Below are positions 1-64,000 of a stretch of 64,000 nucleotides of DNA, piece after piece. The notes under the pieces are model-generated. The model was not told where the DNA came from. It saw nothing but the letters and a program-made list of their open reading frames with translations, and did not search any database. This DNA is from Dendrophyllia cribrosa (Eukaryota; Cnidaria; Anthozoa; Scleractinia; Dendrophylliidae), in assembly GCA_024195265.1 (NCBI GenBank), contig JAJLRJ010000013.1, positions 2,861,075 to 2,925,074 of the forward strand, in the 5' to 3' direction. Positions within the stretch are counted from its first letter, which is position 1; the number at the start of each line of letters is the position of its first letter. The translations under genes were made by a program, and so were the position numbers.

Positions 1-696
1 TCGTCAAAACTACTTTTTGCAGTTAAATCAACCAGAATAAAGGGCGTTTCCTTTTGTTTATTATTAACTATTTTACCAACTGTGATTTTAGTGACTCATT
101 TTATATAAGAAAAGTTCGTTTTACAAGGAACATTTAGCACTTACTATAATCATATGTTAATCAAGCGTACCATACGTTGTAATCGATCAAGTTGTTTTAA
201 ATTTTGTATGCTCAATTATCATATAGAAACATATAAAAAGAGCATTGTAAATTAGATTACGTTCAAAGAAAGCTAAGTAAGGGAAACTAGAGGCTGAGAC
301 TGAGTGAAGTTAGAATTGAAGAGGTGATTTATTAAACCATGTGTTGAGACTGAATAGTCACTGTTGCAGTCCGGCGAACCTCTACTTCACCCAGTTGAGC
401 AGTCCTCCCGTGGGATGTAAAAACTCGCCACATTACAGTTGTTTAACGGTAGACCTGAGTTCAACTCCTTGGCTACGTTTGTAAAACAGCCAACTAGCTG
501 GTCTGCCTCAGATCTCCGGTCTGCCTCCTCTCCGATCCTCCTCTGTCTCCTTACATGTTTCGTTCAATTTCTTGTTTCTGTTGTTTAAATGCTCGGCCCA
601 CTAACACCTGCGCTATAAACACTTACCGAGGGTGATTATAAATATAGGTCATAAAATTAGTTTTTTTTTTTCATCAACGTTTGCGTTTGAGTACGG
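1..696. other. 3' flank / probable 3' UTR of the sulfotransferase gene
   Basis: No coding potential is seen. On the minus strand this lies directly downstream of the sulfotransferase stop codon and probably contains its 3' UTR. Candidate AATAAA polyadenylation signals on the minus strand lie at 328-333 and 57-62 (TTTATT on the plus strand). Nothing else could be identified. Confidence 0.4.
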
Positions 697-2871
697 TCAA
701 GGACACAACGCCTCCATTTCGTCCGCAACGGGATCTAATCCCAGTAAATCTAGCAATTCCTTGCATTGCTGTTCGATAACCCGGACACGTTTGATCGGCG
801 ACTCTCTTCTCCACTTAAGATAGTTGCTACTTGAATCTCTAATGTGAGAATAGGGATTTTCTAGGGCTTCTGATAATTGCTCCTCGTCTGGATTCGTGCT
901 ACTCGCAATCCAATCAATCAAGCTATCTGGCATTTCGAAGCCAGCGAATTTGTACATTTTCTTTGCGGTGGTGACAGGCATGGTAGCAATCTCCCGATAT
1001 GTGATTTCCATGTATCTATCCTTCAGCCATTTAACCGATTGCAATGTTCTTCCAAACTCGATATTTGCTGTAATTTTACGGCACAATGAATAAACGCTCT
1101 GTGGAAATCCTGTGTAGGTGAAATCCGAAATCCATCCACTCCTTATTCGAGAATTAATACTTCCTCGTGGATCGCGTACGATTTGAATAACACGAACATC
1201 TGTGTCTGGATTATCGCGAAATACACGCGGAATTAACACACGAAGACTCTCAAGCGGAACTCTAACTTGGCCTACCTTGACAACACTGTGTTTAAATTTG
1301 CTGAGACAAACATTTTCGGCGAATTTGGGATATTTGTAAAGGTTTGGCCAGAAAGTTCTTCCAGATTTTGTTTTAGCCCTAAATGGTGACGTTCTGAAGA
1401 CGTTTTTATCAAAGACACGTTCACCAACCCACGAGGTATTCGTAAAAGCTAAAAAGTATCTTGCCATCTGCGAATAAGTGAAATTACAAGATAACAAACC
1501 ATTCACGACGTCTGTTACCATTATATCTTGATCCTCCAAATCCATAATGCCAAATTGTTTGAACCATTTCTTTGTCACCCATAATGGTTCGTATACTGTA
1601 AACATCTGAGGGTCAGCGGCAAACATTTTAGTCACGAACGTTGTCCCGGAGCGATCATCGCCGAAGATAAGAAGGCTTTTACGTTTCTTCGAACTTGCCT
1701 TCGGAAGTTGATCGGAATCCCCAAGATTACTTGTGATATTCGACGAAGACTTCCCTCGGTGATTTGAATCAACTTTACTGGAGTGTTTTCCACGACTGTG
1801 CTTCACCCTCTTCGAAGATGCCGTCGGGTGTTGATCGGATCCGCGAAGATGAATTGGACCCCCTTCTACTTTGTCCGAAGATGCCTTCGGAAGAGAATCG
1901 GAATCTCGAAGATCATTCCGCGTTATTTTCGACTCGATCATACTTTGATAATAGTCAGAAACCACTTTGCTCGAAGGCCGTTTAATTTCCTCAGAATTGG
2001 CCTTGGACTTGGGCCCTACAACGTTATTCGTCGTCATAGATTTAGGCCTATCCTGAGTTAATGCGGCCTTTCCTTGCAAATTGCCAAAATTACTTGCAGT
2101 TTTATTAAATGTTGTGGTATTTTCATACGCCTTAGCTGGTAAATACGTGTTTTTATCTGTATGTTGTTGTTGCGATTCAGAATTTGAATTTTCTTCGCCA
2201 AATCCTGCTTTCGTGGGTTCCGTACCATCATTCGATTTTACTTCGTTCTTCTTCTTTAACTGCATCTCAGAATCAAACGAACGTTGTCTTAAAGCTTCCT
2301 TCTCTTTAATGGGCGGTCTTGACGCTTTTACAATTTGCGACGGCAGTTGGGAATCTGACGGAGACTCGGGTAACTGTTGCCGAAGATCATCGGATAAACT
2401 TCGTGAATCGCTCGGCAATCGTCGTTGAGAATCAAAATGAGATATGTTTGCGCTCTCAGTAGTACCTAAATTTCCAGGACGGCTGAACTTAATCCTCGTC
2501 CGATTAAAAACCCTTTTAGACGTCAAAGAATGCCATCGTTTGCTAGACTTGTATCTGCGTTTAGATGCGTTTTGCTGTGAAACGTTTGTATGAAGACTGA
2601 GTAAATCTTTGAAAAAGGCATCATCGTCGTTCTCCAAAGTATCGGGAGTTACCCCTTTTTCCGATATTCCTTGTACAAATCTGTGATTCCGTTCTAAGTC
2701 AGCATGCTGATAAGACGTTTTCGATAGCTTAAGTTCCTTTATGAATGGGGTTTCTATTTGATGCACCATCAAAAATAAACACACGCCCGAAAATGTTATT
2801 ATAACCAAGGCGAGTTTGAGAAGAAGATTCGGGATTCGAAGTCGTTTCCACGTTCTTATCTCACCAGCCAT
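697..2871 (-). CDS. carbohydrate sulfotransferase, type II Golgi membrane protein (CHST1/3-like)
   Basis: Single-exon gene. I start it at the ATG at 2871-2869 (724 aa); an in-frame GTG at 2886 would extend the open frame by five codons but is not a credible eukaryotic start. Residues ~16-36 form one hydrophobic segment after a short basic N-terminus, as expected for a type II Golgi membrane enzyme. Residues ~40-395 are a polar Ser/Lys/Asn-rich stem with a repeated motif of the type SDxLPKASSxK (three versions, encoded around 1690-1900). The C-terminal ~320 residues are a sulfotransferase domain: a 5'-phosphosulfate loop RSGTTFV near residue 407 and a 3'-phosphate-binding motif RDPRGSINSR near residue 565, the two PAPS-binding signatures. 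Family knowledge: these enzymes transfer sulfate from PAPS to GlcNAc, Gal or GalNAc of glycans. The acceptor cannot be read from the sequence. The stem is much longer than usual for CHSTs (typically 400-530 aa in total). Confidence 0.88.
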   Translation of the reverse strand: MAGEIRTWKRLRIPNLLLKLALVIITFSGVCLFLMVHQIETPFIKELKLSKTSYQHADLERNHRFVQGISEKGVTPDTLENDDDAFFKDLLSLHTNVSQQNASKRRYKSSKRWHSLTSKRVFNRTRIKFSRPGNLGTTESANISHFDSQRRLPSDSRSLSDDLRQQLPESPSDSQLPSQIVKASRPPIKEKEALRQRSFDSEMQLKKKNEVKSNDGTEPTKAGFGEENSNSESQQQHTDKNTYLPAKAYENTTTFNKTASNFGNLQGKAALTQDRPKSMTTNNVVGPKSKANSEEIKRPSSKVVSDYYQSMIESKITRNDLRDSDSLPKASSDKVEGGPIHLRGSDQHPTASSKRVKHSRGKHSSKVDSNHRGKSSSNITSNLGDSDQLPKASSKKRKSLLIFGDDRSGTTFVTKMFAADPQMFTVYEPLWVTKKWFKQFGIMDLEDQDIMVTDVVNGLLSCNFTYSQMARYFLAFTNTSWVGERVFDKNVFRTSPFRAKTKSGRTFWPNLYKYPKFAENVCLSKFKHSVVKVGQVRVPLESLRVLIPRVFRDNPDTDVRVIQIVRDPRGSINSRIRSGWISDFTYTGFPQSVYSLCRKITANIEFGRTLQSVKWLKDRYMEITYREIATMPVTTAKKMYKFAGFEMPDSLIDWIASSTNPDEEQLSEALENPYSHIRDSSSNYLKWRRESPIKRVRVIEQQCKELLDLLGLDPVADEMEALCP

Positions 2872-5800
2872 TTTTGTCTTTTTCACGGCTGTCTTCTACT
2901 AGACCCGCTGTCTATGGGATAATAAATATGTAAAAACATTTATTGTTCAACATAGCATTGTTAAAGCACAAATACGCACCAAAAGGTGTGCAAATATATA
3001 TGACACATTATTAGCACGCGCTAAGGGAAAACAGTTGCAAAAACATTGATTTTGGAGAAGATAAACAATTTATTCAGCAAAAAGTTGTGTTATACGGCTA
3101 GTCATTTTTACTCGTCAGTTTTTTTATTTATTTTTTTCTCGCCTAAAGGCTCGAAAAAAATTAAAACTTACTCGTAGAAATACTCAGCTTTATAAAGGCT
3201 CGAAAAAATAAAAATTGACTCGTACACAATTTCAAGCTGAATAACCTCTATGTATTACACAGCTTTTCGCTGAATAACCTCTGATATATGTCACACATCT
3301 ACACATGTATCCAGGGAGCCAGATTACTAGAAGACTGAAGTGTCGTAAAATTAAACCTATTAGGTTTAATTTTACGACACTTCAGTCTTCTTTAATAACC
3401 ATTCTGGCTAATCAAATTATAAAGCAGACGCATACTTCAAACCAATGAACCAATAAGATATCGGAGCAAATGCGTGTAGCTAGCACCACCCGATTGATAA
3501 ATGGCGCGAGATTTTTTAGCCAACCACATGCAAAGCCAATGTGAAATCAAAGCAATTTCGAAATTTCTTTTGACACTCGATTAAACACAGTATGCAAAAA
3601 ATTGGTAGTGACAAAACATGTGGAACATTAATCACAACTTGACTAATAACGGGTCGAGCTATTTTTTTTCACACCATTGTATTCTTCTTGTATTTATATC
3701 ACACCCACTAGCGGGTTCTGTTTCTTGTACTGAAGATGGATAAAGTTTTATCCGAAACATGTATACATTAAAAAAAAGTCGTGACTCCTTCTTGAAAATT
3801 ATTTCCTACCTGCTGGGTTCTATGGAAATTTGGTTAAGACGTTTTAGCTTGTACCTTTTGTTTCATTGTTTGAGTACATTAATTAGTTTTCTTTTTGGCA
3901 TATTAAAGAAATATATTTTACCCGGACATATGTACTCATGAATTCGTGTTGACAGAATCATCAATGCTTTTTCACCGGCGAAAGGCAAATAATGATGCTT
4001 TTGGAAAACTAACTGAATTACTGATTATTTTGTAACTTTATTTTTTTAAGAAAAACAATCGCAGAACAGTTTTCATCTTGGTCGATTCTTAGAAACAATG
4101 GCACAGAAATTCATCATTTTGGGTTCAAATTCATTTCAATCAAATACTCAGCGAACAGCCAATGGGGGCTAAATTCACAGCGAAAAAATTGCAATTCGAA
4201 TAATCGTTCGGTCAGTTCAGTTGAAACAAACAAAGGAATCCCAAAATTGATCTCCTATTTAAAAAAAAAGGAAGAAAAACGCGAAGACTTACCATTTAAT
4301 TTGTAACATGCTGCCCATGGTCTGTGACGGCCAAAATAATGAATTAATGAATGCAGGTCGCGCGAACACGACCCCAGTTTTGAGAGCATGTAAATTTATA
4401 CCCGCAGTTTTTTAATTATTGATCTGTTTCATTTATGCAATAACATCGCATCACCTCGGTTTCCAACAATTCCTTTTTGATCATGGGCATGTTATATTTC
4501 TACTGATGCCGGATTCTTATGATTCACTATGGAAAAGAAAGAATGAAAAGTACCCCTTATCGAGTCATAAATTCTTACCGACTTGCTGTTGTCGCCGAAA
4601 TGGCGGTTGGATATCGCAGAAATATAGCCTACACCGGACGTTGTTGGTAAATTAAACAAGTTTCCTTGGTTTTCTCCACTTAAAAATAAAATTTAAATTA
4701 GGCTTATACAACAAAGAAAGCCTGAGTTCGATGCAATGACTTCCAACAAACAAAGAAACTGATTTTTATTTGCATAAGATGAATTCAAAATTGGTAGTAT
4801 ATTTACATTTTGGTATTAAAGTTCTTTGAAGACCCAACTTGGTTTTCAATATTCCGATCTCATTTTTTAGGTTTAAAAGCCCACCAAGCGCTCTAAGTGT
4901 TGCGACGTTTCGACGGCTTTTACCGAATTTATTCAAAATTTAATTTCCCAGATCTACAGTTCAGGTTAATGTCCTTCATTGTTAATCTGTATCCGCTAAT
5001 CATTCAATCAGACATAAAATCATGCAAACCATAGAAGTAAGCGACTGCTCGAGATTATTGTGAAAGTGAAAAATGACTAATATGGTCGAAGAATTTCTTG
5101 TCTTGACCGATTATCTTTTCTCTCAGACTTTCAGCTGACAAACGTTTATAAGCCTTGTGGGCTTTTTCTCTTTTTTGGAGGAAAGCTCAGTTAAAACTGC
5201 TCAGCCAGAAACTCGTTAATTATCACAGTGAATTACTTAGTAACAAAAAAAGATTATTAGTCTGTTTTAATTTTATTTAAAGAGGAACAGCTGCTGAAAT
5301 GACGGTTGACTGAAAAAATAAATGATTTCTCGATAGTTTATTAAACCGAAAAAGGCAGCCGAAAAGAGTTGTTTTGTTCGTAAAATAATACAAATCCAAA
5401 GATTAAACCATTTAAGGTCATTTGAATAAGTAGCTAGTTTGCGAATACAGCCGCCTTCATCACTGCCGGCCGCAAGGGGCAGGGAGCGATGCCAGGCGGC
5501 TTCGGGCTCTGGAGAGAACAATGGTTGGAGGGAGCGTGAAACGGAGAATGGGACTGGGGAGAGGCGCGCTTACGGGCGGATGTGGCGTGTGCATGACCCT
5601 CCTAGGGTCACACTTTGAGTCGGAAAAATGGTTCTATCTAATTATTGGGTCTAAACGACCATCCAAGCCAAAAGCTGAGTACGGTAGGACCTCGTTAAGT
5701 GTTAACACGCGAACCACCAACGCGCCTAAACTTGTCGAAAAACATTATCGACCTATACAAATCAGAAGGGTCAGCAATCAAATGTTCAATTTTTTTGCAA

Positions 5801-6182
5801 TTGTTACTGGCTTTTGTCACTTACATCTCGATCTTGCATATCTAGGTTGTATTAACGACAGGTACAAATTTCTGATTTAGAAAACAACACTAGCGGACTA
5901 CAAAAGCTGGTTGCTGGTAGCGTGAACGCGGGACAAATTAAAATAACCGAGCTGTTGTTTGGACCGAATATGGTCGTATAGCGGAGTTCTCCGGGATTCT
6001 CCGCTCGAAAGGGGTACCTTTTTTTGGCTGGAGGTATAAAAAAGGGTAGGGATGTCACGAGTTGAAGCATAGAGAAAGGTTGGGAAAACTGCCATTTAGG
6101 TATATAAAAAGGGCCTTTTAAAATATCTCAAACAGACGCTAGTGGTAGTGCCTGTTGCAACGCTTGATGTCTGTAACGTTTA
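2872..6182. other. intergenic region
   Basis: Holds the 5' flank of the sulfotransferase gene (2872 onward on the minus strand) and otherwise AT-rich DNA with short open frames that resemble nothing I know. A perfect palindrome and a decayed foldback element at 3329-3600 are listed separately. I found no gene and no RNA gene. Confidence 0.5.
3329..3391. repeat. 63-bp perfect palindrome (31-bp arms, 1-nt centre)
   Basis: The two 31-bp arms pair without mismatch around position 3360 (arms begin AGAAGACTGAAGTG). It is followed to about 3600 by sequence with CCAAT/ATTGG boxes that looks like a diverged copy of the foldback family seen intact at 21299-21586. The palindrome may be a duplicated terminal arm of that family. 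Confidence 0.75.
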
Positions 6183-6850
6183 TGCATGGTTCAATTCCTA
6201 CAGTTACCATCCCCCCCCCCCCCCCCCCCGGGCAACCCCCGGGACAAAGTCGGCCCTTGTGGCCCGGGGGTGGGGAATTTTACAAGCAGTCTTGTCCCGG
6301 GGGTAGGGGGTGGGAATAATCTAGGTGCGCAAGGAATTATGGGGCGAAAATTTCGTCGAAGCACAAGGCGGACGACATGACTCAACAAGCGGACTTCTTT
6401 GCTGGGAAATCCTTACAATTTGTTAGTAATTGGCTGGAAGAAAACACTTTGGCAAAGTTAAAGCCTGTCAATGGATGATGTGAAGTGTTGGGAAGAACAC
6501 ATCCTCAGTACACGAAACAACCGCGAGAGGAGCGATGAAAGCCAAAGAAACGCGAGCAAGGAAGAAAAACAATGGGAGAGATGCTTCCTGATCTTTGTAA
6601 CCATACGAGTCTAGTCCAGTCCATGTCTATTTTGTAAATTGTTCGGTGGATTTATACAATAAATATTTCTGTCTTCTTGAGAAACGGTGTAGCTTGCTGG
6701 TGAGTGTCCCGGGGGTGGGGAATCAGTTACCTCTTTCTTTGTGCCCGAGGGTGGGGATTAGGACGCCAAGTGAAGAAAAAATGGCAAATCCCCCGGGGTG
6801 TGCCCGGGGGGGGGGGGGGGGGGTGGTAACTGTAGGAATTGAACCATGCA
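6183..6850. mobile_element. foldback/MITE-like element with G/C-tract termini
   Basis: Terminal inverted repeats of about 45 bp begin TGCATGGTTCAATTCC; each runs into a long homopolymer (C run from about 6212, G run from about 6808). There is no coding sequence. Two further CCCGGGGG-type patches lie inside. Size about 668 bp. It is probably a non-autonomous DNA transposon; family unknown. Confidence 0.65.
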
Positions 6851-7736
6851 TTATTTCAAGGGTATAGTAAAGAGATGCAGTGTTTCTTCTGTAGGTATAT
6901 GAAAGGGGTACTATTTTCTATGGTAAGTATATGGAAAGGTCACCTTTTCTGTCGAAAACGGAATATAAAAGGATAAGTGCCGGTTATTTAAACGAAGTTT
7001 GACGGTGTTTAACAAAACCGCGGTCTAAACCAATTTAAATCTGGCCAACCCTAATATTTAAACTCTGTTTACTGTAAACAATGTCAATTTACCACGGACT
7101 AGATAATCCACTTATAAACAGATGTGAACTGGGTCCATAATTGTCTTAAACCGTGGTCCAAGTTAGACTTCGTTTAACTGATAACCGGCCCCAAGGGTTT
7201 GGGCCTCGGAGCGGAGCATCCCCCCGGATATGTTGACCATATAAGGGGGTGTTTACATGACACCGGGGCGACTTTCGCGCCGAGGCGAGTTCACTCCGGT
7301 TCCCTCTTATGGCTCTACATTTGTTTACATGATACCACCACAATTCCCCCTAAGATCTATTTCGTCACCAGGCCCTATCACTTCTTGCTGTAGCGTTGTG
7401 CTGTAGGACGGGTGCACAGAAAGCACTGCGCGTTTGTATTCCCGCACTCCCAGGTAGCAGATACAAGGTGGTTCTAACGTGGAAACGAAACTACGAAGGC
7501 CCATTTTTTTCGGGACACTTTTATTCTGACCATTCCAAAAACAGAATATATACCTCTAAATATTGCACCAGTATTCCTCTCGTAAAATAGGTGGTTTTCA
7601 ACCATTCCCTGAGGATATATGTAATGCTCCAAATAAGAACTATGGTAAACTTTATTGTTCTGCGGCTTTCGCTCTTTCCCACATAGAATATCTTTGGTTT
7701 CAAGAATAGAGGAGGAACTGATGGTTTATAATTATA
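6851..7736. other. intergenic region
   Basis: No gene seen. It contains a short region resembling a decayed inverted repeat (segments around 6980-7170 such as GTCTAAACCAATTTAA and partial complements) and otherwise unremarkable sequence. Confidence 0.35.
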
Positions 7737-7930
7737 TTTATTATATAAACACCAATGAAATACCAGGTGAGCTTTCGCGCGTAAACATCATATCTTCACA
7801 CGTGAGAATAACATGTTATCTTCACACGTGAGAATAACATGTTTTTAGTTCTTACACGTCGTTCTACTTCAGGACTACAAAAAAATATTAAAGTGAAATG
7901 GTTTGATTTCATTGGTGTTTATATAATAAA
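7737..7930. mobile_element. 194-bp MITE
   Basis: Perfect 25-bp terminal inverted repeats (7737-7761 and 7906-7930, containing AACACCAATGAAAT). Inside, a 26-bp unit containing TTCACACGTGAGAATAA occurs twice in tandem (about 7790-7842). There is no coding capacity; it is a non-autonomous DNA element. Its right end abuts the putative target duplication of the Penelope-like element. Confidence 0.75.
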
Positions 7931-7944
7931 CAGAACATTACATG
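7931..7944. repeat. putative target-site duplication, left copy
   Basis: The 14-mer CAGAACATTACATG recurs at 11097-11110 on the other side of the Penelope-like insertion. The first three bases may belong to the element arm, so the duplication is 11-14 bp. It is the best available boundary for the insertion. Confidence 0.55.
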
Positions 7945-8019
7945 AATGGGGTTAGTTTCTAGAGAAACTGTGGTGCTGCGTCGGTGGGGGGATGAAACAC
8001 GAGAATTTAGTTTTATCGA

Positions 8020-9159
8020 CTGAGTCGATAAGGTAAATTGACCACCGTAAAAAGATTCAAATAGCTGACGTTTCGAGCGCTAGCCCTTCGTCGGAGCGAA
8101 TCAAGGAATTGTGGGTAGTGTGTGGTTTTATATAGTAAGCGGTGGAGCTACGCTATTGGTGGAAATTTGGTGACGTGAAAAACAAATGTAGATTAGTTGA
8201 ATGAAAAGCGTTCGTTGATTCCGTGGGGTTTGAGAGTGCCGATTTGAAAGATGATTTTTTGTTCTAGGTTTTTACGGCTTTCTGTGTTACCCTGGTGTAG
8301 GGAAAGGCCGCAGATTGTCATGTGTTGTTTAGAATGGTTAGTAAGATTAAAATGGCGCGCGACTGGTTTGGATGCGTCTTTGTCATTTTTTTCAACGTCT
8401 CGGAGATGTTCACGAAAACGGTCGCCCAGTCTCCTCCCTGTTTCGCCAATGTATATCTTTTTGCAAAAAGTACATGTAATGCAGTAGATAACATTTACGG
8501 AGGTGCATGTAAAACGATCAGTGATTTTAATAGATCGTTTGGGTCCTGTTATTTTGTCCGCGTTGTGAATGAAAGGACAAGTGTTACATCGTGTGCGTGT
8601 GCATTTGAAAGTTCCCGGTACATCGTCAGATTTCAGTGCGCTCGTAACTAGAAAGTTGCCTATGTTTTTGTCACGTTTGAATGAAATTAGTGGGGGTTGT
8701 GAAAAAATTCTGCCAGTTTCGGGGTCGTTTTGGAGTAATTTGAAATTTTTTAAAATGATGCTTTTGACTGTGTTGTTGTGTGGGTGGAAAGTGAGGGTGA
8801 ATGGAATTCTCTCGTTCTCTTCCTTCTGTGGCGTTTGTAGTGCTGACTGTCTGTCGATCTGTTGTGCACGTTGTTGGCCCGTATTAACAACAGAGTCAGG
8901 GTACCCACGTTTCTTGAAAAACTGGCACATTTCTTCTGATTTGTTGGAAAAATCAGAGTCATCACTACATAGACGTCGAAGTCTGAGAAATTGAGAATAC
9001 GGAATGGCGTTTTTAACGTGCGATGGATGTGAGGATGAATGTAACAGATAACTGTGGGAATCTGTAGGTTTGTAGTGTACACTTGTGGATAAACTGTTAC
9101 CGTTGATTGAAATATTAATGTCAAGAAAAGCGACTGAGGTTTCGGAAATTTCCCAGGTA
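8020..9159 (-). repeat. left arm of 1,140-bp inverted repeat (PLE 3' half)
   Basis: Pairs with 9960-11099. Contains the C-terminal RT region, the GIY-YIG endonuclease and the 3' UTR with the hammerhead-like motif. Arm limits were set where the reverse complement stops matching on both sides; both arms come out at exactly 1,140 bp. Confidence 0.9.
8054..8102 (-). ncRNA. hammerhead-ribozyme-like motif (left copy)
   Basis: Mirror of 11017-11065. On the minus strand: stem I GATTCGCT pairs with AGC...GAATC around an internal loop; the core reads CCGACGA (consensus CUGANGA, so U4 is C); stem II is GGGC/GCUC; then GAAA and a GUC cleavage triplet. Stem III is reduced to ACGU, as in minimal Penelope-type hammerheads thought to act as dimers. 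The core change and an extra A before stem II suggest reduced or lost activity. Confidence 0.5.
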
Positions 9160-10034
9160 TATTTTAGAGCTGGATGAAAAGTATTGACAGAAGTTATGAA
9201 TTGATTAAGTTCCTCTTTACTGGAAGAGGTAGCGCCAATGCAATCATCGATGTAACGGCCGTAGAGTTCGGGTTTGGTTCCGTGGTACTGATTAAAAAAT
9301 TTGTCTTCGATGTGGCCTACAAAAAGGTTAGCGTAGCTTGGTCCCATTTTGGTGCCCATGGCGACTCCATTTACTTGTTTGTAGTAGTTTTGGGAAAATG
9401 AAAAACAGTTAAGTGTCAAAACTAATTCGGCTAAGCGGAGCAGTGTTTCTGAGCTTGGGTTTTGAATGGAGCGCTGGTCGAAAAAATATTTTAGTGCTTG
9501 AAGTCCTTCGTCATTGGGGATGACAGTATATAAAGAGGTAATGTCCATAGTGAAAATTAATTTGTTTTCGCTGGCAAAACTGAAATCCCGGAAAATTTCG
9601 AGTGCGTGATTGGTGTCCTTAATGTACGAGGGTAGTGATTTGACAATGGGGGCCATGATTTTGTCTAAATAGCTAGAAATTAGTTCGGTAGGACAGCTAC
9701 AAGCGGAAACAATGGGTCGGCCCGGATTGTTTGGTTTATGAATTTTAGGTTTGAAATAAACGCGTGAGGTTCTAGGAGTAGTGATGATGAGATTGTTGGC
9801 GGTAACTGGTAATTGTTGTTTAGTAATGAGGTCTTGGATAGTTTCTTTGACAATTTTTTGGTTGGTAGAAGTGAGATCTTTATCAACTTTGGCATAGAAA
9901 GCGGTGTCAGAAAGTTGCCGAAAAGCCTCTTGTCGGTAAAGGTCGGTCCGCCAAACAACTACCTGGGAAATTTCCGAAACCTCAGTCGCTTTTCTTGACA
10001 TTAATATTTCAATCAACGGTAACAGTTTATCCAC
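8193..10034 (-). CDS. Penelope-like reverse transcriptase / GIY-YIG endonuclease, 5'-truncated
   Basis: Open frame of 613 codons with no stop. The first 25 codons (10034-9960) are the antisense of the inverted arm; the genuine element sequence starts at about VVWRTDLYR, which in this family normally follows an (A)DKGGAV-type motif. The RT domain is therefore cut within its N-terminal part and there is no native start; the apparent start codon is GTG. Seen motifs: KPKIHKP near residue 95, the catalytic YIDD at ~261, a Cys-rich linker (FKCTRTRCNTC, IYCITC) and a GIY-YIG endonuclease (KIYIGETGRRLGDRFREH) from ~525. RT plus GIY-YIG in this order defines canonical Penelope-like elements. Family role: target-primed reverse transcription. 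This copy is probably inactive because of its truncated 5' end. Confidence 0.88.
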   Translation of the reverse strand: MDKLLPLIEILMSRKATEVSEISQVVVWRTDLYRQEAFRQLSDTAFYAKVDKDLTSTNQKIVKETIQDLITKQQLPVTANNLIITTPRTSRVYFKPKIHKPNNPGRPIVSACSCPTELISSYLDKIMAPIVKSLPSYIKDTNHALEIFRDFSFASENKLIFTMDITSLYTVIPNDEGLQALKYFFDQRSIQNPSSETLLRLAELVLTLNCFSFSQNYYKQVNGVAMGTKMGPSYANLFVGHIEDKFFNQYHGTKPELYGRYIDDCIGATSSSKEELNQFITSVNTFHPALKYTWEISETSVAFLDINISINGNSLSTSVHYKPTDSHSYLLHSSSHPSHVKNAIPYSQFLRLRRLCSDDSDFSNKSEEMCQFFKKRGYPDSVVNTGQQRAQQIDRQSALQTPQKEENERIPFTLTFHPHNNTVKSIILKNFKLLQNDPETGRIFSQPPLISFKRDKNIGNFLVTSALKSDDVPGTFKCTRTRCNTCPFIHNADKITGPKRSIKITDRFTCTSVNVIYCITCTFCKKIYIGETGRRLGDRFREHLRDVEKNDKDASKPVARHFNLTNHSKQHMTICGLSLHQGNTESRKNLEQKIIFQIGTLKPHGINERFSFN

Positions 10035-10038
10035 AAGT

Positions 10039-10926
10039 GTGCACTACAAACCTACAGATTCCCACAGTTATCTGTTACATTCATCCTCACATCCATCGCA
10101 CGTTAAAAACGCCATTCCGTATTCTCAATTTCTCAGACTTCGACGTCTATGTAGTGATGACTCTGATTTTTCCAACAAATCAGAAGAAATGTGCCAGTTT
10201 TTCAAGAAACGTGGGTACCCTGACTCTGTTGTTAATACGGGCCAACAACGTGCACAACAGATCGACAGACAGTCAGCACTACAAACGCCACAGAAGGAAG
10301 AGAACGAGAGAATTCCATTCACCCTCACTTTCCACCCACACAACAACACAGTCAAAAGCATCATTTTAAAAAATTTCAAATTACTCCAAAACGACCCCGA
10401 AACTGGCAGAATTTTTTCACAACCCCCACTAATTTCATTCAAACGTGACAAAAACATAGGCAACTTTCTAGTTACGAGCGCACTGAAATCTGACGATGTA
10501 CCGGGAACTTTCAAATGCACACGCACACGATGTAACACTTGTCCTTTCATTCACAACGCGGACAAAATAACAGGACCCAAACGATCTATTAAAATCACTG
10601 ATCGTTTTACATGCACCTCCGTAAATGTTATCTACTGCATTACATGTACTTTTTGCAAAAAGATATACATTGGCGAAACAGGGAGGAGACTGGGCGACCG
10701 TTTTCGTGAACATCTCCGAGACGTTGAAAAAAATGACAAAGACGCATCCAAACCAGTCGCGCGCCATTTTAATCTTACTAACCATTCTAAACAACACATG
10801 ACAATCTGCGGCCTTTCCCTACACCAGGGTAACACAGAAAGCCGTAAAAACCTAGAACAAAAAATCATCTTTCAAATCGGCACTCTCAAACCCCACGGAA
10901 TCAACGAACGCTTTTCATTCAACTAA
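10039..10926 (+). pseudogene. C-terminal PLE fragment (Cys-linker plus GIY-YIG endonuclease) in the inverted arm
   Basis: 295 open codons encoding the same C-terminal half as the minus-strand frame, from VHYKPTDSH through the GIY-YIG domain to GINERFSFN. It lacks the reverse-transcriptase core and an ATG, so it is a fragment without a functional context rather than a separate gene. Confidence 0.85.
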
Positions 10927-11016
10927 TCTACATTTGTTTTTCACGTCACCAAATTTCCACCAATAGCGTAGCTCCACCGCTTACTATATAAAACCACACA
11001 CTACCCACAATTCCTT

Positions 11017-11065
11017 GATTCGCTCCGACGAAGGGCTAGCGCTCGAAACGTCAGCTATTTGAATC
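11017..11065 (+). ncRNA. hammerhead-ribozyme-like motif (right copy)
   Basis: Same structure as the motif at 8054-8102 but on the plus strand: stem I GATTCGCT with AGC...GAATC, core CCGACGA, stem II GGGC/GCUC, GAAA, then GUC. Hammerhead motifs in the terminal regions of Penelope-like elements are established in the literature; catalytic activity of this variant is doubtful because of the U4-to-C change. Confidence 0.5.
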
Positions 11066-11096
11066 TTTTTACGGTGGTCAATTTACCTTATCGACT

Positions 11097-11110
11097 CAGA
11101 ACATTACATG
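11097..11110. repeat. putative target-site duplication, right copy
   Basis: CAGAACATTACATG, identical to 7931-7944. It is also the outer edge of the palindromic repeat 11103-11202, so the Penelope-like element appears to have inserted at the end of that older palindrome. Confidence 0.55.
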
Positions 11111-11202
11111 GCCGCTTGAAGATACGAAATTTCTCTTCGAGTGTTGAAAAATATTTTTCAACACTCGAAGAGAAATTTCGTATCTTCGCGCGGCCATGTA
11201 AT
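11103..11202. repeat. 100-bp palindromic repeat
   Basis: Near-perfect inverted repeat centred at 11152/11153 (centre TGAAAAATATTTTTCA; ends ATTACATGGCCGC). A few mismatches lie near CCGCTTGAAG. It is a foldback element disrupted on its left by the Penelope-like insertion. Confidence 0.75.
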
Positions 11203-13272
11203 ATCCTCTATTTCTTTATAAAAATAAAGACGTCAAATAAATTTTAAGAAATGTTCGTGCTTAACCAATCAGAATAGCAGAAGACAATAGCTAATAATTT
11301 TGCTTCTTTGTTGAAGTTCCCCAAATACAATATCTTTTAAAACTTGCATGTTATGCGATTGGGTCTCAAATTACTTGAAACCTTAAAAAAAATAGTTTTT
11401 TAGTCTAGGCCAATGAGATCGCTAGTTGTAAGAATGAAAAAAGTTGACATTCCATCGTGCATAGCCGTTCAGCACTATCCTTTTTATGCGGAACATTACT
11501 TAAAAAAGACAAAAGCCCAGCGGCCATGCTGGTGGACGGAACAAAAGAAAGTACAGTAAAAACCCGCATACAAGAACATGTGGATTAAGAACACCCAGGC
11601 TGAAATTTGATAAAAAAGGAGCATATAAATAAGAACACATTCAGCCTGAAAATTGAAAATTAATGTTCTTATATATAAAAACTCTTCCCTTTTCAGTTTA
11701 ATAGAACAAACAGCGTCTGTAGCTTTACTGTGGTATTGCACTAAGATCGAAAGCTCGGTTGTGCAATTTATTTTCTAATGTTGTGTGTCTCAAGTTTAAA
11801 TTTCTCTCAAAGTTATGTATTTCATCATAGTTAGTAAATCCCTTACATTTTTTTAGAAGTAAAAAATTAAGAACACTTAAGAACACTTTCAGGCTGATTT
11901 CACCTAAAATACCCGATATATAAGAACCCAATCAACCTGAAACCCGAAAATGGGTGTTCTTGTATGCGGGTTTTTACTGTAATAGATGCTATAAAGAAAT
12001 CTTTTGTTTCGTACATCAGCGTGACGTCAGGTGAAAACGTCCTATATGAAAGAAGGACTTCGTTACTTTGACTATGTGTACCTGGAAAATTCTTGGTGTG
12101 AGAATGTCCACAACATAGTTTTGTTAGTGTGTTCTGATTTCAGAATGACTAGAATATGTCCCAAAAAAATGCCCTTAGTTTCTCGATAGTTTTAAATTTA
12201 GTTCATACCCATAATAATATAGGGACAATGGCACACAATACATCGTTGTGGGGGGACGTCCCACTGTATAACAACATAATTTCGAAATACACACACCATC
12301 CTTTATTTAATTTAATGGACATTTCATTATAATTATTACTAATTGATATTACTTACTATTCTAATACCTAAAGATTCAGAGCAAATTTCAATTCAGTGTC
12401 CAAAACCACAGCAATCAGTCCAATCGCAACGGACGTTGACAATCACATGAACCAAAGATTTTAAATTCGACGTAGTCTCCGCTTCAACCGCGTGGTATAG
12501 AGATAAAGATTTTATATATTTTTGATTATACTACGTTTTTTAGCAAGGAATATGTTTTAGATACACCAGATCTATTATGGGTTGAGTAAGTTTAACTATT
12601 AGACTAGCAGCATTTTTAATTTTTTACTATTACTTATAATTATATTTTATTATTTTACTATTTATTTCACACGCGACCCCACAAGCTCTGAAGCTTAAGT
12701 TTTTATCGTGTTAAAACAAAGGTTATCCATCCATCCATTCATCCACCAATCAGAACTCGTGGCAAATACATGTAACCGGCGCCAAGCGCAAGAAAATGCA
12801 TAGGGCAAGTGATGATTGCAGGTTAAAATTGAAATTTTGGTTATTGCTTCTGATTGATTGAGAAACTGGCACAAGTTTTTTTTTAAACCAGTCACGAAGA
12901 AAAGCTGCACTATGTGTCTGGGCCTTAACTGTTCATTTATTGTAATCCAGTCGACATCTGACATTGATATGAGCATGATCGCGAACAGCAATGTGGTGAA
13001 GCAATTCGCTGGATGCCCCGGCCATTGAGTGCTCACTAACAGGGGGTAATTTTAGTAATTATCACAAATAATTGTTTTCAATTATAAAATCTACTTATAA
13101 CCTGGTTATATTTCCTATTGACTGATTACTGGTAATTGTATTATTGGTAAATATTATTTTTTTTAAGTGTCAGCTACCTACATAACTATATTTGTTCCAA
13201 CTGAATTCTTGCAAATATTACATAAAAATACCAAGTCACTCTTTTATAAAGGTCGGGAACTAATTCTTTTTC
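11203..13272. other. intergenic region / 3' flank of AK3
   Basis: No gene seen. It holds the MITE at 11552-11981, a diverged CCAAT-rich foldback fragment (about 12720-12920) and AT-rich sequence. On the minus strand the AK3 3' UTR must lie at its right end; a candidate AATAAA signal on that strand is near 12931-12936. Confidence 0.4.
11552..11981. mobile_element. 430-bp foldback MITE
   Basis: Terminal inverted repeats of about 27 bp starting TACAGTAAAAACCCGCATA at both ends. The interior has repeated AAGAACAC/GTGTTCTT and CAGCCTGAAA motifs. There is no coding capacity. The TA at the outer edges is compatible with a Tc1/mariner-pogo type target duplication, but no empty site is available here. 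Confidence 0.7.
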
Positions 13273-16200
13273 TCATTGATTGAAGAAATTCTCAGTCAGA
13301 TACTTCTCAACCTTGGGCCATATCACGTTAGTTTCTGTTCCAGCAAATGACTTCAGTACTCCCTTTTTACTACAAAAACAACAAAAGAAGGAATTAATGT
13401 ATTAGTTAGCACTTAGAACAGTTTTCAATTGAGTGTCAAAACACCAAAACTAAAGAAATCACTCTGGCCAATCAAAACAGATGCAGAAAATCCAATGAAC
13501 CAATCAGAACTTGAAGCAAATATACACATAGCCAGTGCAAAGCGCAGGAAAACACATGCATGCAAGTAAATAATAGTTTTGGTTTGACTTCTGATTGGAT
13601 GTCAAAGTGGTGCAATTCTTTTTTTAGCCAATCACAAAGCATCTACATCTATATTTATACTTGGCAAAGGTTGCCCATCGTGCCAAGGTAAATAAATAAA
13701 TAATCATCAAATAAATAGAATCGTATAATTAAAAACATAAAATATGTTCCCGAACAGTATTTTTAAAAATGTCCAAAATCTCTATAATCGTCCTAATATC
13801 TAACGTTAGATATTTTGCATAGCAATGCAAAAACAAAGCAATTGCTAAGTTACTTTCAACACTCAATTGAAAACTGACCGCTTTAAAATCCTCATTGTTC
13901 CATGTGGTGCATATCCAGGAAGCCACATTATACTTACCTATAAAAATCAAGCAAAGGCTTTGTCAAGTCTTCATACTGCTTTAACCGCTGTTGCACAGTC
14001 TTGGGCTATATTAAATAAAGAAGACATTTGTTGATTACAATAAAAATAATATTGTTCCAAATGGGTGACATAAGGGGGGGGGGGGGGGGGGGGGGGGGGC
14101 AGGGCCTTCCTCTAGACCTGCCACCGATACTGTACAATGATTCTAACCTTGTCATCATCCCGCTGAACAAGATCGTCTCCTGTGTCATCATCTTTTCCCT
14201 GCGGACAAAAATTGAACACGTCAGTATGGCTACAAAGCCTTGATTACTTTGACTCAAAGTTTAAGCAGTCATTTGAGTACTTGCTACATAATTTTCTTCT
14301 TAAACTTTCACATTTGCATTGGGCTATTTCTTGTGAAACATATGGCAATCACATTATTTCTTATAATATTATTAGACTTTCATCCATCAAGTTGATGTAT
14401 TTAAGTTAATGTGTAACTTACTGGCACTTTTGGTGGGTTAAAATCCAAATTATATGTCTTTCCGCTAGCAGGATGAATCCAACGTTTCTATGATATACAA
14501 AGTAACACATTGCAAGTTACAAGAAGTGTGCAGTTGAATTAAGCCTAGATTTTGGTCCATAAATGGAACTCTCCCTTGGCCAGCCCAGACACTATACCCT
14601 AAAGCTTGGTTGCTCATAAGCAAAGGTGTTTCCAGAGTCCATCACAAGGGCAGGGAGCGGGCAGAGTGAATGGGGTGGGGGGGGGGGGGGGGGGGGGGGG
14701 TGTGGCTGGAGTGACAATGTTTAGAGACTGAAAAATTTTCAGCGCTTTGGGCCTTATTTTTCCGTAAGATAATTGGGAGGGGGGGGGGGGGGGTGGACAC
14801 AAGGTCTCTAGGACCCTCCCCTTAATCCACCACTGATGAGGTAGCAGTGAGGAATGAAAAACAATGCTACTGAGACACTTTCATTTTAAGGTGCATGCAT
14901 TTCTTGGTACCATGGACAATAGCACCCCTGGCCCCATCCCCACCCCCACCCCCAAAAAATAACAACAACAGCAACATGAGCAGTGGTGCAACCTTGAAAC
15001 AGAGCAAGGGGGAAATATATTATTAATTATTTTTAACATACTGTATCTTGGTGGTGGAAGTAGGAAAATAAGTTACGTCTCAACTACTTTTGAGGGTTTA
15101 CACTGTGCAGATGCCTGAGGTAAGGTTGTCTTTGAAAATACCCTATGGAAAAGTCAATAAAGGACATGTATGTATCTTCCTTCAGTGATAAAAGCAATGC
15201 TATAAATAGGAGCCCTGTCAAAAAATACTTTCAATACAAAAAACTAATTAGTGTCAGAGAAAACTTACTGAAATTCTATCAATTATGGTCTCAAATGGAA
15301 CATCAAGGTTAACCACAACATCAAGGTCCTGTCGTTCACCCAGCTTTTCTGCCTGAACTACTGTCCTTGGAAATCCTGTAAATAAATTACACTCTGATGT
15401 GATCTGAAAGTGGTCAAAACTTTTGTTCTCATATAAGGACCCACCATTCCATAAAAAAGGATGGTGGACTGTTCATTTCAACAGGAAAAAAAATATATAA
15501 CTGCTTTTTCAGAAATGATCAAAAATGCATAATTTATGAGCATAAGTGGATGTGTGAAAACTGTTTGTTAGCTGCATGTATAAAGAATCTGTTATCCTTT
15601 AATACAGGAAAGAAACAAATAAGAATTATTTGAAATAAAGAAACAAACATATTTTTTACAAAACAAAAACAAGAGGGCAAATCATTATGCAAGATTTGAA
15701 AAGTCTCTTTCTTTCAAATATAATAGTTGCTTAAGCCTTAGTACAAGGTCACTTGTGGATAATGCAGGTTCACTAAGGTCTAGCTAAATGCAGCTTTTCC
15801 ATTTGTCTGTTTACCGCTCTAAAGTTCAAGCCATTTCAATCAAAATTTGAAATAGCTTATAATAACCTTCTGCCTCTCAAAGGTTCATATAAGTAAAAAA
15901 CATATGTTCAGTTAAATTGATACTTGTAATATCCCAGCCCATTTTAGCTTTCTTTGCACGGCCTGTTTGCAAGCACTCCAGATCTGTTTGCTATATCGAA
16001 TGGTCTGCAAGAGTTGATCCACAAACTTTATACCCCTTACCATCTAAAAGCCAGCTTCCTCCATCCAGCTCCTTCATTTTGCTCAGTATAAGTTCGACCA
16101 TGATTTCATCAGGGACGAGACCTCCACTTTCCACGATCGCCTTCGCTTTCAAACCAACCTCGGTGCCTTCTTTTATTTGTGAGCGAAGAACATCCCCGCT

Positions 16201-16389
16201 AGACAGGTGAGTCACGCCAAACGTGTTCACAATCCGCTCAGAAACAGTCCCTTTACCCGATCCAGGAGGTCCCATAATGAGAGCCCGCACTGGTTTTGAA
16301 GACATACTTGATAAATGAATCTGACGGGCTTGCTTGATGGAGTTACAAAGAGCTAATCGAATCGAATGAAGGCGTCGTACAGAATGCAT
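13273..16389 (-). CDS. AK3: GTP:AMP phosphotransferase, mitochondrial adenylate kinase 3
   Basis: Six-exon gene rebuilt from the minus strand: exon 1 16389-16041, exon 2 15375-15269, exon 3 14487-14422, exon 4 14198-14148, exon 5 14005-13938, exon 6 13369-13273 (stop). The exons sum to 738 nt (245 aa), all phases match and all introns are GT/AG. Residues 1-28 are basic, Ser-rich and lack acidic residues, like a mitochondrial presequence; Met29 could start a form without it. The P-loop GPPGSGKGT is at residues 40-48, followed by the AMP-site motif HLSSGD, LLDGFPRT, the lid start RWIHPASGKTYN, QRDDDK, and the AK3-type C-terminus KKGVLKSFAGTETN. AK3 uses GTP (or ITP) plus AMP in the mitochondrial matrix; the SSRI/HLSSGD/GTETN-type features fit AK3 better than AK2. 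The gene is divergent from PUM3 across 114 bp. Confidence 0.93.
13413..13879. mobile_element. CCAAT-rich foldback MITE in AK3 intron 5, interrupted
   Basis: Left terminus TTAGAACAGTTTTCAATT at 13413 and right terminus ending CAATTGAAAACTG near 13877. It is the same family as 21299-21586. The middle (about 13640-13815) is unrelated sequence, so the copy carries an internal insertion. It lies wholly within AK3 intron 5. Confidence 0.65.
14074..14099. repeat. 26-nt G homopolymer in AK3 intron 4
   Basis: A pure G run (C run in the AK3 transcript) inside a 142-bp intron (14006-14147). Length is probably polymorphic and prone to sequencing error. Confidence 0.9.
14677..14793. repeat. two G homopolymers in AK3 intron 2
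   Basis: G runs of 24 nt (14677-14700) and about 15 nt (14779-14793). The flanking sequence resembles the degenerate low-copy repeat that accompanies G runs elsewhere in this window (22690-22810, 31880-31990). Confidence 0.85.
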
Positions 16390-16503
16390 TTTCAGTTCTG
16401 AGAGGTTGAATTTTATGGCGATGACGCGAGGAACTGGGGACTAAAAACATTACGCTGACAAAATATACAGCCGGCTCACGTATTTGCACGTGTTTGATTC
16501 AAT
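16390..16503. promoter_or_regulatory. 114-bp divergent promoter between AK3 and PUM3
   Basis: Separates the two start codons of head-to-head genes. No TATA box is obvious. It contains CACGTG (16490 region), an E-box, and ends with the AATATGGCGGAC start context of PUM3. Initiator sites for both genes must lie within it or overlap the coding starts. Shared regulation is an inference from the arrangement. Confidence 0.6.
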
Positions 16504-19500
16504 ATGGCGGACGAAGAACATAAGACAAGGTATTGCGTTTAATTTCATTTTAATGCGGGATTTTAGCCTTCTGTTAGTGTTTTAACGATGTTATCAACAT
16601 GTAACTGTAATCGTTTTTTCATTATTATTTTTTTGTGGTACCTTGACCTGTTCATGATGTCAGTGTTTGTGAATATTTCCTGATATAAGCTTAAGCTTAT
16701 GTTTCTGTGAGTATAAACAAACAAAACCATTTAGAAGCGGTGAAAACATGACATAAATTGGAGAAAACTCTGATAATATTACTTTGTGGTCACTTGAACA
16801 CATAAACAACAGCTTAATTGCGGTCAAGATCTCCAACTAAACTTTAGAATGTCATAAATTTAATATCTAAAGTTCTCCTTACAGGCAACATGGGATAGAG
16901 TAACATTCCATCCGTTTAAAGTGAAGTTTGAAAATGAAGTTTAACCCTTCAAGCCCCAAGAGTGATCAGCATCAAATTTCTCCTTGTAATATCAATGCTT
17001 AATCAATCAGAGAGGTCATGAGAATTAAGGATGTGATCACCCAAGATGAATGCTCTTGATATTTTAACAACTTCTCCCCACTGCTTCTGTCAGTAATGTA
17101 TGGGGATAAAAAAGGAGAATTTCTATTTTGATATTGGAGATTATTAAAGGGTTAAATTAGAATGTGCTTAACTGTGGTTAAGATAGATCTTTGAAGCATT
17201 CAAACTAATTTTGCTTATTGCAAAACATATCTGGAAACCAAAATCGACAGTTATCCACTTCATTCATCCATAAGGTTAGCCTGACTCTTAGATGGTACGG
17301 TCTGAGGTCGCTCGCTCTAACTCCCTCCTCTTCCCGTCTGATGTCTTTTGTTTGTGAGATTGTTGTTGACATCATCCGATCTGACTGTTGATTGGTGGAA
17401 ATGCAATGGTCAGATGATGTCGAGAACAAGCCCTCAAACAAAGGACATCAGATGGGGAGAAGAGGGAGTGAGTGTGAGCGACATCGGAGTCTGAGAATCA
17501 GACTTGCTGAAGGTCTACCTGATCTTACCTCACCTACATGTACCAGACTGTATTCTGTGTGAGTAACTCTGAAGATCTTTGGCATGGGCTTCGTGGCTGT
17601 GGTGTACTAATGTACTATTGCAGTTTTTGGCATTATTTTCTGGCGTGTATTTGTTGATTGATTCATTCTTTAGGTTTGATAGAACATTGCTGCTTCATGC
17701 ATAGATTTTGAAAGCCTTCATCATTCAGCACACAGAGTACAGTCTGGCTCGCATACCAAGCTCATAAATAAATAAGAATTGCTAGTTAATCTTGCATGTG
17801 ACTGAAAACTACAGAATGAAATTTGACTAGGAGTCTTATTCTTTTAGTGCATCAAAGAGTTTCAAGAAGAAAGTTAAAGGAAAAAGTGATGATATGAAAC
17901 TGAAGGTTAAGCCAAAGAAATTTTCCAAGGACATTAAAAGTGATAACTCATTGGGTCAAAAAAGGAAAGCTAATGACGCAGATGATCGTAGGAAAAAACA
18001 GTTCAAAACAAAGAAGTGGAAAGGTGAAAAACAAACTGATGGTGGGAAGAAAGGATTCTTAGGACAAGAAAAAGAAAACAGGAAAAGTAACCCTAAAGGT
18101 TTCAAAAAGACAAACAAGGAATCAAAGAATAGAAGTGAGAACGGGAAATTCGATAGCAGCAAAACTAGGAAACGGAAATTTCATGATGATATTGGATCTA
18201 AAGACTTTGTCAAGAAGAAAAAATCATCTGAAGCTGGGGAAGGTAAAATAGAATTTAATAACTAAACAATAATATTGCTTCATACAGTCAAACCCCTATT
18301 AAGCGAGGTATGTCCAGAAATGCAGGCTAATGAGATTCATGCTCTTTATGATAGACATCATGAAGTGTCCCCTAGCCCTAATTCTCACCTAAACGCAAGC
18401 AATTCTGTCAAACATGAAGTCATATGGAAATTACAAATAATTGTGTGTAATATGAAGTACCCAAGGTCCGAGTTACCTGCATTTCTGGACATAAGTGTAT
18501 TAAGCGGCCATCTATTAAGCGGCCATTTATCAAAGTCCTGAATGTATTATCAGTATAATTCTGTTAATAAAACAGCTATTAGTTCAACAGTTGTCATAAG
18601 CCTCTAACTGTGTTGTATTCAAGTAAAGTGATGTTAATACCACACGTTATGCTAATTTCTGACAAAACCCCTATTAAGTGGCCACTTGCTAGTTCCCCAA
18701 GGGTGGCCTCTTAACCCTTTAAGCCCTAAGAGTGATCAGCATTAAATTTCTTCTTGTAATATTAAAGGTGGTCAGACACGAGGGGTCATGTAGCAGGGAC
18801 ATGTTGCAGCGACATTTCGCAGCGACAAAAATTTGTGTAGTACACACTGAGGGACATGTAGCAGGGAGTGTAGCAGGGACATGTAGCAGAGAAAAAATCA
18901 TAGCACTTGCACACCACATGAAAATGTCGCGGGGACATGTCTCAGGGACATGTTGCAGCGACACGTCCCCTCGTGTGAACTGATACTATCATAATTATGC
19001 AACACCAATTTTGGGAACATTTTGTCCCCGCGTCGTGTCCCATGAAGTTCAACAAGTTGAACTCTGTGCGACATGTCGCGGGGACAAAATGTCCCCAAAC
19101 TTGATGTCGCACAATAATAATAATTATTGTGAAAGTATCAGTTCACACGAGGGGACTTATTGCTGCAACATATTGTCCCTGAGATATGTTCCCGCAACAT
19201 TTTCATGTGTGTGCAAGCGCTATGTTTTTGTTCCTGCTACATGTCCCCGCTGCATGTCCCTGCTACATGTCCCTCTGTTTGTACTACACAATTTTTTCTC
19301 GCTGCTACATGTCGCTGCATCATGTCCCTGCTACATGACCCCTCGTGTCTGACCACCTTAATGCTTTATCAATCAAAAAGGTCATGAGAATTAAAGACAT
19401 GATCACGCAAGATGAGTTCTCATGATATCCAAACAATTTCTCCCCACTACTTCTATAGGAAATGTATAGGACGAGAAATGAGAATTTAAATTTTAATGTT

Positions 19501-22500
19501 AGGGCTGGGGGGGGGGGGGGGTAGGGATTTTAACCAAGTCTCTTACAAAAATCTAAAATGTGTACATTTTACTCAACCCATGCATGCATGTTTCATGGTA
19601 CATGTAACTTACAGATTCTGATGACAAACCTAACATCTGGCAAATGAAAAAGAAGGAAAGGAAGGACTTCCGTCGAAAACAAAATGACAACTATGACCTG
19701 GTTCATAGTCTCAAACAGCTGTATGAGACCATCAGAAGGTAATCATAATAACAAAAATAATAATGAATTATCTTGATGCTTTAACCCTTTGCCTCCCAAG
19801 AGTGCCAAACATCAAAATTCAAGAAAAATCGCAAATTTCATTTTGTAAAATATTGAAAAACAAATGGTACCATGCAAAAGTACTGCTGGAGAGGTTTCGT
19901 TTGAATGGTCACACCATAGGATTTCATCCACAGACTCAAAAGTTAGAACAAATGGTACCATGCAAAAGTACTGCTGAAGAGGTTTCATTTGAATGGTCAC
20001 ACCATAGGATTTCATCAACAGACTCAAAAGTTAGAACAAATGGTACCATGCAAAAGTACTGCTGAAGAGGTTTCATTTGAATGGTCACACCATAGGATTT
20101 CATCCACAGACTCAAAAGTTAGAACAAATGGTACCATGCAAAAGTACTGCTGAAGAGGTTTCATTTGAATGGTCACACCATAGGATTTCATCCACAGACT
20201 CAAAAGTTAGAACAAATGGTACCATGCAAAAGTACTGCTGAAGAGGTTTCATTTGAATGGTCACACCATAGGATTTCATCCACAGACTCAAAAGTTAGAA
20301 CAAATGGTACCATGTAAAAGTACTGCTGAAGAGGTTTCATTTGAATGGTCACACCATAGGATTTCATCAACAGACTCAAAAGTTAGAACAAATGGTACCA
20401 TGCAAAAGTACTGCCGAAGAGGTTTCATATGAATGGTCACACCATAGGATTTCATCAACAGACTCAAAAGTTAGAACAAATGGTACCATGCAAAAGTACT
20501 GCTGAAGAGGTTTCATTTGAATGGTCACACCATAGGATTTCATCAACAGACTCAAAAGTTAGAACAAATGGTACCATGCAAAAGTACTGCTGAAGAGGTT
20601 TCATTTGAATGGTCACACCATAGGATTTCATCAACAGACTCAAAAGTTAGAACAAATGGTACCATGCAAAAGTACTGCTGAAGAGGTTTCATTTGAATGG
20701 TCACACCATAGGATTTCATCAACAGACTCAAAAGTTAGAACAAATGGTACCATGCAAAAGTACTGCCGAAGAGGTTTCATATGAATGGTCACACCATAGG
20801 ATTTCATCAACAGACTCAAAAGTTAGAACAAATGGTACCATGCAAAAGTACTGCCGAAGAGGTTTCATATGAATGGTCACACCATAGGATTTCATCAACA
20901 GACTCAAAAGTTAGAACAAATGGTACCATGCAAAAGTACTGCTGAAGAGGTTTCATTTGAATGGCCGGTCACACCATAGGATTTCATCCACAGACTCAAA
21001 AGTTAGAACCACACTACATGTCTCCATAATTGAATCTGGGAGTGAAAGGGTTAAGAAATGTTTTGGAACCAGTATGGAGAATTTGTGTTATGACTTTGGG
21101 GCTTAATGGGTTAGATAAACCATCATGCATAACGTTTGCACTTATCTGCATAAAATGATATACATGTAATAAACTAAACTGCTTTGTTATTGTATTTTTT
21201 TTTGTACTAGAAAGAAGTGTTCTAAGGCTGAGAAAACTGAACTAGTAGAAAAGATTTTAAATCTTATTTCTGGTCACTCTCATGAAGTAAGTAATTACTT
21301 AGAGCAGTTTTCAATTGAGTGTCGAAAGTAATTACACAATTGCTTTGGTTTTTCATTGCTACGCTTTGTGATTGGCTAAAAAATCCCGCGCCACTTTCTC
21401 AACCAATCAGAAGTAAAACCAAAACCAATCTTAACTTTCTCACACACGTTTTCCCGCGCTTGGCGCCGGCAACATGTAATTGCTTCAAGCTCTGATTGGT
21501 TCATTGGATTGTTTACGACTGCTGTGATTGGTCAGAGTAATTACTTTGGTTTTGGTTTTACGACACTCAAATGAAAACTGCTCTAATAACATGTACTCAC
21601 ATTACAACCACAGTTTTTTTAACGCACTATTTCGCGTTTGTTTAACGCAACTTAATGCAGCTGAACGCGCGAGCGCATTAAAACCAATGCGTTCATAACG
21701 CATTCTTAACGTGAATTTTGGTTCGCTTATCTCTGAGCGGTACTGTAGGATTCCGTCCACAGACTCAAAAGTTAGAACTACTGTACACTTCATGTCTTCA
21801 TAATTGACTCTGGGAGTGAAAGGGTTAAACTATGTGATACTTAATTAATAAATTACATTTAGACAAGTATGGCTTCCTCTTTCATTTTTCACTAAGGTGA
21901 TTTTCAAGCACGATGCAGGTCGTGTCATCCAGTCTTGTGTTAAATTTGGAACACCTGAACAAAGGCTAAAGTTGTTTGAACAATTTAAAGGTAAGTTTAA
22001 ATACACCATAATTTATTTGATGGCTCAACAGATTATACGCATGGATATTATAAGAGTTGCGTAGCATTTCTTCAAGCCCCGCAGGGGCGAGAAAAAATGC
22101 GAGCAATGAGTAAAATGTCCGCACATATTACTGAATCTGTTAAGCCATCTTATAATGGTTTATTATTTGACTGAAATTCTGTTATTTAAAATAGCTTCTG
22201 TGTCTTTAAACTGGGGCACTAAGGTGTAATACAGCAGTTTACTGTGTAATACGCTCAGATATTTTGCATGTTCTATTTCCCTTCTATAGTAAAATGATGT
22301 CACAGTCAAAATAATAATAAATTCATTTCTTTTGTGTATTACACTAAGCTTGTCAGGATCAAAGAAAGGGTAAAGTTGTATGCTAGCCACAGCACACAGC
22401 CTTAGTTGGATTTCATTCACATGCCTTTAAATGTTTTAGCCACCTTGTACAGTATAACAATAATAATTATTTAACAGCACCACAGGAAAGTACTGCTCAG

Positions 22501-25500
22501 TAGCTTTCATTTGAATGACCACACTTTAGGATTTCATCCACAGACTCAAAAGTTAGAACCACCTTATGAAGAGATTTTAAACAGCACGACAGTAAAGTAC
22601 TGCTTAGAAGCTTTTATTTGAATGGTCACACTTTAGGATTTCATCCACAAACTCAAAAGTTAGAACCACCTTGCACAGCATAATAAACAACACCACGGGA
22701 AAGTACTCTGGGCAGGGAGTCCAGTTTTAGAGACTGAAGAAAATTTAGGTCCATTGAGCCTTATTTTTGGACAAGATATGGGCAGAACCCCAGTCTCTTT
22801 CCCTAGATCTGCCACTTTACTGTCAGGTGTTTCATTTTGTAAAACAATTGCAGTTGACATTGTACATATTAATTTTATTTCAGATGACTTTGGAGAGTTG
22901 GTCAAGTCAAAATATTCCAAGTTCTTTGTGAAAAAGTTATTGATTTATGGGTAGGTACATTGTACATGTATTATCAGGCAGAAAATAAATAGTGATTATT
23001 ATGAATCGTATAACTGTTATTATTACTTATTTTGCAGAACAAAGAAACAGCGAGATTTAATTATCAAGTGCTTTTATGGTCAAGTCCGCAAACTAATTCG
23101 ACACAAGGTTAGTCATTAATTTTTTAGTAAAATTGAATTATTACTAAACCATTAGATATTATGTTGCCATAAATTTTATTATTGAAAATGTTTTCAAATT
23201 AACAACAAAGCTGAATGCTATGGTTGAACACTTATTCTTAACTTTTAGGAAGCATCTTCTATTCTGGAGACAATTTACAGTGATTATGCAAACTCTGCAC
23301 AAAAAGCCTTTCTCATCCAGGAATTCTATGGAGCTGATTTTGCTTTCTTTAAGGTAATTTAAACAGATCCACAAAATCAGGAAGGGATAACTTGATTGTG
23401 ATCTTATTACTTATTTGATCCCTGAATGAAGTAGTGGTGAGGAAGAATTGAAAACTTGCAAGCTTCCATCTTATACCTGCTAACTATTTCTGAGTGATAG
23501 GAATGAGAATTTTTTCGTGGGAGTGCCATTAGTTCCGAAGGCGACCCGATCAAATCCGAAGACAACCTGATTCATTCCGAAGATGTCCGAAGTTGTCCGA
23601 AGGTATTCCAAAGAATTCGGAAGTTTCCATGGACCTCAGACCTAACATCCAGCTGTAATCGTAATGTTCAGAACAATAAAAACCTACAAAAAAGTGCCAA
23701 ATTTTCATGAACCTAGCTATGTTTTTAATTGGATCATGTGATCAGTGAAATGGAACCTCCACTATAAAAACAAATTGACATAAAATTGTTAGAAATAATG
23801 TTTAAATTTCAATTAAGGCCTATTTTTGCTTTAAAATTTCCCATGCGCCACCATTTTGAATAGTTGTGACATCATATGGTTGCCCAACTGTTTGCTTCTG
23901 TTTGCAACTCTGATAATCGAGTTTTCACTAGATTGTAAGCAACAGAGTCACAAGCGCAATTGGAAGAAAATGACAACTTTCTGATTCTGGTGACTACAAT
24001 TCCGTTGAGCTTATAACTCCACTTACAAATCCATTGTTTCAGACTTTTCACTAGGTCGTAAGTGCCCTTACGACTCTGATTATGACTCTGACTTCGAATT
24101 TGTCACTAGTGAAAACCAGCCGTTAAGTTTCTCTTTTGTACAAAATGTTTCAATTTCTTTTGACCTTTTTAAAGTTCAAATTCTTCTTTCCAATGTCCAT
24201 ATATTTCTTTTATATTGGTTAAGAGAAGCATCAAGACAATTTAATGATTGCTGAATTTTAATAAGCTTGCCTAACTATTGCCTGTTCTGTTACAGTCATC
24301 AGAGTTAAACTCTCTTGAAAAAGTGTTAACAGCTGAGCCAGCCAGAAAAAGTACCATCCTTAAATTCATGAAAGATGCTTTGCTCCCTCTCATAGACAAG
24401 TAAGCAATTTTTATAGAAATGAAATAAAGCTTACTGGTACAATGTAATTAAACTTAAGGAGTACAGTATTGTCACATCGGAGTCAATTGGTTGAAGTATA
24501 AAGAATGGTTCCCACATGTGATGCGAGCACAAGTGATGTTCACATATCCAATGCAAACAAAAGCACAGTAAACATGTGCAATGCATTTGTGCATTTAACA
24601 CCCCAGGTGCTTGTTTGAGGAAATATGGTATTATATTTTTCTTGGGAATAGAGAGGTGTGTGCAAGACCAGAGTTGAGTGTATGTATTTTTCAGTGTCTG
24701 TCAGTCAGTAACAAATTAACATGAACCTCTCCTGTATTTTGTACAGATCAGTTATTGGTCACAGTATCGTCCACAGAGCCCTTTTAGAATACCTGACACA
24801 TGCTGACGACAGCTCCAGATTGGTATGTACTGTACAGGTTCAGTTTCTGTCAACCTAAGTGGTGAGACATTAGTCAGGCACGGTGCCTGACACCCCATAC
24901 ATCACGGTCTGTCATGAGACAGGCCAGCTCCTCCTTTGCCTCTACCCCTGCTCTCCTACAGTGCTCCGATTCCCAGATACAGGAAAATTAATAATGTACA
25001 TGCGCATGAGTGCAAAGACATACAATTTATTATTAAGTAACAATGCATGTAAGAACTAGGCAATCTTCTATTGTTCTGCGACATTCCGCTTTCCCCACAT
25101 AAGATTGTTTAGATTTTCTTATATTGAGAATACATCAACCTATCAAATCTATGGACAACACGTTTTTGAAGTAAAATGTACTGAAACTTTATTTTAAAGC
25201 AATATTTCTTTTGTGTTACAAGATTTTATCCAATCGTGAGACTCCAAAACAATGGCCAAGAAAGGCTTCTAATTTCCCATGTTTCCCACATAGAAGTTTT
25301 GCTGCATTAAAACTCAGAATAGTTTTCACTAAAAGGGAATCAATAAGTAAAAGTTCTAGAGAGAAATAAATACACTATCTGATGAAGTGATAGTAGATTT
25401 TCATGTTTTAGCCAATGAGGTGGAGGGTTTCAACAATATCACAATTAACACCTTTCTGCATTCCTTGCCGTTGGGTTGCCTAGTTCTTACTAGGACCATT

Positions 25501-28500
25501 ACTTAATTAGCTTTAAATCTCTGTCTCCATCTGTCAATTCTCCTCATGGGAGATAATTTTCATGTTTGTTTATGCATCACACATTTTCATGTAACTATCC
25601 CGAAGCAAACTTAAGGACTACTTGTAGGTCTAGACTATAGGCCAAAAGGGCATCGACTGAGAGTGCAAAATTGATAATGAATTATTAAATAACAAAACTA
25701 GATTATCAATGATTTTCAATAAATCTATCTTCTAAAGCAATCATTTTTTTTTTTCAGGAAATGATAGAGATGATCAAAGAGTCTGTGGTCCTCATTCTTC
25801 ACACTCATGATGGAGCCAGAGTTGGAATGCAGTGCATGTGGCATGGGACGACAAAGGTAAGATTTTTTAATCTTCCTGGGTTTGATATCAATGAACAAAT
25901 GGCATTTACAGTCAAATTCCACTGGTAAGCGAATGCCCAAGATATCAGAGGGGTAGAATTACAAGCAAATGCAGCACGATTTTGGATGGCTATCGGTACG
26001 GACATTCGAACGCTGATAAAGTCTGCAATGCTACGACAATACTCTCTGTTCTAACGTTAACTTTACACTGTGCTCTATTGTAACGTTACCAAAATGTTAC
26101 GCAGATTAAAGTCAACCATTGATTCAACAACAAAATTCATTCCATTGTAATCTTGGACTACCACCCGTAGTGCCGTAGCACGTTGTTAACGTTTCAAGGG
26201 ACTGTAGTACTGAAGTGGCATCATAGTTTGATTATTTGTCAAGAAACTGGTAAAAAAAAACTTCCATCCCAGCTGTTTGATGTCATTGGTTTTGACTGTA
26301 ACTTATCACTTCTCCTTACCTGTTTTGTTTGTTTTTTCAGGATCGCAAAGTTCTTATCAAGTCTTTCAAGAGTTACTATGTCAAAATCTGCAAAGTAAGG
26401 ACTACTTGGGGTACCTTATTGTACTACATATATAATGCATTGCTAATAAAATGAAATATCAAAACGTTTTTGTCTTGGGTAACACAGAGCAGTTTTCAAT
26501 TTCGTAAAACCAAAACCAAAGTAATTACTCTGGCCAATCACAACAGACGCAGACAATCCAATGAACCAATCAAAACACAAAGCAAATACATGTCACCGAC
26601 GCCAAGCACGGAAAAGAGCATGCAAACAAGTCACAATAGCGTTCCGCCCAGGTGACGTCATATTTGGCAGCATTGCATTGTGGGATCGAAATGCGGAGAA
26701 ATATTTCAAAATGGCTGCCTCGGAAACACCAGTTTTTGCGATTCCTGTACATGTTGAGGATAATTGTCGAGTTGTACCCAAGAACAGTGCTTCGTAGCAC
26801 CTGTTGTTTCGTAGCTTCCTGCATAGTTCTTGAATGTTTGTATGCATTTCAATCCCATGATGCTGCGCGAGTTTTCTATTTTTAGAATCTGAGTGGAACG
26901 CTATTGGTTTTGGTTTTGGTTTTACTTCTGATTGGTTGAGAAGGTGGCGCGAGGTTTTGCAGCCAACCACAAAGCATAGCAATGGAAAACCAAAGCAATT
27001 GCAAAATTACTTTCGACACTCAATTGAAAACTGTTCTAATAGTGTGAATTATGAGCGGCAAAACTGTATTGAGCTAAGAGAATTTCTAAGTTATACACTC
27101 ATGGAAGCCATTTCATTGTTTTGTGACACCAATATGGCCGCCGTGCCATGAGCGAACGCTCTATAAAACACATTTTTGTCTTTTTTTTACCGCAGGAAGA
27201 GTTTGGTCATCTTGTGCTTTTAGCATTATTTGATTGTGTCGATGATACAGTGCTTGTCAAGAAAGTTATGTTTCCGGTAGGAATTTTCATTTAGAGCACT
27301 AGTACTGTAGAGTGATTTTAAAGTGTACATGACAGCGATTTTTTTATTTGCTCCGGCGATCGAATCTACATGATGTTCTGATAAAAAAATGGAAAAAAAA
27401 TTTCGATATCGAATTCCTTCTCCGCATTTTGGCCGTCTAAACGCAGAGAAGAAAATCGATATCGAAATAATTGTTTTTCCATTTTCTTATCAGAACATCA
27501 TGAAGATAAGATCAAGCAAATAAAAAAATCACTGTCATATGCACTTTAAACAAAACTGAACCATTATTTGTGAGTTTCCACTCACGTAAATACATCTTTT
27601 GGGCTTTTTAAAGTAACATTAAAATTGCTGACATAGCCCCTGACTCATGTCCTAAGTTTTGATACCTTAACCAACACAGGAAATCCAGCCGTCCCTTCAG
27701 GAGTTAACATTAGACACGTACGGTAGGAAGGTGTTAATGTATTTGTTGTGTCCACGGAGCCCTGCGCACTTCCACCCGACTGTCGTGGAGATGCTGAAGA
27801 AAGGAGATGGGAATGCCAATAGGTAAGTAAATAGATTTTAAGTTTTTGCACAGACTCAAAAGTTAGAACCATCTTGTGCGACAAAATAAACAGTACCACA
27901 GGAAAGTGCTGCTCAATAGCTTTCATTTGAATAGTCACACATTAGGATTTCATCCACAGACTCAAAAGTTAGAACCACCTTGTACAGCATAATAAACAGT
28001 ACCACAGGAAAGTACTGCTCAGTAGCTTTCATTTGAATGGTCACACTTTAGGATTTCATCCATAAACTCGAAAGTTAGAACCATCTTGTGCAACAAAATA
28101 AACAGTACCACAGGAAAGTGCTGCTCAATAGCTTTCATTTGAATGGTCACACATTAGGATTTCATCCACAGACTCAAAAGTTAGAACCACCTTGTACAGC
28201 ATAATAAACAGTACCACAGGAAAGTGCTGCTCAAAGGCTTACATTTGAATGGTTACACTTTAGGATTTATCCATAAACTCAAAAGTTAGAACCATCTTGT
28301 GCAACAAAATAAACAGTACCACAGGAAAGTACTGCTCAGTAGCTTTTAATTAAATGGTCACGCTTTAGAATTTCATCCACAAACTGAAAAGTTAGATGAT
28401 AAACTGTACTCACTTTACGGATATTATCCACAGACTCTAAAAATACTTTTATTTCCATTTTGTTATGTTTTGTTTCCTTTTACAGCAAGAAAAATCCAGA

Positions 28501-31500
28501 GCAGAGACAGAAAGAACTTTTGGAGGAAATATCGCCCGCTCTTTTACAGCTTGTAGAGAAAAACGCGCAAGAGCTGCTGTTTGATAAAGGCGGCTGCCAG
28601 CTGGTGTTGGTCACTCTTCTGAAGTGCGCCGGTGAGTTGTTATCATATCCGAGCGGTTTTCAATTGAGTGTGGAAAGCAATTTTGGGATTGCTTTGGTCT
28701 TGCATTACTTTGGTCTTGCATTACTTTGCTTTGTGATTGGTCAAAAAATCTTGCGCCACTTTCTCGACCAATCAGAAGTAAAACCAATTACGAACAAAAT
28801 AATTGTGGTACACGTTGGAACCCCATCACTGGTACACGCTTATTCGTTGTTCTTCCCTTCAAGGTGATGTCGAGCCCGCGATGATTGCCATATGCAATTT
28901 AGCCGGCAGAGATTTGGATCCTACGACTGATAACGAGGTACAGTAAAAATAAGTTTTTATTGATGCATGGGTAAGCGTGCAAACTTTCTACACCTTAGTA
29001 TGTCATGCTTCGTCTCTTTAACGTGAGAGGCTACACTGTATACAGCTGTTTCGAGAAAGGTTGTCGGAAAAAAGCGCAAAAGTGCACCCGACAATCCCGA
29101 AAATAATATGGGATATGATCAATGAATTTTAATAAGTCAAATAAATACATGTAACCCGCGATGCCTCGTCCGTTCAGGGACGATCTTAGATGGCGGGCCA
29201 TTGGGATAAACGACTTTTTAGGATATAGCGTGGTTGACTACCCGCAAATACCTTTGTGGATTGTCGCATGCACTTTTACGCTTTTTTCCGACAACCTTTC
29301 TCGAAACAGCTGCATGTCTGGGACGACATTTTACGGTAGCAGCTCTCACAACCTCTATTTTCTTTGACCTTGTAAAACACAGCTGCTATTGTTTTTAGAG
29401 TTAGGGTCCATTGTTGTGTTGTTTGTTCTATTGTTCTCTCGAAGGGTATCAAACCAATGGTGTGAGACCTTACGAGAGCTGCTACATCGCCCACATTTTA
29501 ATCACGAGTGCTTAACTACAAATTTCATTTTTAACTCGTGAATACGTGAAGCGTTGAACGAGCTGCAACATTTGGATAGAAATTTCAGTTGCTCGCTTGC
29601 CCGCTCAATCGGCTGTAGTCATTGAGTCCACAATATGTCAGTGTTCACCTGCCTTATCCTTGGGGACAGTGTTGGAGGGAGGGTAGGGGAGGGGTGAGTG
29701 GGGAGGAGGGGAGGGGTGAGTGGGGAGTTGGGTTTGGACTCGGTGGAGCAAAACGTCTAGGAGAGGGAAGGGTCCTAAGGTGTGCTATGTGCAGAACGTT
29801 TATTTAGAGTTTTCGTATTCACGAGTTGTCTCATAGGAGCCTTTGATTTTTTCTGATCTCGGCTTGTTTTTTTCTTTGACGTGTTGTGTATTTTTAGGAC
29901 CATGTTATCAAAAGTGCCGCCGGCCATTATGCAATAAAGAGGCTTATTATCCAAGACAAGGAAAGACTTCAATCAGGAAAGAAAGGTAAAATCATGAACA
30001 AGGAGAAATGATCAAGATTCGGAGCATCAAAACATGCCAGAACTTCCAAAAATGTTCCACCAATTTTACAATCTGCTTGGACATCGTGTCCGAGGACACA
30101 TGACTTTGCGGCTGCCAGTATTGCCTAAACTGCTGACTTCCCACAACACTCCTTAGTCAACACTGTAAAGCGCAGTTGAACAAAGACAAACCGAGACGAA
30201 AATGCCAATAATTCTGCAAAGAAGATGCACAAGGAGATCAACATTAAGATGGTGTTGAAACACCATCTTAATGTTGCTTGTCCTGTGCGTCTCTTTGCAG
30301 AATTTCTTGCATTTTCGTCATGTTTTGTCCATTTGTTTATCCAGTATCCTGTTAATCCAGTCTTCAGTTTTACGTTTTCAGTTTTCAATCTGCAGTCTGC
30401 AGTCAGCAGTCCTCAAATATCGCACACCGAAAAAAATAATAACATTTTCCTCTTTGTATAGATCGAGTGCTGTTCAGTAAATTGCTGCTTGAAAACACCG
30501 ATTCTGGCGCATTTTTTGAATGGTGTAAAGTGAACAGAGGCGCGTTTGTCGTAGCAAGGTATGTTCATGATCTATTTAGTTACGTTTTACTCTCTCATTC
30601 CAGAGAAATAACAAGCAGAATTCCAAATTATATGTTGTAAACAAACAGTACCATTTGATAGCACTGCTGAAGAGCTTTTGTTTGGATGTTTTTGCCATAG
30701 ATGGAAAAGTTAGAAACGCCTTGTACTTCATAATTAACAATACCACAGAAAAGTACTGCTCAATAGCTTTCATTTGAATGGTCACACTTTAGAATTTCAT
30801 TCACAGACAAACGCCTTCTATAGCATAATTAACAGCACCACAGGAAAGTACTGCTCAATAGCTTTTATTTGAATGGTCACACTTTAGGATTTCATTCACA
30901 GACTCAACAAGCGCTTTTGAGGTGCATGAGCAGGTTTGGGGGTGCTCAATCGGGTTTCTAGGTGCGCGAGCAGGTTTTGAGTCTCTCGAGTGAGTTTTGT
31001 GGCTATCGAGCGGGTTTTGTGGCGCGCCAACGGGTTTTGTGGCTATCGAGCGGGTTTTGTGGTGCGCCAACGGGTTTTGTGGCTATCGAGCAGGTTTTGT
31101 TGTGTGCCAACGGGTTTTGTGGCTATCGAGCGGGTTTTGTGGCTATCGAGCGGGTTTTGTGGCTATCGAGCGGGTTTTGTGGTGCGCCAACGGGTTTTGT
31201 GGCTATCGAGCAGGTTTTGTGGTGCGCCAACGGGTTTTGTGGCTATCGAGCGGGTTTTGTGGTGCGCCAACGGGTTTTGTGGCTATCGAGCAGGTTTTTC
31301 GCCTTCGAGTGGGTTGTGGGGTGTACGAGCGGGTTTGTGGCTCTCGAGCGTGTTTTTGGGTGAACGAGCGGATTTTGGGATGCACGAGCGGGTTTTGTGG
31401 TGCGCGAACGGGTTTTCTGGTGTTCAACAGGTTTGTGATGCTCAAGCAGGTTTTGGGGTGCACGAGCGGATTTTGGTGTGTGCGAGCAGGTTTTGGAATG

Positions 31501-31822
31501 CTCAAGCGTGTTTTGGGGTGCGTGAGTCATGCTTCGTGCTTATGCGTCTCAAAAGGCCTGTTGTGCAGGCTATCCTCAAATGCAAGCGAAGAACAGAAAG
31601 AATCCTCACCCTCTGACAGAGAGCAAAGAGAACACTATTTTGTTTGACAACTCCTTTGTTTGTTCTAATTGTGTTCTTTTACACTCTATTTTCAGTTTGC
31701 TTGAGTCTACCGTCCCCGGAGTGTCAGAAGCTGTTATAGGACAGTTAAAGTCACGTGTTTCTAAACTGAGGAAATTCGAGTCCAAGGGCATGGAAGTCGT
31801 GTTGAAACTTCTTTCAAACTGA
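16504..31822 (+). CDS. PUM3: pumilio homolog 3 (Puf-A/Puf6), nucleolar ribosome-biogenesis factor
   Basis: Nineteen exons, 2,046 nt, 681 aa: 16504-16529, 17848-18242, 19615-19738, 21211-21286, 21897-21990, 22884-22950, 23038-23107, 23249-23353, 24296-24399, 24747-24822, 25758-25856, 26341-26394, 27196-27276, 27680-27822, 28486-28631, 28864-28937, 29898-29985, 30462-30558, 31696-31822. Every phase closes and every junction is GT/AG. Residues 1-~140 are Lys-rich (nuclear/nucleolar). Residues ~180-500 carry Puf-A-type pumilio repeats (e.g. HDAGRVIQSCVKFGT, SKFFVKKLLIYG, HTHDGARVGMQCMWHG, YGRKVLMYLL). Residues ~505-600 form the CPL domain (ELLEEISPALLQLVEKNAQE). Family knowledge: Puf-A/Puf6 proteins act in nucleolar 60S subunit biogenesis and bind nucleic acid with little sequence specificity, unlike classical PUF proteins. 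Human PUM3 is 648 aa. Introns are rich in repeats, listed separately. Confidence 0.95.
16941..17156. mobile_element. short TTAACCCTT-ended repeat in PUM3 intron 1
   Basis: Begins TTTAACCCTTCAAGCCCC and ends AAAGGGTTAAA, an imperfect terminal inverted repeat. Its interior (GAGTGATCAGCATCAAAT...) recurs at 18714-18765 plus 19362-19500, where a second element has inserted. Non-coding. Confidence 0.55.
18284..18720. mobile_element. Tigger/pogo-like terminal fragments in PUM3 intron 2
   Basis: ACAGTCAAACCCCTATTAAG-type ends occur at 18284 and again near 18665, with an inverted copy of GTCCAGAAATGCAGG at about 18472. The CTATTAAGCGGCC repeats are typical of pogo/Tigger terminal regions. No transposase frame is visible, so this is a deletion derivative. 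Confidence 0.45.
18762..19361. mobile_element. 600-bp TTAA-flanked foldback element in PUM3 intron 2
   Basis: Long imperfect inverted repeats starting at GGTGGTCAGACACGAGGG and meeting near 19060; both ends abut TTAA. Arms are full of CATGT(A/T)GCAGGGA repeats. The flanking repeat is continuous without it when compared with 16941-17156, which supports insertion. Non-autonomous; TTAA flanks suggest piggyBac-type mobilisation. Confidence 0.7.
19781..21054. repeat. TTAACCC element with thirteen tandem 88-bp units (PUM3 intron 3)
   Basis: Terminal motifs TTAACCCTTTGCCTCCC (19781) and GGGAGTGAAAGGGTTAA (to 21054) enclose about 13 head-to-tail copies of an 88-bp unit (19862-21010; e.g. starting AAATGGTACCATGCAAAAG). 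Units differ by a few substitutions; the last has a 4-bp CCGG insertion. The element fills most of intron 3. Elements with the same ends and only one or two units occur at 39110-39437 and 61470-61725. Confidence 0.85.
21299..21586. mobile_element. 288-bp CCAAT-rich foldback MITE, most complete copy (PUM3 intron 4)
   Basis: TIRs TTAGAGCAGTTTTCA at the left and TGAAAACTGCTCTAA at the right. The interior is rich in CCAATCAG/GATTGG boxes and carries GCGCTTGGCGCCGGC. No coding capacity. A family member of the same type lies at 13413-13879, 26486-27038 and 28651-28785 (truncated), with diverged relatives near 3340-3600, 12720-12920 and 45400-45540. Confidence 0.8.
22477..22690. repeat. two copies of the ~100-bp repeat unit in PUM3 intron 5
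   Basis: Two units containing GGATTTCATCCACAGACTC and AGTACTGCT cores, related to the 88-bp and 106-bp tandem units in introns 3 and 14. A G/C-poor copy of the low-copy repeat with AGTCTCTTTCCC follows at 22690-22810. Confidence 0.6.
26486..27038. mobile_element. CCAAT-rich foldback MITE with a second MITE nested inside (PUM3 intron 12)
   Basis: Outer element: same termini as 21299-21586. Inner element at about 26637-26902 with inverted ends CAATAGCGTTCC / GGAACGCTATTGG. The nesting order shows the outer family is older. Neither has coding capacity. Confidence 0.65.
27318..27552. mobile_element. ~235-bp foldback MITE in PUM3 intron 13
   Basis: Inverted termini TTTAAAGTG(T/C)A...ATGACAG and complement at 27530-27552; inner arms contain GATGTTCTGATAA / TTATCAGAACATC and TTTCGATATCGA. 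Non-coding. Confidence 0.7.
27840..28400. repeat. five tandem 106-bp units in PUM3 intron 14
   Basis: Units begin at CAGACTCAAAAGTTAGAAC; spacing between the first three is exactly 106 bp (27851, 27957, 28063). Each holds CAGTACCACAGGAAAG and ATTTGAATGGTCACAC. It is a longer relative of the 88-bp unit in intron 3. Confidence 0.8.
28651..28785. mobile_element. truncated CCAAT-rich MITE in PUM3 intron 15
   Basis: Left end only (GCGGTTTTCAATTGAGTGT), with a local duplication of TTGGTCTTGCATTACT, running to CAGAAGTAAAACCAATTACG. The right terminus is missing. Confidence 0.6.
29041..29312. mobile_element. ~272-bp foldback MITE in PUM3 intron 16
   Basis: 34-bp inverted termini beginning CAGCTGTTTCGAGAAAGG at 29041 and complementary at 29279-29312. 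No coding capacity. The remainder of intron 16 (29313-29897) holds AT-rich sequence and a G-rich (GGGGAGG) patch at 29665-29730. Confidence 0.75.
30211..30301. repeat. 91-bp foldback hairpin in PUM3 intron 17
   Basis: Arms TTCTGCAAAGAAGATGC and complement, with the inner perfect stem CAACATTAAGATGGTGT around a 2-4-nt loop. In RNA it would form a long hairpin; nothing supports a processed product. Confidence 0.6.
30600..30905. repeat. diverged ~100-bp repeat units in PUM3 intron 18
   Basis: Two to three diverged units with ACCACAG(A/G)AAAGTACTGCTCAATAG and GGTCACACTTTAG cores, the same family as in introns 5 and 14. Confidence 0.6.
30960..31535. repeat. 20-bp minisatellite in the last PUM3 intron
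   Basis: Units alternate between GGGTTTTGTGGCTATCGAGC and a variant with GGTGCGCCAAC in its second half; the array is regular at 31000-31290 and diverges on both flanks. Because 20 is not a multiple of 3 but stops are absent, several frames stay open for 60-216 codons. These lie in an intron and are not genes. Confidence 0.9.
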
Positions 31823-32894
31823 CTTCATTTGAAAAGATTGTAGTGCTGCATAGAGAGATATTGAGACTCTTCTGTGGCGGAATTAAGGAAGGACCTGGGG
31901 GGTGGGGGTGGGGGTGGGGGGGAGGTGCCCCGTGTCTTGCATGCAAAGAAATAAGACCTGAAGGGCTGAAAATGTTTTTCAGTCTCTAACTTTATCACTC
32001 CACCCCCGCACCCTCCCCTTATTGAACCCCCCTCCTGTTATTGAACCCCCTGTTATTGACCCCCCCCTCGTTACTGACCCCCCCCCCCCCCCCCGTTACT
32101 GACCCCCCCCCCGTTACTGACACCCCCCCCCCCCCCCCCCCCCCCGTTACTGACCCCCCCCCCCCTTACGATAGGGTCTGGATTCGCCGCTGCTCTTGAT
32201 GTGTAAGGACAAGTGGAAATGAGCAAATGGAGAATGGAGAGTGAAAGAGAAGGGAAAAGGATGGATGGATGGAAGGCAAGAAGAAGAAAACAAGGAGAAG
32301 AAACCGGGAAAGGAAGAGAGGGAAAAGGGGAGGAAATTGCAAAGAAAGCGACGAGATAAAAATGGAGCGCATAAAAAGAATAGAAAAGGAAGAAAACAGG
32401 CGGAAGCAAATTATGCAAAAGAAATAAAATTTATAACGCGTTTGCATGGCGGCGATAATGGTATTCAGTTGGTGTCCACTGTATTTTTGACCGTGTGACG
32501 AGTGCCAGTAACTCTTGGCGTGGGGACTCATTGCTGGGTTGCCAGGATTTGCCAGCTACGGAGGCGGTCTCCATCGAGAAGCTGGCTGCTAACAGTGGAA
32601 GCTCCAGGGAACCAAACCTCCACATAAGTGATGCAGTTGTTCACTGGCGTTAACTTTGGAATTCAAAGGCTATGTTTTGTTACTGAAAAAGATGCGGTTA
32701 TTGATATGTAATCGTATAACAAGAACAGAGAGAAGTCTGAAAACAAGTCGTGTACACAGAACACACAACAGAAAAGTAAGACGATAAACTGCACAGAACG
32801 CCGTATGTTCATTGGATTCACCCTTGAAGTACTAAAAATTGAATTGTACCACATTGTTTCATCAAACTAAAGTGACCTAAATAAACACCCTTCT
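31823..32894. other. intergenic region between PUM3 and the duplicated block
   Basis: Contains the PUM3 3' UTR (no close AATAAA seen; first candidate near 32423), a G run at about 31898-31920, a tandem of GTTACTGA plus long C runs at 32040-32165, and a purine-rich stretch at 32215-32410. The rest (32500-32890) is unrecognised. No gene found. Confidence 0.45.
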
Positions 32895-33599
32895 CTGTCA
32901 AATGCCTGGTGCGTTTGTTTCTCTTGTGCACGAGATGGTCGCTCCCCTGTCTCCCCTGTAGGATAATGCGTCAGTGGAAATTTGACTTTTACCGTCAAAA
33001 TGTTAACTTTTGTTCTATCAGCTGTAAGAGATGCCCCTTGAGACCTTTGTATTAAAGGATACACATTTTAAACTATTTTTTATTCATCACTCACATTACA
33101 TCTACAAATCATTATAAAAGGTTATTATAATACGTAATTGTTCAGTTTAGTACACAATTAATGCGACAAAGTGCGGTCGTGATGAATTTGAAAAAATGCG
33201 ACAGCCATTACTACACAATATCTGAGATTCAATAATGCTGTGTTAACATCAGCACCATAACATGTTCAGAGTACTAAACATATTTCAGTGAAACACGTTT
33301 GCGATCTCATTGTTCATATTAATTGTTTATTTCGAAACACGTTTTACCCCTGGTTCGATAATACTGTTTTACGAATACTGATACTGTTTTGCGAAGCAGG
33401 CATAAGCTCGCATAAAATCCTTAAAATTACACATGAACTGAAACAAATAGAGCTCGAACTTGCTGTTGTATGATTGTGTAGTTTCTCACTTCTCAAGCTC
33501 TTCAGGAACAAAGGGCAATGTAGTGTTTAACAAGGAGACGGCATTCGCGCTAACGTGTTTCGTATGGCTTAGATCGAAACACCCACGTGAGATGGTTTC

Positions 33600-34100
33600 A
33601 ATCGGGATCAGAATAAACATGTTTCCTGTGGTGCTGTTTATTATGCTGTACAAGGTGGTTCTAACTTTTAAGTCCGTGGATGAAATCCTAAAGTGTGACC
33701 ATTCAAATGAAAGCTATTGAGCAATATAATATGACCGTACGGCCCCGCTGACGCAATCCTACAGAAAATAGAATCGCAAGGTGACGTGAGCGGGGCCGGA
33801 CGGGTTGACGTGAGCCGGTCCGCACTGCACGACTATTCTTGTACTTTCTAGTCATATAAAATACTTATTGACTGAGTTGCGCGAGGTCCGTGCGCCATGC
33901 CCGAGAGCCAAATATTTTCCCGTCCGGCCCTCCCATCCCCACTCAGTCAATAAGTGCATAGTACTTTCCTGTGGTACTGTTTATTACGCTGTACAAGGTG
34001 GTTCTAACTTGTGAGTGTGCGGATGAAATCCTAAAGTGTGACCATTGAAATGAAAGCTACTGAGCAGTACTTTTCTACTGTACTACTTATTATTCTCGAA
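33600..34100. repeat. repeat units and nested MITE in the 3' region of mucin-like copy A
   Basis: Units with CTGTGGT(A/G)CTGTTTATTA...AAATCCTAAAGTGTGACC at 33626-33720 and 33965-34075, the reverse orientation of the ~100-bp family in PUM3 introns. They are separated by sequence with TATTGACTGAGT / ACTCAGTCAATA inverted motifs (about 33725-33960). Not present in copy B. Confidence 0.6.
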
Positions 34101-34329
34101 ATCTTATTCTGTGCGAGGCGGCTCCAACTTTTGAGCTAGGATAGAATCGTAAGTATGACTAGTATTTTGCAAATTCGTAGGATAATTACATAGTCATTAT
34201 GGAGGTTTTTACACCTCCCTAATTCTGTGATAAAAAAAACGACGTTCAATAAACAAAGAATAATGCTCCTTCGCTGCTTGCTGAGCAAAAAGACTGATGT
34301 TGTTACAGTCGTTGTGGTCAGTCATATTA

Positions 34330-34482
34330 CTAGGATTTAATGTTAATTTTTGTTCTTATTTTTGACAACCCGCCTCGATTAGCTATGCTGACTGCGGGTT
34401 GTCAATGTTGAAAATATTGTTATATTAATAATGAAATAAAATTGTTGTTGTTGTTGTTGTCGTTGTCGTTGTTGTTGTTGCT
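34330..34482. mobile_element. 3' tail of a LINE-like retroposon ending in (TTG)n
   Basis: GACAACCCGC...GCGGGTTGTC forms a stem-loop, followed by AATGAAATAAAATTG and a TTG/TCG microsatellite. A 3' hairpin with a short tandem repeat tail is typical of CR1/L2-like LINEs. It is missing at the matching place in copy B (near 60270). Confidence 0.45.
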
Positions 34483-34490
34483 CTTGTCAG

Positions 34491-34652
34491 TTAAAAGCCC
34501 AGTATCAACCAAAATGCATTGCGCGCCCAATGCCTCGACGATTGCATTTAACGCAGTTGAAAATTCCCGAAAGAGCCAATCACGAGCGAGTTCGTCATTT
34601 GAAAACAAAAACCATCGACCGCAAAGCCGAATGGGTGATACTGGGCCTTTAA
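34491..34652. mobile_element. TTAA-flanked foldback MITE (copy A only, empty site in copy B)
   Basis: TTAA at 34491-34494 and 34649-34652; inverted ends AAGCCCAGTATCA / TGATACTGGGCCT. Copy B has the uninterrupted CTTGTCAGTTAAACTTCGC with a single TTAA (60289-60292), a direct empty site. A TTAA duplication is the hallmark of piggyBac-type transposition. Confidence 0.85.
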
Positions 34653-35725
34653 ACTTCGCATCTTGCTTTGTTCAACTATAGTTCATCTTCAGCGAATCCT
34701 GAAAGAATCAAATAAAGCAAACGAGAATGTATAAACAGAGGAACCTTACAACGGACAGTTTCTAGTACTAGTGGAACCTCGATTTTACGAAGTGGCATGG
34801 GACTGGGGAAACTGGTTCGTTATATCGAGGGTTCGTTACATCGTAAACTTCGTTATAACGAATTTGCGGAAAAACAACCAAAATGTTCGTAAGATAGAGG
34901 TATAATTAATAATTGTTTTGTAACGGTATTACGTTTTTCCGGATCTTAACAAATAACATTTGCACTTTAATGCCTGTATGAATCGAAGCCACAGTACACT
35001 GCAAATATAACTACGGCACTGGAAAACTGTTCACGTTATACCTTTTCCCAATAGCACAGACTGTTGGTCTGTTCCGCATTCATCTTTTGACGCGCGTTGA
35101 CGTTAAGGTAGTAGATCTGCTATAAACATGTCCATTTGAAAGAATTATTTCTTAAATGTCAAAGAACATTCCGAAATAAAAATTACATACGCTTATTAAG
35201 CGAGACCTGAACTTTCAGAAAAGTGAAATCCGAGGTGTCAATTTTCACACCTAAGGTGTGAATTCCAATTTACATCGCAGGCTCAGAAAAACAAGGATTG
35301 CAGATTTCTAGCTTTTCCTTGATAGTTACGAATAAAAAATAGATTGGAACCGATTCATACTTAGAATGTTTAGTTACCTTTTTTTCCCGGGATTTGACAT
35401 CAATTTATTCTTGAGATATGGCGGTCTAAATTTTTTGTAATATCCCCTAACTTTAAGCGACCGCCAGAAATTCCAAAATGTTCCCTTAAGTCCCGGGTAT
35501 TGAAGTCGTATTTCCTCAACATTATACAAATAAACCTGGCAAGTTTCAATGAGATATTATAAGTCTTCATCGTTCCACATCAATTTGTTTTCAGTACGAT
35601 CTATCATGGCTACAAAATCGGCTATAATATTCGTCGCGATACGTTCTTTCTTCGTCGCCATATTGAATTCTTACGAGTAAACCGCTGTTCGTATTGTCTG
35701 TTGCGACTTAGACCCGATTAGTATA

Positions 35726-35880
35726 GGTAATCATACGGTTTCGAGTTCAATTTGGGATTAATTTGCACGAGTGAGTTTTTCAAAAAGCTCAAAATTGTAC
35801 GAGCCGATTTGAGCTTTTTAAAAAACTCACAAGTGCAAATTAATCCCAAATTGAACGAGAAAACCGTATGATTACTTATT
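35726..35880. repeat. foldback repeat inside the pogo-like element
   Basis: Arms GGTAATCATACGGTTT and complement, with inner pair TTAATTTGCAC / GTGCAAATTAA and GAGTTTTTCAAAAAGCTC. Followed by A/T homopolymer runs to about 36005 and by unrecognised sequence to 37130 containing a CCAATCAG box and two ATGGCGG-type patches. Confidence 0.6.
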
Positions 35881-37257
35881 AATAATTATACATGAAAAAA
35901 TTTGCATCCATTTTTGTTTGGAAATTTTTTTTTTTTTTTGCAAAAATTTTTTTGGGATTTTTTTTTCTTTTTTTGGCCAAAAAAAAGGAAAAAAAATTTT
36001 TTTTTCGATTTGTAATTTGCACTGGTGTTACACGTTTTGTATTGGTGTTACACTTGAACTGCACTGCTTTTAGCCAATCAGAATCGAGTAAATTTTTCAT
36101 GTATATTATTACAACACGAAAGGCGACGATTCGCGTCGGATTTCCAATATGGCGGCGTAAACAATGACGTCGTTCATAGCAACCAAAAGAAATGCGAGAC
36201 TTCGGTGGATGAGTACAACGGATGTTATGCGTAGTACGCTACTGTGCACGAATGTTCGAGATACCACGCGATCCCACGCGAAAGTGTGTTTGTCGAGCAT
36301 TCTCGGTTTCGAGAAAAAAAATATGGCGGAAGATACGGGAGAAACAACGGCAAGACGGGAGAACGAACGCGCGTAGCTATCTCCAACGAAGAATTAATTG
36401 CCCTCAGGTTGGGAGATTACAAAACTTAGTGAAGGGTTTCGCTTCGTCTGGTCGTCCGAAGAAGTGGCCAAATTCCTCGCGACGAAAAGAACCTCTGCAT
36501 ATAAAATGCTTGAAGGCGCCTTGCTCCGATAAAACTACAAATCGGTTGCCCTTGCCCACTACTTATCCGAATTAAAGTGGGAACAACAAGCGACGGTGCC
36601 TTTAGCTCATCAGAAAAGCGGGTAGCTATTCCGTACAACATGCAGAAAAAGTAAGAAATCTCTTGGAAACCGTCAATATTTCCCATCGCATAAGTTAGGC
36701 TTATTTGTGTTACTGCTAATTGTGCTTCCTTGATTAATTTGTAAAGATAGCTTTTAAGCACTTCACGTCGATTTCAATTCATATAATTGCATTGAGAATT
36801 TCATAGAGTGGTTAGAATATGAAAATTGCACTGCGAGTTCTCGTGTGAAATATACAACTCTTACACGTGGCTGTTGCGCTTGTTGTTCTAAATACGCATG
36901 CGTCAACTCGAAGAATCCAACATGGCGTCCCAAAATGGCGACCTTCGCAACGGAATTTCGGCCGTAGATATCTCTGCTTATAGTTGAAAATAAGCCGTAA
37001 TATTTTGGATTTATGTACTACTTAACATAAACTTTTAATTTATTAAACTTTTGGATATGGTTTATTTTTGACCGTATAGCAGTTCCACTACCTTAAATCG
37101 TTATATCGGGGTAATTTTACGTTTGGGCTGCCGGATTGTGTTCGTTATAACGAGGATTTCGTTGTATCGAGGTTCTGTTCCATACATTTTACTTGTAATT
37201 TTGCCAGGCTGAAGAATATCGTTCGTTATACCGAGGACTTCGTTATATAGAGGTTCG

Positions 37258-38564
37258 TTAAAAGCCCATCTGCACTTACCGTGATGCACCGCGCATTGTT
37301 TATTTTGATTTGGACCCAGATAAATGCGATCTCTCGCGAAGTGAAATTTTTGCCTCTCATCTCCAGGAAGAAATGAACACTGAGTTTGAAATTTCGTTCG
37401 ACATTAATTTTAAAATTTATAAGTCTTAAGAAGCGGTCCTGTTAGATATCAAAAGCCCGTATAACATGTCTCGCATTTTGTCTGGGCCGCTCAACCCGCC
37501 TTTAATAATGTAGCTCCAGGCAACTCCAGTCGCCAAGGCAGTTTCCTCCGCTTCGAAAGTTCGCATCGAAAACATTTTCACGTTGTGGGACGCGGTAAAC
37601 CTTCTGCTATTTTTACCGAAAGTTTAAGGTCGATGCCGCTTAAAACGAAACCTCCAGCGAGCCGAGAAGTGTTTGTATTTTTTGGGCTGTTCTCCAGTCG
37701 GCGTATCTGATTTACATGAGGCATAATTAATGAGCTCCGCTGGCGGAGGAAGTTTTATCGGCTTCAGAAGTTTGCATCGAAAAAAAATCGACGGCTAGGG
37801 ATGGGGAAAACCTCCTTCAACTTCCATGGAATATTTCACATAGTTGCTGGAAAACACGACTCCGCCGGCTAGCCGAGAAGTTTAAGCTTTTTTGTTGTTG
37901 ACATCTCCAGGTTCCGGTCGAACGGTCACGGTTATCGATGGAAAGATTCAAATGTCAACTCACAGTATCTGGAAAACGAATGCACCACTTTCATAATGGC
38001 GGCCGATTTATTTATTCTTTTATATGTATGTTAATTAGCCTCACCGGCCTCGTTGGCGTGTGCAAAATTCAAAAGAATTTTTACTCTAAAACGAGGCCGG
38101 TGAGGCTAATTAACATACATATAAAAGAATAAATAAATCGGCCGCCATTATGAAAGTGGTGTATGTACTAAAAAATTACAGTGAAAAGATTTGAAGATAA
38201 ATCTTAACTAGTAGGCAATCTAATATACCTATTTCCTTTCCACGGACGACCGAATTTCTGAGCCAAACCTTCTGAAGGTTCTCGTTTCTTGACAGCCGGC
38301 CTCGAGCCTTCGGCGGCGTTGCTTAGAAAACGTATCAGTAACGATGGAAAATAAAAGAAAACAGACAAAAACAAGATGCAATGACTTGAATATGAACTAA
38401 ATATTTGAAAGAAATGATCTTGAAGTTAATAGACGATACAGATTCACCGATGTAAACGAGTTGTTTTAGGAATCAAACTTCACCGGCACAAAACTAGAAT
38501 TTCTGGGGCCACGAAATTCTAGAACGCCCGCAATGAATCACGGTAAGTGCGGATGGGCCTTTAA
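37258..38564. mobile_element. 1.3-kb TTAA-flanked element nested in the right terminus of the pogo-like element
   Basis: TTAA at 37258-37261 and 38561-38564; inverted ends AAGCCCATCTGCACTTACC / GGTAAGTGCGGATGGGCC. Joining the flanks across one TTAA gives GAGGTTCGTTAAATCGAAG, the expected continuous pogo-like terminus, so the nesting is well supported. Contains a large foldback at 37981-38163. No protein recognised. Confidence 0.75.
37981..38163. repeat. foldback repeat with ~70-bp arms
   Basis: Arms CACCACTTTCATAATGGCGG...GGCCTCGTT and complement, near-identical, separated by about 35 bp. Confidence 0.75.
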
Positions 38565-38659
38565 ATCGAAGTTCCACTGTACTGACAGTTTTCAAGATGC
38601 TATTCACTGCTTTTGTGGCTTAGTGAACTATATGATAAACAACCGCGTATGTGCGCTAC

Positions 38660-38685
38660 AGTGATGATGATGATGATGGTGATGG

Positions 38686-38716
<31 letters not shown>

Positions 38717-38885
38717 GATGATGATGGTGATGACGATGATGGTGATGATGATGATGATGGTGATGGTGATGATGATGGTGATGATGATGATGAGGATGAT
38801 GATGAGGATGATGATGACGATGATGATGATGATGGTGATGATGATGATGATGATGATGATGAGGATGATGATGATGAACGGGCAC
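38660..38885. repeat. GAT/GGT trinucleotide microsatellite
   Basis: About 220 bp of (GAT)n interrupted by GGT and GAC; open in all frames as poly-Met, poly-Asp or (minus) poly-His. The matching place in copy B (60582-60640) has a pure, shorter array. Confidence 0.92.
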
Positions 38886-39109
38886 AGAAATAACCAAAGA
38901 GTTATGTTTTTAAATATATTCCTCCCGTAATTTCTGATTTCCGAGACGCACTCATATCCCTCGTATGCGCACGTCGCAATATCGCGCCTGAAGTTCCTCT
39001 TGTGCCAAAAATATAGGCTAAGTTAAATGAGTTAAGTAAAACAATCCTTGAATTATTTAAAAACCTAAAAATAAGCAATTCCTAAAAGTGCTCTTGGAAG
39101 GGAAAAGTT

Positions 39110-39437
39110 TCACCCTTTCACTCCTGGAGTCAATTATGTCAGTTATGTCAATCATGTCAATTATTTTAATTATATCAATCATGTCAATTATGTTGATTAT
39201 ATCAATTATGTCGATTATGTCAATTATGTCAGTTATGTTAATTATGTCAATTATGTCCATTACTTCAGTTTTATTTAAGTCTGTGGATTAAATCCTATGG
39301 CGTGACCATTCAAATGAAACTTCTCTCACTGGCAGTACTATTACATGGTACCATTTGTTTTTTTAATATTTTACAAAATAAAATTTGGATTTTTCTTGAA
39401 TTTTTACTTTTGGCACTCTAAGAGTTAAAGGGTTGAG
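39110..39437. repeat. TTAACCC-type element with one 88-bp unit and a 9-bp minisatellite
   Basis: Starts CACCCTTTCACTCCTGGAG, contains an ATGTCAATT-type 9-bp tandem (39136-39265), one unit with ATCCTATGGCGTGACC, and ends GGCACTCTAAGAGTTAAAGGG. It is the reverse orientation of the intron-3 element of PUM3. The copy B equivalent is at 61470-61725. Confidence 0.7.
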
Positions 39438-39462
39438 AGTTGGAAAACGTCTTTCACCTTAC

Positions 39463-39565
39463 CTCTTAATTACACAACAGACAGCTATTACTAACATGAT
39501 AAACCCAAGGCACACCAGACCAACAGCCACAGACAGCAGGATAATAATCGCCTTGCGTTCAGTTT
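39463..39565 (-). CDS. transmembrane exon of mucin-like copy A
   Basis: 103 nt with acceptor CAG and donor GTAAGG on the minus strand; with one carried base it encodes ETERKAIIILLSVAVGLVC and continues GFIMLVIAVCCVIK, a clear single membrane helix flanked by charged residues. It differs from the copy B exon by few, mostly conservative changes (A/V, I/V, M/V types). Confidence 0.8.
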
Positions 39566-39774
39566 CTGAAATGAACAAATAAGAATCAGTTTATATATGG
39601 TAGCTATCCGACCATTTCACCTATACACTCAAGTGTCGGACCAGGGCAGAAGCTCGGAGGACCCACTCTCCCACCCCTATTTTGCCAAACAATCAGGCCC
39701 CAAGGGCCGAAAAAATGTTTCAGTTTGCAACATCACTCTACCTCCTCCCCTCTCCCAGGAGAAGTGTCCTTTTT

Positions 39775-40400
39775 AATGGAGGTGTCTCTTTAATAGAGGT
39801 GATAATAACAAAGATTATATGAGCGTATTGCCGGCCGGGACCAGGAGAAGTGTCCCTTTTATAGAGGTGTAATTACAAAGATTGTATGAGCGTTTTGCCG
39901 ACCGGGACCAGGAGAAGTGTCTCCTTAATGGAGGTGTCCCTTTAATAGAGGTGATAATCACAAAGGTGATTGTTTTGCCGGCCGGGACCAGGCGAAGTGT
40001 CTCCTTAATGGAGGTGTCCCTTTAATAGAGGTGATAATAACAAAGGTGAGTGTTTTGCCTGCCTGGAGCAGGCGAAGTGTCTCCTTAATGGAGGTGTCCC
40101 TTTAATAGAAGTGATAATCACAAAGGTGAGTGTTTTGCCGGCCGGGAGCAGGCGAAGTGTCTCCTTCATGGAGGTGTCCCTTTAATAGAAGTGATAATCA
40201 CAAAGGTGAGTGTTTTGCCGGCCGGGAGCAGGCGAAGTGTCTCCTTAATGGAGGTGTCCCTTTAATAGAGGTGATAATCACAAAGGTGAGTGTTTTGCAG
40301 GCCGGGACCCGGAGAAGAGTACCTTTAATAGAGATGATAATCACAAAGGTGAGTGTTTTTCCGGCCGGGACCAGGAGAAGCGTCTCCTTAATGCAAGTGT
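39775..40400. repeat. ~81-bp minisatellite in intron 2 of mucin-like copy A
   Basis: About seven units with GTGTTTTGCCGGCCGGGAC and GTCCCTTTAATAGAGGTG; period about 81 bp (40048, 40128, 40209). The same intron of copy B has an independent expansion with an 86-bp period. Small open frames across it are shadows. Confidence 0.85.
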
Positions 40401-40474
40401 CCCAAAGTAGGGGTTCCATTGAATGATGCAAAAATTCACCAACGAGCAACATAGAAGAATGACAAAATACGTAC

Positions 40475-43400
40475 CATCGATGTTGACACTGATGGTGGCA
40501 ATGATGTTGACACTGATGATGACACCGATGTTGACACTGATGATGACACCGATGTTGACACTGATGGTGGCAATGATGTTGACACTGATGATGACACCGA
40601 TGTTGACACTGACTCTGACACTGATGGTGACACTGACGGTGAAATTGACTGTGACACTGACGTTGACAATGATAGTGACACTGATGGGGGCACTGACTGT
40701 GACATCGATGTGGAAAATGATAGTGACATAGATGCTGACACCGATGGTGGCACTGACTGTGACATCGATGTTGACGGCACTGATGGTGACATTGACATTG
40801 ACTTCGGTGGTGGCATTGACTGTGACATCGATAGTGACACTGATGGTGAAATTGATGTTGTCACTGATGGTGGCAATGATGTTGACACTGATGATGACAC
40901 CGATGTTGAAACTGATGATGACATTGATGTTGACACTTATGGTGACACTGACTCTGCCATCGATGTTGACACTGATGGTGGCAATGATGTTGACACTGAT
41001 GATGACACCGATGTTGACACTGACTCTGACACTAATGTTGAAACTGATGGTGAAATTGACTGTGACACTGACGTCGACAATGATAGTGACACTGATGGTG
41101 GCACTGATTGTGACATCGATGTGGAAAATGATAGTGACATAGATACTGACACCGATGGTGGCACTGACTGTGACATCGATGTTGACGGCACTGATGGTGA
41201 CATTGACATTGACTTCGGTGGTGGCATTGACTGTGACATCGATAGTGACACTGATGGTGATATTGATGTTGACATTGATGGTAGCACTGATGTTGATACT
41301 GATGGTGACATTGACTGTGACACCGATGTTGACACTGATGGTGATACTAACTCTGACAGCGATGTTGACACTGATGGTGACATTGATGTTGACACTGATG
41401 GTGACCCTGACTTTGACATCGATGTTGACAATGATGGTGACGAGGAAAGTGACATTGATGTTGACACTGATGGTGACATTGATGTTGACACTGATGGTGG
41501 TACTGATGTTGACCCTGACTTTGACGTCAATGTTGACACTGATGGTGACATTAATGTTGACACCGATGGTGGCACTGACAGTGACATCAGTATTGACACT
41601 GATGGGAACCCTGACGTTGACACAGCTGGTGACCTTGACTGTGACATCGATGACACTGATGGTGATGATACTGGCACTGATGTTGACACTGATGGTGACA
41701 TTGACTGTGACACTGATGTTGACACTGATAGTGGCACTGACAGTGCCATCAGTGTTGACACTGATGGTGATGTTGATGTTGACACAGATGGTGACCTTGA
41801 CTGTGACATCGATGTTGACACTGGTGCCAATGATGCTGTCACTGATGGAGATGATGATGCTGGCACTAATGTTGACACTGATGGTGACATTGACTGTGAC
41901 ACTGATATTGACACTGATGGTAGCACTGAAACTGACACTGATGTTGACACTGATAGCGACACTGACTTTGACATTGATCTTGACACTGATGGTGACCTTA
42001 ATTGTGACTCTAATGTTGACACTGATGAAGACATTGACTGTGACATCGATGTTGATACTGATGGTGACATTGATGTTGACTTTGATGGTGGCACTGACTG
42101 TGACATCGATGTTGACACTGATGATAAAATTGATGTTGACACTGATAGGGGCAGTAACAGTGACATAGATGTTGAAACTGATGGTATTGCTGATGTTGAC
42201 GCAAATGGTGACATTGACTGTGACATCGATGTTGACACAGATGGTGACAGTGATGTTGACACTGATGGTGCCACCGATGTTGATACTGACTGTGACATCG
42301 ATGTTGACACTGATGGTGACAATGATGATGACACCGATGGTGACACTGATGTTGACACCGATGGTAACATTGATGTTGACACTAATGGTGACACTGACTC
42401 TGACACCGATGGTGGCACTGATGTTGACACTGATGGTAACATTGATGTTGACACTAATGGTGACACTGACTCTGACACCGATGTTGACACTGATGGTGAA
42501 ATTGACAGTGAAGCCGATGCTGATGTTGACACTGATGGTGACAATGATGTTGACACTAACAATGATGTTGATAGTGATGGTGGCACTGACTGTGACACCG
42601 ATGTTGACACTGATGGTGAGATTGATGTTTGTGATGATGGTGACATTGGTGACAGTGATGATGGTGACATTGACTGTGACATCGATAGCAACACTGATGG
42701 TGATATGGTGGTTGACACCGATGGTGGCACTGACTGTGACATCGATGTTGACACTGATGGTGACAATGATGTTGACACTGGTGGTGGCACTGATGTTAAC
42801 ACTGATGGTGACATTGATGTTGATACTGATGGTGACACTGACTCTGACACCGATGTTGACACTGATAGTGACGTTGACTGTGAAACTGATGGCACTGACT
42901 GTGATGCCAATCTTGACACTGAAGGTGACATTGACTTTGAAACTGATGTTGAGACGGAAGGTGACATTGACTGTGACATCCATGTTGACACTGATGCTGA
43001 CAGTGATGGTGACATTGATGTTGACAAAGATGGTGACGTTGACTGTGAAGCAGATGCTGATGTTGACACTGATGTTGACACTGACGGTGGTACTGACTGT
43101 GTCATCGATGTTGACACTGATGGTGCCAATGATGCTGACACTGATGGTGATGATGATGCTGGCACTGATGTTGACACTGATGGTGACATTGACTGTGACA
43201 CTGATGTTGACAATGATATCGACACTGACTTTGACACTGATCTAGACACTGATGGTGATCTTAACTGTGACTCTGATGTTGACACTAATGGTGACATTGA
43301 CTGTGACATCGATGTTGACACTGATGATGGCATTGATGTTGACTTTGTTGGTGGCACTGACTGTGAAATCGATGTTGACACCGATTGTAAAATTGATGTT

Positions 43401-45177
43401 GACACTGATGGGGGCAGTGACAGTGACATCGATGTTGACACTGATGGTAATGCTGATGTCGAAACAAATGGTGACATTGACTCGGACATCAATGTTGACA
43501 CTGATGGTGACAATGATGATGACACTGATGGTGACAATGATGTTGACACTGATGGTGGTACTGATGTTGACACTGACTGTGACATCGATGTTGACAATGA
43601 TGGTGACAATGATGTTGACACTGGTGGTGGCACTGATGTTGACACTGATGGTGACATTGATGTTGATACTGATGGTGACACTGACTCTGACACCGATGTT
43701 GACACTGATAGTGACGTTGACTGTGAAACTGATGGCACTGACTGTGATGCCAATCTTGACACTGAAGGTGACATTGACTTTGAAACTGATGTTGAGACTG
43801 AAGGTGACATTGACTGTGACATCCATGTTGACACTGATGCTGACAGTGATGGTGACATTGATGTTGACAAAGATGGTGACGTTGACTGTGAAGCAGATGC
43901 TGATGTTGACACTGATGTTGACAATGATGTTGACACTGACGGTGGTACTGACTGTGTCATCGATGTTGACACTGATGGTGCCAATGATGCTGACACTGAT
44001 GGTGATGATGATGCTGGCACTGATGTTGACACTGATGGTGACATTGACTGTGACACTGATGTTGACAATGATATCGACACTGACTTTGACACTGATCTAG
44101 ACACTGATGGTGACCTTCACTGTGACTCTGATGTTGACACTAATGGTGACATTGACTGTGACATCGATGTTGACAGTGATGATGGCATTGATGTTGACTT
44201 TGTTGGTGGCACTGACTGTGAAATCGATGTTGACACTGATTGTAAAATTGATGTTGACACTGATGGGGGCAGTGACAGTGACATCGATGTTGACACTGAT
44301 GGTAATGCTGATGTTGAAACAAATGGCGACATTGACTCGGACATCAATGTTGACACTGATGGTGACAATGATGATGACACTGATGGTGACAATGATGTTG
44401 ACACTGATGGTGGTACTGATGTTGACACTGACTGTGACATCGATGTTGACAATGATGGTGACAATGATGTTGACACTGGTGGTGGCACTGTTGTAGACAC
44501 TGATGGTGACATTGATGTTGACACTGATGGTGACACTGACTCTGACACCGATGTTGACACTGATGGTGATGTTGACTGTGAAACTGATGATGACACAGAT
44601 TGTGATGCCAATCTTGACACTGATGGTGACATTGACTGTGACATCGATGTTGACACTGATGCTGACAGTGATAGTGACATTGATGTTGACAAAGATGGTG
44701 ACGTTGACTATGAAGCATATGCTGATGTTGACACTGATGGTGAAAATGATGTTGACACTGATGGTGGCACTGACTGTGTCATCGATGTTGTTACTGATGG
44801 TGACATTGATGTTGACTTCAATGGTGGCACTGACTGTAACATCGATGTTGACACTGATGGTGACATTGATGTTGATGCCAATGGTGAAGTTGACTGTGAC
44901 ATCGATGTTGACACTGATGGTGACAATGATGTTGACATTAATTGTGATGTTGACATTGATAGTGACACTGACTGTGACACCGATGTTGACATTGATGTTG
45001 ACACTGATGGTGGCACTGACTGTGACATCAATGTTGACACTGATGGTAACATTGATGTTGACACCGATGGTGACATTGACTGTGACATTGATGTTGACAT
45101 TCATAGTGACATTGAATGCGAAGCAGATGCCGAATTCGACATAGAAGTTGACATTGATGCTGAAATCGACATTGAGC
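40475..45177 (-). pseudogene. giant Ser-X repeat exon of mucin-like copy A
   Basis: 4,703 nt. In the splice-defined frame it reads almost entirely as Ser at every second position with Met, Val, Thr, Pro, Gln or Leu between (SVSTSMSPSVSTS-type). Basic period 6 bp with 18- and 54-bp blocks; a higher-order unit of about 843-855 bp is repeated (anchors at 42761, 43604, 44459). Four stops and a length that is not a multiple of three mark it as broken relative to copy B. The plus strand is open for about 1,581 codons (40455-45200) as Asp-rich repeats, and a third frame reads as Asn/Ile/Val/Thr. Confidence 0.7.
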
Positions 45178-45873
45178 CTAAATTAAAAAGACAAAAATAA
45201 TGATTTACTGTTAGACTTAAACTAAATCTTTTATATCCTTTAAAGTCGTTTCGCTTTATATTAAACTTATGTTCGTTTACTGATTTACGTGTATATAAAT
45301 CCCACTTAAGAATTATGAAGTGGCAAACCTCTCCTTTAAGAATGGTTTTGCAAAATGTTTGTTATAGTTTTCCGTTTAAGTTCCAGAATTAAATTGACAA
45401 ACTACGCGCTAAGAGCTTTAGCCAATCAGTATAAACGCGCTGATTTTTCAACCAATCAGACGCAAAATCAAAACTAATCGTCAATTTTGTTAAGCGTGTT
45501 TTTCCCGCGCATGAGACCGATTGCACGTCGTGGCTTCGAGTTCCTTTTGGATCATTCGCTCGTATCACGGTTTCTCAAAAAATCAATTTCTTTACAAAAT
45601 GGACGTCTCGACCATAATAATAATAATAATAATAATAATATCAACAATAAGTGAATATTTTGTCAGGATAACCCATCAGTGCAAAAACTAAGCATTGTTA
45701 TCAATGGGATCCTGTTACAATAAAAATAATAAAAATGAAATATTTAACCTAAAAATATAGTATGTACAGAGGTAATCTCAAAAGTAAAGTATAAGATAGT
45801 TAGGTTACATAAAACAATCGTTCAAATGTTGCTTAACTCTCGGTCGTACAAGGGAGGGGGGTGTGGATGCCCT

Positions 45874-45895
45874 CCCCCCCCCCCCCCCCCCCCCC
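45874..45895. repeat. 22-nt C homopolymer
   Basis: Pure C run within a G/C-rich patch (GGGAGGGGGGTGTGG just before it). Confidence 0.9.
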
Positions 45896-46718
45896 ACTAC
45901 CGTTCCCTTAAGGTTTTTCTCGGATTCTTAAGAGCATTTATTGTTGGCACATGTCGTTTTCGGTAGCTGTTCAATTATCCTTTTGACACATTTTGGTAAA
46001 GTTTGGCGACAACTGGTTGCTATTGTAACAAGATATGACGTCATAAGCAGCATGAGGTCAAAATACGTATAAAATCCTACCCAAAGCAGCAAAATGTTTG
46101 GTTGTATCATATTTTACAACTCTAGCAAAAATATTTGCAATTGGCTCATTTTTCCGATAACGTTGATTATTTAGTATAATAATAAAAATAATAATAATAA
46201 TTCAGATATGCATGTTTAATAGCCACATTTATTTGAAGTTTGTCCCCTTTGAATGGATTTATATTGCGCAGTCTTCATGAGTTTATGATCGACTGCGCAT
46301 TACATCGAGTTAATAAAAATAAAAATCTATACAAGGTATAACTAATTCTAAGTGATAATAATTAGAAAAAAAAATCCAAGATGGCGGCCATATTGTCGGC
46401 CGTTTTGGATGACGTCACGGACCCCAGCAGCGATACAACCCATAATATTTACCTTATCTTGTAGAGCACATCACAAGCTATCTATTGGATGTAAAATATT
46501 TTCGAAATTTTGTAACACCGCAAAAACTCAAGGGGGGGTTGTATTATAATCTGATTTAATCCGAGTGCATTTTTCATGATACGTAATATTTTCATAATTA
46601 CATAGCTGAGATTTCATGTGTATCGATATGTCTAGTATCTATATTTTCTTGCCACTTAATTTATCACACGAAATGAAACGTGCTTTCTTTTTTCCAGTTC
46701 TGACGAGTTTAGCGTCCT

Positions 46719-46870
46719 GGGGCCGGATTCACGAAACCCTCCTTAAGTTAAGACATATCCTAAGCATTGTTTCTTAACAATAGTCTATTGTCATTCCAAC
46801 AATAGGCTATTGTTAAGAAACAATACTTAGGATGTGTCTTAACTTAGGAGGGCTTCGTGAATCCGGCCCC
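46719..46870. mobile_element. 152-bp foldback MITE
   Basis: Inverted arms GGGGCCGGATTCACGAA and complement, with inner CTTAAGTTAAGACA / TGTCTTAACTTAGG and AACAATAGTCTATTGT. Compact and non-coding. Confidence 0.8.
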
Positions 46871-47561
46871 TGTATAACTGTAGCTAACTAAATGCATTTC
46901 AAGAATTCCAAACAAGGATACCATGTGATTAGAACTGATTTAGAAGTGCCTTGTTTTCTACAACGCGTTTGGCGCTTAAAATAAAGGCCTTCTTTACATT
47001 AATCTGTATTGCTTCTGTTGTTCAATGCAACTTTGCACTCGTTGAAAAGTACAAATGTATTAACGCCGCCAAAGAATACAAAAACATAAGTATTTTGCAA
47101 AACAAAATGATGACTTCATGAAATAAAGTACTGCTGAAATCATTCTTTTGTTTGATTAGTCACGCTCTAGGACTTCGTTTACACAATTAAAAAACACAGT
47201 TTAATGAACAGCATCAAATGGGAAGGTACTGCTGAAAAGCTTTCATTTGAATAAATGATCACACTATAGTTCTGTCACCGGGTATGCACAATATGCGAGA
47301 CAGCGAGGCAGCGAGGCGTGCGAGGCATTCGTGCGAGTCACGCAAAAACACAAATACTCGTCCCCAGTCCTGTTGTTCCCCTTCTTCACTGTTCGTACGA
47401 GAAAGCGTGCTTGCAGTATTTCGAAGAATTTTATATAGTAGTATAAAAATAGACAGGCTAAACACGACTCCCACTCGTCGCAAAAAGTACAAAGTATAAA
47501 GTAAAGTATAAAGCTTTCCCGGTAAGACTTCAGAGAGAATTGCACCTTTTGATCACAGTTT

Positions 47562-47670
47562 ATTCTCGTCCCCAGCCGCTTGGCCCTCTTTAGCGCCGGA
47601 GCCTGAGTACGAGGATCTCGTACTCAGTCTCCGGCGGTTAAGAGGGCCAAGCGGCTCTCGGGACGAGAAT
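47562..47670. mobile_element. 109-bp foldback repeat
   Basis: Arms ATTCTCGTCC...CCGCTTGGCCCTCTT and complement around GAGTACGAGGATCTCGTACTC. Few mismatches. Confidence 0.75.
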
Positions 47671-49042
47671 GATCACATTTTTGTTCTCGTTTTGCTGTGT
47701 CAGGTCAAAAAATTGAATCAGGGTCTCGTCTGCGGGAAATTATGAAACTATTATTTCACTTATACATGGACAGTTGTAACAATTTTTTCAAAGCAACAGT
47801 TTTGCAAACTTTTCTGTGTACCTGTATTGTATACTCGCGTGCGGTGCTTTTGTTTTGTTTTTTACAAACTCCAGGGCGCGTTTAATATTTAACGTGGCTT
47901 GCAACCATGACTCGCTGGCTCGCAGCCATGGCTTGTATGATTCGCTGACTCGCTGGCTCGCATACATGTATTGGTGATGCTCTTACTATAGTAATCTCGA
48001 GAGCACACCGTACAGCAAACTGAAGAGTTGCTGTAAATTTCTATTCTCAATTATTTTTTTAGACAAAGCTTACCTGAATGCGAATGCCGCAGATCAGAAC
48101 ACTTTGTGTATAAAATGTATCGACATTCTCTTACATAATAGATATGCACAATATCATAAGGGCCCTCGTCTCCCACGGGGGGGGGGGAGGGGGGTACTCC
48201 CATATATGAGCTCATAGGTATGTGCCGCTGTGAAGGGTATGGATTTTAGGCAGTTTAGTCTGGGATAGGGTATAGTTATCAGAGATTTTTGGTGTAGAAT
48301 AGGGTATCATTTTCCGCGAAACTGATCACTTCGCTTTCGGCTGTTTCGGGTTCTTCGATCGTATAAAATCTTACATTAAATGTTATTTGCAGTGGCTCAA
48401 CGGTTTTGGAAACGAAAAACAAATATAATTTCTTAAACAAATTATCTTGAGGCCATGAAAGACATTATTTAAAATAATAATCGTAGAATTCACCAGACTA
48501 GAGTGGAGACGGTTGATCGAAGGTCAAAAGGCTTGCTGTTCGCGTGTTTCGCGTAATCCTCGCGTTCAGTTAGTGATATATATAGATAGGCTGAGCCTAA
48601 CAGCGTCGCTCTGTGAACAAGCTTAACTAAGGTGAAACTTGACTAAGGTGAAAGGTCGGAAGCACAAGAATTAAGATTGACGACCGGGCTATTTTTCAAT
48701 TTTAGCAATTCTCAAAACCAGTATTACCCGACCGTCTGCACAGTACATATAGACCGTACAAAAGTTCACAAAAACAACTTTTCTCTGTCTAGAATAACTA
48801 GTACGACTACTTTCCGAGTGAAGTCTAAGTCTTGTTTTGTTTAGATAAAATCGCTTTTCAATCTATGTAATGAATGAACAAACACATACAAATGGACAAC
48901 ACAATCTTCTTTCGAAAATTTCATTCAAATCTCCATTAGTTTATGTTTAAAAGCAAAATGCGTACCTATTTATAGCGCATCAAGCTGCCTTCGATGAAAT
49001 TCAAGAAATCGATACAACTGAAGTTAAGCACGTTTCAAAAAC

Positions 49043-49440
49043 AATAGGCCTTATCACGGTTTTTCCAAATTTTTATATTGGCCAGATAGCAAAAATCCAT
49101 CGACACTACTGGAAAAAGCATCTCAAAATTAGTAAAGTGGCCGAGTTTAAAAGCGATATCTTTTAAAATAGTGGAGATATAGCTCCGCAAAGTCGGCAAA
49201 TTTCACAGACGTATCGCGCAGCCAAATTTCTTGCCTACCGGTAGGCAAAAAATTTGGCTGCGCGATACAAACGTCTGTGAAATTTGCCGACTTTGCGGAG
49301 CTATATCTCCACTATTTAAAAAGATATCGCTTTTAAACTCGGCCACTTTACTAATTTTGAGATGCTTTTTCCAGTAGTGTCGATGGATTTTTGCTATCTG
49401 GCCAATATAAAAATTTGGAAAAACCGTGATAAGGCCTATT
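49043..49440. mobile_element. ~398-bp near-perfect palindrome (foldback element)
   Basis: Two ~199-bp arms meet exactly at 49240/49241 (centre GCCTACCGGTAGGC); outer ends AATAGGCCTTATCACGG and complement. Only a few mismatches and small indels. No coding capacity. The near identity suggests a recent origin or gene conversion between the arms. Confidence 0.85.
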
Positions 49441-50126
49441 CTCCAAAACTACAGAAGAACACAAAGAAAAAGTCAATCACAGATTGATATCAAGATAAAT
49501 TCGCATCGAAATATGTAATCTGTTTTACCTTTGAGTCCCTTGCTTGCTTGTTAATTATTTAAATCTCCGCTCCTTTCGTTCTGAAATCCGTAATAAAAAC
49601 AAACATGTTCCTCGAAGCAAGATTTTATCCCAGAAAGCTCTTCTTTTTCCACTAAAGCGGCTTCTGAGTATCCCTTATAATTGGTATCCCTGTCTTGAGT
49701 AGCAAACCGCGAAAAAATGCAGGGAAATAACGACTTTACTTCTCCGCTAAACACTGACCAGCGAAAGATCTAAACAATAAAAGTGTTCACCGAGCTGCCG
49801 GCTGCGTAGCCGCGCGAAAAACAAAGCCTGAGCTACTGAACCCTGCGCGACGTACGGACGCGCCCGCGAAACATTCCGCTAGCCATGACCATGAAAAATG
49901 ACCGGCATGGTTCTATGCATGGGGCTCCGCGCCTTCGGCCCGCAGAGCTCCGCTATTAGTTTAATCAAGGACCAATGAAACAACCTTTCTATAAGTATTC
50001 TTTATTGTGACCAATGGTAAGTTACAATATATTGTACTATCCCAATTTCTTCTCGCGACAAGCGGGAGAATTGGAAATGTCCTCCGCCATCTTTGCTGGT
50101 TAATGGTTAACATTGACTCCTGCATT

Positions 50127-51482
50127 GCGCTCGCCAAAAAATAATCCTAAATAGTTGGCGCGTCCAAATAAATACCACAGAAAGTTGGACTGATCTTCAT
50201 CGAAAGAACGTCTTCTTGTGCTCGCCATGTAGAACCAGAGATATAAGTCTTACGCTTTGAACAAGCGGCGAGATCAAGTTACTTTCCCCCCACTAGGTGA
50301 CATTACAGACATTACACGTCGTCAAAAAATAATCTTAAAATAGTTGACGCTTCGAAATAAATGTTATTACGATTTGGACCTTCAACGAAACAACATTTTG
50401 CCGTTTTAAGCACTTTCTGGCGCCCTGTAGAACCAGAGATATTATGGTTTAAACATTTATTGACATCACCACGAGCGGCGGGATCAAGTTTATTATCTCA
50501 GTCCGTCCTGTGGTAATATTTACATTTGTGAGCGGTCAGCTCAGAAAAGCGAACATAAGTTTCGTGAAAAGGAAATATGTATAAAAGAATTAATTTATTT
50601 CGCTTTTCAAGTTAATTATCTTGAAAGAAAGCGACTTTCATATAAAAATCTCCTGCCTTCCCACAGGCGGCCCAAGCTCACTATCAGATAACCGGGACGT
50701 GACCCTTGCTTTATGAGCGGCATTGTGTTACAAAGATTCGATTTATAAAGGTTTGTATGGGAATACAACGGTTTTGTTTTAAAACTTAAAAATTCGAATG
50801 TTTTGTGAATAAAATTGACTTACCCTGTTGCTGTGTCGTATTCTTTGTTGTTTGCCTGCTCGTCGGGGCGATTTAACGCGATTTCGGCGAGTTATCGTTA
50901 TTTCGGTGTTCCACTCCGGTTATCTGATAGTGAGATTGGGCCGCCTGTGATTGTACAAGCGTATTGCTCAAGTTTATATTCAGCTTTGTTTTCAATGTAT
51001 CAACGGCAGGTTCGATATTTCCTAAATCACCGACAAAAATATCGAAGAAAGAATTCTAAACCGTCAAACGTGAAGAAACATATGCAACAATGATAAAAAT
51101 CTCGTTGCGTCGCCATATTGTAGCTTTTCACGAGGCAACAACCACGGCTAATATTGTCGTACCGAGTAGAAATGCCAAATGGAACAGAAAATTTCCGGAA
51201 ATTCCACATTTCCGGAAAACGGGACAACCTCGAGAGGTTGACCAAAATTTCCGAAACGAATTTTTCGAAAATTTCTGTTCCATTCGATTTGTACCGGAAT
51301 TTCCGGAAATTTTGGTCGAATGGATCGCGCCCCTGATATCTCTTTTCACGTGCAATTTTACTTGATGTTATCGCAGGCGTGGATACCCCGGATAATTAAA
51401 ACACCAATCGACTGCGCATGCTTGTGATCTTACATACGAAAAAAATTGGGATTTTTCCCGCTATTGTATCAGAAGGCTCGCT
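50127..51482. repeat. dispersed duplicated block, first copy
   Basis: Matches 55881-57370: shared stretches with CGCTCGCCAAAAA(A/G)TAATC, GTTGGCGCGTCCAAATAAA, CAAGCGGCGAGATCAAGTTA, and 51337-51482 (ATCGCAGGCGTGGATACC). This copy holds a MITE at 50663-50949; the second copy holds different insertions. Confidence 0.7.
50663..50949. mobile_element. ~287-bp MITE inside the duplicated block
   Basis: Inverted ends CACAGGCGGCCCAAGCTCAC and complement (GTGAGATTGGGCCGCCTGTG); inner ATCAGATAACCGG / CCGGTTATCTGAT. Absent from the second block copy. Confidence 0.75.
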
Positions 51483-52260
51483 AGCAACTAGCCCAAACAA
51501 GGGTTTTTGTGACGCCGATCAGTCCACAAATCACAGAGAAGAGAGAGAGAAGAGGGCAAGGGAGCGAGAGCGAGAAAAAAAAGACTGGCTTTTAATTAGT
51601 TTTTATATTGTAGGGTTTAGAGATAGTTTTTGAACGACAGAAAACAAGACAAAAAGGCTCACAAATGCTTACTTAGGGCGATATCGTTTTCAAAAATCCA
51701 GATATATCTTCATAGATTGCCGACAATGAACGGGAAAAGTACCAAAAAGGGATTTCCGGCCAACGTCAGCGCTTACTGGAACACTCTACAACGTTTGCTT
51801 AAAATAGAGGCCTGGATTTTTGAAAACGTGATCAACGAAAATTTACGCAATTTCATTACCACTAGCCCAAACAAGGATTTTTATGACACCGATCAGTCCG
51901 AAAATCACAGAGAAGAGAGAGAAGAGGGAAATATGTGATTTCTTTTTTAGCCAAAATAGATCTACACGAGAACGGAAGAGTTGAAAGGGAGAACATTACT
52001 CGGGTCTTTATACGCGCGCACTTGTTATTAGCGCGCGCAATGTTCTGTTTCACAGTTTAAGTCGTTATTTTACGTAACGCGTGTTGTATGCGTGTATGTA
52101 AACGTTTCAAATTCAAATTGAAACTTGCATGTTAGTGGCGTGTAACGCGTTTTACTGGCCATTCACCTTGATGAAAGTCGGTGTATCCGATCGAAATATA
52201 GGTAATTCACACAAAACACCAATTTATGTATCTTCATTTATGTTGTTTTATTTTTACTAT
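51483..52260. repeat. direct and inverted repeats of unknown type
   Basis: CTAGCCCAAACAAGG...CAGAGAAGAGAGAG occurs at 51488-51555 and again at 51862-51930; between them lie inverted ends ATCGTTTTCAAAAATCCAG / CTGGATTTTTGAAAACG (about 51680 and 51810). Possibly one element with internal terminal duplication. No gene recognised. Confidence 0.45.
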
Positions 52261-52702
52261 GAAGAAGTCAATTAATTATGAATGCCTGTGACAGACAGAC
52301 TATATATATATATATATACTAGTAGGTGAACTACTCATCGATCTTGAGTGGATGGACGTTTAATACAGAACTGTTTCGTAGGCCACCGAAGAGGTGACCC
52401 ACTCCTCAGTTAAACTCCATTTTACACTGAACCGTTAAGTCTACATCAACAGTATTATTGCGTGATGAAAGCGGTTTAAATAAGCACGTGATGGAAACGG
52501 TTTCAATGGTTGAAATAATAACGGTTAGAACAATATGCTCGCGTGATGATATGGGCAGCGCGCGCGCTTTCAAAACCTAAGTCACACTAAGTGCTCGCGC
52601 TAAATTTACAAAATTGGATATGCGCTACGTTGAACTGTACCTTAGAATGAACTTCCGCCGGTGCCTACATGTCGAAATTAGCTCATTGCGCCTGTTTAGC
52701 GT

Positions 52703-52706
<4 letters not shown>

Positions 52707-52749
<43 letters not shown>

Positions 52750-52871
52750 CATATTGCTTCGCTCACTGCTCGCAGTTTGAGCACTCTCGTGACTCCACAA
52801 TGCAATCCAACAATGTGTAACCGTACATCCTGTGCCCAAGTTCAGGACCGGGAGGGCACATTGTATACATA

Positions 52872-52924
<53 letters not shown>
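52707..52924. repeat. two (AT)n microsatellites
   Basis: About 40 bp (52707-52746) and about 48 bp (52876-52924) of AT repeats around 130 bp of unique-looking sequence; a shorter one lies at 52302-52320. Confidence 0.92.
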
Positions 52925-52928
<4 letters not shown>

Positions 52929-53861
52929 AACGTAAAATGTTTAATTGGCACGGCTTTTTAATTTATTTAACTCCTTCGAGATCTTCTCGCACGTTCGTTC
53001 GCTCTCGCGTTCTATGTTTCGTCTTCCGCTCAACTATCTTGAGAAAAAGATCATCGTTAACTAAATGAAACGAAGAAAGTTTGAAAATGGGTACTGATCC
53101 AGGAAAATTGTGACCATGAGTCAGCGTACTATGAGTCAGCGTCTGTCTTGTCACTGTTCGTGTTTGCAGTGGTTGTGTATATGTTGTAACTCGTGTACAA
53201 ACTGAATTTAAGTGCCTTCCAATAGTGTGCCATCTATACCTAAAATGCTTGCGACGGGATATGATTCTGCGGTTCTTTTTTGCCTTTCTTCTTTCTTTCT
53301 TTCTTCTACAGTCTTTCGTGATTGTGATATCACAAACCGCGTAAGTACCTTTTATAGCGTGATCTCAGTGTACACATCATACAAAAAGTCCCGGCAAGGA
53401 CTACATTTGACCCCCCAAGAAGTAGAACGTCAGCAAATCACAATGCGGACTCCGGAAACATGTTCCTTCTGTTTCTTGCACTGGTACTAAATTTAACATC
53501 AGTTAAAGAAACTTTTAAGATAATTTTTTTATTTAAAAGATTTCAACATGTCGAGTTGTTACAAAGTCATATTTCCGTGTCTCCGTTATCTCATATATCT
53601 TCGCAATTCGCCAGTAACAATATCATAACATTTTGAAACAACTTATTTAAAACCGCATTTTAACGCAACTATTTCGTTAGAGTTACTCTTTAAGGCTTCA
53701 ATACAATACAATATATTTTATTTAAACACGATAAAAATTAAAGCTGACGCTTGTGGGGTCGTGTTACAAAAATTGAATATTAAAAAGCTAATTTACATAT
53801 ACTAAAAATACTTTTAAAATAACTTATATACATAATAAATACATAATAACTCGGTTTCCTA

Positions 53862-54590
53862 CTAATATACATAAAAATCATCCCCAATGTGTTTCATGGT
53901 CTGAGGGGATTCAATATTAAAATCAAAATTTTTCAGTGTCCTAGAATTTTTCACTTTCTTCAAATAAACATGTTTGCTGTTTACGTCGTTAAAATAAGGC
54001 GTTAAAGCGTTCCATAAAAAAGAGCCTCTGTGTGAGATGGAATTTTTCAATATATAACTATTAAAACGTGGAACTGTTACTGACTTATGGCTGCCTCGTA
54101 AGTTATAACTCATAGACAGTTTGGCACTGATATTTGCTATGCACGGTGGAGTAACGTCAGTGACTATGTTATATATTAAACCAGCCAACTTAAACTTGTA
54201 TACTTTAAAAAGAGAGACCCGCTTCGCCTTTTCAAGGACTTCTACTTTTGGCTTTTCACGAGAAGATGAAGATGAAGATGAAGATGAAGATGAAGATGAA
54301 GATGAAGATGATCCTAGCAGCTGTACAATGTAGTGACTCTAAGGACCTAAAGCCCTCGTAGTTAGTGCATCCTCCCCAGATAGATGTATAGCATACGTGA
54401 TAGATGGTAATATAATTTTAAAGTACAAGTCTAAAAGCATGTTACGAGGGAGAAAACTACTACATTTTATAAGACTCAATTTGTTCACAAATCCTTTCTT
54501 TAGTTTTGCCTCGACCAAAACCGTGCGGTTATGTAAGATATAATAGCCTAAAAAAAGATCCTTTCCTTGTAATACCAATACTCTCGGCAT
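53862..54590 (-). pseudogene. non-LTR retrotransposon (LINE) RT C-terminal remnant
   Basis: Minus-strand frames read as the C-terminal third of a LINE reverse-transcriptase ORF: FVNKLSLIKCSSFLPRN and LYFKIILPSITYAI (54590-54339), then a (GATGAA)n microsatellite encoding poly-Ser, then VEVLEKAKRVSLFKVYKFK and SHKSVTVPRFNSYI...GSFLWNALTPYF (to 53862). Interrupted by stops. Its minus-strand end is followed at lower coordinates by AT-rich tail sequence. Confidence 0.7.
54264..54310. repeat. (GATGAA)n microsatellite
   Basis: About eight 6-bp units expanded inside the LINE remnant. Confidence 0.9.
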
Positions 54591-54688
54591 GCGATTTGGA
54601 ATAAAACATTCCTTCGAGTCGTTTTGAGGGCAAAAGCTCGGATTCAGTTCCTGACTGAAGGCAAAAAATAAAAAGTCGGGCTACTTAC

Positions 54689-54767
54689 TTGATTGGCTGA
54701 CCGCCTTTCTAACCAGAAACAAAACTGTGAAGATTAAAGCCATAATCACCGGCTTGTTGGAAGACAT
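54689..54767 (-). CDS. signal-peptide exon of mucin-like copy A
   Basis: ATG at 54767-54765; encodes MSSNKPVIMALIFTVLFLV followed by RKAVSQS, an N-terminal hydrophobic segment with a plausible cleavage site near AVS/Q. The donor is GTAAGTAG. It ends in phase 1, which fits the Ser frame of the repeat exon (A+GC). Assignment to this gene is inferred from strand, phase and the absence of another gene in between; intermediate exons are possible. Confidence 0.6.
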
Positions 54768-55325
54768 GTTTGGTCGATCCACTCTGAACTATGAACGCTG
54801 TTAAGCGGATCCGCTACTCTGATGTGAACCACACTTGGAGTAATTAACTGACTGGCAGCTGAGGTATACGAGCGCCGCAATATTGTGTTGCTTAGGGCTA
54901 ATATTGGGTTAATATGATTTCCGGAAGACTGAGCTCTGAATCTCGCTTTTAAAAACTGGGAGATATAACCCGACAAATCCGTAAACGAACAAGGAACTGC
55001 TTGAAAAAGGATGACTCGATGGCAATATACTTTTAGTTTATTCAAGAACTTCTAATGCGTGCTGTAGCGGAGCGTTGTAACTGGTAATAAATAACTGATA
55101 AAGACGTTTTATCTGAATAGTTTTCTTTGTTGTTAATTAAACTTTTCACGAGAGACCAAGATACAGTTTAAAACTTAAAAATATTTATATATGTATCTAC
55201 ATAAAGCCGGCCTACTTCCTGAGAGTTTCAATAATATGTTTTTAATGATAAACCATGTGCATTCTTATGACACTAGAAGTTCGGGGCTCTTTTACTTACC
55301 TTACTGCAGAACAAATATAAGAAAG

Positions 55326-55437
55326 TTTTCGATGTTTCCAAGGTCCTAAATTCTTTAATTCTCTTAGCTTTGAAATTCAAAATGCTACAAGCATCGCCTC
55401 TTTTACCTCTAAACTGAAAGCATTCCTCTTATCGTAA
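55326..55437 (+). pseudogene. LINE ORF C-terminal remnant
   Basis: Short plus-strand frame reading FRCFQGPKFFNSLSFEI then SFTSKLKAFLLS and stop, the typical end of CR1/L2-like reverse-transcriptase ORFs in which (G)PKLWNSL...FK..LK.FLL precedes the stop. AT-rich 3' sequence follows. Confidence 0.55.
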
Positions 55438-55997
55438 ACATTTTTTTGCCTTTGCCTTTTCTTTCCACTTTGCGTTTTTAGCCTAACTATGCTTAAAACA
55501 AATATATAATATATAATAAATGTTTATTGTTAGTAGCTTTGCCATTGATCTGACGTTATATTTTTTTAACTAGGAGTTTCAATGTGAAAGTGAGTGCTGA
55601 CGTTGGAACGGGAACAAATTATTAGTTATAAGATATATAAGATATAAAATGAAATTATATGGGTTATAACCTCACGAGAAATGAAAGTGCATAAGGGGTA
55701 GACATCAGACTTTCGTTGAGGCAAAATATTCGACCGCGAAGTCAAAATTTTCCTTCCCTGTTGAATTAAAATACTGGTTCTGAGTTAAATTTTTTTTTTT
55801 TATCCTTTGTGGAGGCAAAGGAAAAGTATAAGCTTACTGAGTCCATTAACACAATACTGTTCCCGTACGTTTAAGCGCTTACGCTCGCCAAAAAGTAATC
55901 TTAAAATAGTTGGCGCGTCCAAATAAATACCACAGCAGGTTGGACTGATCTTCATCGAAAAAACATCTTCTTGCGCCATGTAGACCAAGAGATATAA

Positions 55998-56592
55998 TGG
56001 CCGTTTACACGGCAAAAAAATCGGGTACGGATTCGTCAAAAAAGTGGTACGGACCGCATAATTTTAGCCGTTTACACGGATAATGTTCTACTACAGGTGG
56101 GACAAAAAAAGGCCTAAGGATCAAGTTTGGAAGGTTGCGTTTACACTACACTTGTTGGGGAGACCGGACCAATAGACCATTTTCGATATATTAAAATTCA
56201 TACTTGGCTCCGAGGCTTGGGGGAATAAAACAAAAGAAATGAATTATTCAACGCTGAACCTCAATGTGATTTCTTTTGTTTTATTCCCACAAGCCTCGGA
56301 GCCAAGTATGAATTTTAATATATCGAAAATGGTCTATTTCTAGTACTGCGCATACGATCAGCGAAGTTATTATGCAAGCTGACGTAACAAATGAAGAAAC
56401 TGGTCCGGACCCGTGTTTTTTCAGGTTTTGGGGCCATATAGACGTCTATGGCCCCAAAACCTGAAAAAACACGGGTACGTACCAATCCCAAAAGACCGTC
56501 ATGGTACGTATAGTTTACACGGGTGAAAATGTGAGGTCCGTACTCCTTTCTTGACGGGTCCGTACCCATTTTTTTCTGTCGTGTAAAAGGCC
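55998..56592. mobile_element. ~595-bp element with two nested palindromes
   Basis: Inverted ends TGGCCGTTTACACGGC and complement near 56580. Inside: a foldback at 56170-56339 (arms AATAGACCATTTTCGATATA and complement) and a perfect palindrome at 56408-56478 (ACCCGTGTTTTTTCAGG outward). Missing from the first block copy, so it is a later insertion. Confidence 0.7.
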
Positions 56593-57069
56593 TTTACTTA
56601 CGCTTTGAACAAGCGGCGAGATCAAGTTACTTTCGTCCCACTAGGTGACCGATTACGCGTCGCTGAAATCTTTAAAATTTCGCTCGTCAAAAAATAATCT
56701 TAAAATAGTTGACGCTTCGAAATAAATACTTTTACGATTTGGACCTTTAACGAAACAACATTTTGCCGTTTTAAGCGCTTTCTGGTGCCCTGTAGAACCA
56801 GAGATAAACAATTTATTGACATCACTACGAGCGGCGGGATCAAGTTTATTATTTTCGTTCTGTGGTAATATTTACATTTGTGAGCGGTCAGCTCAGAACA
56901 CTACTTTACGAAGCGAACACAAGTTTCGTGAAAGGAAATATGTTTAAAAGATTTTCTTTCGCTTTTCAAGTTAATTATCTTGAAAGAAAGCGACTTTCAT
57001 ATATAAATATCCTGCCTTCCTCGCTAGAAATCAACTCGAAAGATAATTTACCCGAACTCTGTAAGATCT

Positions 57070-57214
57070 GGCCCCGGTTGTTCAAAAGGTGGATAACGCT
57101 ATCCACCGGATAAATCATTATCGAGTGGATAGGCATTAGCAAAACCAATTGTGTTATCCACTGGATAGTGATTTATCCGGTGGATAGCGCTATCCACCTT
57201 TTGAACAACCGGGC
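57070..57214. mobile_element. 145-bp MITE
   Basis: Long inverted arms GGTTGTTCAAAAGGTGGATA and complement, with GCTATCCACCGGATAAATC inside; short unpaired centre. Compact, non-coding, few mismatches. Confidence 0.82.
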
Positions 57215-58958
57215 CCTGATATCTGTTTTCACGTGCAATTTTACTTGATGTCATCGCAGGCGTGGATACCCCGAATGGCGTGGATACCCCGGATAATTAA
57301 AAAACCAATCGACTGCGCATGCTTGTGATCTTACATCCGACAAAATTTTGGATTTTTCCCGCTGCCTCGCTGAGGATAATATATTGAGGGAGCCTATTTA
57401 TTTGTAAGCTCAGTGGTTACTTTTGGGCTTCATTGCTATACTATCCCTGACCATGTACTTGTTGTGGTTGACACGGGTGTACGGGATTTCCTTATTGTAA
57501 GGGGGGACTTTGTACCGCTTCTGTAAACAAGGAAATGAAGATGACACTCAACTTTTCTTACTAACACTTTGCAAACCAAGAAATCATTATTGCTCTAGCG
57601 AAAACCTAAACATATTGGTCCAGGTTTGATAAAAGTCTAGTGCACTGAAACTGGCCACAGATGACCAGAATGGAACTGGATTGCAACTTGGAAGTTTTGA
57701 AATTCAGGATTCTTCTTCTTCAGTTTTCAATTCTGGGCTTTCCTCTTGGCTCGCTTTACTCCTGACCTTTCTTTTTACCCTATCCCCAACCAGGAGATAG
57801 GGTAAATTCATTATTTCGAATGGGGCTACCGTTGGAAGACTCCAATAATCAATTTAAAACCTGAATTTTGAATTCAATAATGTAATCTGTTTCCGATTAA
57901 CGAAAGTCATTCCCAAATAAAAGTGGAACGTGCTGAGTTTTTTTACTGTAATGAATCAATCAACGACACTAGTACTCCTTAAGTTGTACATGTAAGAGGG
58001 CTGTACATGCTCACCAATTATATTCACTTCCCAAGCAACAGCTTTTGATCCACAAAGATCAGCTCACAGTGCACACACCGAAGTAACGCAACACTATTTT
58101 ACATCCCTGAAAAGTACCGTGGGCTACCCCACAGGTCATGTGTTACAGAGGGGGTAAGCTGCTGACCACAACTGGCTCGAGTTTATCCCTGCCAAAGTTT
58201 ACTTTTTTGTCTTAAAATCATTATTATTTTAGTCAGTGGATAGCTTGCCTGGTCCTTGCAGGCAAGTAAGCAAGAAAAGTCACTTTCTCACAGGAAAATC
58301 TACTTGTCCTATAAGACTGGACTGGACTTTTTTTCAAGCTCTGTGTCGTACGTACCACTGGGATCTATAAGTGTAAACACCCAGTGCCAAATATCCCATA
58401 TACTACAAACAAACAAACAAACTGTCAAACGCCTCGTGCGTTTATTTCCCTTGCGCACGAGATGGTCGCTCCCCTGTCAACCGCCAACGGTAGGATAACG
58501 CGTCAGTGGAAATTTGACTTTCACCGTCAAAATGTTAACTTTTGTTCTATCAGCTGTAAGAGATGCCCCTTGAGACCTTTGTATTAAAGGATACACATTT
58601 TAAATTATTTTTTATTCATCACTCACATTACATCTACAAATCATTATAAAAAGACGGTTGTTGTTACAACACGTAATTGTTCAGTTTATTGCACAATTAA
58701 TGCAACAACGTCGATCGTGATAAATTTGAAAAAATGCGACAGCCATTACTACACAATATCTCAGATTCAATAATGCTGTGTTAACATCAGCACCATAACA
58801 TGTTCAGAGTACTGAACATTTCAGTGAAACACGTTTGCGATTTGATTGTTCATATTAGTTGTTTATTTCGAAACTCGTTTCACGGTTCACTGGTTCGATA
58901 ATACTGTTTTGCGAAGCAGGTATAAGCTCGCATAAAATCTTTATAATTACACTTGAAC

Positions 58959-59414
58959 TTAAAGGGGCTATGTCGCGAGGATGGCGGGTGAGTACTGGGT
59001 ACTAACAACTTGAAAAACGACGTTCGGTGGCTTTTTATCAAGTTGGCGGCCATTACTGTCGAATTCGCTGCAATCCGTTTCATCCCGTCGTATTGCGTGG
59101 AAGGATAGATCTCAAGTTTACAAATTAGTTAGAGTATTTACTTGGCTAGATTTTTGGTAAATTATTTCTGCGATTTGTTAGTCGTACCTACGAAAAATTC
59201 GATGTCTTCCAGTAGTGGTGGAAGTTGGGGAGAAATTTAAAAGCGAAATCGATCGTGTGTTTGTTTACCTCACGTGGTTCGACATGAGTGCAAGCGCGAT
59301 GAAACTTGCCGCGATCCGGGAGGGAACAATAGATATTTGACATGTGTGACGTCAGGTGACGTCACATGACAGGAACTCATTGCGCAGACTCACCTTGCGA
59401 CATAGCCCCTTTAA
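58959..59414. mobile_element. 456-bp TTAA-flanked foldback element (copy B only)
   Basis: TTAA at 58959-58962 and 59411-59414; inverted ends AAAGGGGCTATGTCGC / GCGACATAGCCCCTTT. Copy A has GAACTGAAACAAATAGAGC at the corresponding point without the element. Contains TGACGTCAGGTGACGTCAC. Non-coding. Confidence 0.8.
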
Positions 59415-60328
59415 AAAAATAGAGCTCTAACTTGCTGTTGCATGATTTTGTATTTTGTCACTTTCAAGCTCTTAGGGAACGAAGGGTGATGCAGTGTTAA
59501 ACAAGAAGACGGCATTTGCGCTAATGTGTTTCGTCTGGCTTAGATCGAAACAACCTCGAGAGATGGTTTCAATCAGGCTCAGAATAAACATGTTTTGATC
59601 ATGATTCGCTCAATGCGTCGCCTGATGTGAACACTTTTCATCATAAAACATGTTTTATTGGTGATCAGACTAAACATGTTTCGCTCAAGTGTGAACACAG
59701 CATTAGATCTCAATAACTCCTAGCCTTCAAAACCCGAACTTCACATTCGCTAATAGTCTCCTACGTAGCCGTTATTTGGGTCGTCGAGGGAGCGTAACTA
59801 CCCAAAAAAACGCAATAAAAGCAAAAAGTAGAAACCTTTGAATGCAAAGGTCCACAAAACGTGTAAATAAAACGCACTGGTTCGGTTTTGCTGGATCTCT
59901 AATGGAGAGATGCTAGAGCCAGACCGTCACTTGAAGTGTGATAAGACCGTGACAAACTGAACGCAAGGCGGAAGGCACTACGGCAATGGGCGGATTCATT
60001 TAACGGCCAAAAAATAGTAAAAACAAATTAATTTTACCCATTTCACTTGATACAATTCAACTATCGACAACGGCACTTCGTTTTCACCCGGGAGGAGGAG
60101 GAGGGGGGAGGTTGTTGTTTCAGTCAGTTCCCCTAGGATAATTACATAGTCATTATTGAGATTTTTACACCTTCCTAATTCTGTGATAAAAAAGCGACGT
60201 TCAATAAACAAAGAATAATGTTCCTTCGCTGCTTGCTGAGTAAAAAGACTAATGTTGTTATAGTCATTTTTGTTACTGCTCTTGTCAGTTAAACTTCGCA
60301 TCTTGCTTTGTTCTCCTACAGTTCATCT

Positions 60329-60582
60329 TCAGTAACTCCTGAAAGAAACACAAATAAAGCAAACTAGAATGTAAAAACACAGGAACCTTCTTACAACGGA
60401 AATTTTCTAGTACTGACAGTGTTTTCAAGATGCTATTCACTGCTTTTGTAGCTTAGTGAACTATATGATAAACGATCGCTCATGCGCGCTTCACGGTGAT
60501 GAGGGAGGAGGGAGGGCCATTATGAAAACTACTGGGTGGCCAGTAATTAATGTACTCCACCCTCGATAAATAAAGTTATATT

Positions 60583-60642
<60 letters not shown>

Positions 60643-61114
60643 GGGCACAAAAATTACCAAAGAGTTATTTTTTTTAAATATATTTCTCCGACTTATCTTA
60701 ATGAATATTTTATAAGAAACAGCACTGTTCATTCTTATAACACTAGACGAAAAACTGATCTGTATCCAGCTAAACCGAAACTTAACTTGGGAAAGAGGAG
60801 CTTCAGATATTCGGGATCCACTCTTTTCAATTCTCTTCTGACAGAAATTAAAACTGTTAGCTCACTAGATGTCTTCAGAAATTACATAACAAAATTATTG
60901 GAGTTTTTAACTATGATACTTCAGATTACAATTAGTTTTCCTATTTATCACTTGTAATGTTTTTTATTGTAAATTAGAATTTTTAGTATGTAGTTTGTAA
61001 TTAATTAAATGTTTTACTGTAATTTAAATTTTTAATGTAATGTATTTTTTATTAGATGCAGGGTCCCTATGAATACCAGTCTTGAGCTGAAAGGGCCACC
61101 ATGATTAAAAGTTT

Positions 61115-61151
<37 letters not shown>

Positions 61152-63955
61152 GTAATTTCTGATTTCCGAGACGCACGCATATCCCTCGTGTACGCATGTC
61201 GCAACATCGCGCCTAAAGTTCCTATTGTGCCAAATATACAGGCTAAGTTAAATTGGCTAAGTAAAAAAATCCTTGAATGATTTAATAACCTAAAAATAAG
61301 CAATTCTTTGCTCTTTTAAACGAAAATGTTAGAGTGACCGTGAAACAGTTACTAAGTTAGTAGGCACTAGTTAAGACACTTTAAATTCCATTGTTTTCTT
61401 TTGTTTAGTTTTAGCTAATTTTGGCCAACTTTCATTAATTGCTAGATACTGTTTCACGGTCTTACGAAAATCACTCCAACCTTTTCACTCCTAGTTCTAA
61501 CTTTTTTAATTTTGTCTGGACAAAATCCTATGATGTGACCATTCAAATGAAACCTCTTTTGCAGTACTTTTGCATGGTACCATTTGTTCAAACTTTTGAG
61601 TCTGTGGATGAAATCCTTTGGTGTGACCATCCAAAATTTGTTTTTCAATATTTTACAAAATTAAAAGAAATTTGGATTTTTCTTGAATTTTGACTTTTGG
61701 CACTATGCTCTTGAGAGGGTTAAGAGATATCGAGTTGGAAAACGTCTTTCACCTTACCTCTTAATTACACAACAGACAGCTATCACTAACATGATAAACC
61801 CAAGGCACATCAGACCAATAGCCACAGACAGTAGGATAATAATCGCCTTGCGTTCAGTTTCTGAAATGAACAAATAAGAATCAATTTATATATGGCGGCT
61901 ATCCGACCATTTCACCAATACACTCAAGTGGCGGACCAGGGGAGGGGTCCGGATGACCCACTCGCACCCACCCCCCTCCTCACAGTTTTGCCAAAAAGTA
62001 AGGCCCCAGGGGCCGAAAAAATGTTTCAGTCTGTAACATTTTCACTCTGCCTCCTCCCCTCCTCCCCCCTCCTCCCCTCCCCCCTCCCCCCTCCCCCCTC
62101 CTCCCCTCCCCCCTCCTTCCCTCCCCCCCTCCTTCCCTCCCCCCCCCAGTAGTAGTTTCCCTCTTAATGGAGGTGTCCCTTTAATAGAAGTGATAATTTT
62201 AAAGATTTTATGAGTGTTTTGCCGGCTGGGACCAGGAGAAGTGTTCTCTTAATAGAGGTGCCCTTTAATAGAGGTGATAATTACAAAGGTTTTATGAGCG
62301 TTTTGCCGGCTGGGACCAGGAGAAGTGTCCCCTTAATAGAGGTGCCCTTTAATAGAGGTGATAATTACAAAGATTTTATGAGCGTTTTGCCGGCCGGGAC
62401 CAGAAGAAGCGTCTTTCTTAATGGAGGTGTCCCTTTAATAGAGGTGATAATTACAAAGATTTTATGAGCGTTTTGCCGGCCGGGACCAGAAGAAGCGTCT
62501 TTCTTAATGGAGGTGTCCCTTTAATAGAGGTGATAATTACAAAGATTTTATGAGCGTTTTGCCGGCTGGGACCAGGAGAAGCGTCTTTCTTAATGGAGGT
62601 GTCCCTTTAATAGAGGTGATAATTACAAAGGTTTTATGAGCGTTTTGCCGGCCGGGACCAGAAGAAGTGTCTTTCTTAATGGAGGTGTCCCTTTAATAGA
62701 GGTGATAATTACAAAGGTTTTATGAGCGTTTTGCCGGCTGGGACCAGGAGAAGCGTCCCCTTAATAGAGGTGCCCTTTAATAGAGGTGATAATTACAAAG
62801 ATTTTATGAGCGTTTTGCCGGCCGGGACCAGAAGAAGCGTCTTTCTTAATGGAGGTGTCCCTTTAATAGAGGTGATAATTACAAAGGTTTTATGAGCGTG
62901 TTGCCGGCTGGGACCAGAAGAAGCGTCTTTCTTAATGGAGGTGTCCCTTTAATAGAGGTGATAATTACAAAGGTTTTATGAGCGTGTTGCCGGCCGGGAC
63001 CAGAAGAAGCGTCTTTCTTAATGGAGGTGCATGTCCCAAAGTAGGAGGTTCCACTGTATAATATAAAAATTCACCAACGAGCAACATAGAAGAATGACAA
63101 AATACGTACCAAGATTTCCCCCCGTTTGGTTTGTACCAGTACCATCATTCGGGCTTACAGAAGACGTCATCATTGATGTTAGCTGAGTCAATGACGGTGA
63201 TATGGACTGTGAAACAGATAGTACCATGGAAGGTGACATCGATGGCACTGGCACTTGTGTTGACACGGATGTTGACACTGATGGTGGCACTGACTGCGAC
63301 ACCGATGTTGATGGTGACATTGATGTTGACACTGATGGTGGCATTGACTGCGACATCGATGTTGATGGTGACATTGATGTTGACACTGGTGGTGGCATTG
63401 ACTGCGACATCGATGTTGATGGTGACATTGATGTTGACACTGATGGTGGCATTGACTGCGACATCGATGTTGATGGTGACATTGATGTTGACACTGATGG
63501 TGGCATTGACTGCGACATCGATGTTGATGGTGACATTGATGTTGACACTGATGGTGGCATTGACTGCGACATCGATGTTGATGGTGACATTGATGTTGAC
63601 ACTGATGGTGGCATTGACTGCGACATCGATGTTGATGGTGGCATTGATGTTGACACTGATGGTGGCATTGACTGCGACATCGATGTTGATGGTGACATTG
63701 ATGCTGACACTGATGGTGGCATTGACTGCGACATCGATGTTGATGCTGACACTGATGGTGGCATTGACTGCGACATCGATGTTGATGGTGACATTGATGT
63801 TGACACTGATGGTGACACTGATGGTGACATTGATGTTGACACTGTTGTTGACACTGAGTGTGACATTGATGGTGACACTGATGGTGACATCGACTGTGAA
63901 GCAGATGCAGAATCCGACATCGAAGTTGACATCGATGCCGACATCGTCATTGAGC
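60329..63955 (-). CDS. mucin-like single-pass membrane protein, copy B (5' end outside window)
   Basis: Visible exons on the minus strand: repeat exon 63955-63110, TM exon 61860-61758, tail exon 60338-60329. Acceptors follow strong pyrimidine tracts, donors are GTACGT and GTAAGG, and phases close (2 nt in, 281 codons, 1 nt out; 103 nt; then stop). The repeat exon encodes Ser/Met/Pro/Thr/Val repeats, mainly an 18-residue (54-bp) unit such as SMSQSMPPSVSTSMSPST, about nine copies. A non-repeated juxtamembrane stretch ends NDGTGTNQTGGNL. Then ETERKAIIILLSVAIGLMC...VIAVCCVIK (membrane helix), RSY and stop, so the cytoplasmic tail is only a few residues. The signal-peptide exon is expected beyond 64,000. 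Role unknown; a Ser/Thr/Pro-rich ectodomain suggests O-glycosylation. No Cys-rich or enzymatic domain is present. Confidence 0.75.
60582..60640. repeat. (GAT)n microsatellite in copy B
   Basis: About 19 pure GAT units, the counterpart of the longer, interrupted array at 38660-38885. Confidence 0.92.
60691..61152 (+). mobile_element. LINE 3' fragment with (ACT)n tail (copy B only)
   Basis: Encodes a LINE RT C-terminus in the plus frame (VHSYNTRRKTDLYPAK, GKRSFRYSGSTLFNSLLTEI, SSLDVFRNYI), then an AT-rich 3' UTR with GCAGGGTCCCTATGAATACC and an ACT microsatellite tail. Copy A reads directly from AAATATATTCCTCCC into GTAATTTCTGATTTCC (38915-38940), so the fragment was probably inserted in copy B. 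Confidence 0.72.
61470..61725. repeat. TTAACCC-type element with two 88-bp units in copy B
   Basis: Starts CCTTTTCACTCCTAG, has two units with AAATCCT(A/T)(T/G)G(A/G)TGTGACC, and ends CTTGAGAGGGTTAAG. Same family as PUM3 intron 3 (13 units) and 39110-39437 (one unit). Confidence 0.7.
62040..62150. repeat. CT-rich simple repeat
   Basis: CCTCCCCTCC-type low-complexity run, ending in a C run; it precedes the 86-bp minisatellite. Confidence 0.85.
62155..63020. repeat. ~86-bp minisatellite in intron of mucin-like copy B
   Basis: About ten units with GAGCGTTTTGCCGGC(C/T)GGGAC and TAATAGAGGTGATAATTAC; period 86 bp (62382, 62468). Homologous in position and unit core to the 81-bp array of copy A, but expanded separately. 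Confidence 0.87.
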
Positions 63956-64000
63956 CTAAATTACAAAGACAAATAATGATTTACTGTTAGACTTAAACGA

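Follow-up and report, generated by a model that had tools for sequence, protein, structure and literature searches.

A family of putative membrane proteins with Ser-X repeat exons of very different length in the coral Dendrophyllia cribrosa

Several described systems combine serine-rich repeats with features also predicted for the genes reported here. Membrane mucins, such as MUC1, MUC17 and the mucin1-like protein of Actinia tenebrosa, carry a signal peptide, Ser/Thr/Pro-rich tandem repeats and a single membrane span. For the A. tenebrosa protein, the relevant section of PMC9080433 gives a signal peptide, PTS-rich regions, a SEA domain and a transmembrane segment, and the same section sets, as a mucin yardstick, a central region with more than 40% Ser plus Thr and with Pro at about 5%. 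A second system is the heavy-chain fibroin of caddisfly silk. According to the excerpts of PMC12976744 and PMC4929942 used here, it contains (SX)4 motifs with a Pro shortly after each, about 60% of the H-chain Ser residues are phosphorylated, and the phosphorylated Ser-X stretches are bridged by Ca2+.

We analyzed a window of 64,000 nucleotides (C5:2861075-2925074) within a genome of 627 Mb in 22 contigs. Seven strong and seven weaker matches to the GFP family (PF01353), every one above the family cut-off, are present in this genome, against none in 14 control genomes; such an abundance of GFP-like genes is indicative of an anthozoan. The window contains two minus-strand genes, A and B, which share one architecture: a signal-peptide-like exon, a Ser-X repeat exon, a short hydrophobic exon resembling a transmembrane (TM) segment, and a minimal tail (Table 1). 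An earlier note on this DNA had proposed such a tandem pair of paralogs, and re-deriving the exons of both copies by script bears it out. A and B form a tandem segmental duplication in which the matching stretches outside the arrays are 75-93% alike. Both repeat exons are preceded by a TTTAG acceptor and followed by a GTACGT donor, and satellites of the same kind lie in corresponding introns. The signal exon of B, for which a search beyond position 64,000 had been suggested, is indeed present past the window end and encodes a peptide identical to that of A at 22 of 26 residues. When the four exons of B are joined, they read through 345 residues to a stop, which bears out the compatible phases and the intactness described for this copy. 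Neither an Rfam family at gathering score nor a tRNA was found in the window.

Table 1. Positions of the features of copies A and B and of the related loci (numbers without a prefix are window positions; C4 and C5 denote contigs)
Feature	Position	Strand	Details
Signal-peptide-like exon A	54689..54767	-	79 bp, MSSNKPVIMALIFTVLFLVRKAVSQS, donor GTAAGT, ends in phase 1
Ser-X repeat exon A	40475..45177	-	4703 bp, four in-frame stops, exit phase 0
TM-like exon A	39463..39565	-	103 bp
Tail A (R-I-R) and stop	34689..34698	-	3 residues
Open Asp-X frame	40455..45200	+	1581 codons; runs opposite the Ser frame of A, wobble facing wobble
Satellite	39755..40403	.	CCTTTAATAGAGGTG units; intron just 3' of the repeat exon of A
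Signal exon B	C5:2928981-2929059		window-equivalent 67907-67985, past the window end
Ser-X repeat exon B	63110..63955	-	846 bp, open; 54-bp units, then conserved segment SISPSLTQLTSMMTSSVSPNDGTGTNQTGGNL
TM-like exon B	61758..61860	-	103 bp
Tail B (R-S-Y) and stop	60329..60338	-	3 residues
Satellite, same kind as in A	62162..63029	.	intron of B
TM exon L3	C5:5581636-5581740	-	found by genome search with the TM exon
TM exon L4	C5:5464525-5464629	+	found by genome search with the TM exon
Repeat exon C4	C4:8116437-8118185		1749 bp, both ends phase 1, no stop
TM exon C4	C4:8114676-8114778		downstream of the repeat exon; exactly 103 bp

Genome searches with the TM exon and with the conserved membrane-proximal segment at the end of the repeat exon of B revealed that the pair, whose paralogy stands as first described, is part of a wider family; three further loci had been missed. 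At least five related loci are present: A and B in the window, L3 and L4 elsewhere on the same contig, and a copy on another contig (the C4 copy). The membrane-proximal segment occurs at four genomic places, in L3, L4, B and the C4 copy, each time in an open frame, and the C4 segment used as the query recovered the identical four. The C4 repeat exon encodes 583 residues without a stop in the Ser frame. Its TM exon agrees with the family in its phases and in its AG|GTAAG donor and is 32% identical to that of A over 34 residues (E = 1.4e-7, in a search confined to the 1.2-kb piece where the exon was expected, with the low-complexity filter off). A 17-bp version of the A/B intron satellite lies at the corresponding place in this copy. 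A weak TM-like match was also seen at C4:19746563-19746661 (E 1.39, 39%).

L3 and L4 differ from the other loci in the length of the second exon, which measures 114, 114, 846, 1749 and 4703 bp in L3, L4, B, the C4 copy and A, respectively. In L3 and L4 this exon lies upstream of the TM exon, has phase 1 at both ends and encodes 38 residues, NS[I/M]SQSISPSSTQPTSPMSSSVSP... The TM exon of L3 is 103 bp long, provided that its donor sits at the matching place, and a candidate tail resembling that of A lies downstream of it; in L4 the frame continues open for 21 residues after the TM exon. The tail thus comprises three residues in A and B, probably three in L3, and 21 in L4. When the whole genome was queried with the signal peptide joined to the start of the repeat (E<=1, two candidates scored), only the signal exons of A and B were recovered and none for L3, L4 or the C4 copy. 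The Ser frame is open in four loci (B, C4, L3 and L4) and broken in A. A single genome therefore holds a length series of one exon, with 38, 38, 282 and 583 residues and a broken member of more than 1,500, in which the unexpanded state is still present beside expanded copies. Such a series lets one ask how coding repeats grow, when selection keeps them in frame and when they die, and it also bears on whether repeat number can tune a surface brush.

The encoded chains are dominated by serine. Its reported placement at nearly every second residue is confirmed by comparison with 500 shuffles per copy, in which S-any-S occurs far less often than observed (95 versus a shuffle mean of 46 in B, 244 versus 126 in C4, and 564 versus 306 in A). 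Ser plus Thr make up 51.8% of the ectodomain in B, 52.0% in C4, 53.8% in A, 44.7% in L3 and 42.1% in L4, with Pro at 14.2%, 8.9%, 10.7%, 10.5% and 10.5%, respectively, so that all five (S+T 42-54%, P 9-14%) lie above the mucin yardstick in the section of PMC9080433 cited above. Together with the putative signal exon of A and B and the putative membrane span encoded by the hydrophobic exon of all five loci, both judged by sequence, this composition leads us to favor, with modest confidence, a mucin-like role for this family of at least five loci: the Ser-X chain would be O-glycosylated and act as a spacer, forming a brush of sugars off the cell surface. The protein would run from a signal peptide, for which only A and B have a recognized exon, through the Ser-X chain to the predicted membrane span, and the short tail suggests a passively anchored membrane protein. 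Since the repeat exon of the four open loci has phase 1 at both ends and a length that is a multiple of three, repeats can be gained or lost in frame, and slippage and unequal crossing-over would thereby set the repeat number and with it the height of the brush.

We do not file the B model as a membrane mucin, because it lacks domains of the SEA, EGF or VWD type, and NIDO and AMOP domains as well. The family further differs from membrane mucins in the period-2 spacing of Ser, in the three-residue tail (A and B) and in the absence of Cys from the ectodomain, which holds for all five loci. The original statement that no named family fits stands for the Pfam library, in which the 345-residue B model matched no family at E<=1. 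A PDB sequence search with the same model gave no match at E<=1, and among the literature matches listed none was recognized as a Ser-X membrane family; the "serine-rich" passage found in PMC6385260 refers to a different protein.

The regularity of the repeats also invites comparison with caddisfly silk. The longest perfect (SX)n runs reach 58 dipeptides in C4, 24 in A, 16 in B and 5 in L3 and L4, so that runs of the caddisfly type (n about 4-5) occur in all five loci. The C4 unit, SQSLSPSV, is an (SX)4 motif in which one X position is taken by Pro or Thr; in the caddisfly motifs Pro follows shortly after. With the H-fibroin D-repeat, (pSX)4, as described in the excerpts used, the arrays share Ser at every second residue, an X that is often aliphatic or Thr, and regularly placed Pro; they differ from it in runs of up to 58 dipeptides and in the predicted membrane anchor. 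The array might accordingly be phosphorylated rather than glycosylated, as a membrane-tethered (pSX)n polyanion able to bind Ca2+ and to adopt beta-sheet structure. We regard this as improbable: the S-x-E motif, which abstracts give as the site of the secretory kinase FAM20C and which we take to seed phosphorylation, occurs nowhere in the five ectodomains and sets them apart from the D-repeat, Pro at 9-14% should interrupt long strands, and a membrane span is predicted. An extended form of the idea appears slightly more doubtful still. It would make the protein a membrane-tethered animal counterpart of underwater silk, whose polyphosphorylated (SX)4-Pro ladder would use seawater Ca2+ to build a reversible mineral-like or adhesive surface layer, with array length as an evolvable dial.

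The spacer reading requires that the minus strand is the coding one. This assignment was correct in the earlier note, which had overlooked that the opposite strand of A contains the open Asp-X frame listed in Table 1. If the plus strand were coding, A would be a 1581-residue acidic protein with Asp at every second residue, comparable in this respect to the acid-rich proteins of coral biomineralization. The openness of this frame over 1581 codons speaks for such a gene, to which we nevertheless give almost no credence. The Asp frame has no stop in A, one in B and 29 in the C4 copy, whereas the Ser frame has none in B and C4; on account of the 29 stops, which also set the frame apart from the acid-rich proteins, we reject a plus-strand gene. 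In addition, a single one of the 1581 residues of the Asp frame of A is Met, and it is the minus strand that carries the signal exon, the TM exon and the splice sites, in matching phase. The third codon positions of the two readings are opposed, so both frames stay open together rather easily, and in light of the C4 copy the most plausible interpretation of the long plus-strand ORF opposite A is a mirror effect and not a gene. A test of strand by degenerate codon classes did not separate the two readings (p > 0.6 in all four cases), and a Bactofilin match on the Asp frame fell under its Pfam cut-off. More generally, great length is no proof that an ORF on the strand opposite a Ser-X array is real; such a frame can arise as an artefact, which calls for caution.

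Selection on the Ser frame is best seen in the C4 copy, where we counted deviations from the 24-bp consensus over 542 codons in strict 24-bp register. The 175 deviations comprise 85 synonymous, 90 replacement and 0 nonsense changes, compared with 52, 104 and 18.5 expected, figures that overstate independence, as array copies share ancestry, although the direction is clear. Of the possible types of change, synonymous ones were seen in 16 of 21 cases, replacement ones in 23 of 43 and nonsense ones in 0 of 8, and 16 of the 175 deviations fall on second codon positions. The C4 Ser frame is under constraint. The array of B is near-uniform (5 deviations in 144 codons, all of them replacements), and its units, being nearly identical, were copied recently. 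Outside the arrays, dN/dS is based on few changes and lies just mildly below 1, at 0.33-0.87 in pairs of TM exons, 0.53-0.95 in the membrane-proximal segment and 0.6 in the signal exon, which counts against the favored reading. Between A and B, 4 of the 103 bases of the TM exon are different, a lower share than in the introns on either side (11 of 95 and 11 of 83), which speaks for that reading; the signal exon, with 8 of 79 bases different, diverges more than its flanks (11 of 180 and 4 of 84), which speaks against it.

These data also bear on a different explanation, in which the arrays are selfish minisatellites that grow in a dispensable gene family, are tolerated there and have no function in their length. 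L3 and L4 manage with a 114-bp exon and no array, A is decaying and the B units are recent copies, all of which such growth would explain, as it would the matches to the Ser-X array in at least 16 further places of the genome (E<=0.001, with 150 of 7314 candidates scored). Some of these 16 matches are weak (38-45% identity), and five places have stops inside at least one match. One array, on C12, has an ORF of 1141 aa with an open Ser-X frame in the part read; the membrane-proximal segment of the A/B family was not seen in the 1,200 bases read there, and we therefore left this array out of the family. The strong conservation of the C4 Ser frame, with no nonsense and few second-position changes, argues against growth without function, and we judge this explanation unlikely, if less so than phosphorylation.

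Under the spacer reading, copy A would be a member that has since been lost. Its Ser frame was reported to be broken by four stops and a wrong exit phase, and both were re-derived: the stops, exactly four, lie at 45101-45103, 44708-44710, 44117-44119 and 40937-40939, and the repeat exon exits in phase 0, while the TM exon requires phase 1. The alignment of A and B shows that about 30 residues at the end of the exon of B, the membrane-proximal segment, are missing from A, and the absence of this last part explains the wrong exit phase. The decay suggested for A is corroborated by its Ser slots, meaning serines that have another Ser both two codons before and two codons after them; A has 555 such slots, C4 has 241 and B has 93. 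Changes at first, second and third codon positions number 45/46/90 in A, 14/4/69 in C4 and 14/2/30 in B, so that second-position changes in A far exceed those in the other two (second versus third position, A against C4 plus B, Fisher p = 4e-8, a value that is too small because the copies in an array are related). A and B do not separate in replacement versus synonymous Ser-slot changes (p = 0.07). The greater variation of the Ser codons of A at the second base points to decay, and A is likely now a pseudogene. On this reading it outgrew the other copies, lost the correct exit phase along with its membrane-proximal segment, and gained stops. The stops at 44117-44119 and 40937-40939 each interrupt just one of the two halves of an internal duplication, the partner being open at that point, and are thus likely younger than those duplications; differences between the duplicates of A fall on third positions in 7 of 12, 1 of 3, 9 of 26 and 23 of 63 cases, a pattern too weak to interpret.

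The Ser-X genes share a satellite of the same kind (CCCTTAATAGAGGTG), found in the intron directly 3' of the repeat exon in the probably decayed copy A, in the open copy B and in the C4 copy, an open locus of the family on another contig of the same genome. Two further sites in this genome were recorded. A long open Ser-X array outside the known loci (G000:C12:2244371-2247600) has an ORF of 1141 aa, and in the part of it that was read the membrane-proximal segment of the A/B family was not seen. The transmembrane-like exon, used as query, weakly matches G000:C4:19746563-19746661 (E 1.39, 39% identity), which is possibly an additional relative or a chance match.

Satellites and other features of the window, with the C4-copy satellite
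Feature	Position	Strand	Source
CCCTTAATAGAGGTG satellite, A	39755-40403		
CCCTTAATAGAGGTG satellite, B	62162-63029		
CCCTTAATAGAGGTG satellite, C4 copy	L034:210-1096		
88-bp satellite, 13 copies, 98% match	19859-21009		
G+C-rich 20/40/80-bp array	30967-31522		
732-codon single open frame with sulfotransferase domain	697-2895	-	Pfam
Reverse transcriptase + GIY-YIG open frame / inverted partial repeat	8193-10043 / 9940-10926	- / +	Pfam
Adenylate kinase exon	15991-16440	-	Pfam
CPL-domain exon	28403-28867	+	Pfam

Away from the Ser-X genes, the sulfotransferase domain occupies the C-terminal half of its frame. The reverse transcriptase element, whose GIY-YIG match lies slightly under its Pfam cut-off, is directly adjoined by an inverted repeat of a portion of the same protein; from the domain order, we take it to be Penelope-like. 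At least two plus-strand frames stay open across the G+C-rich array.
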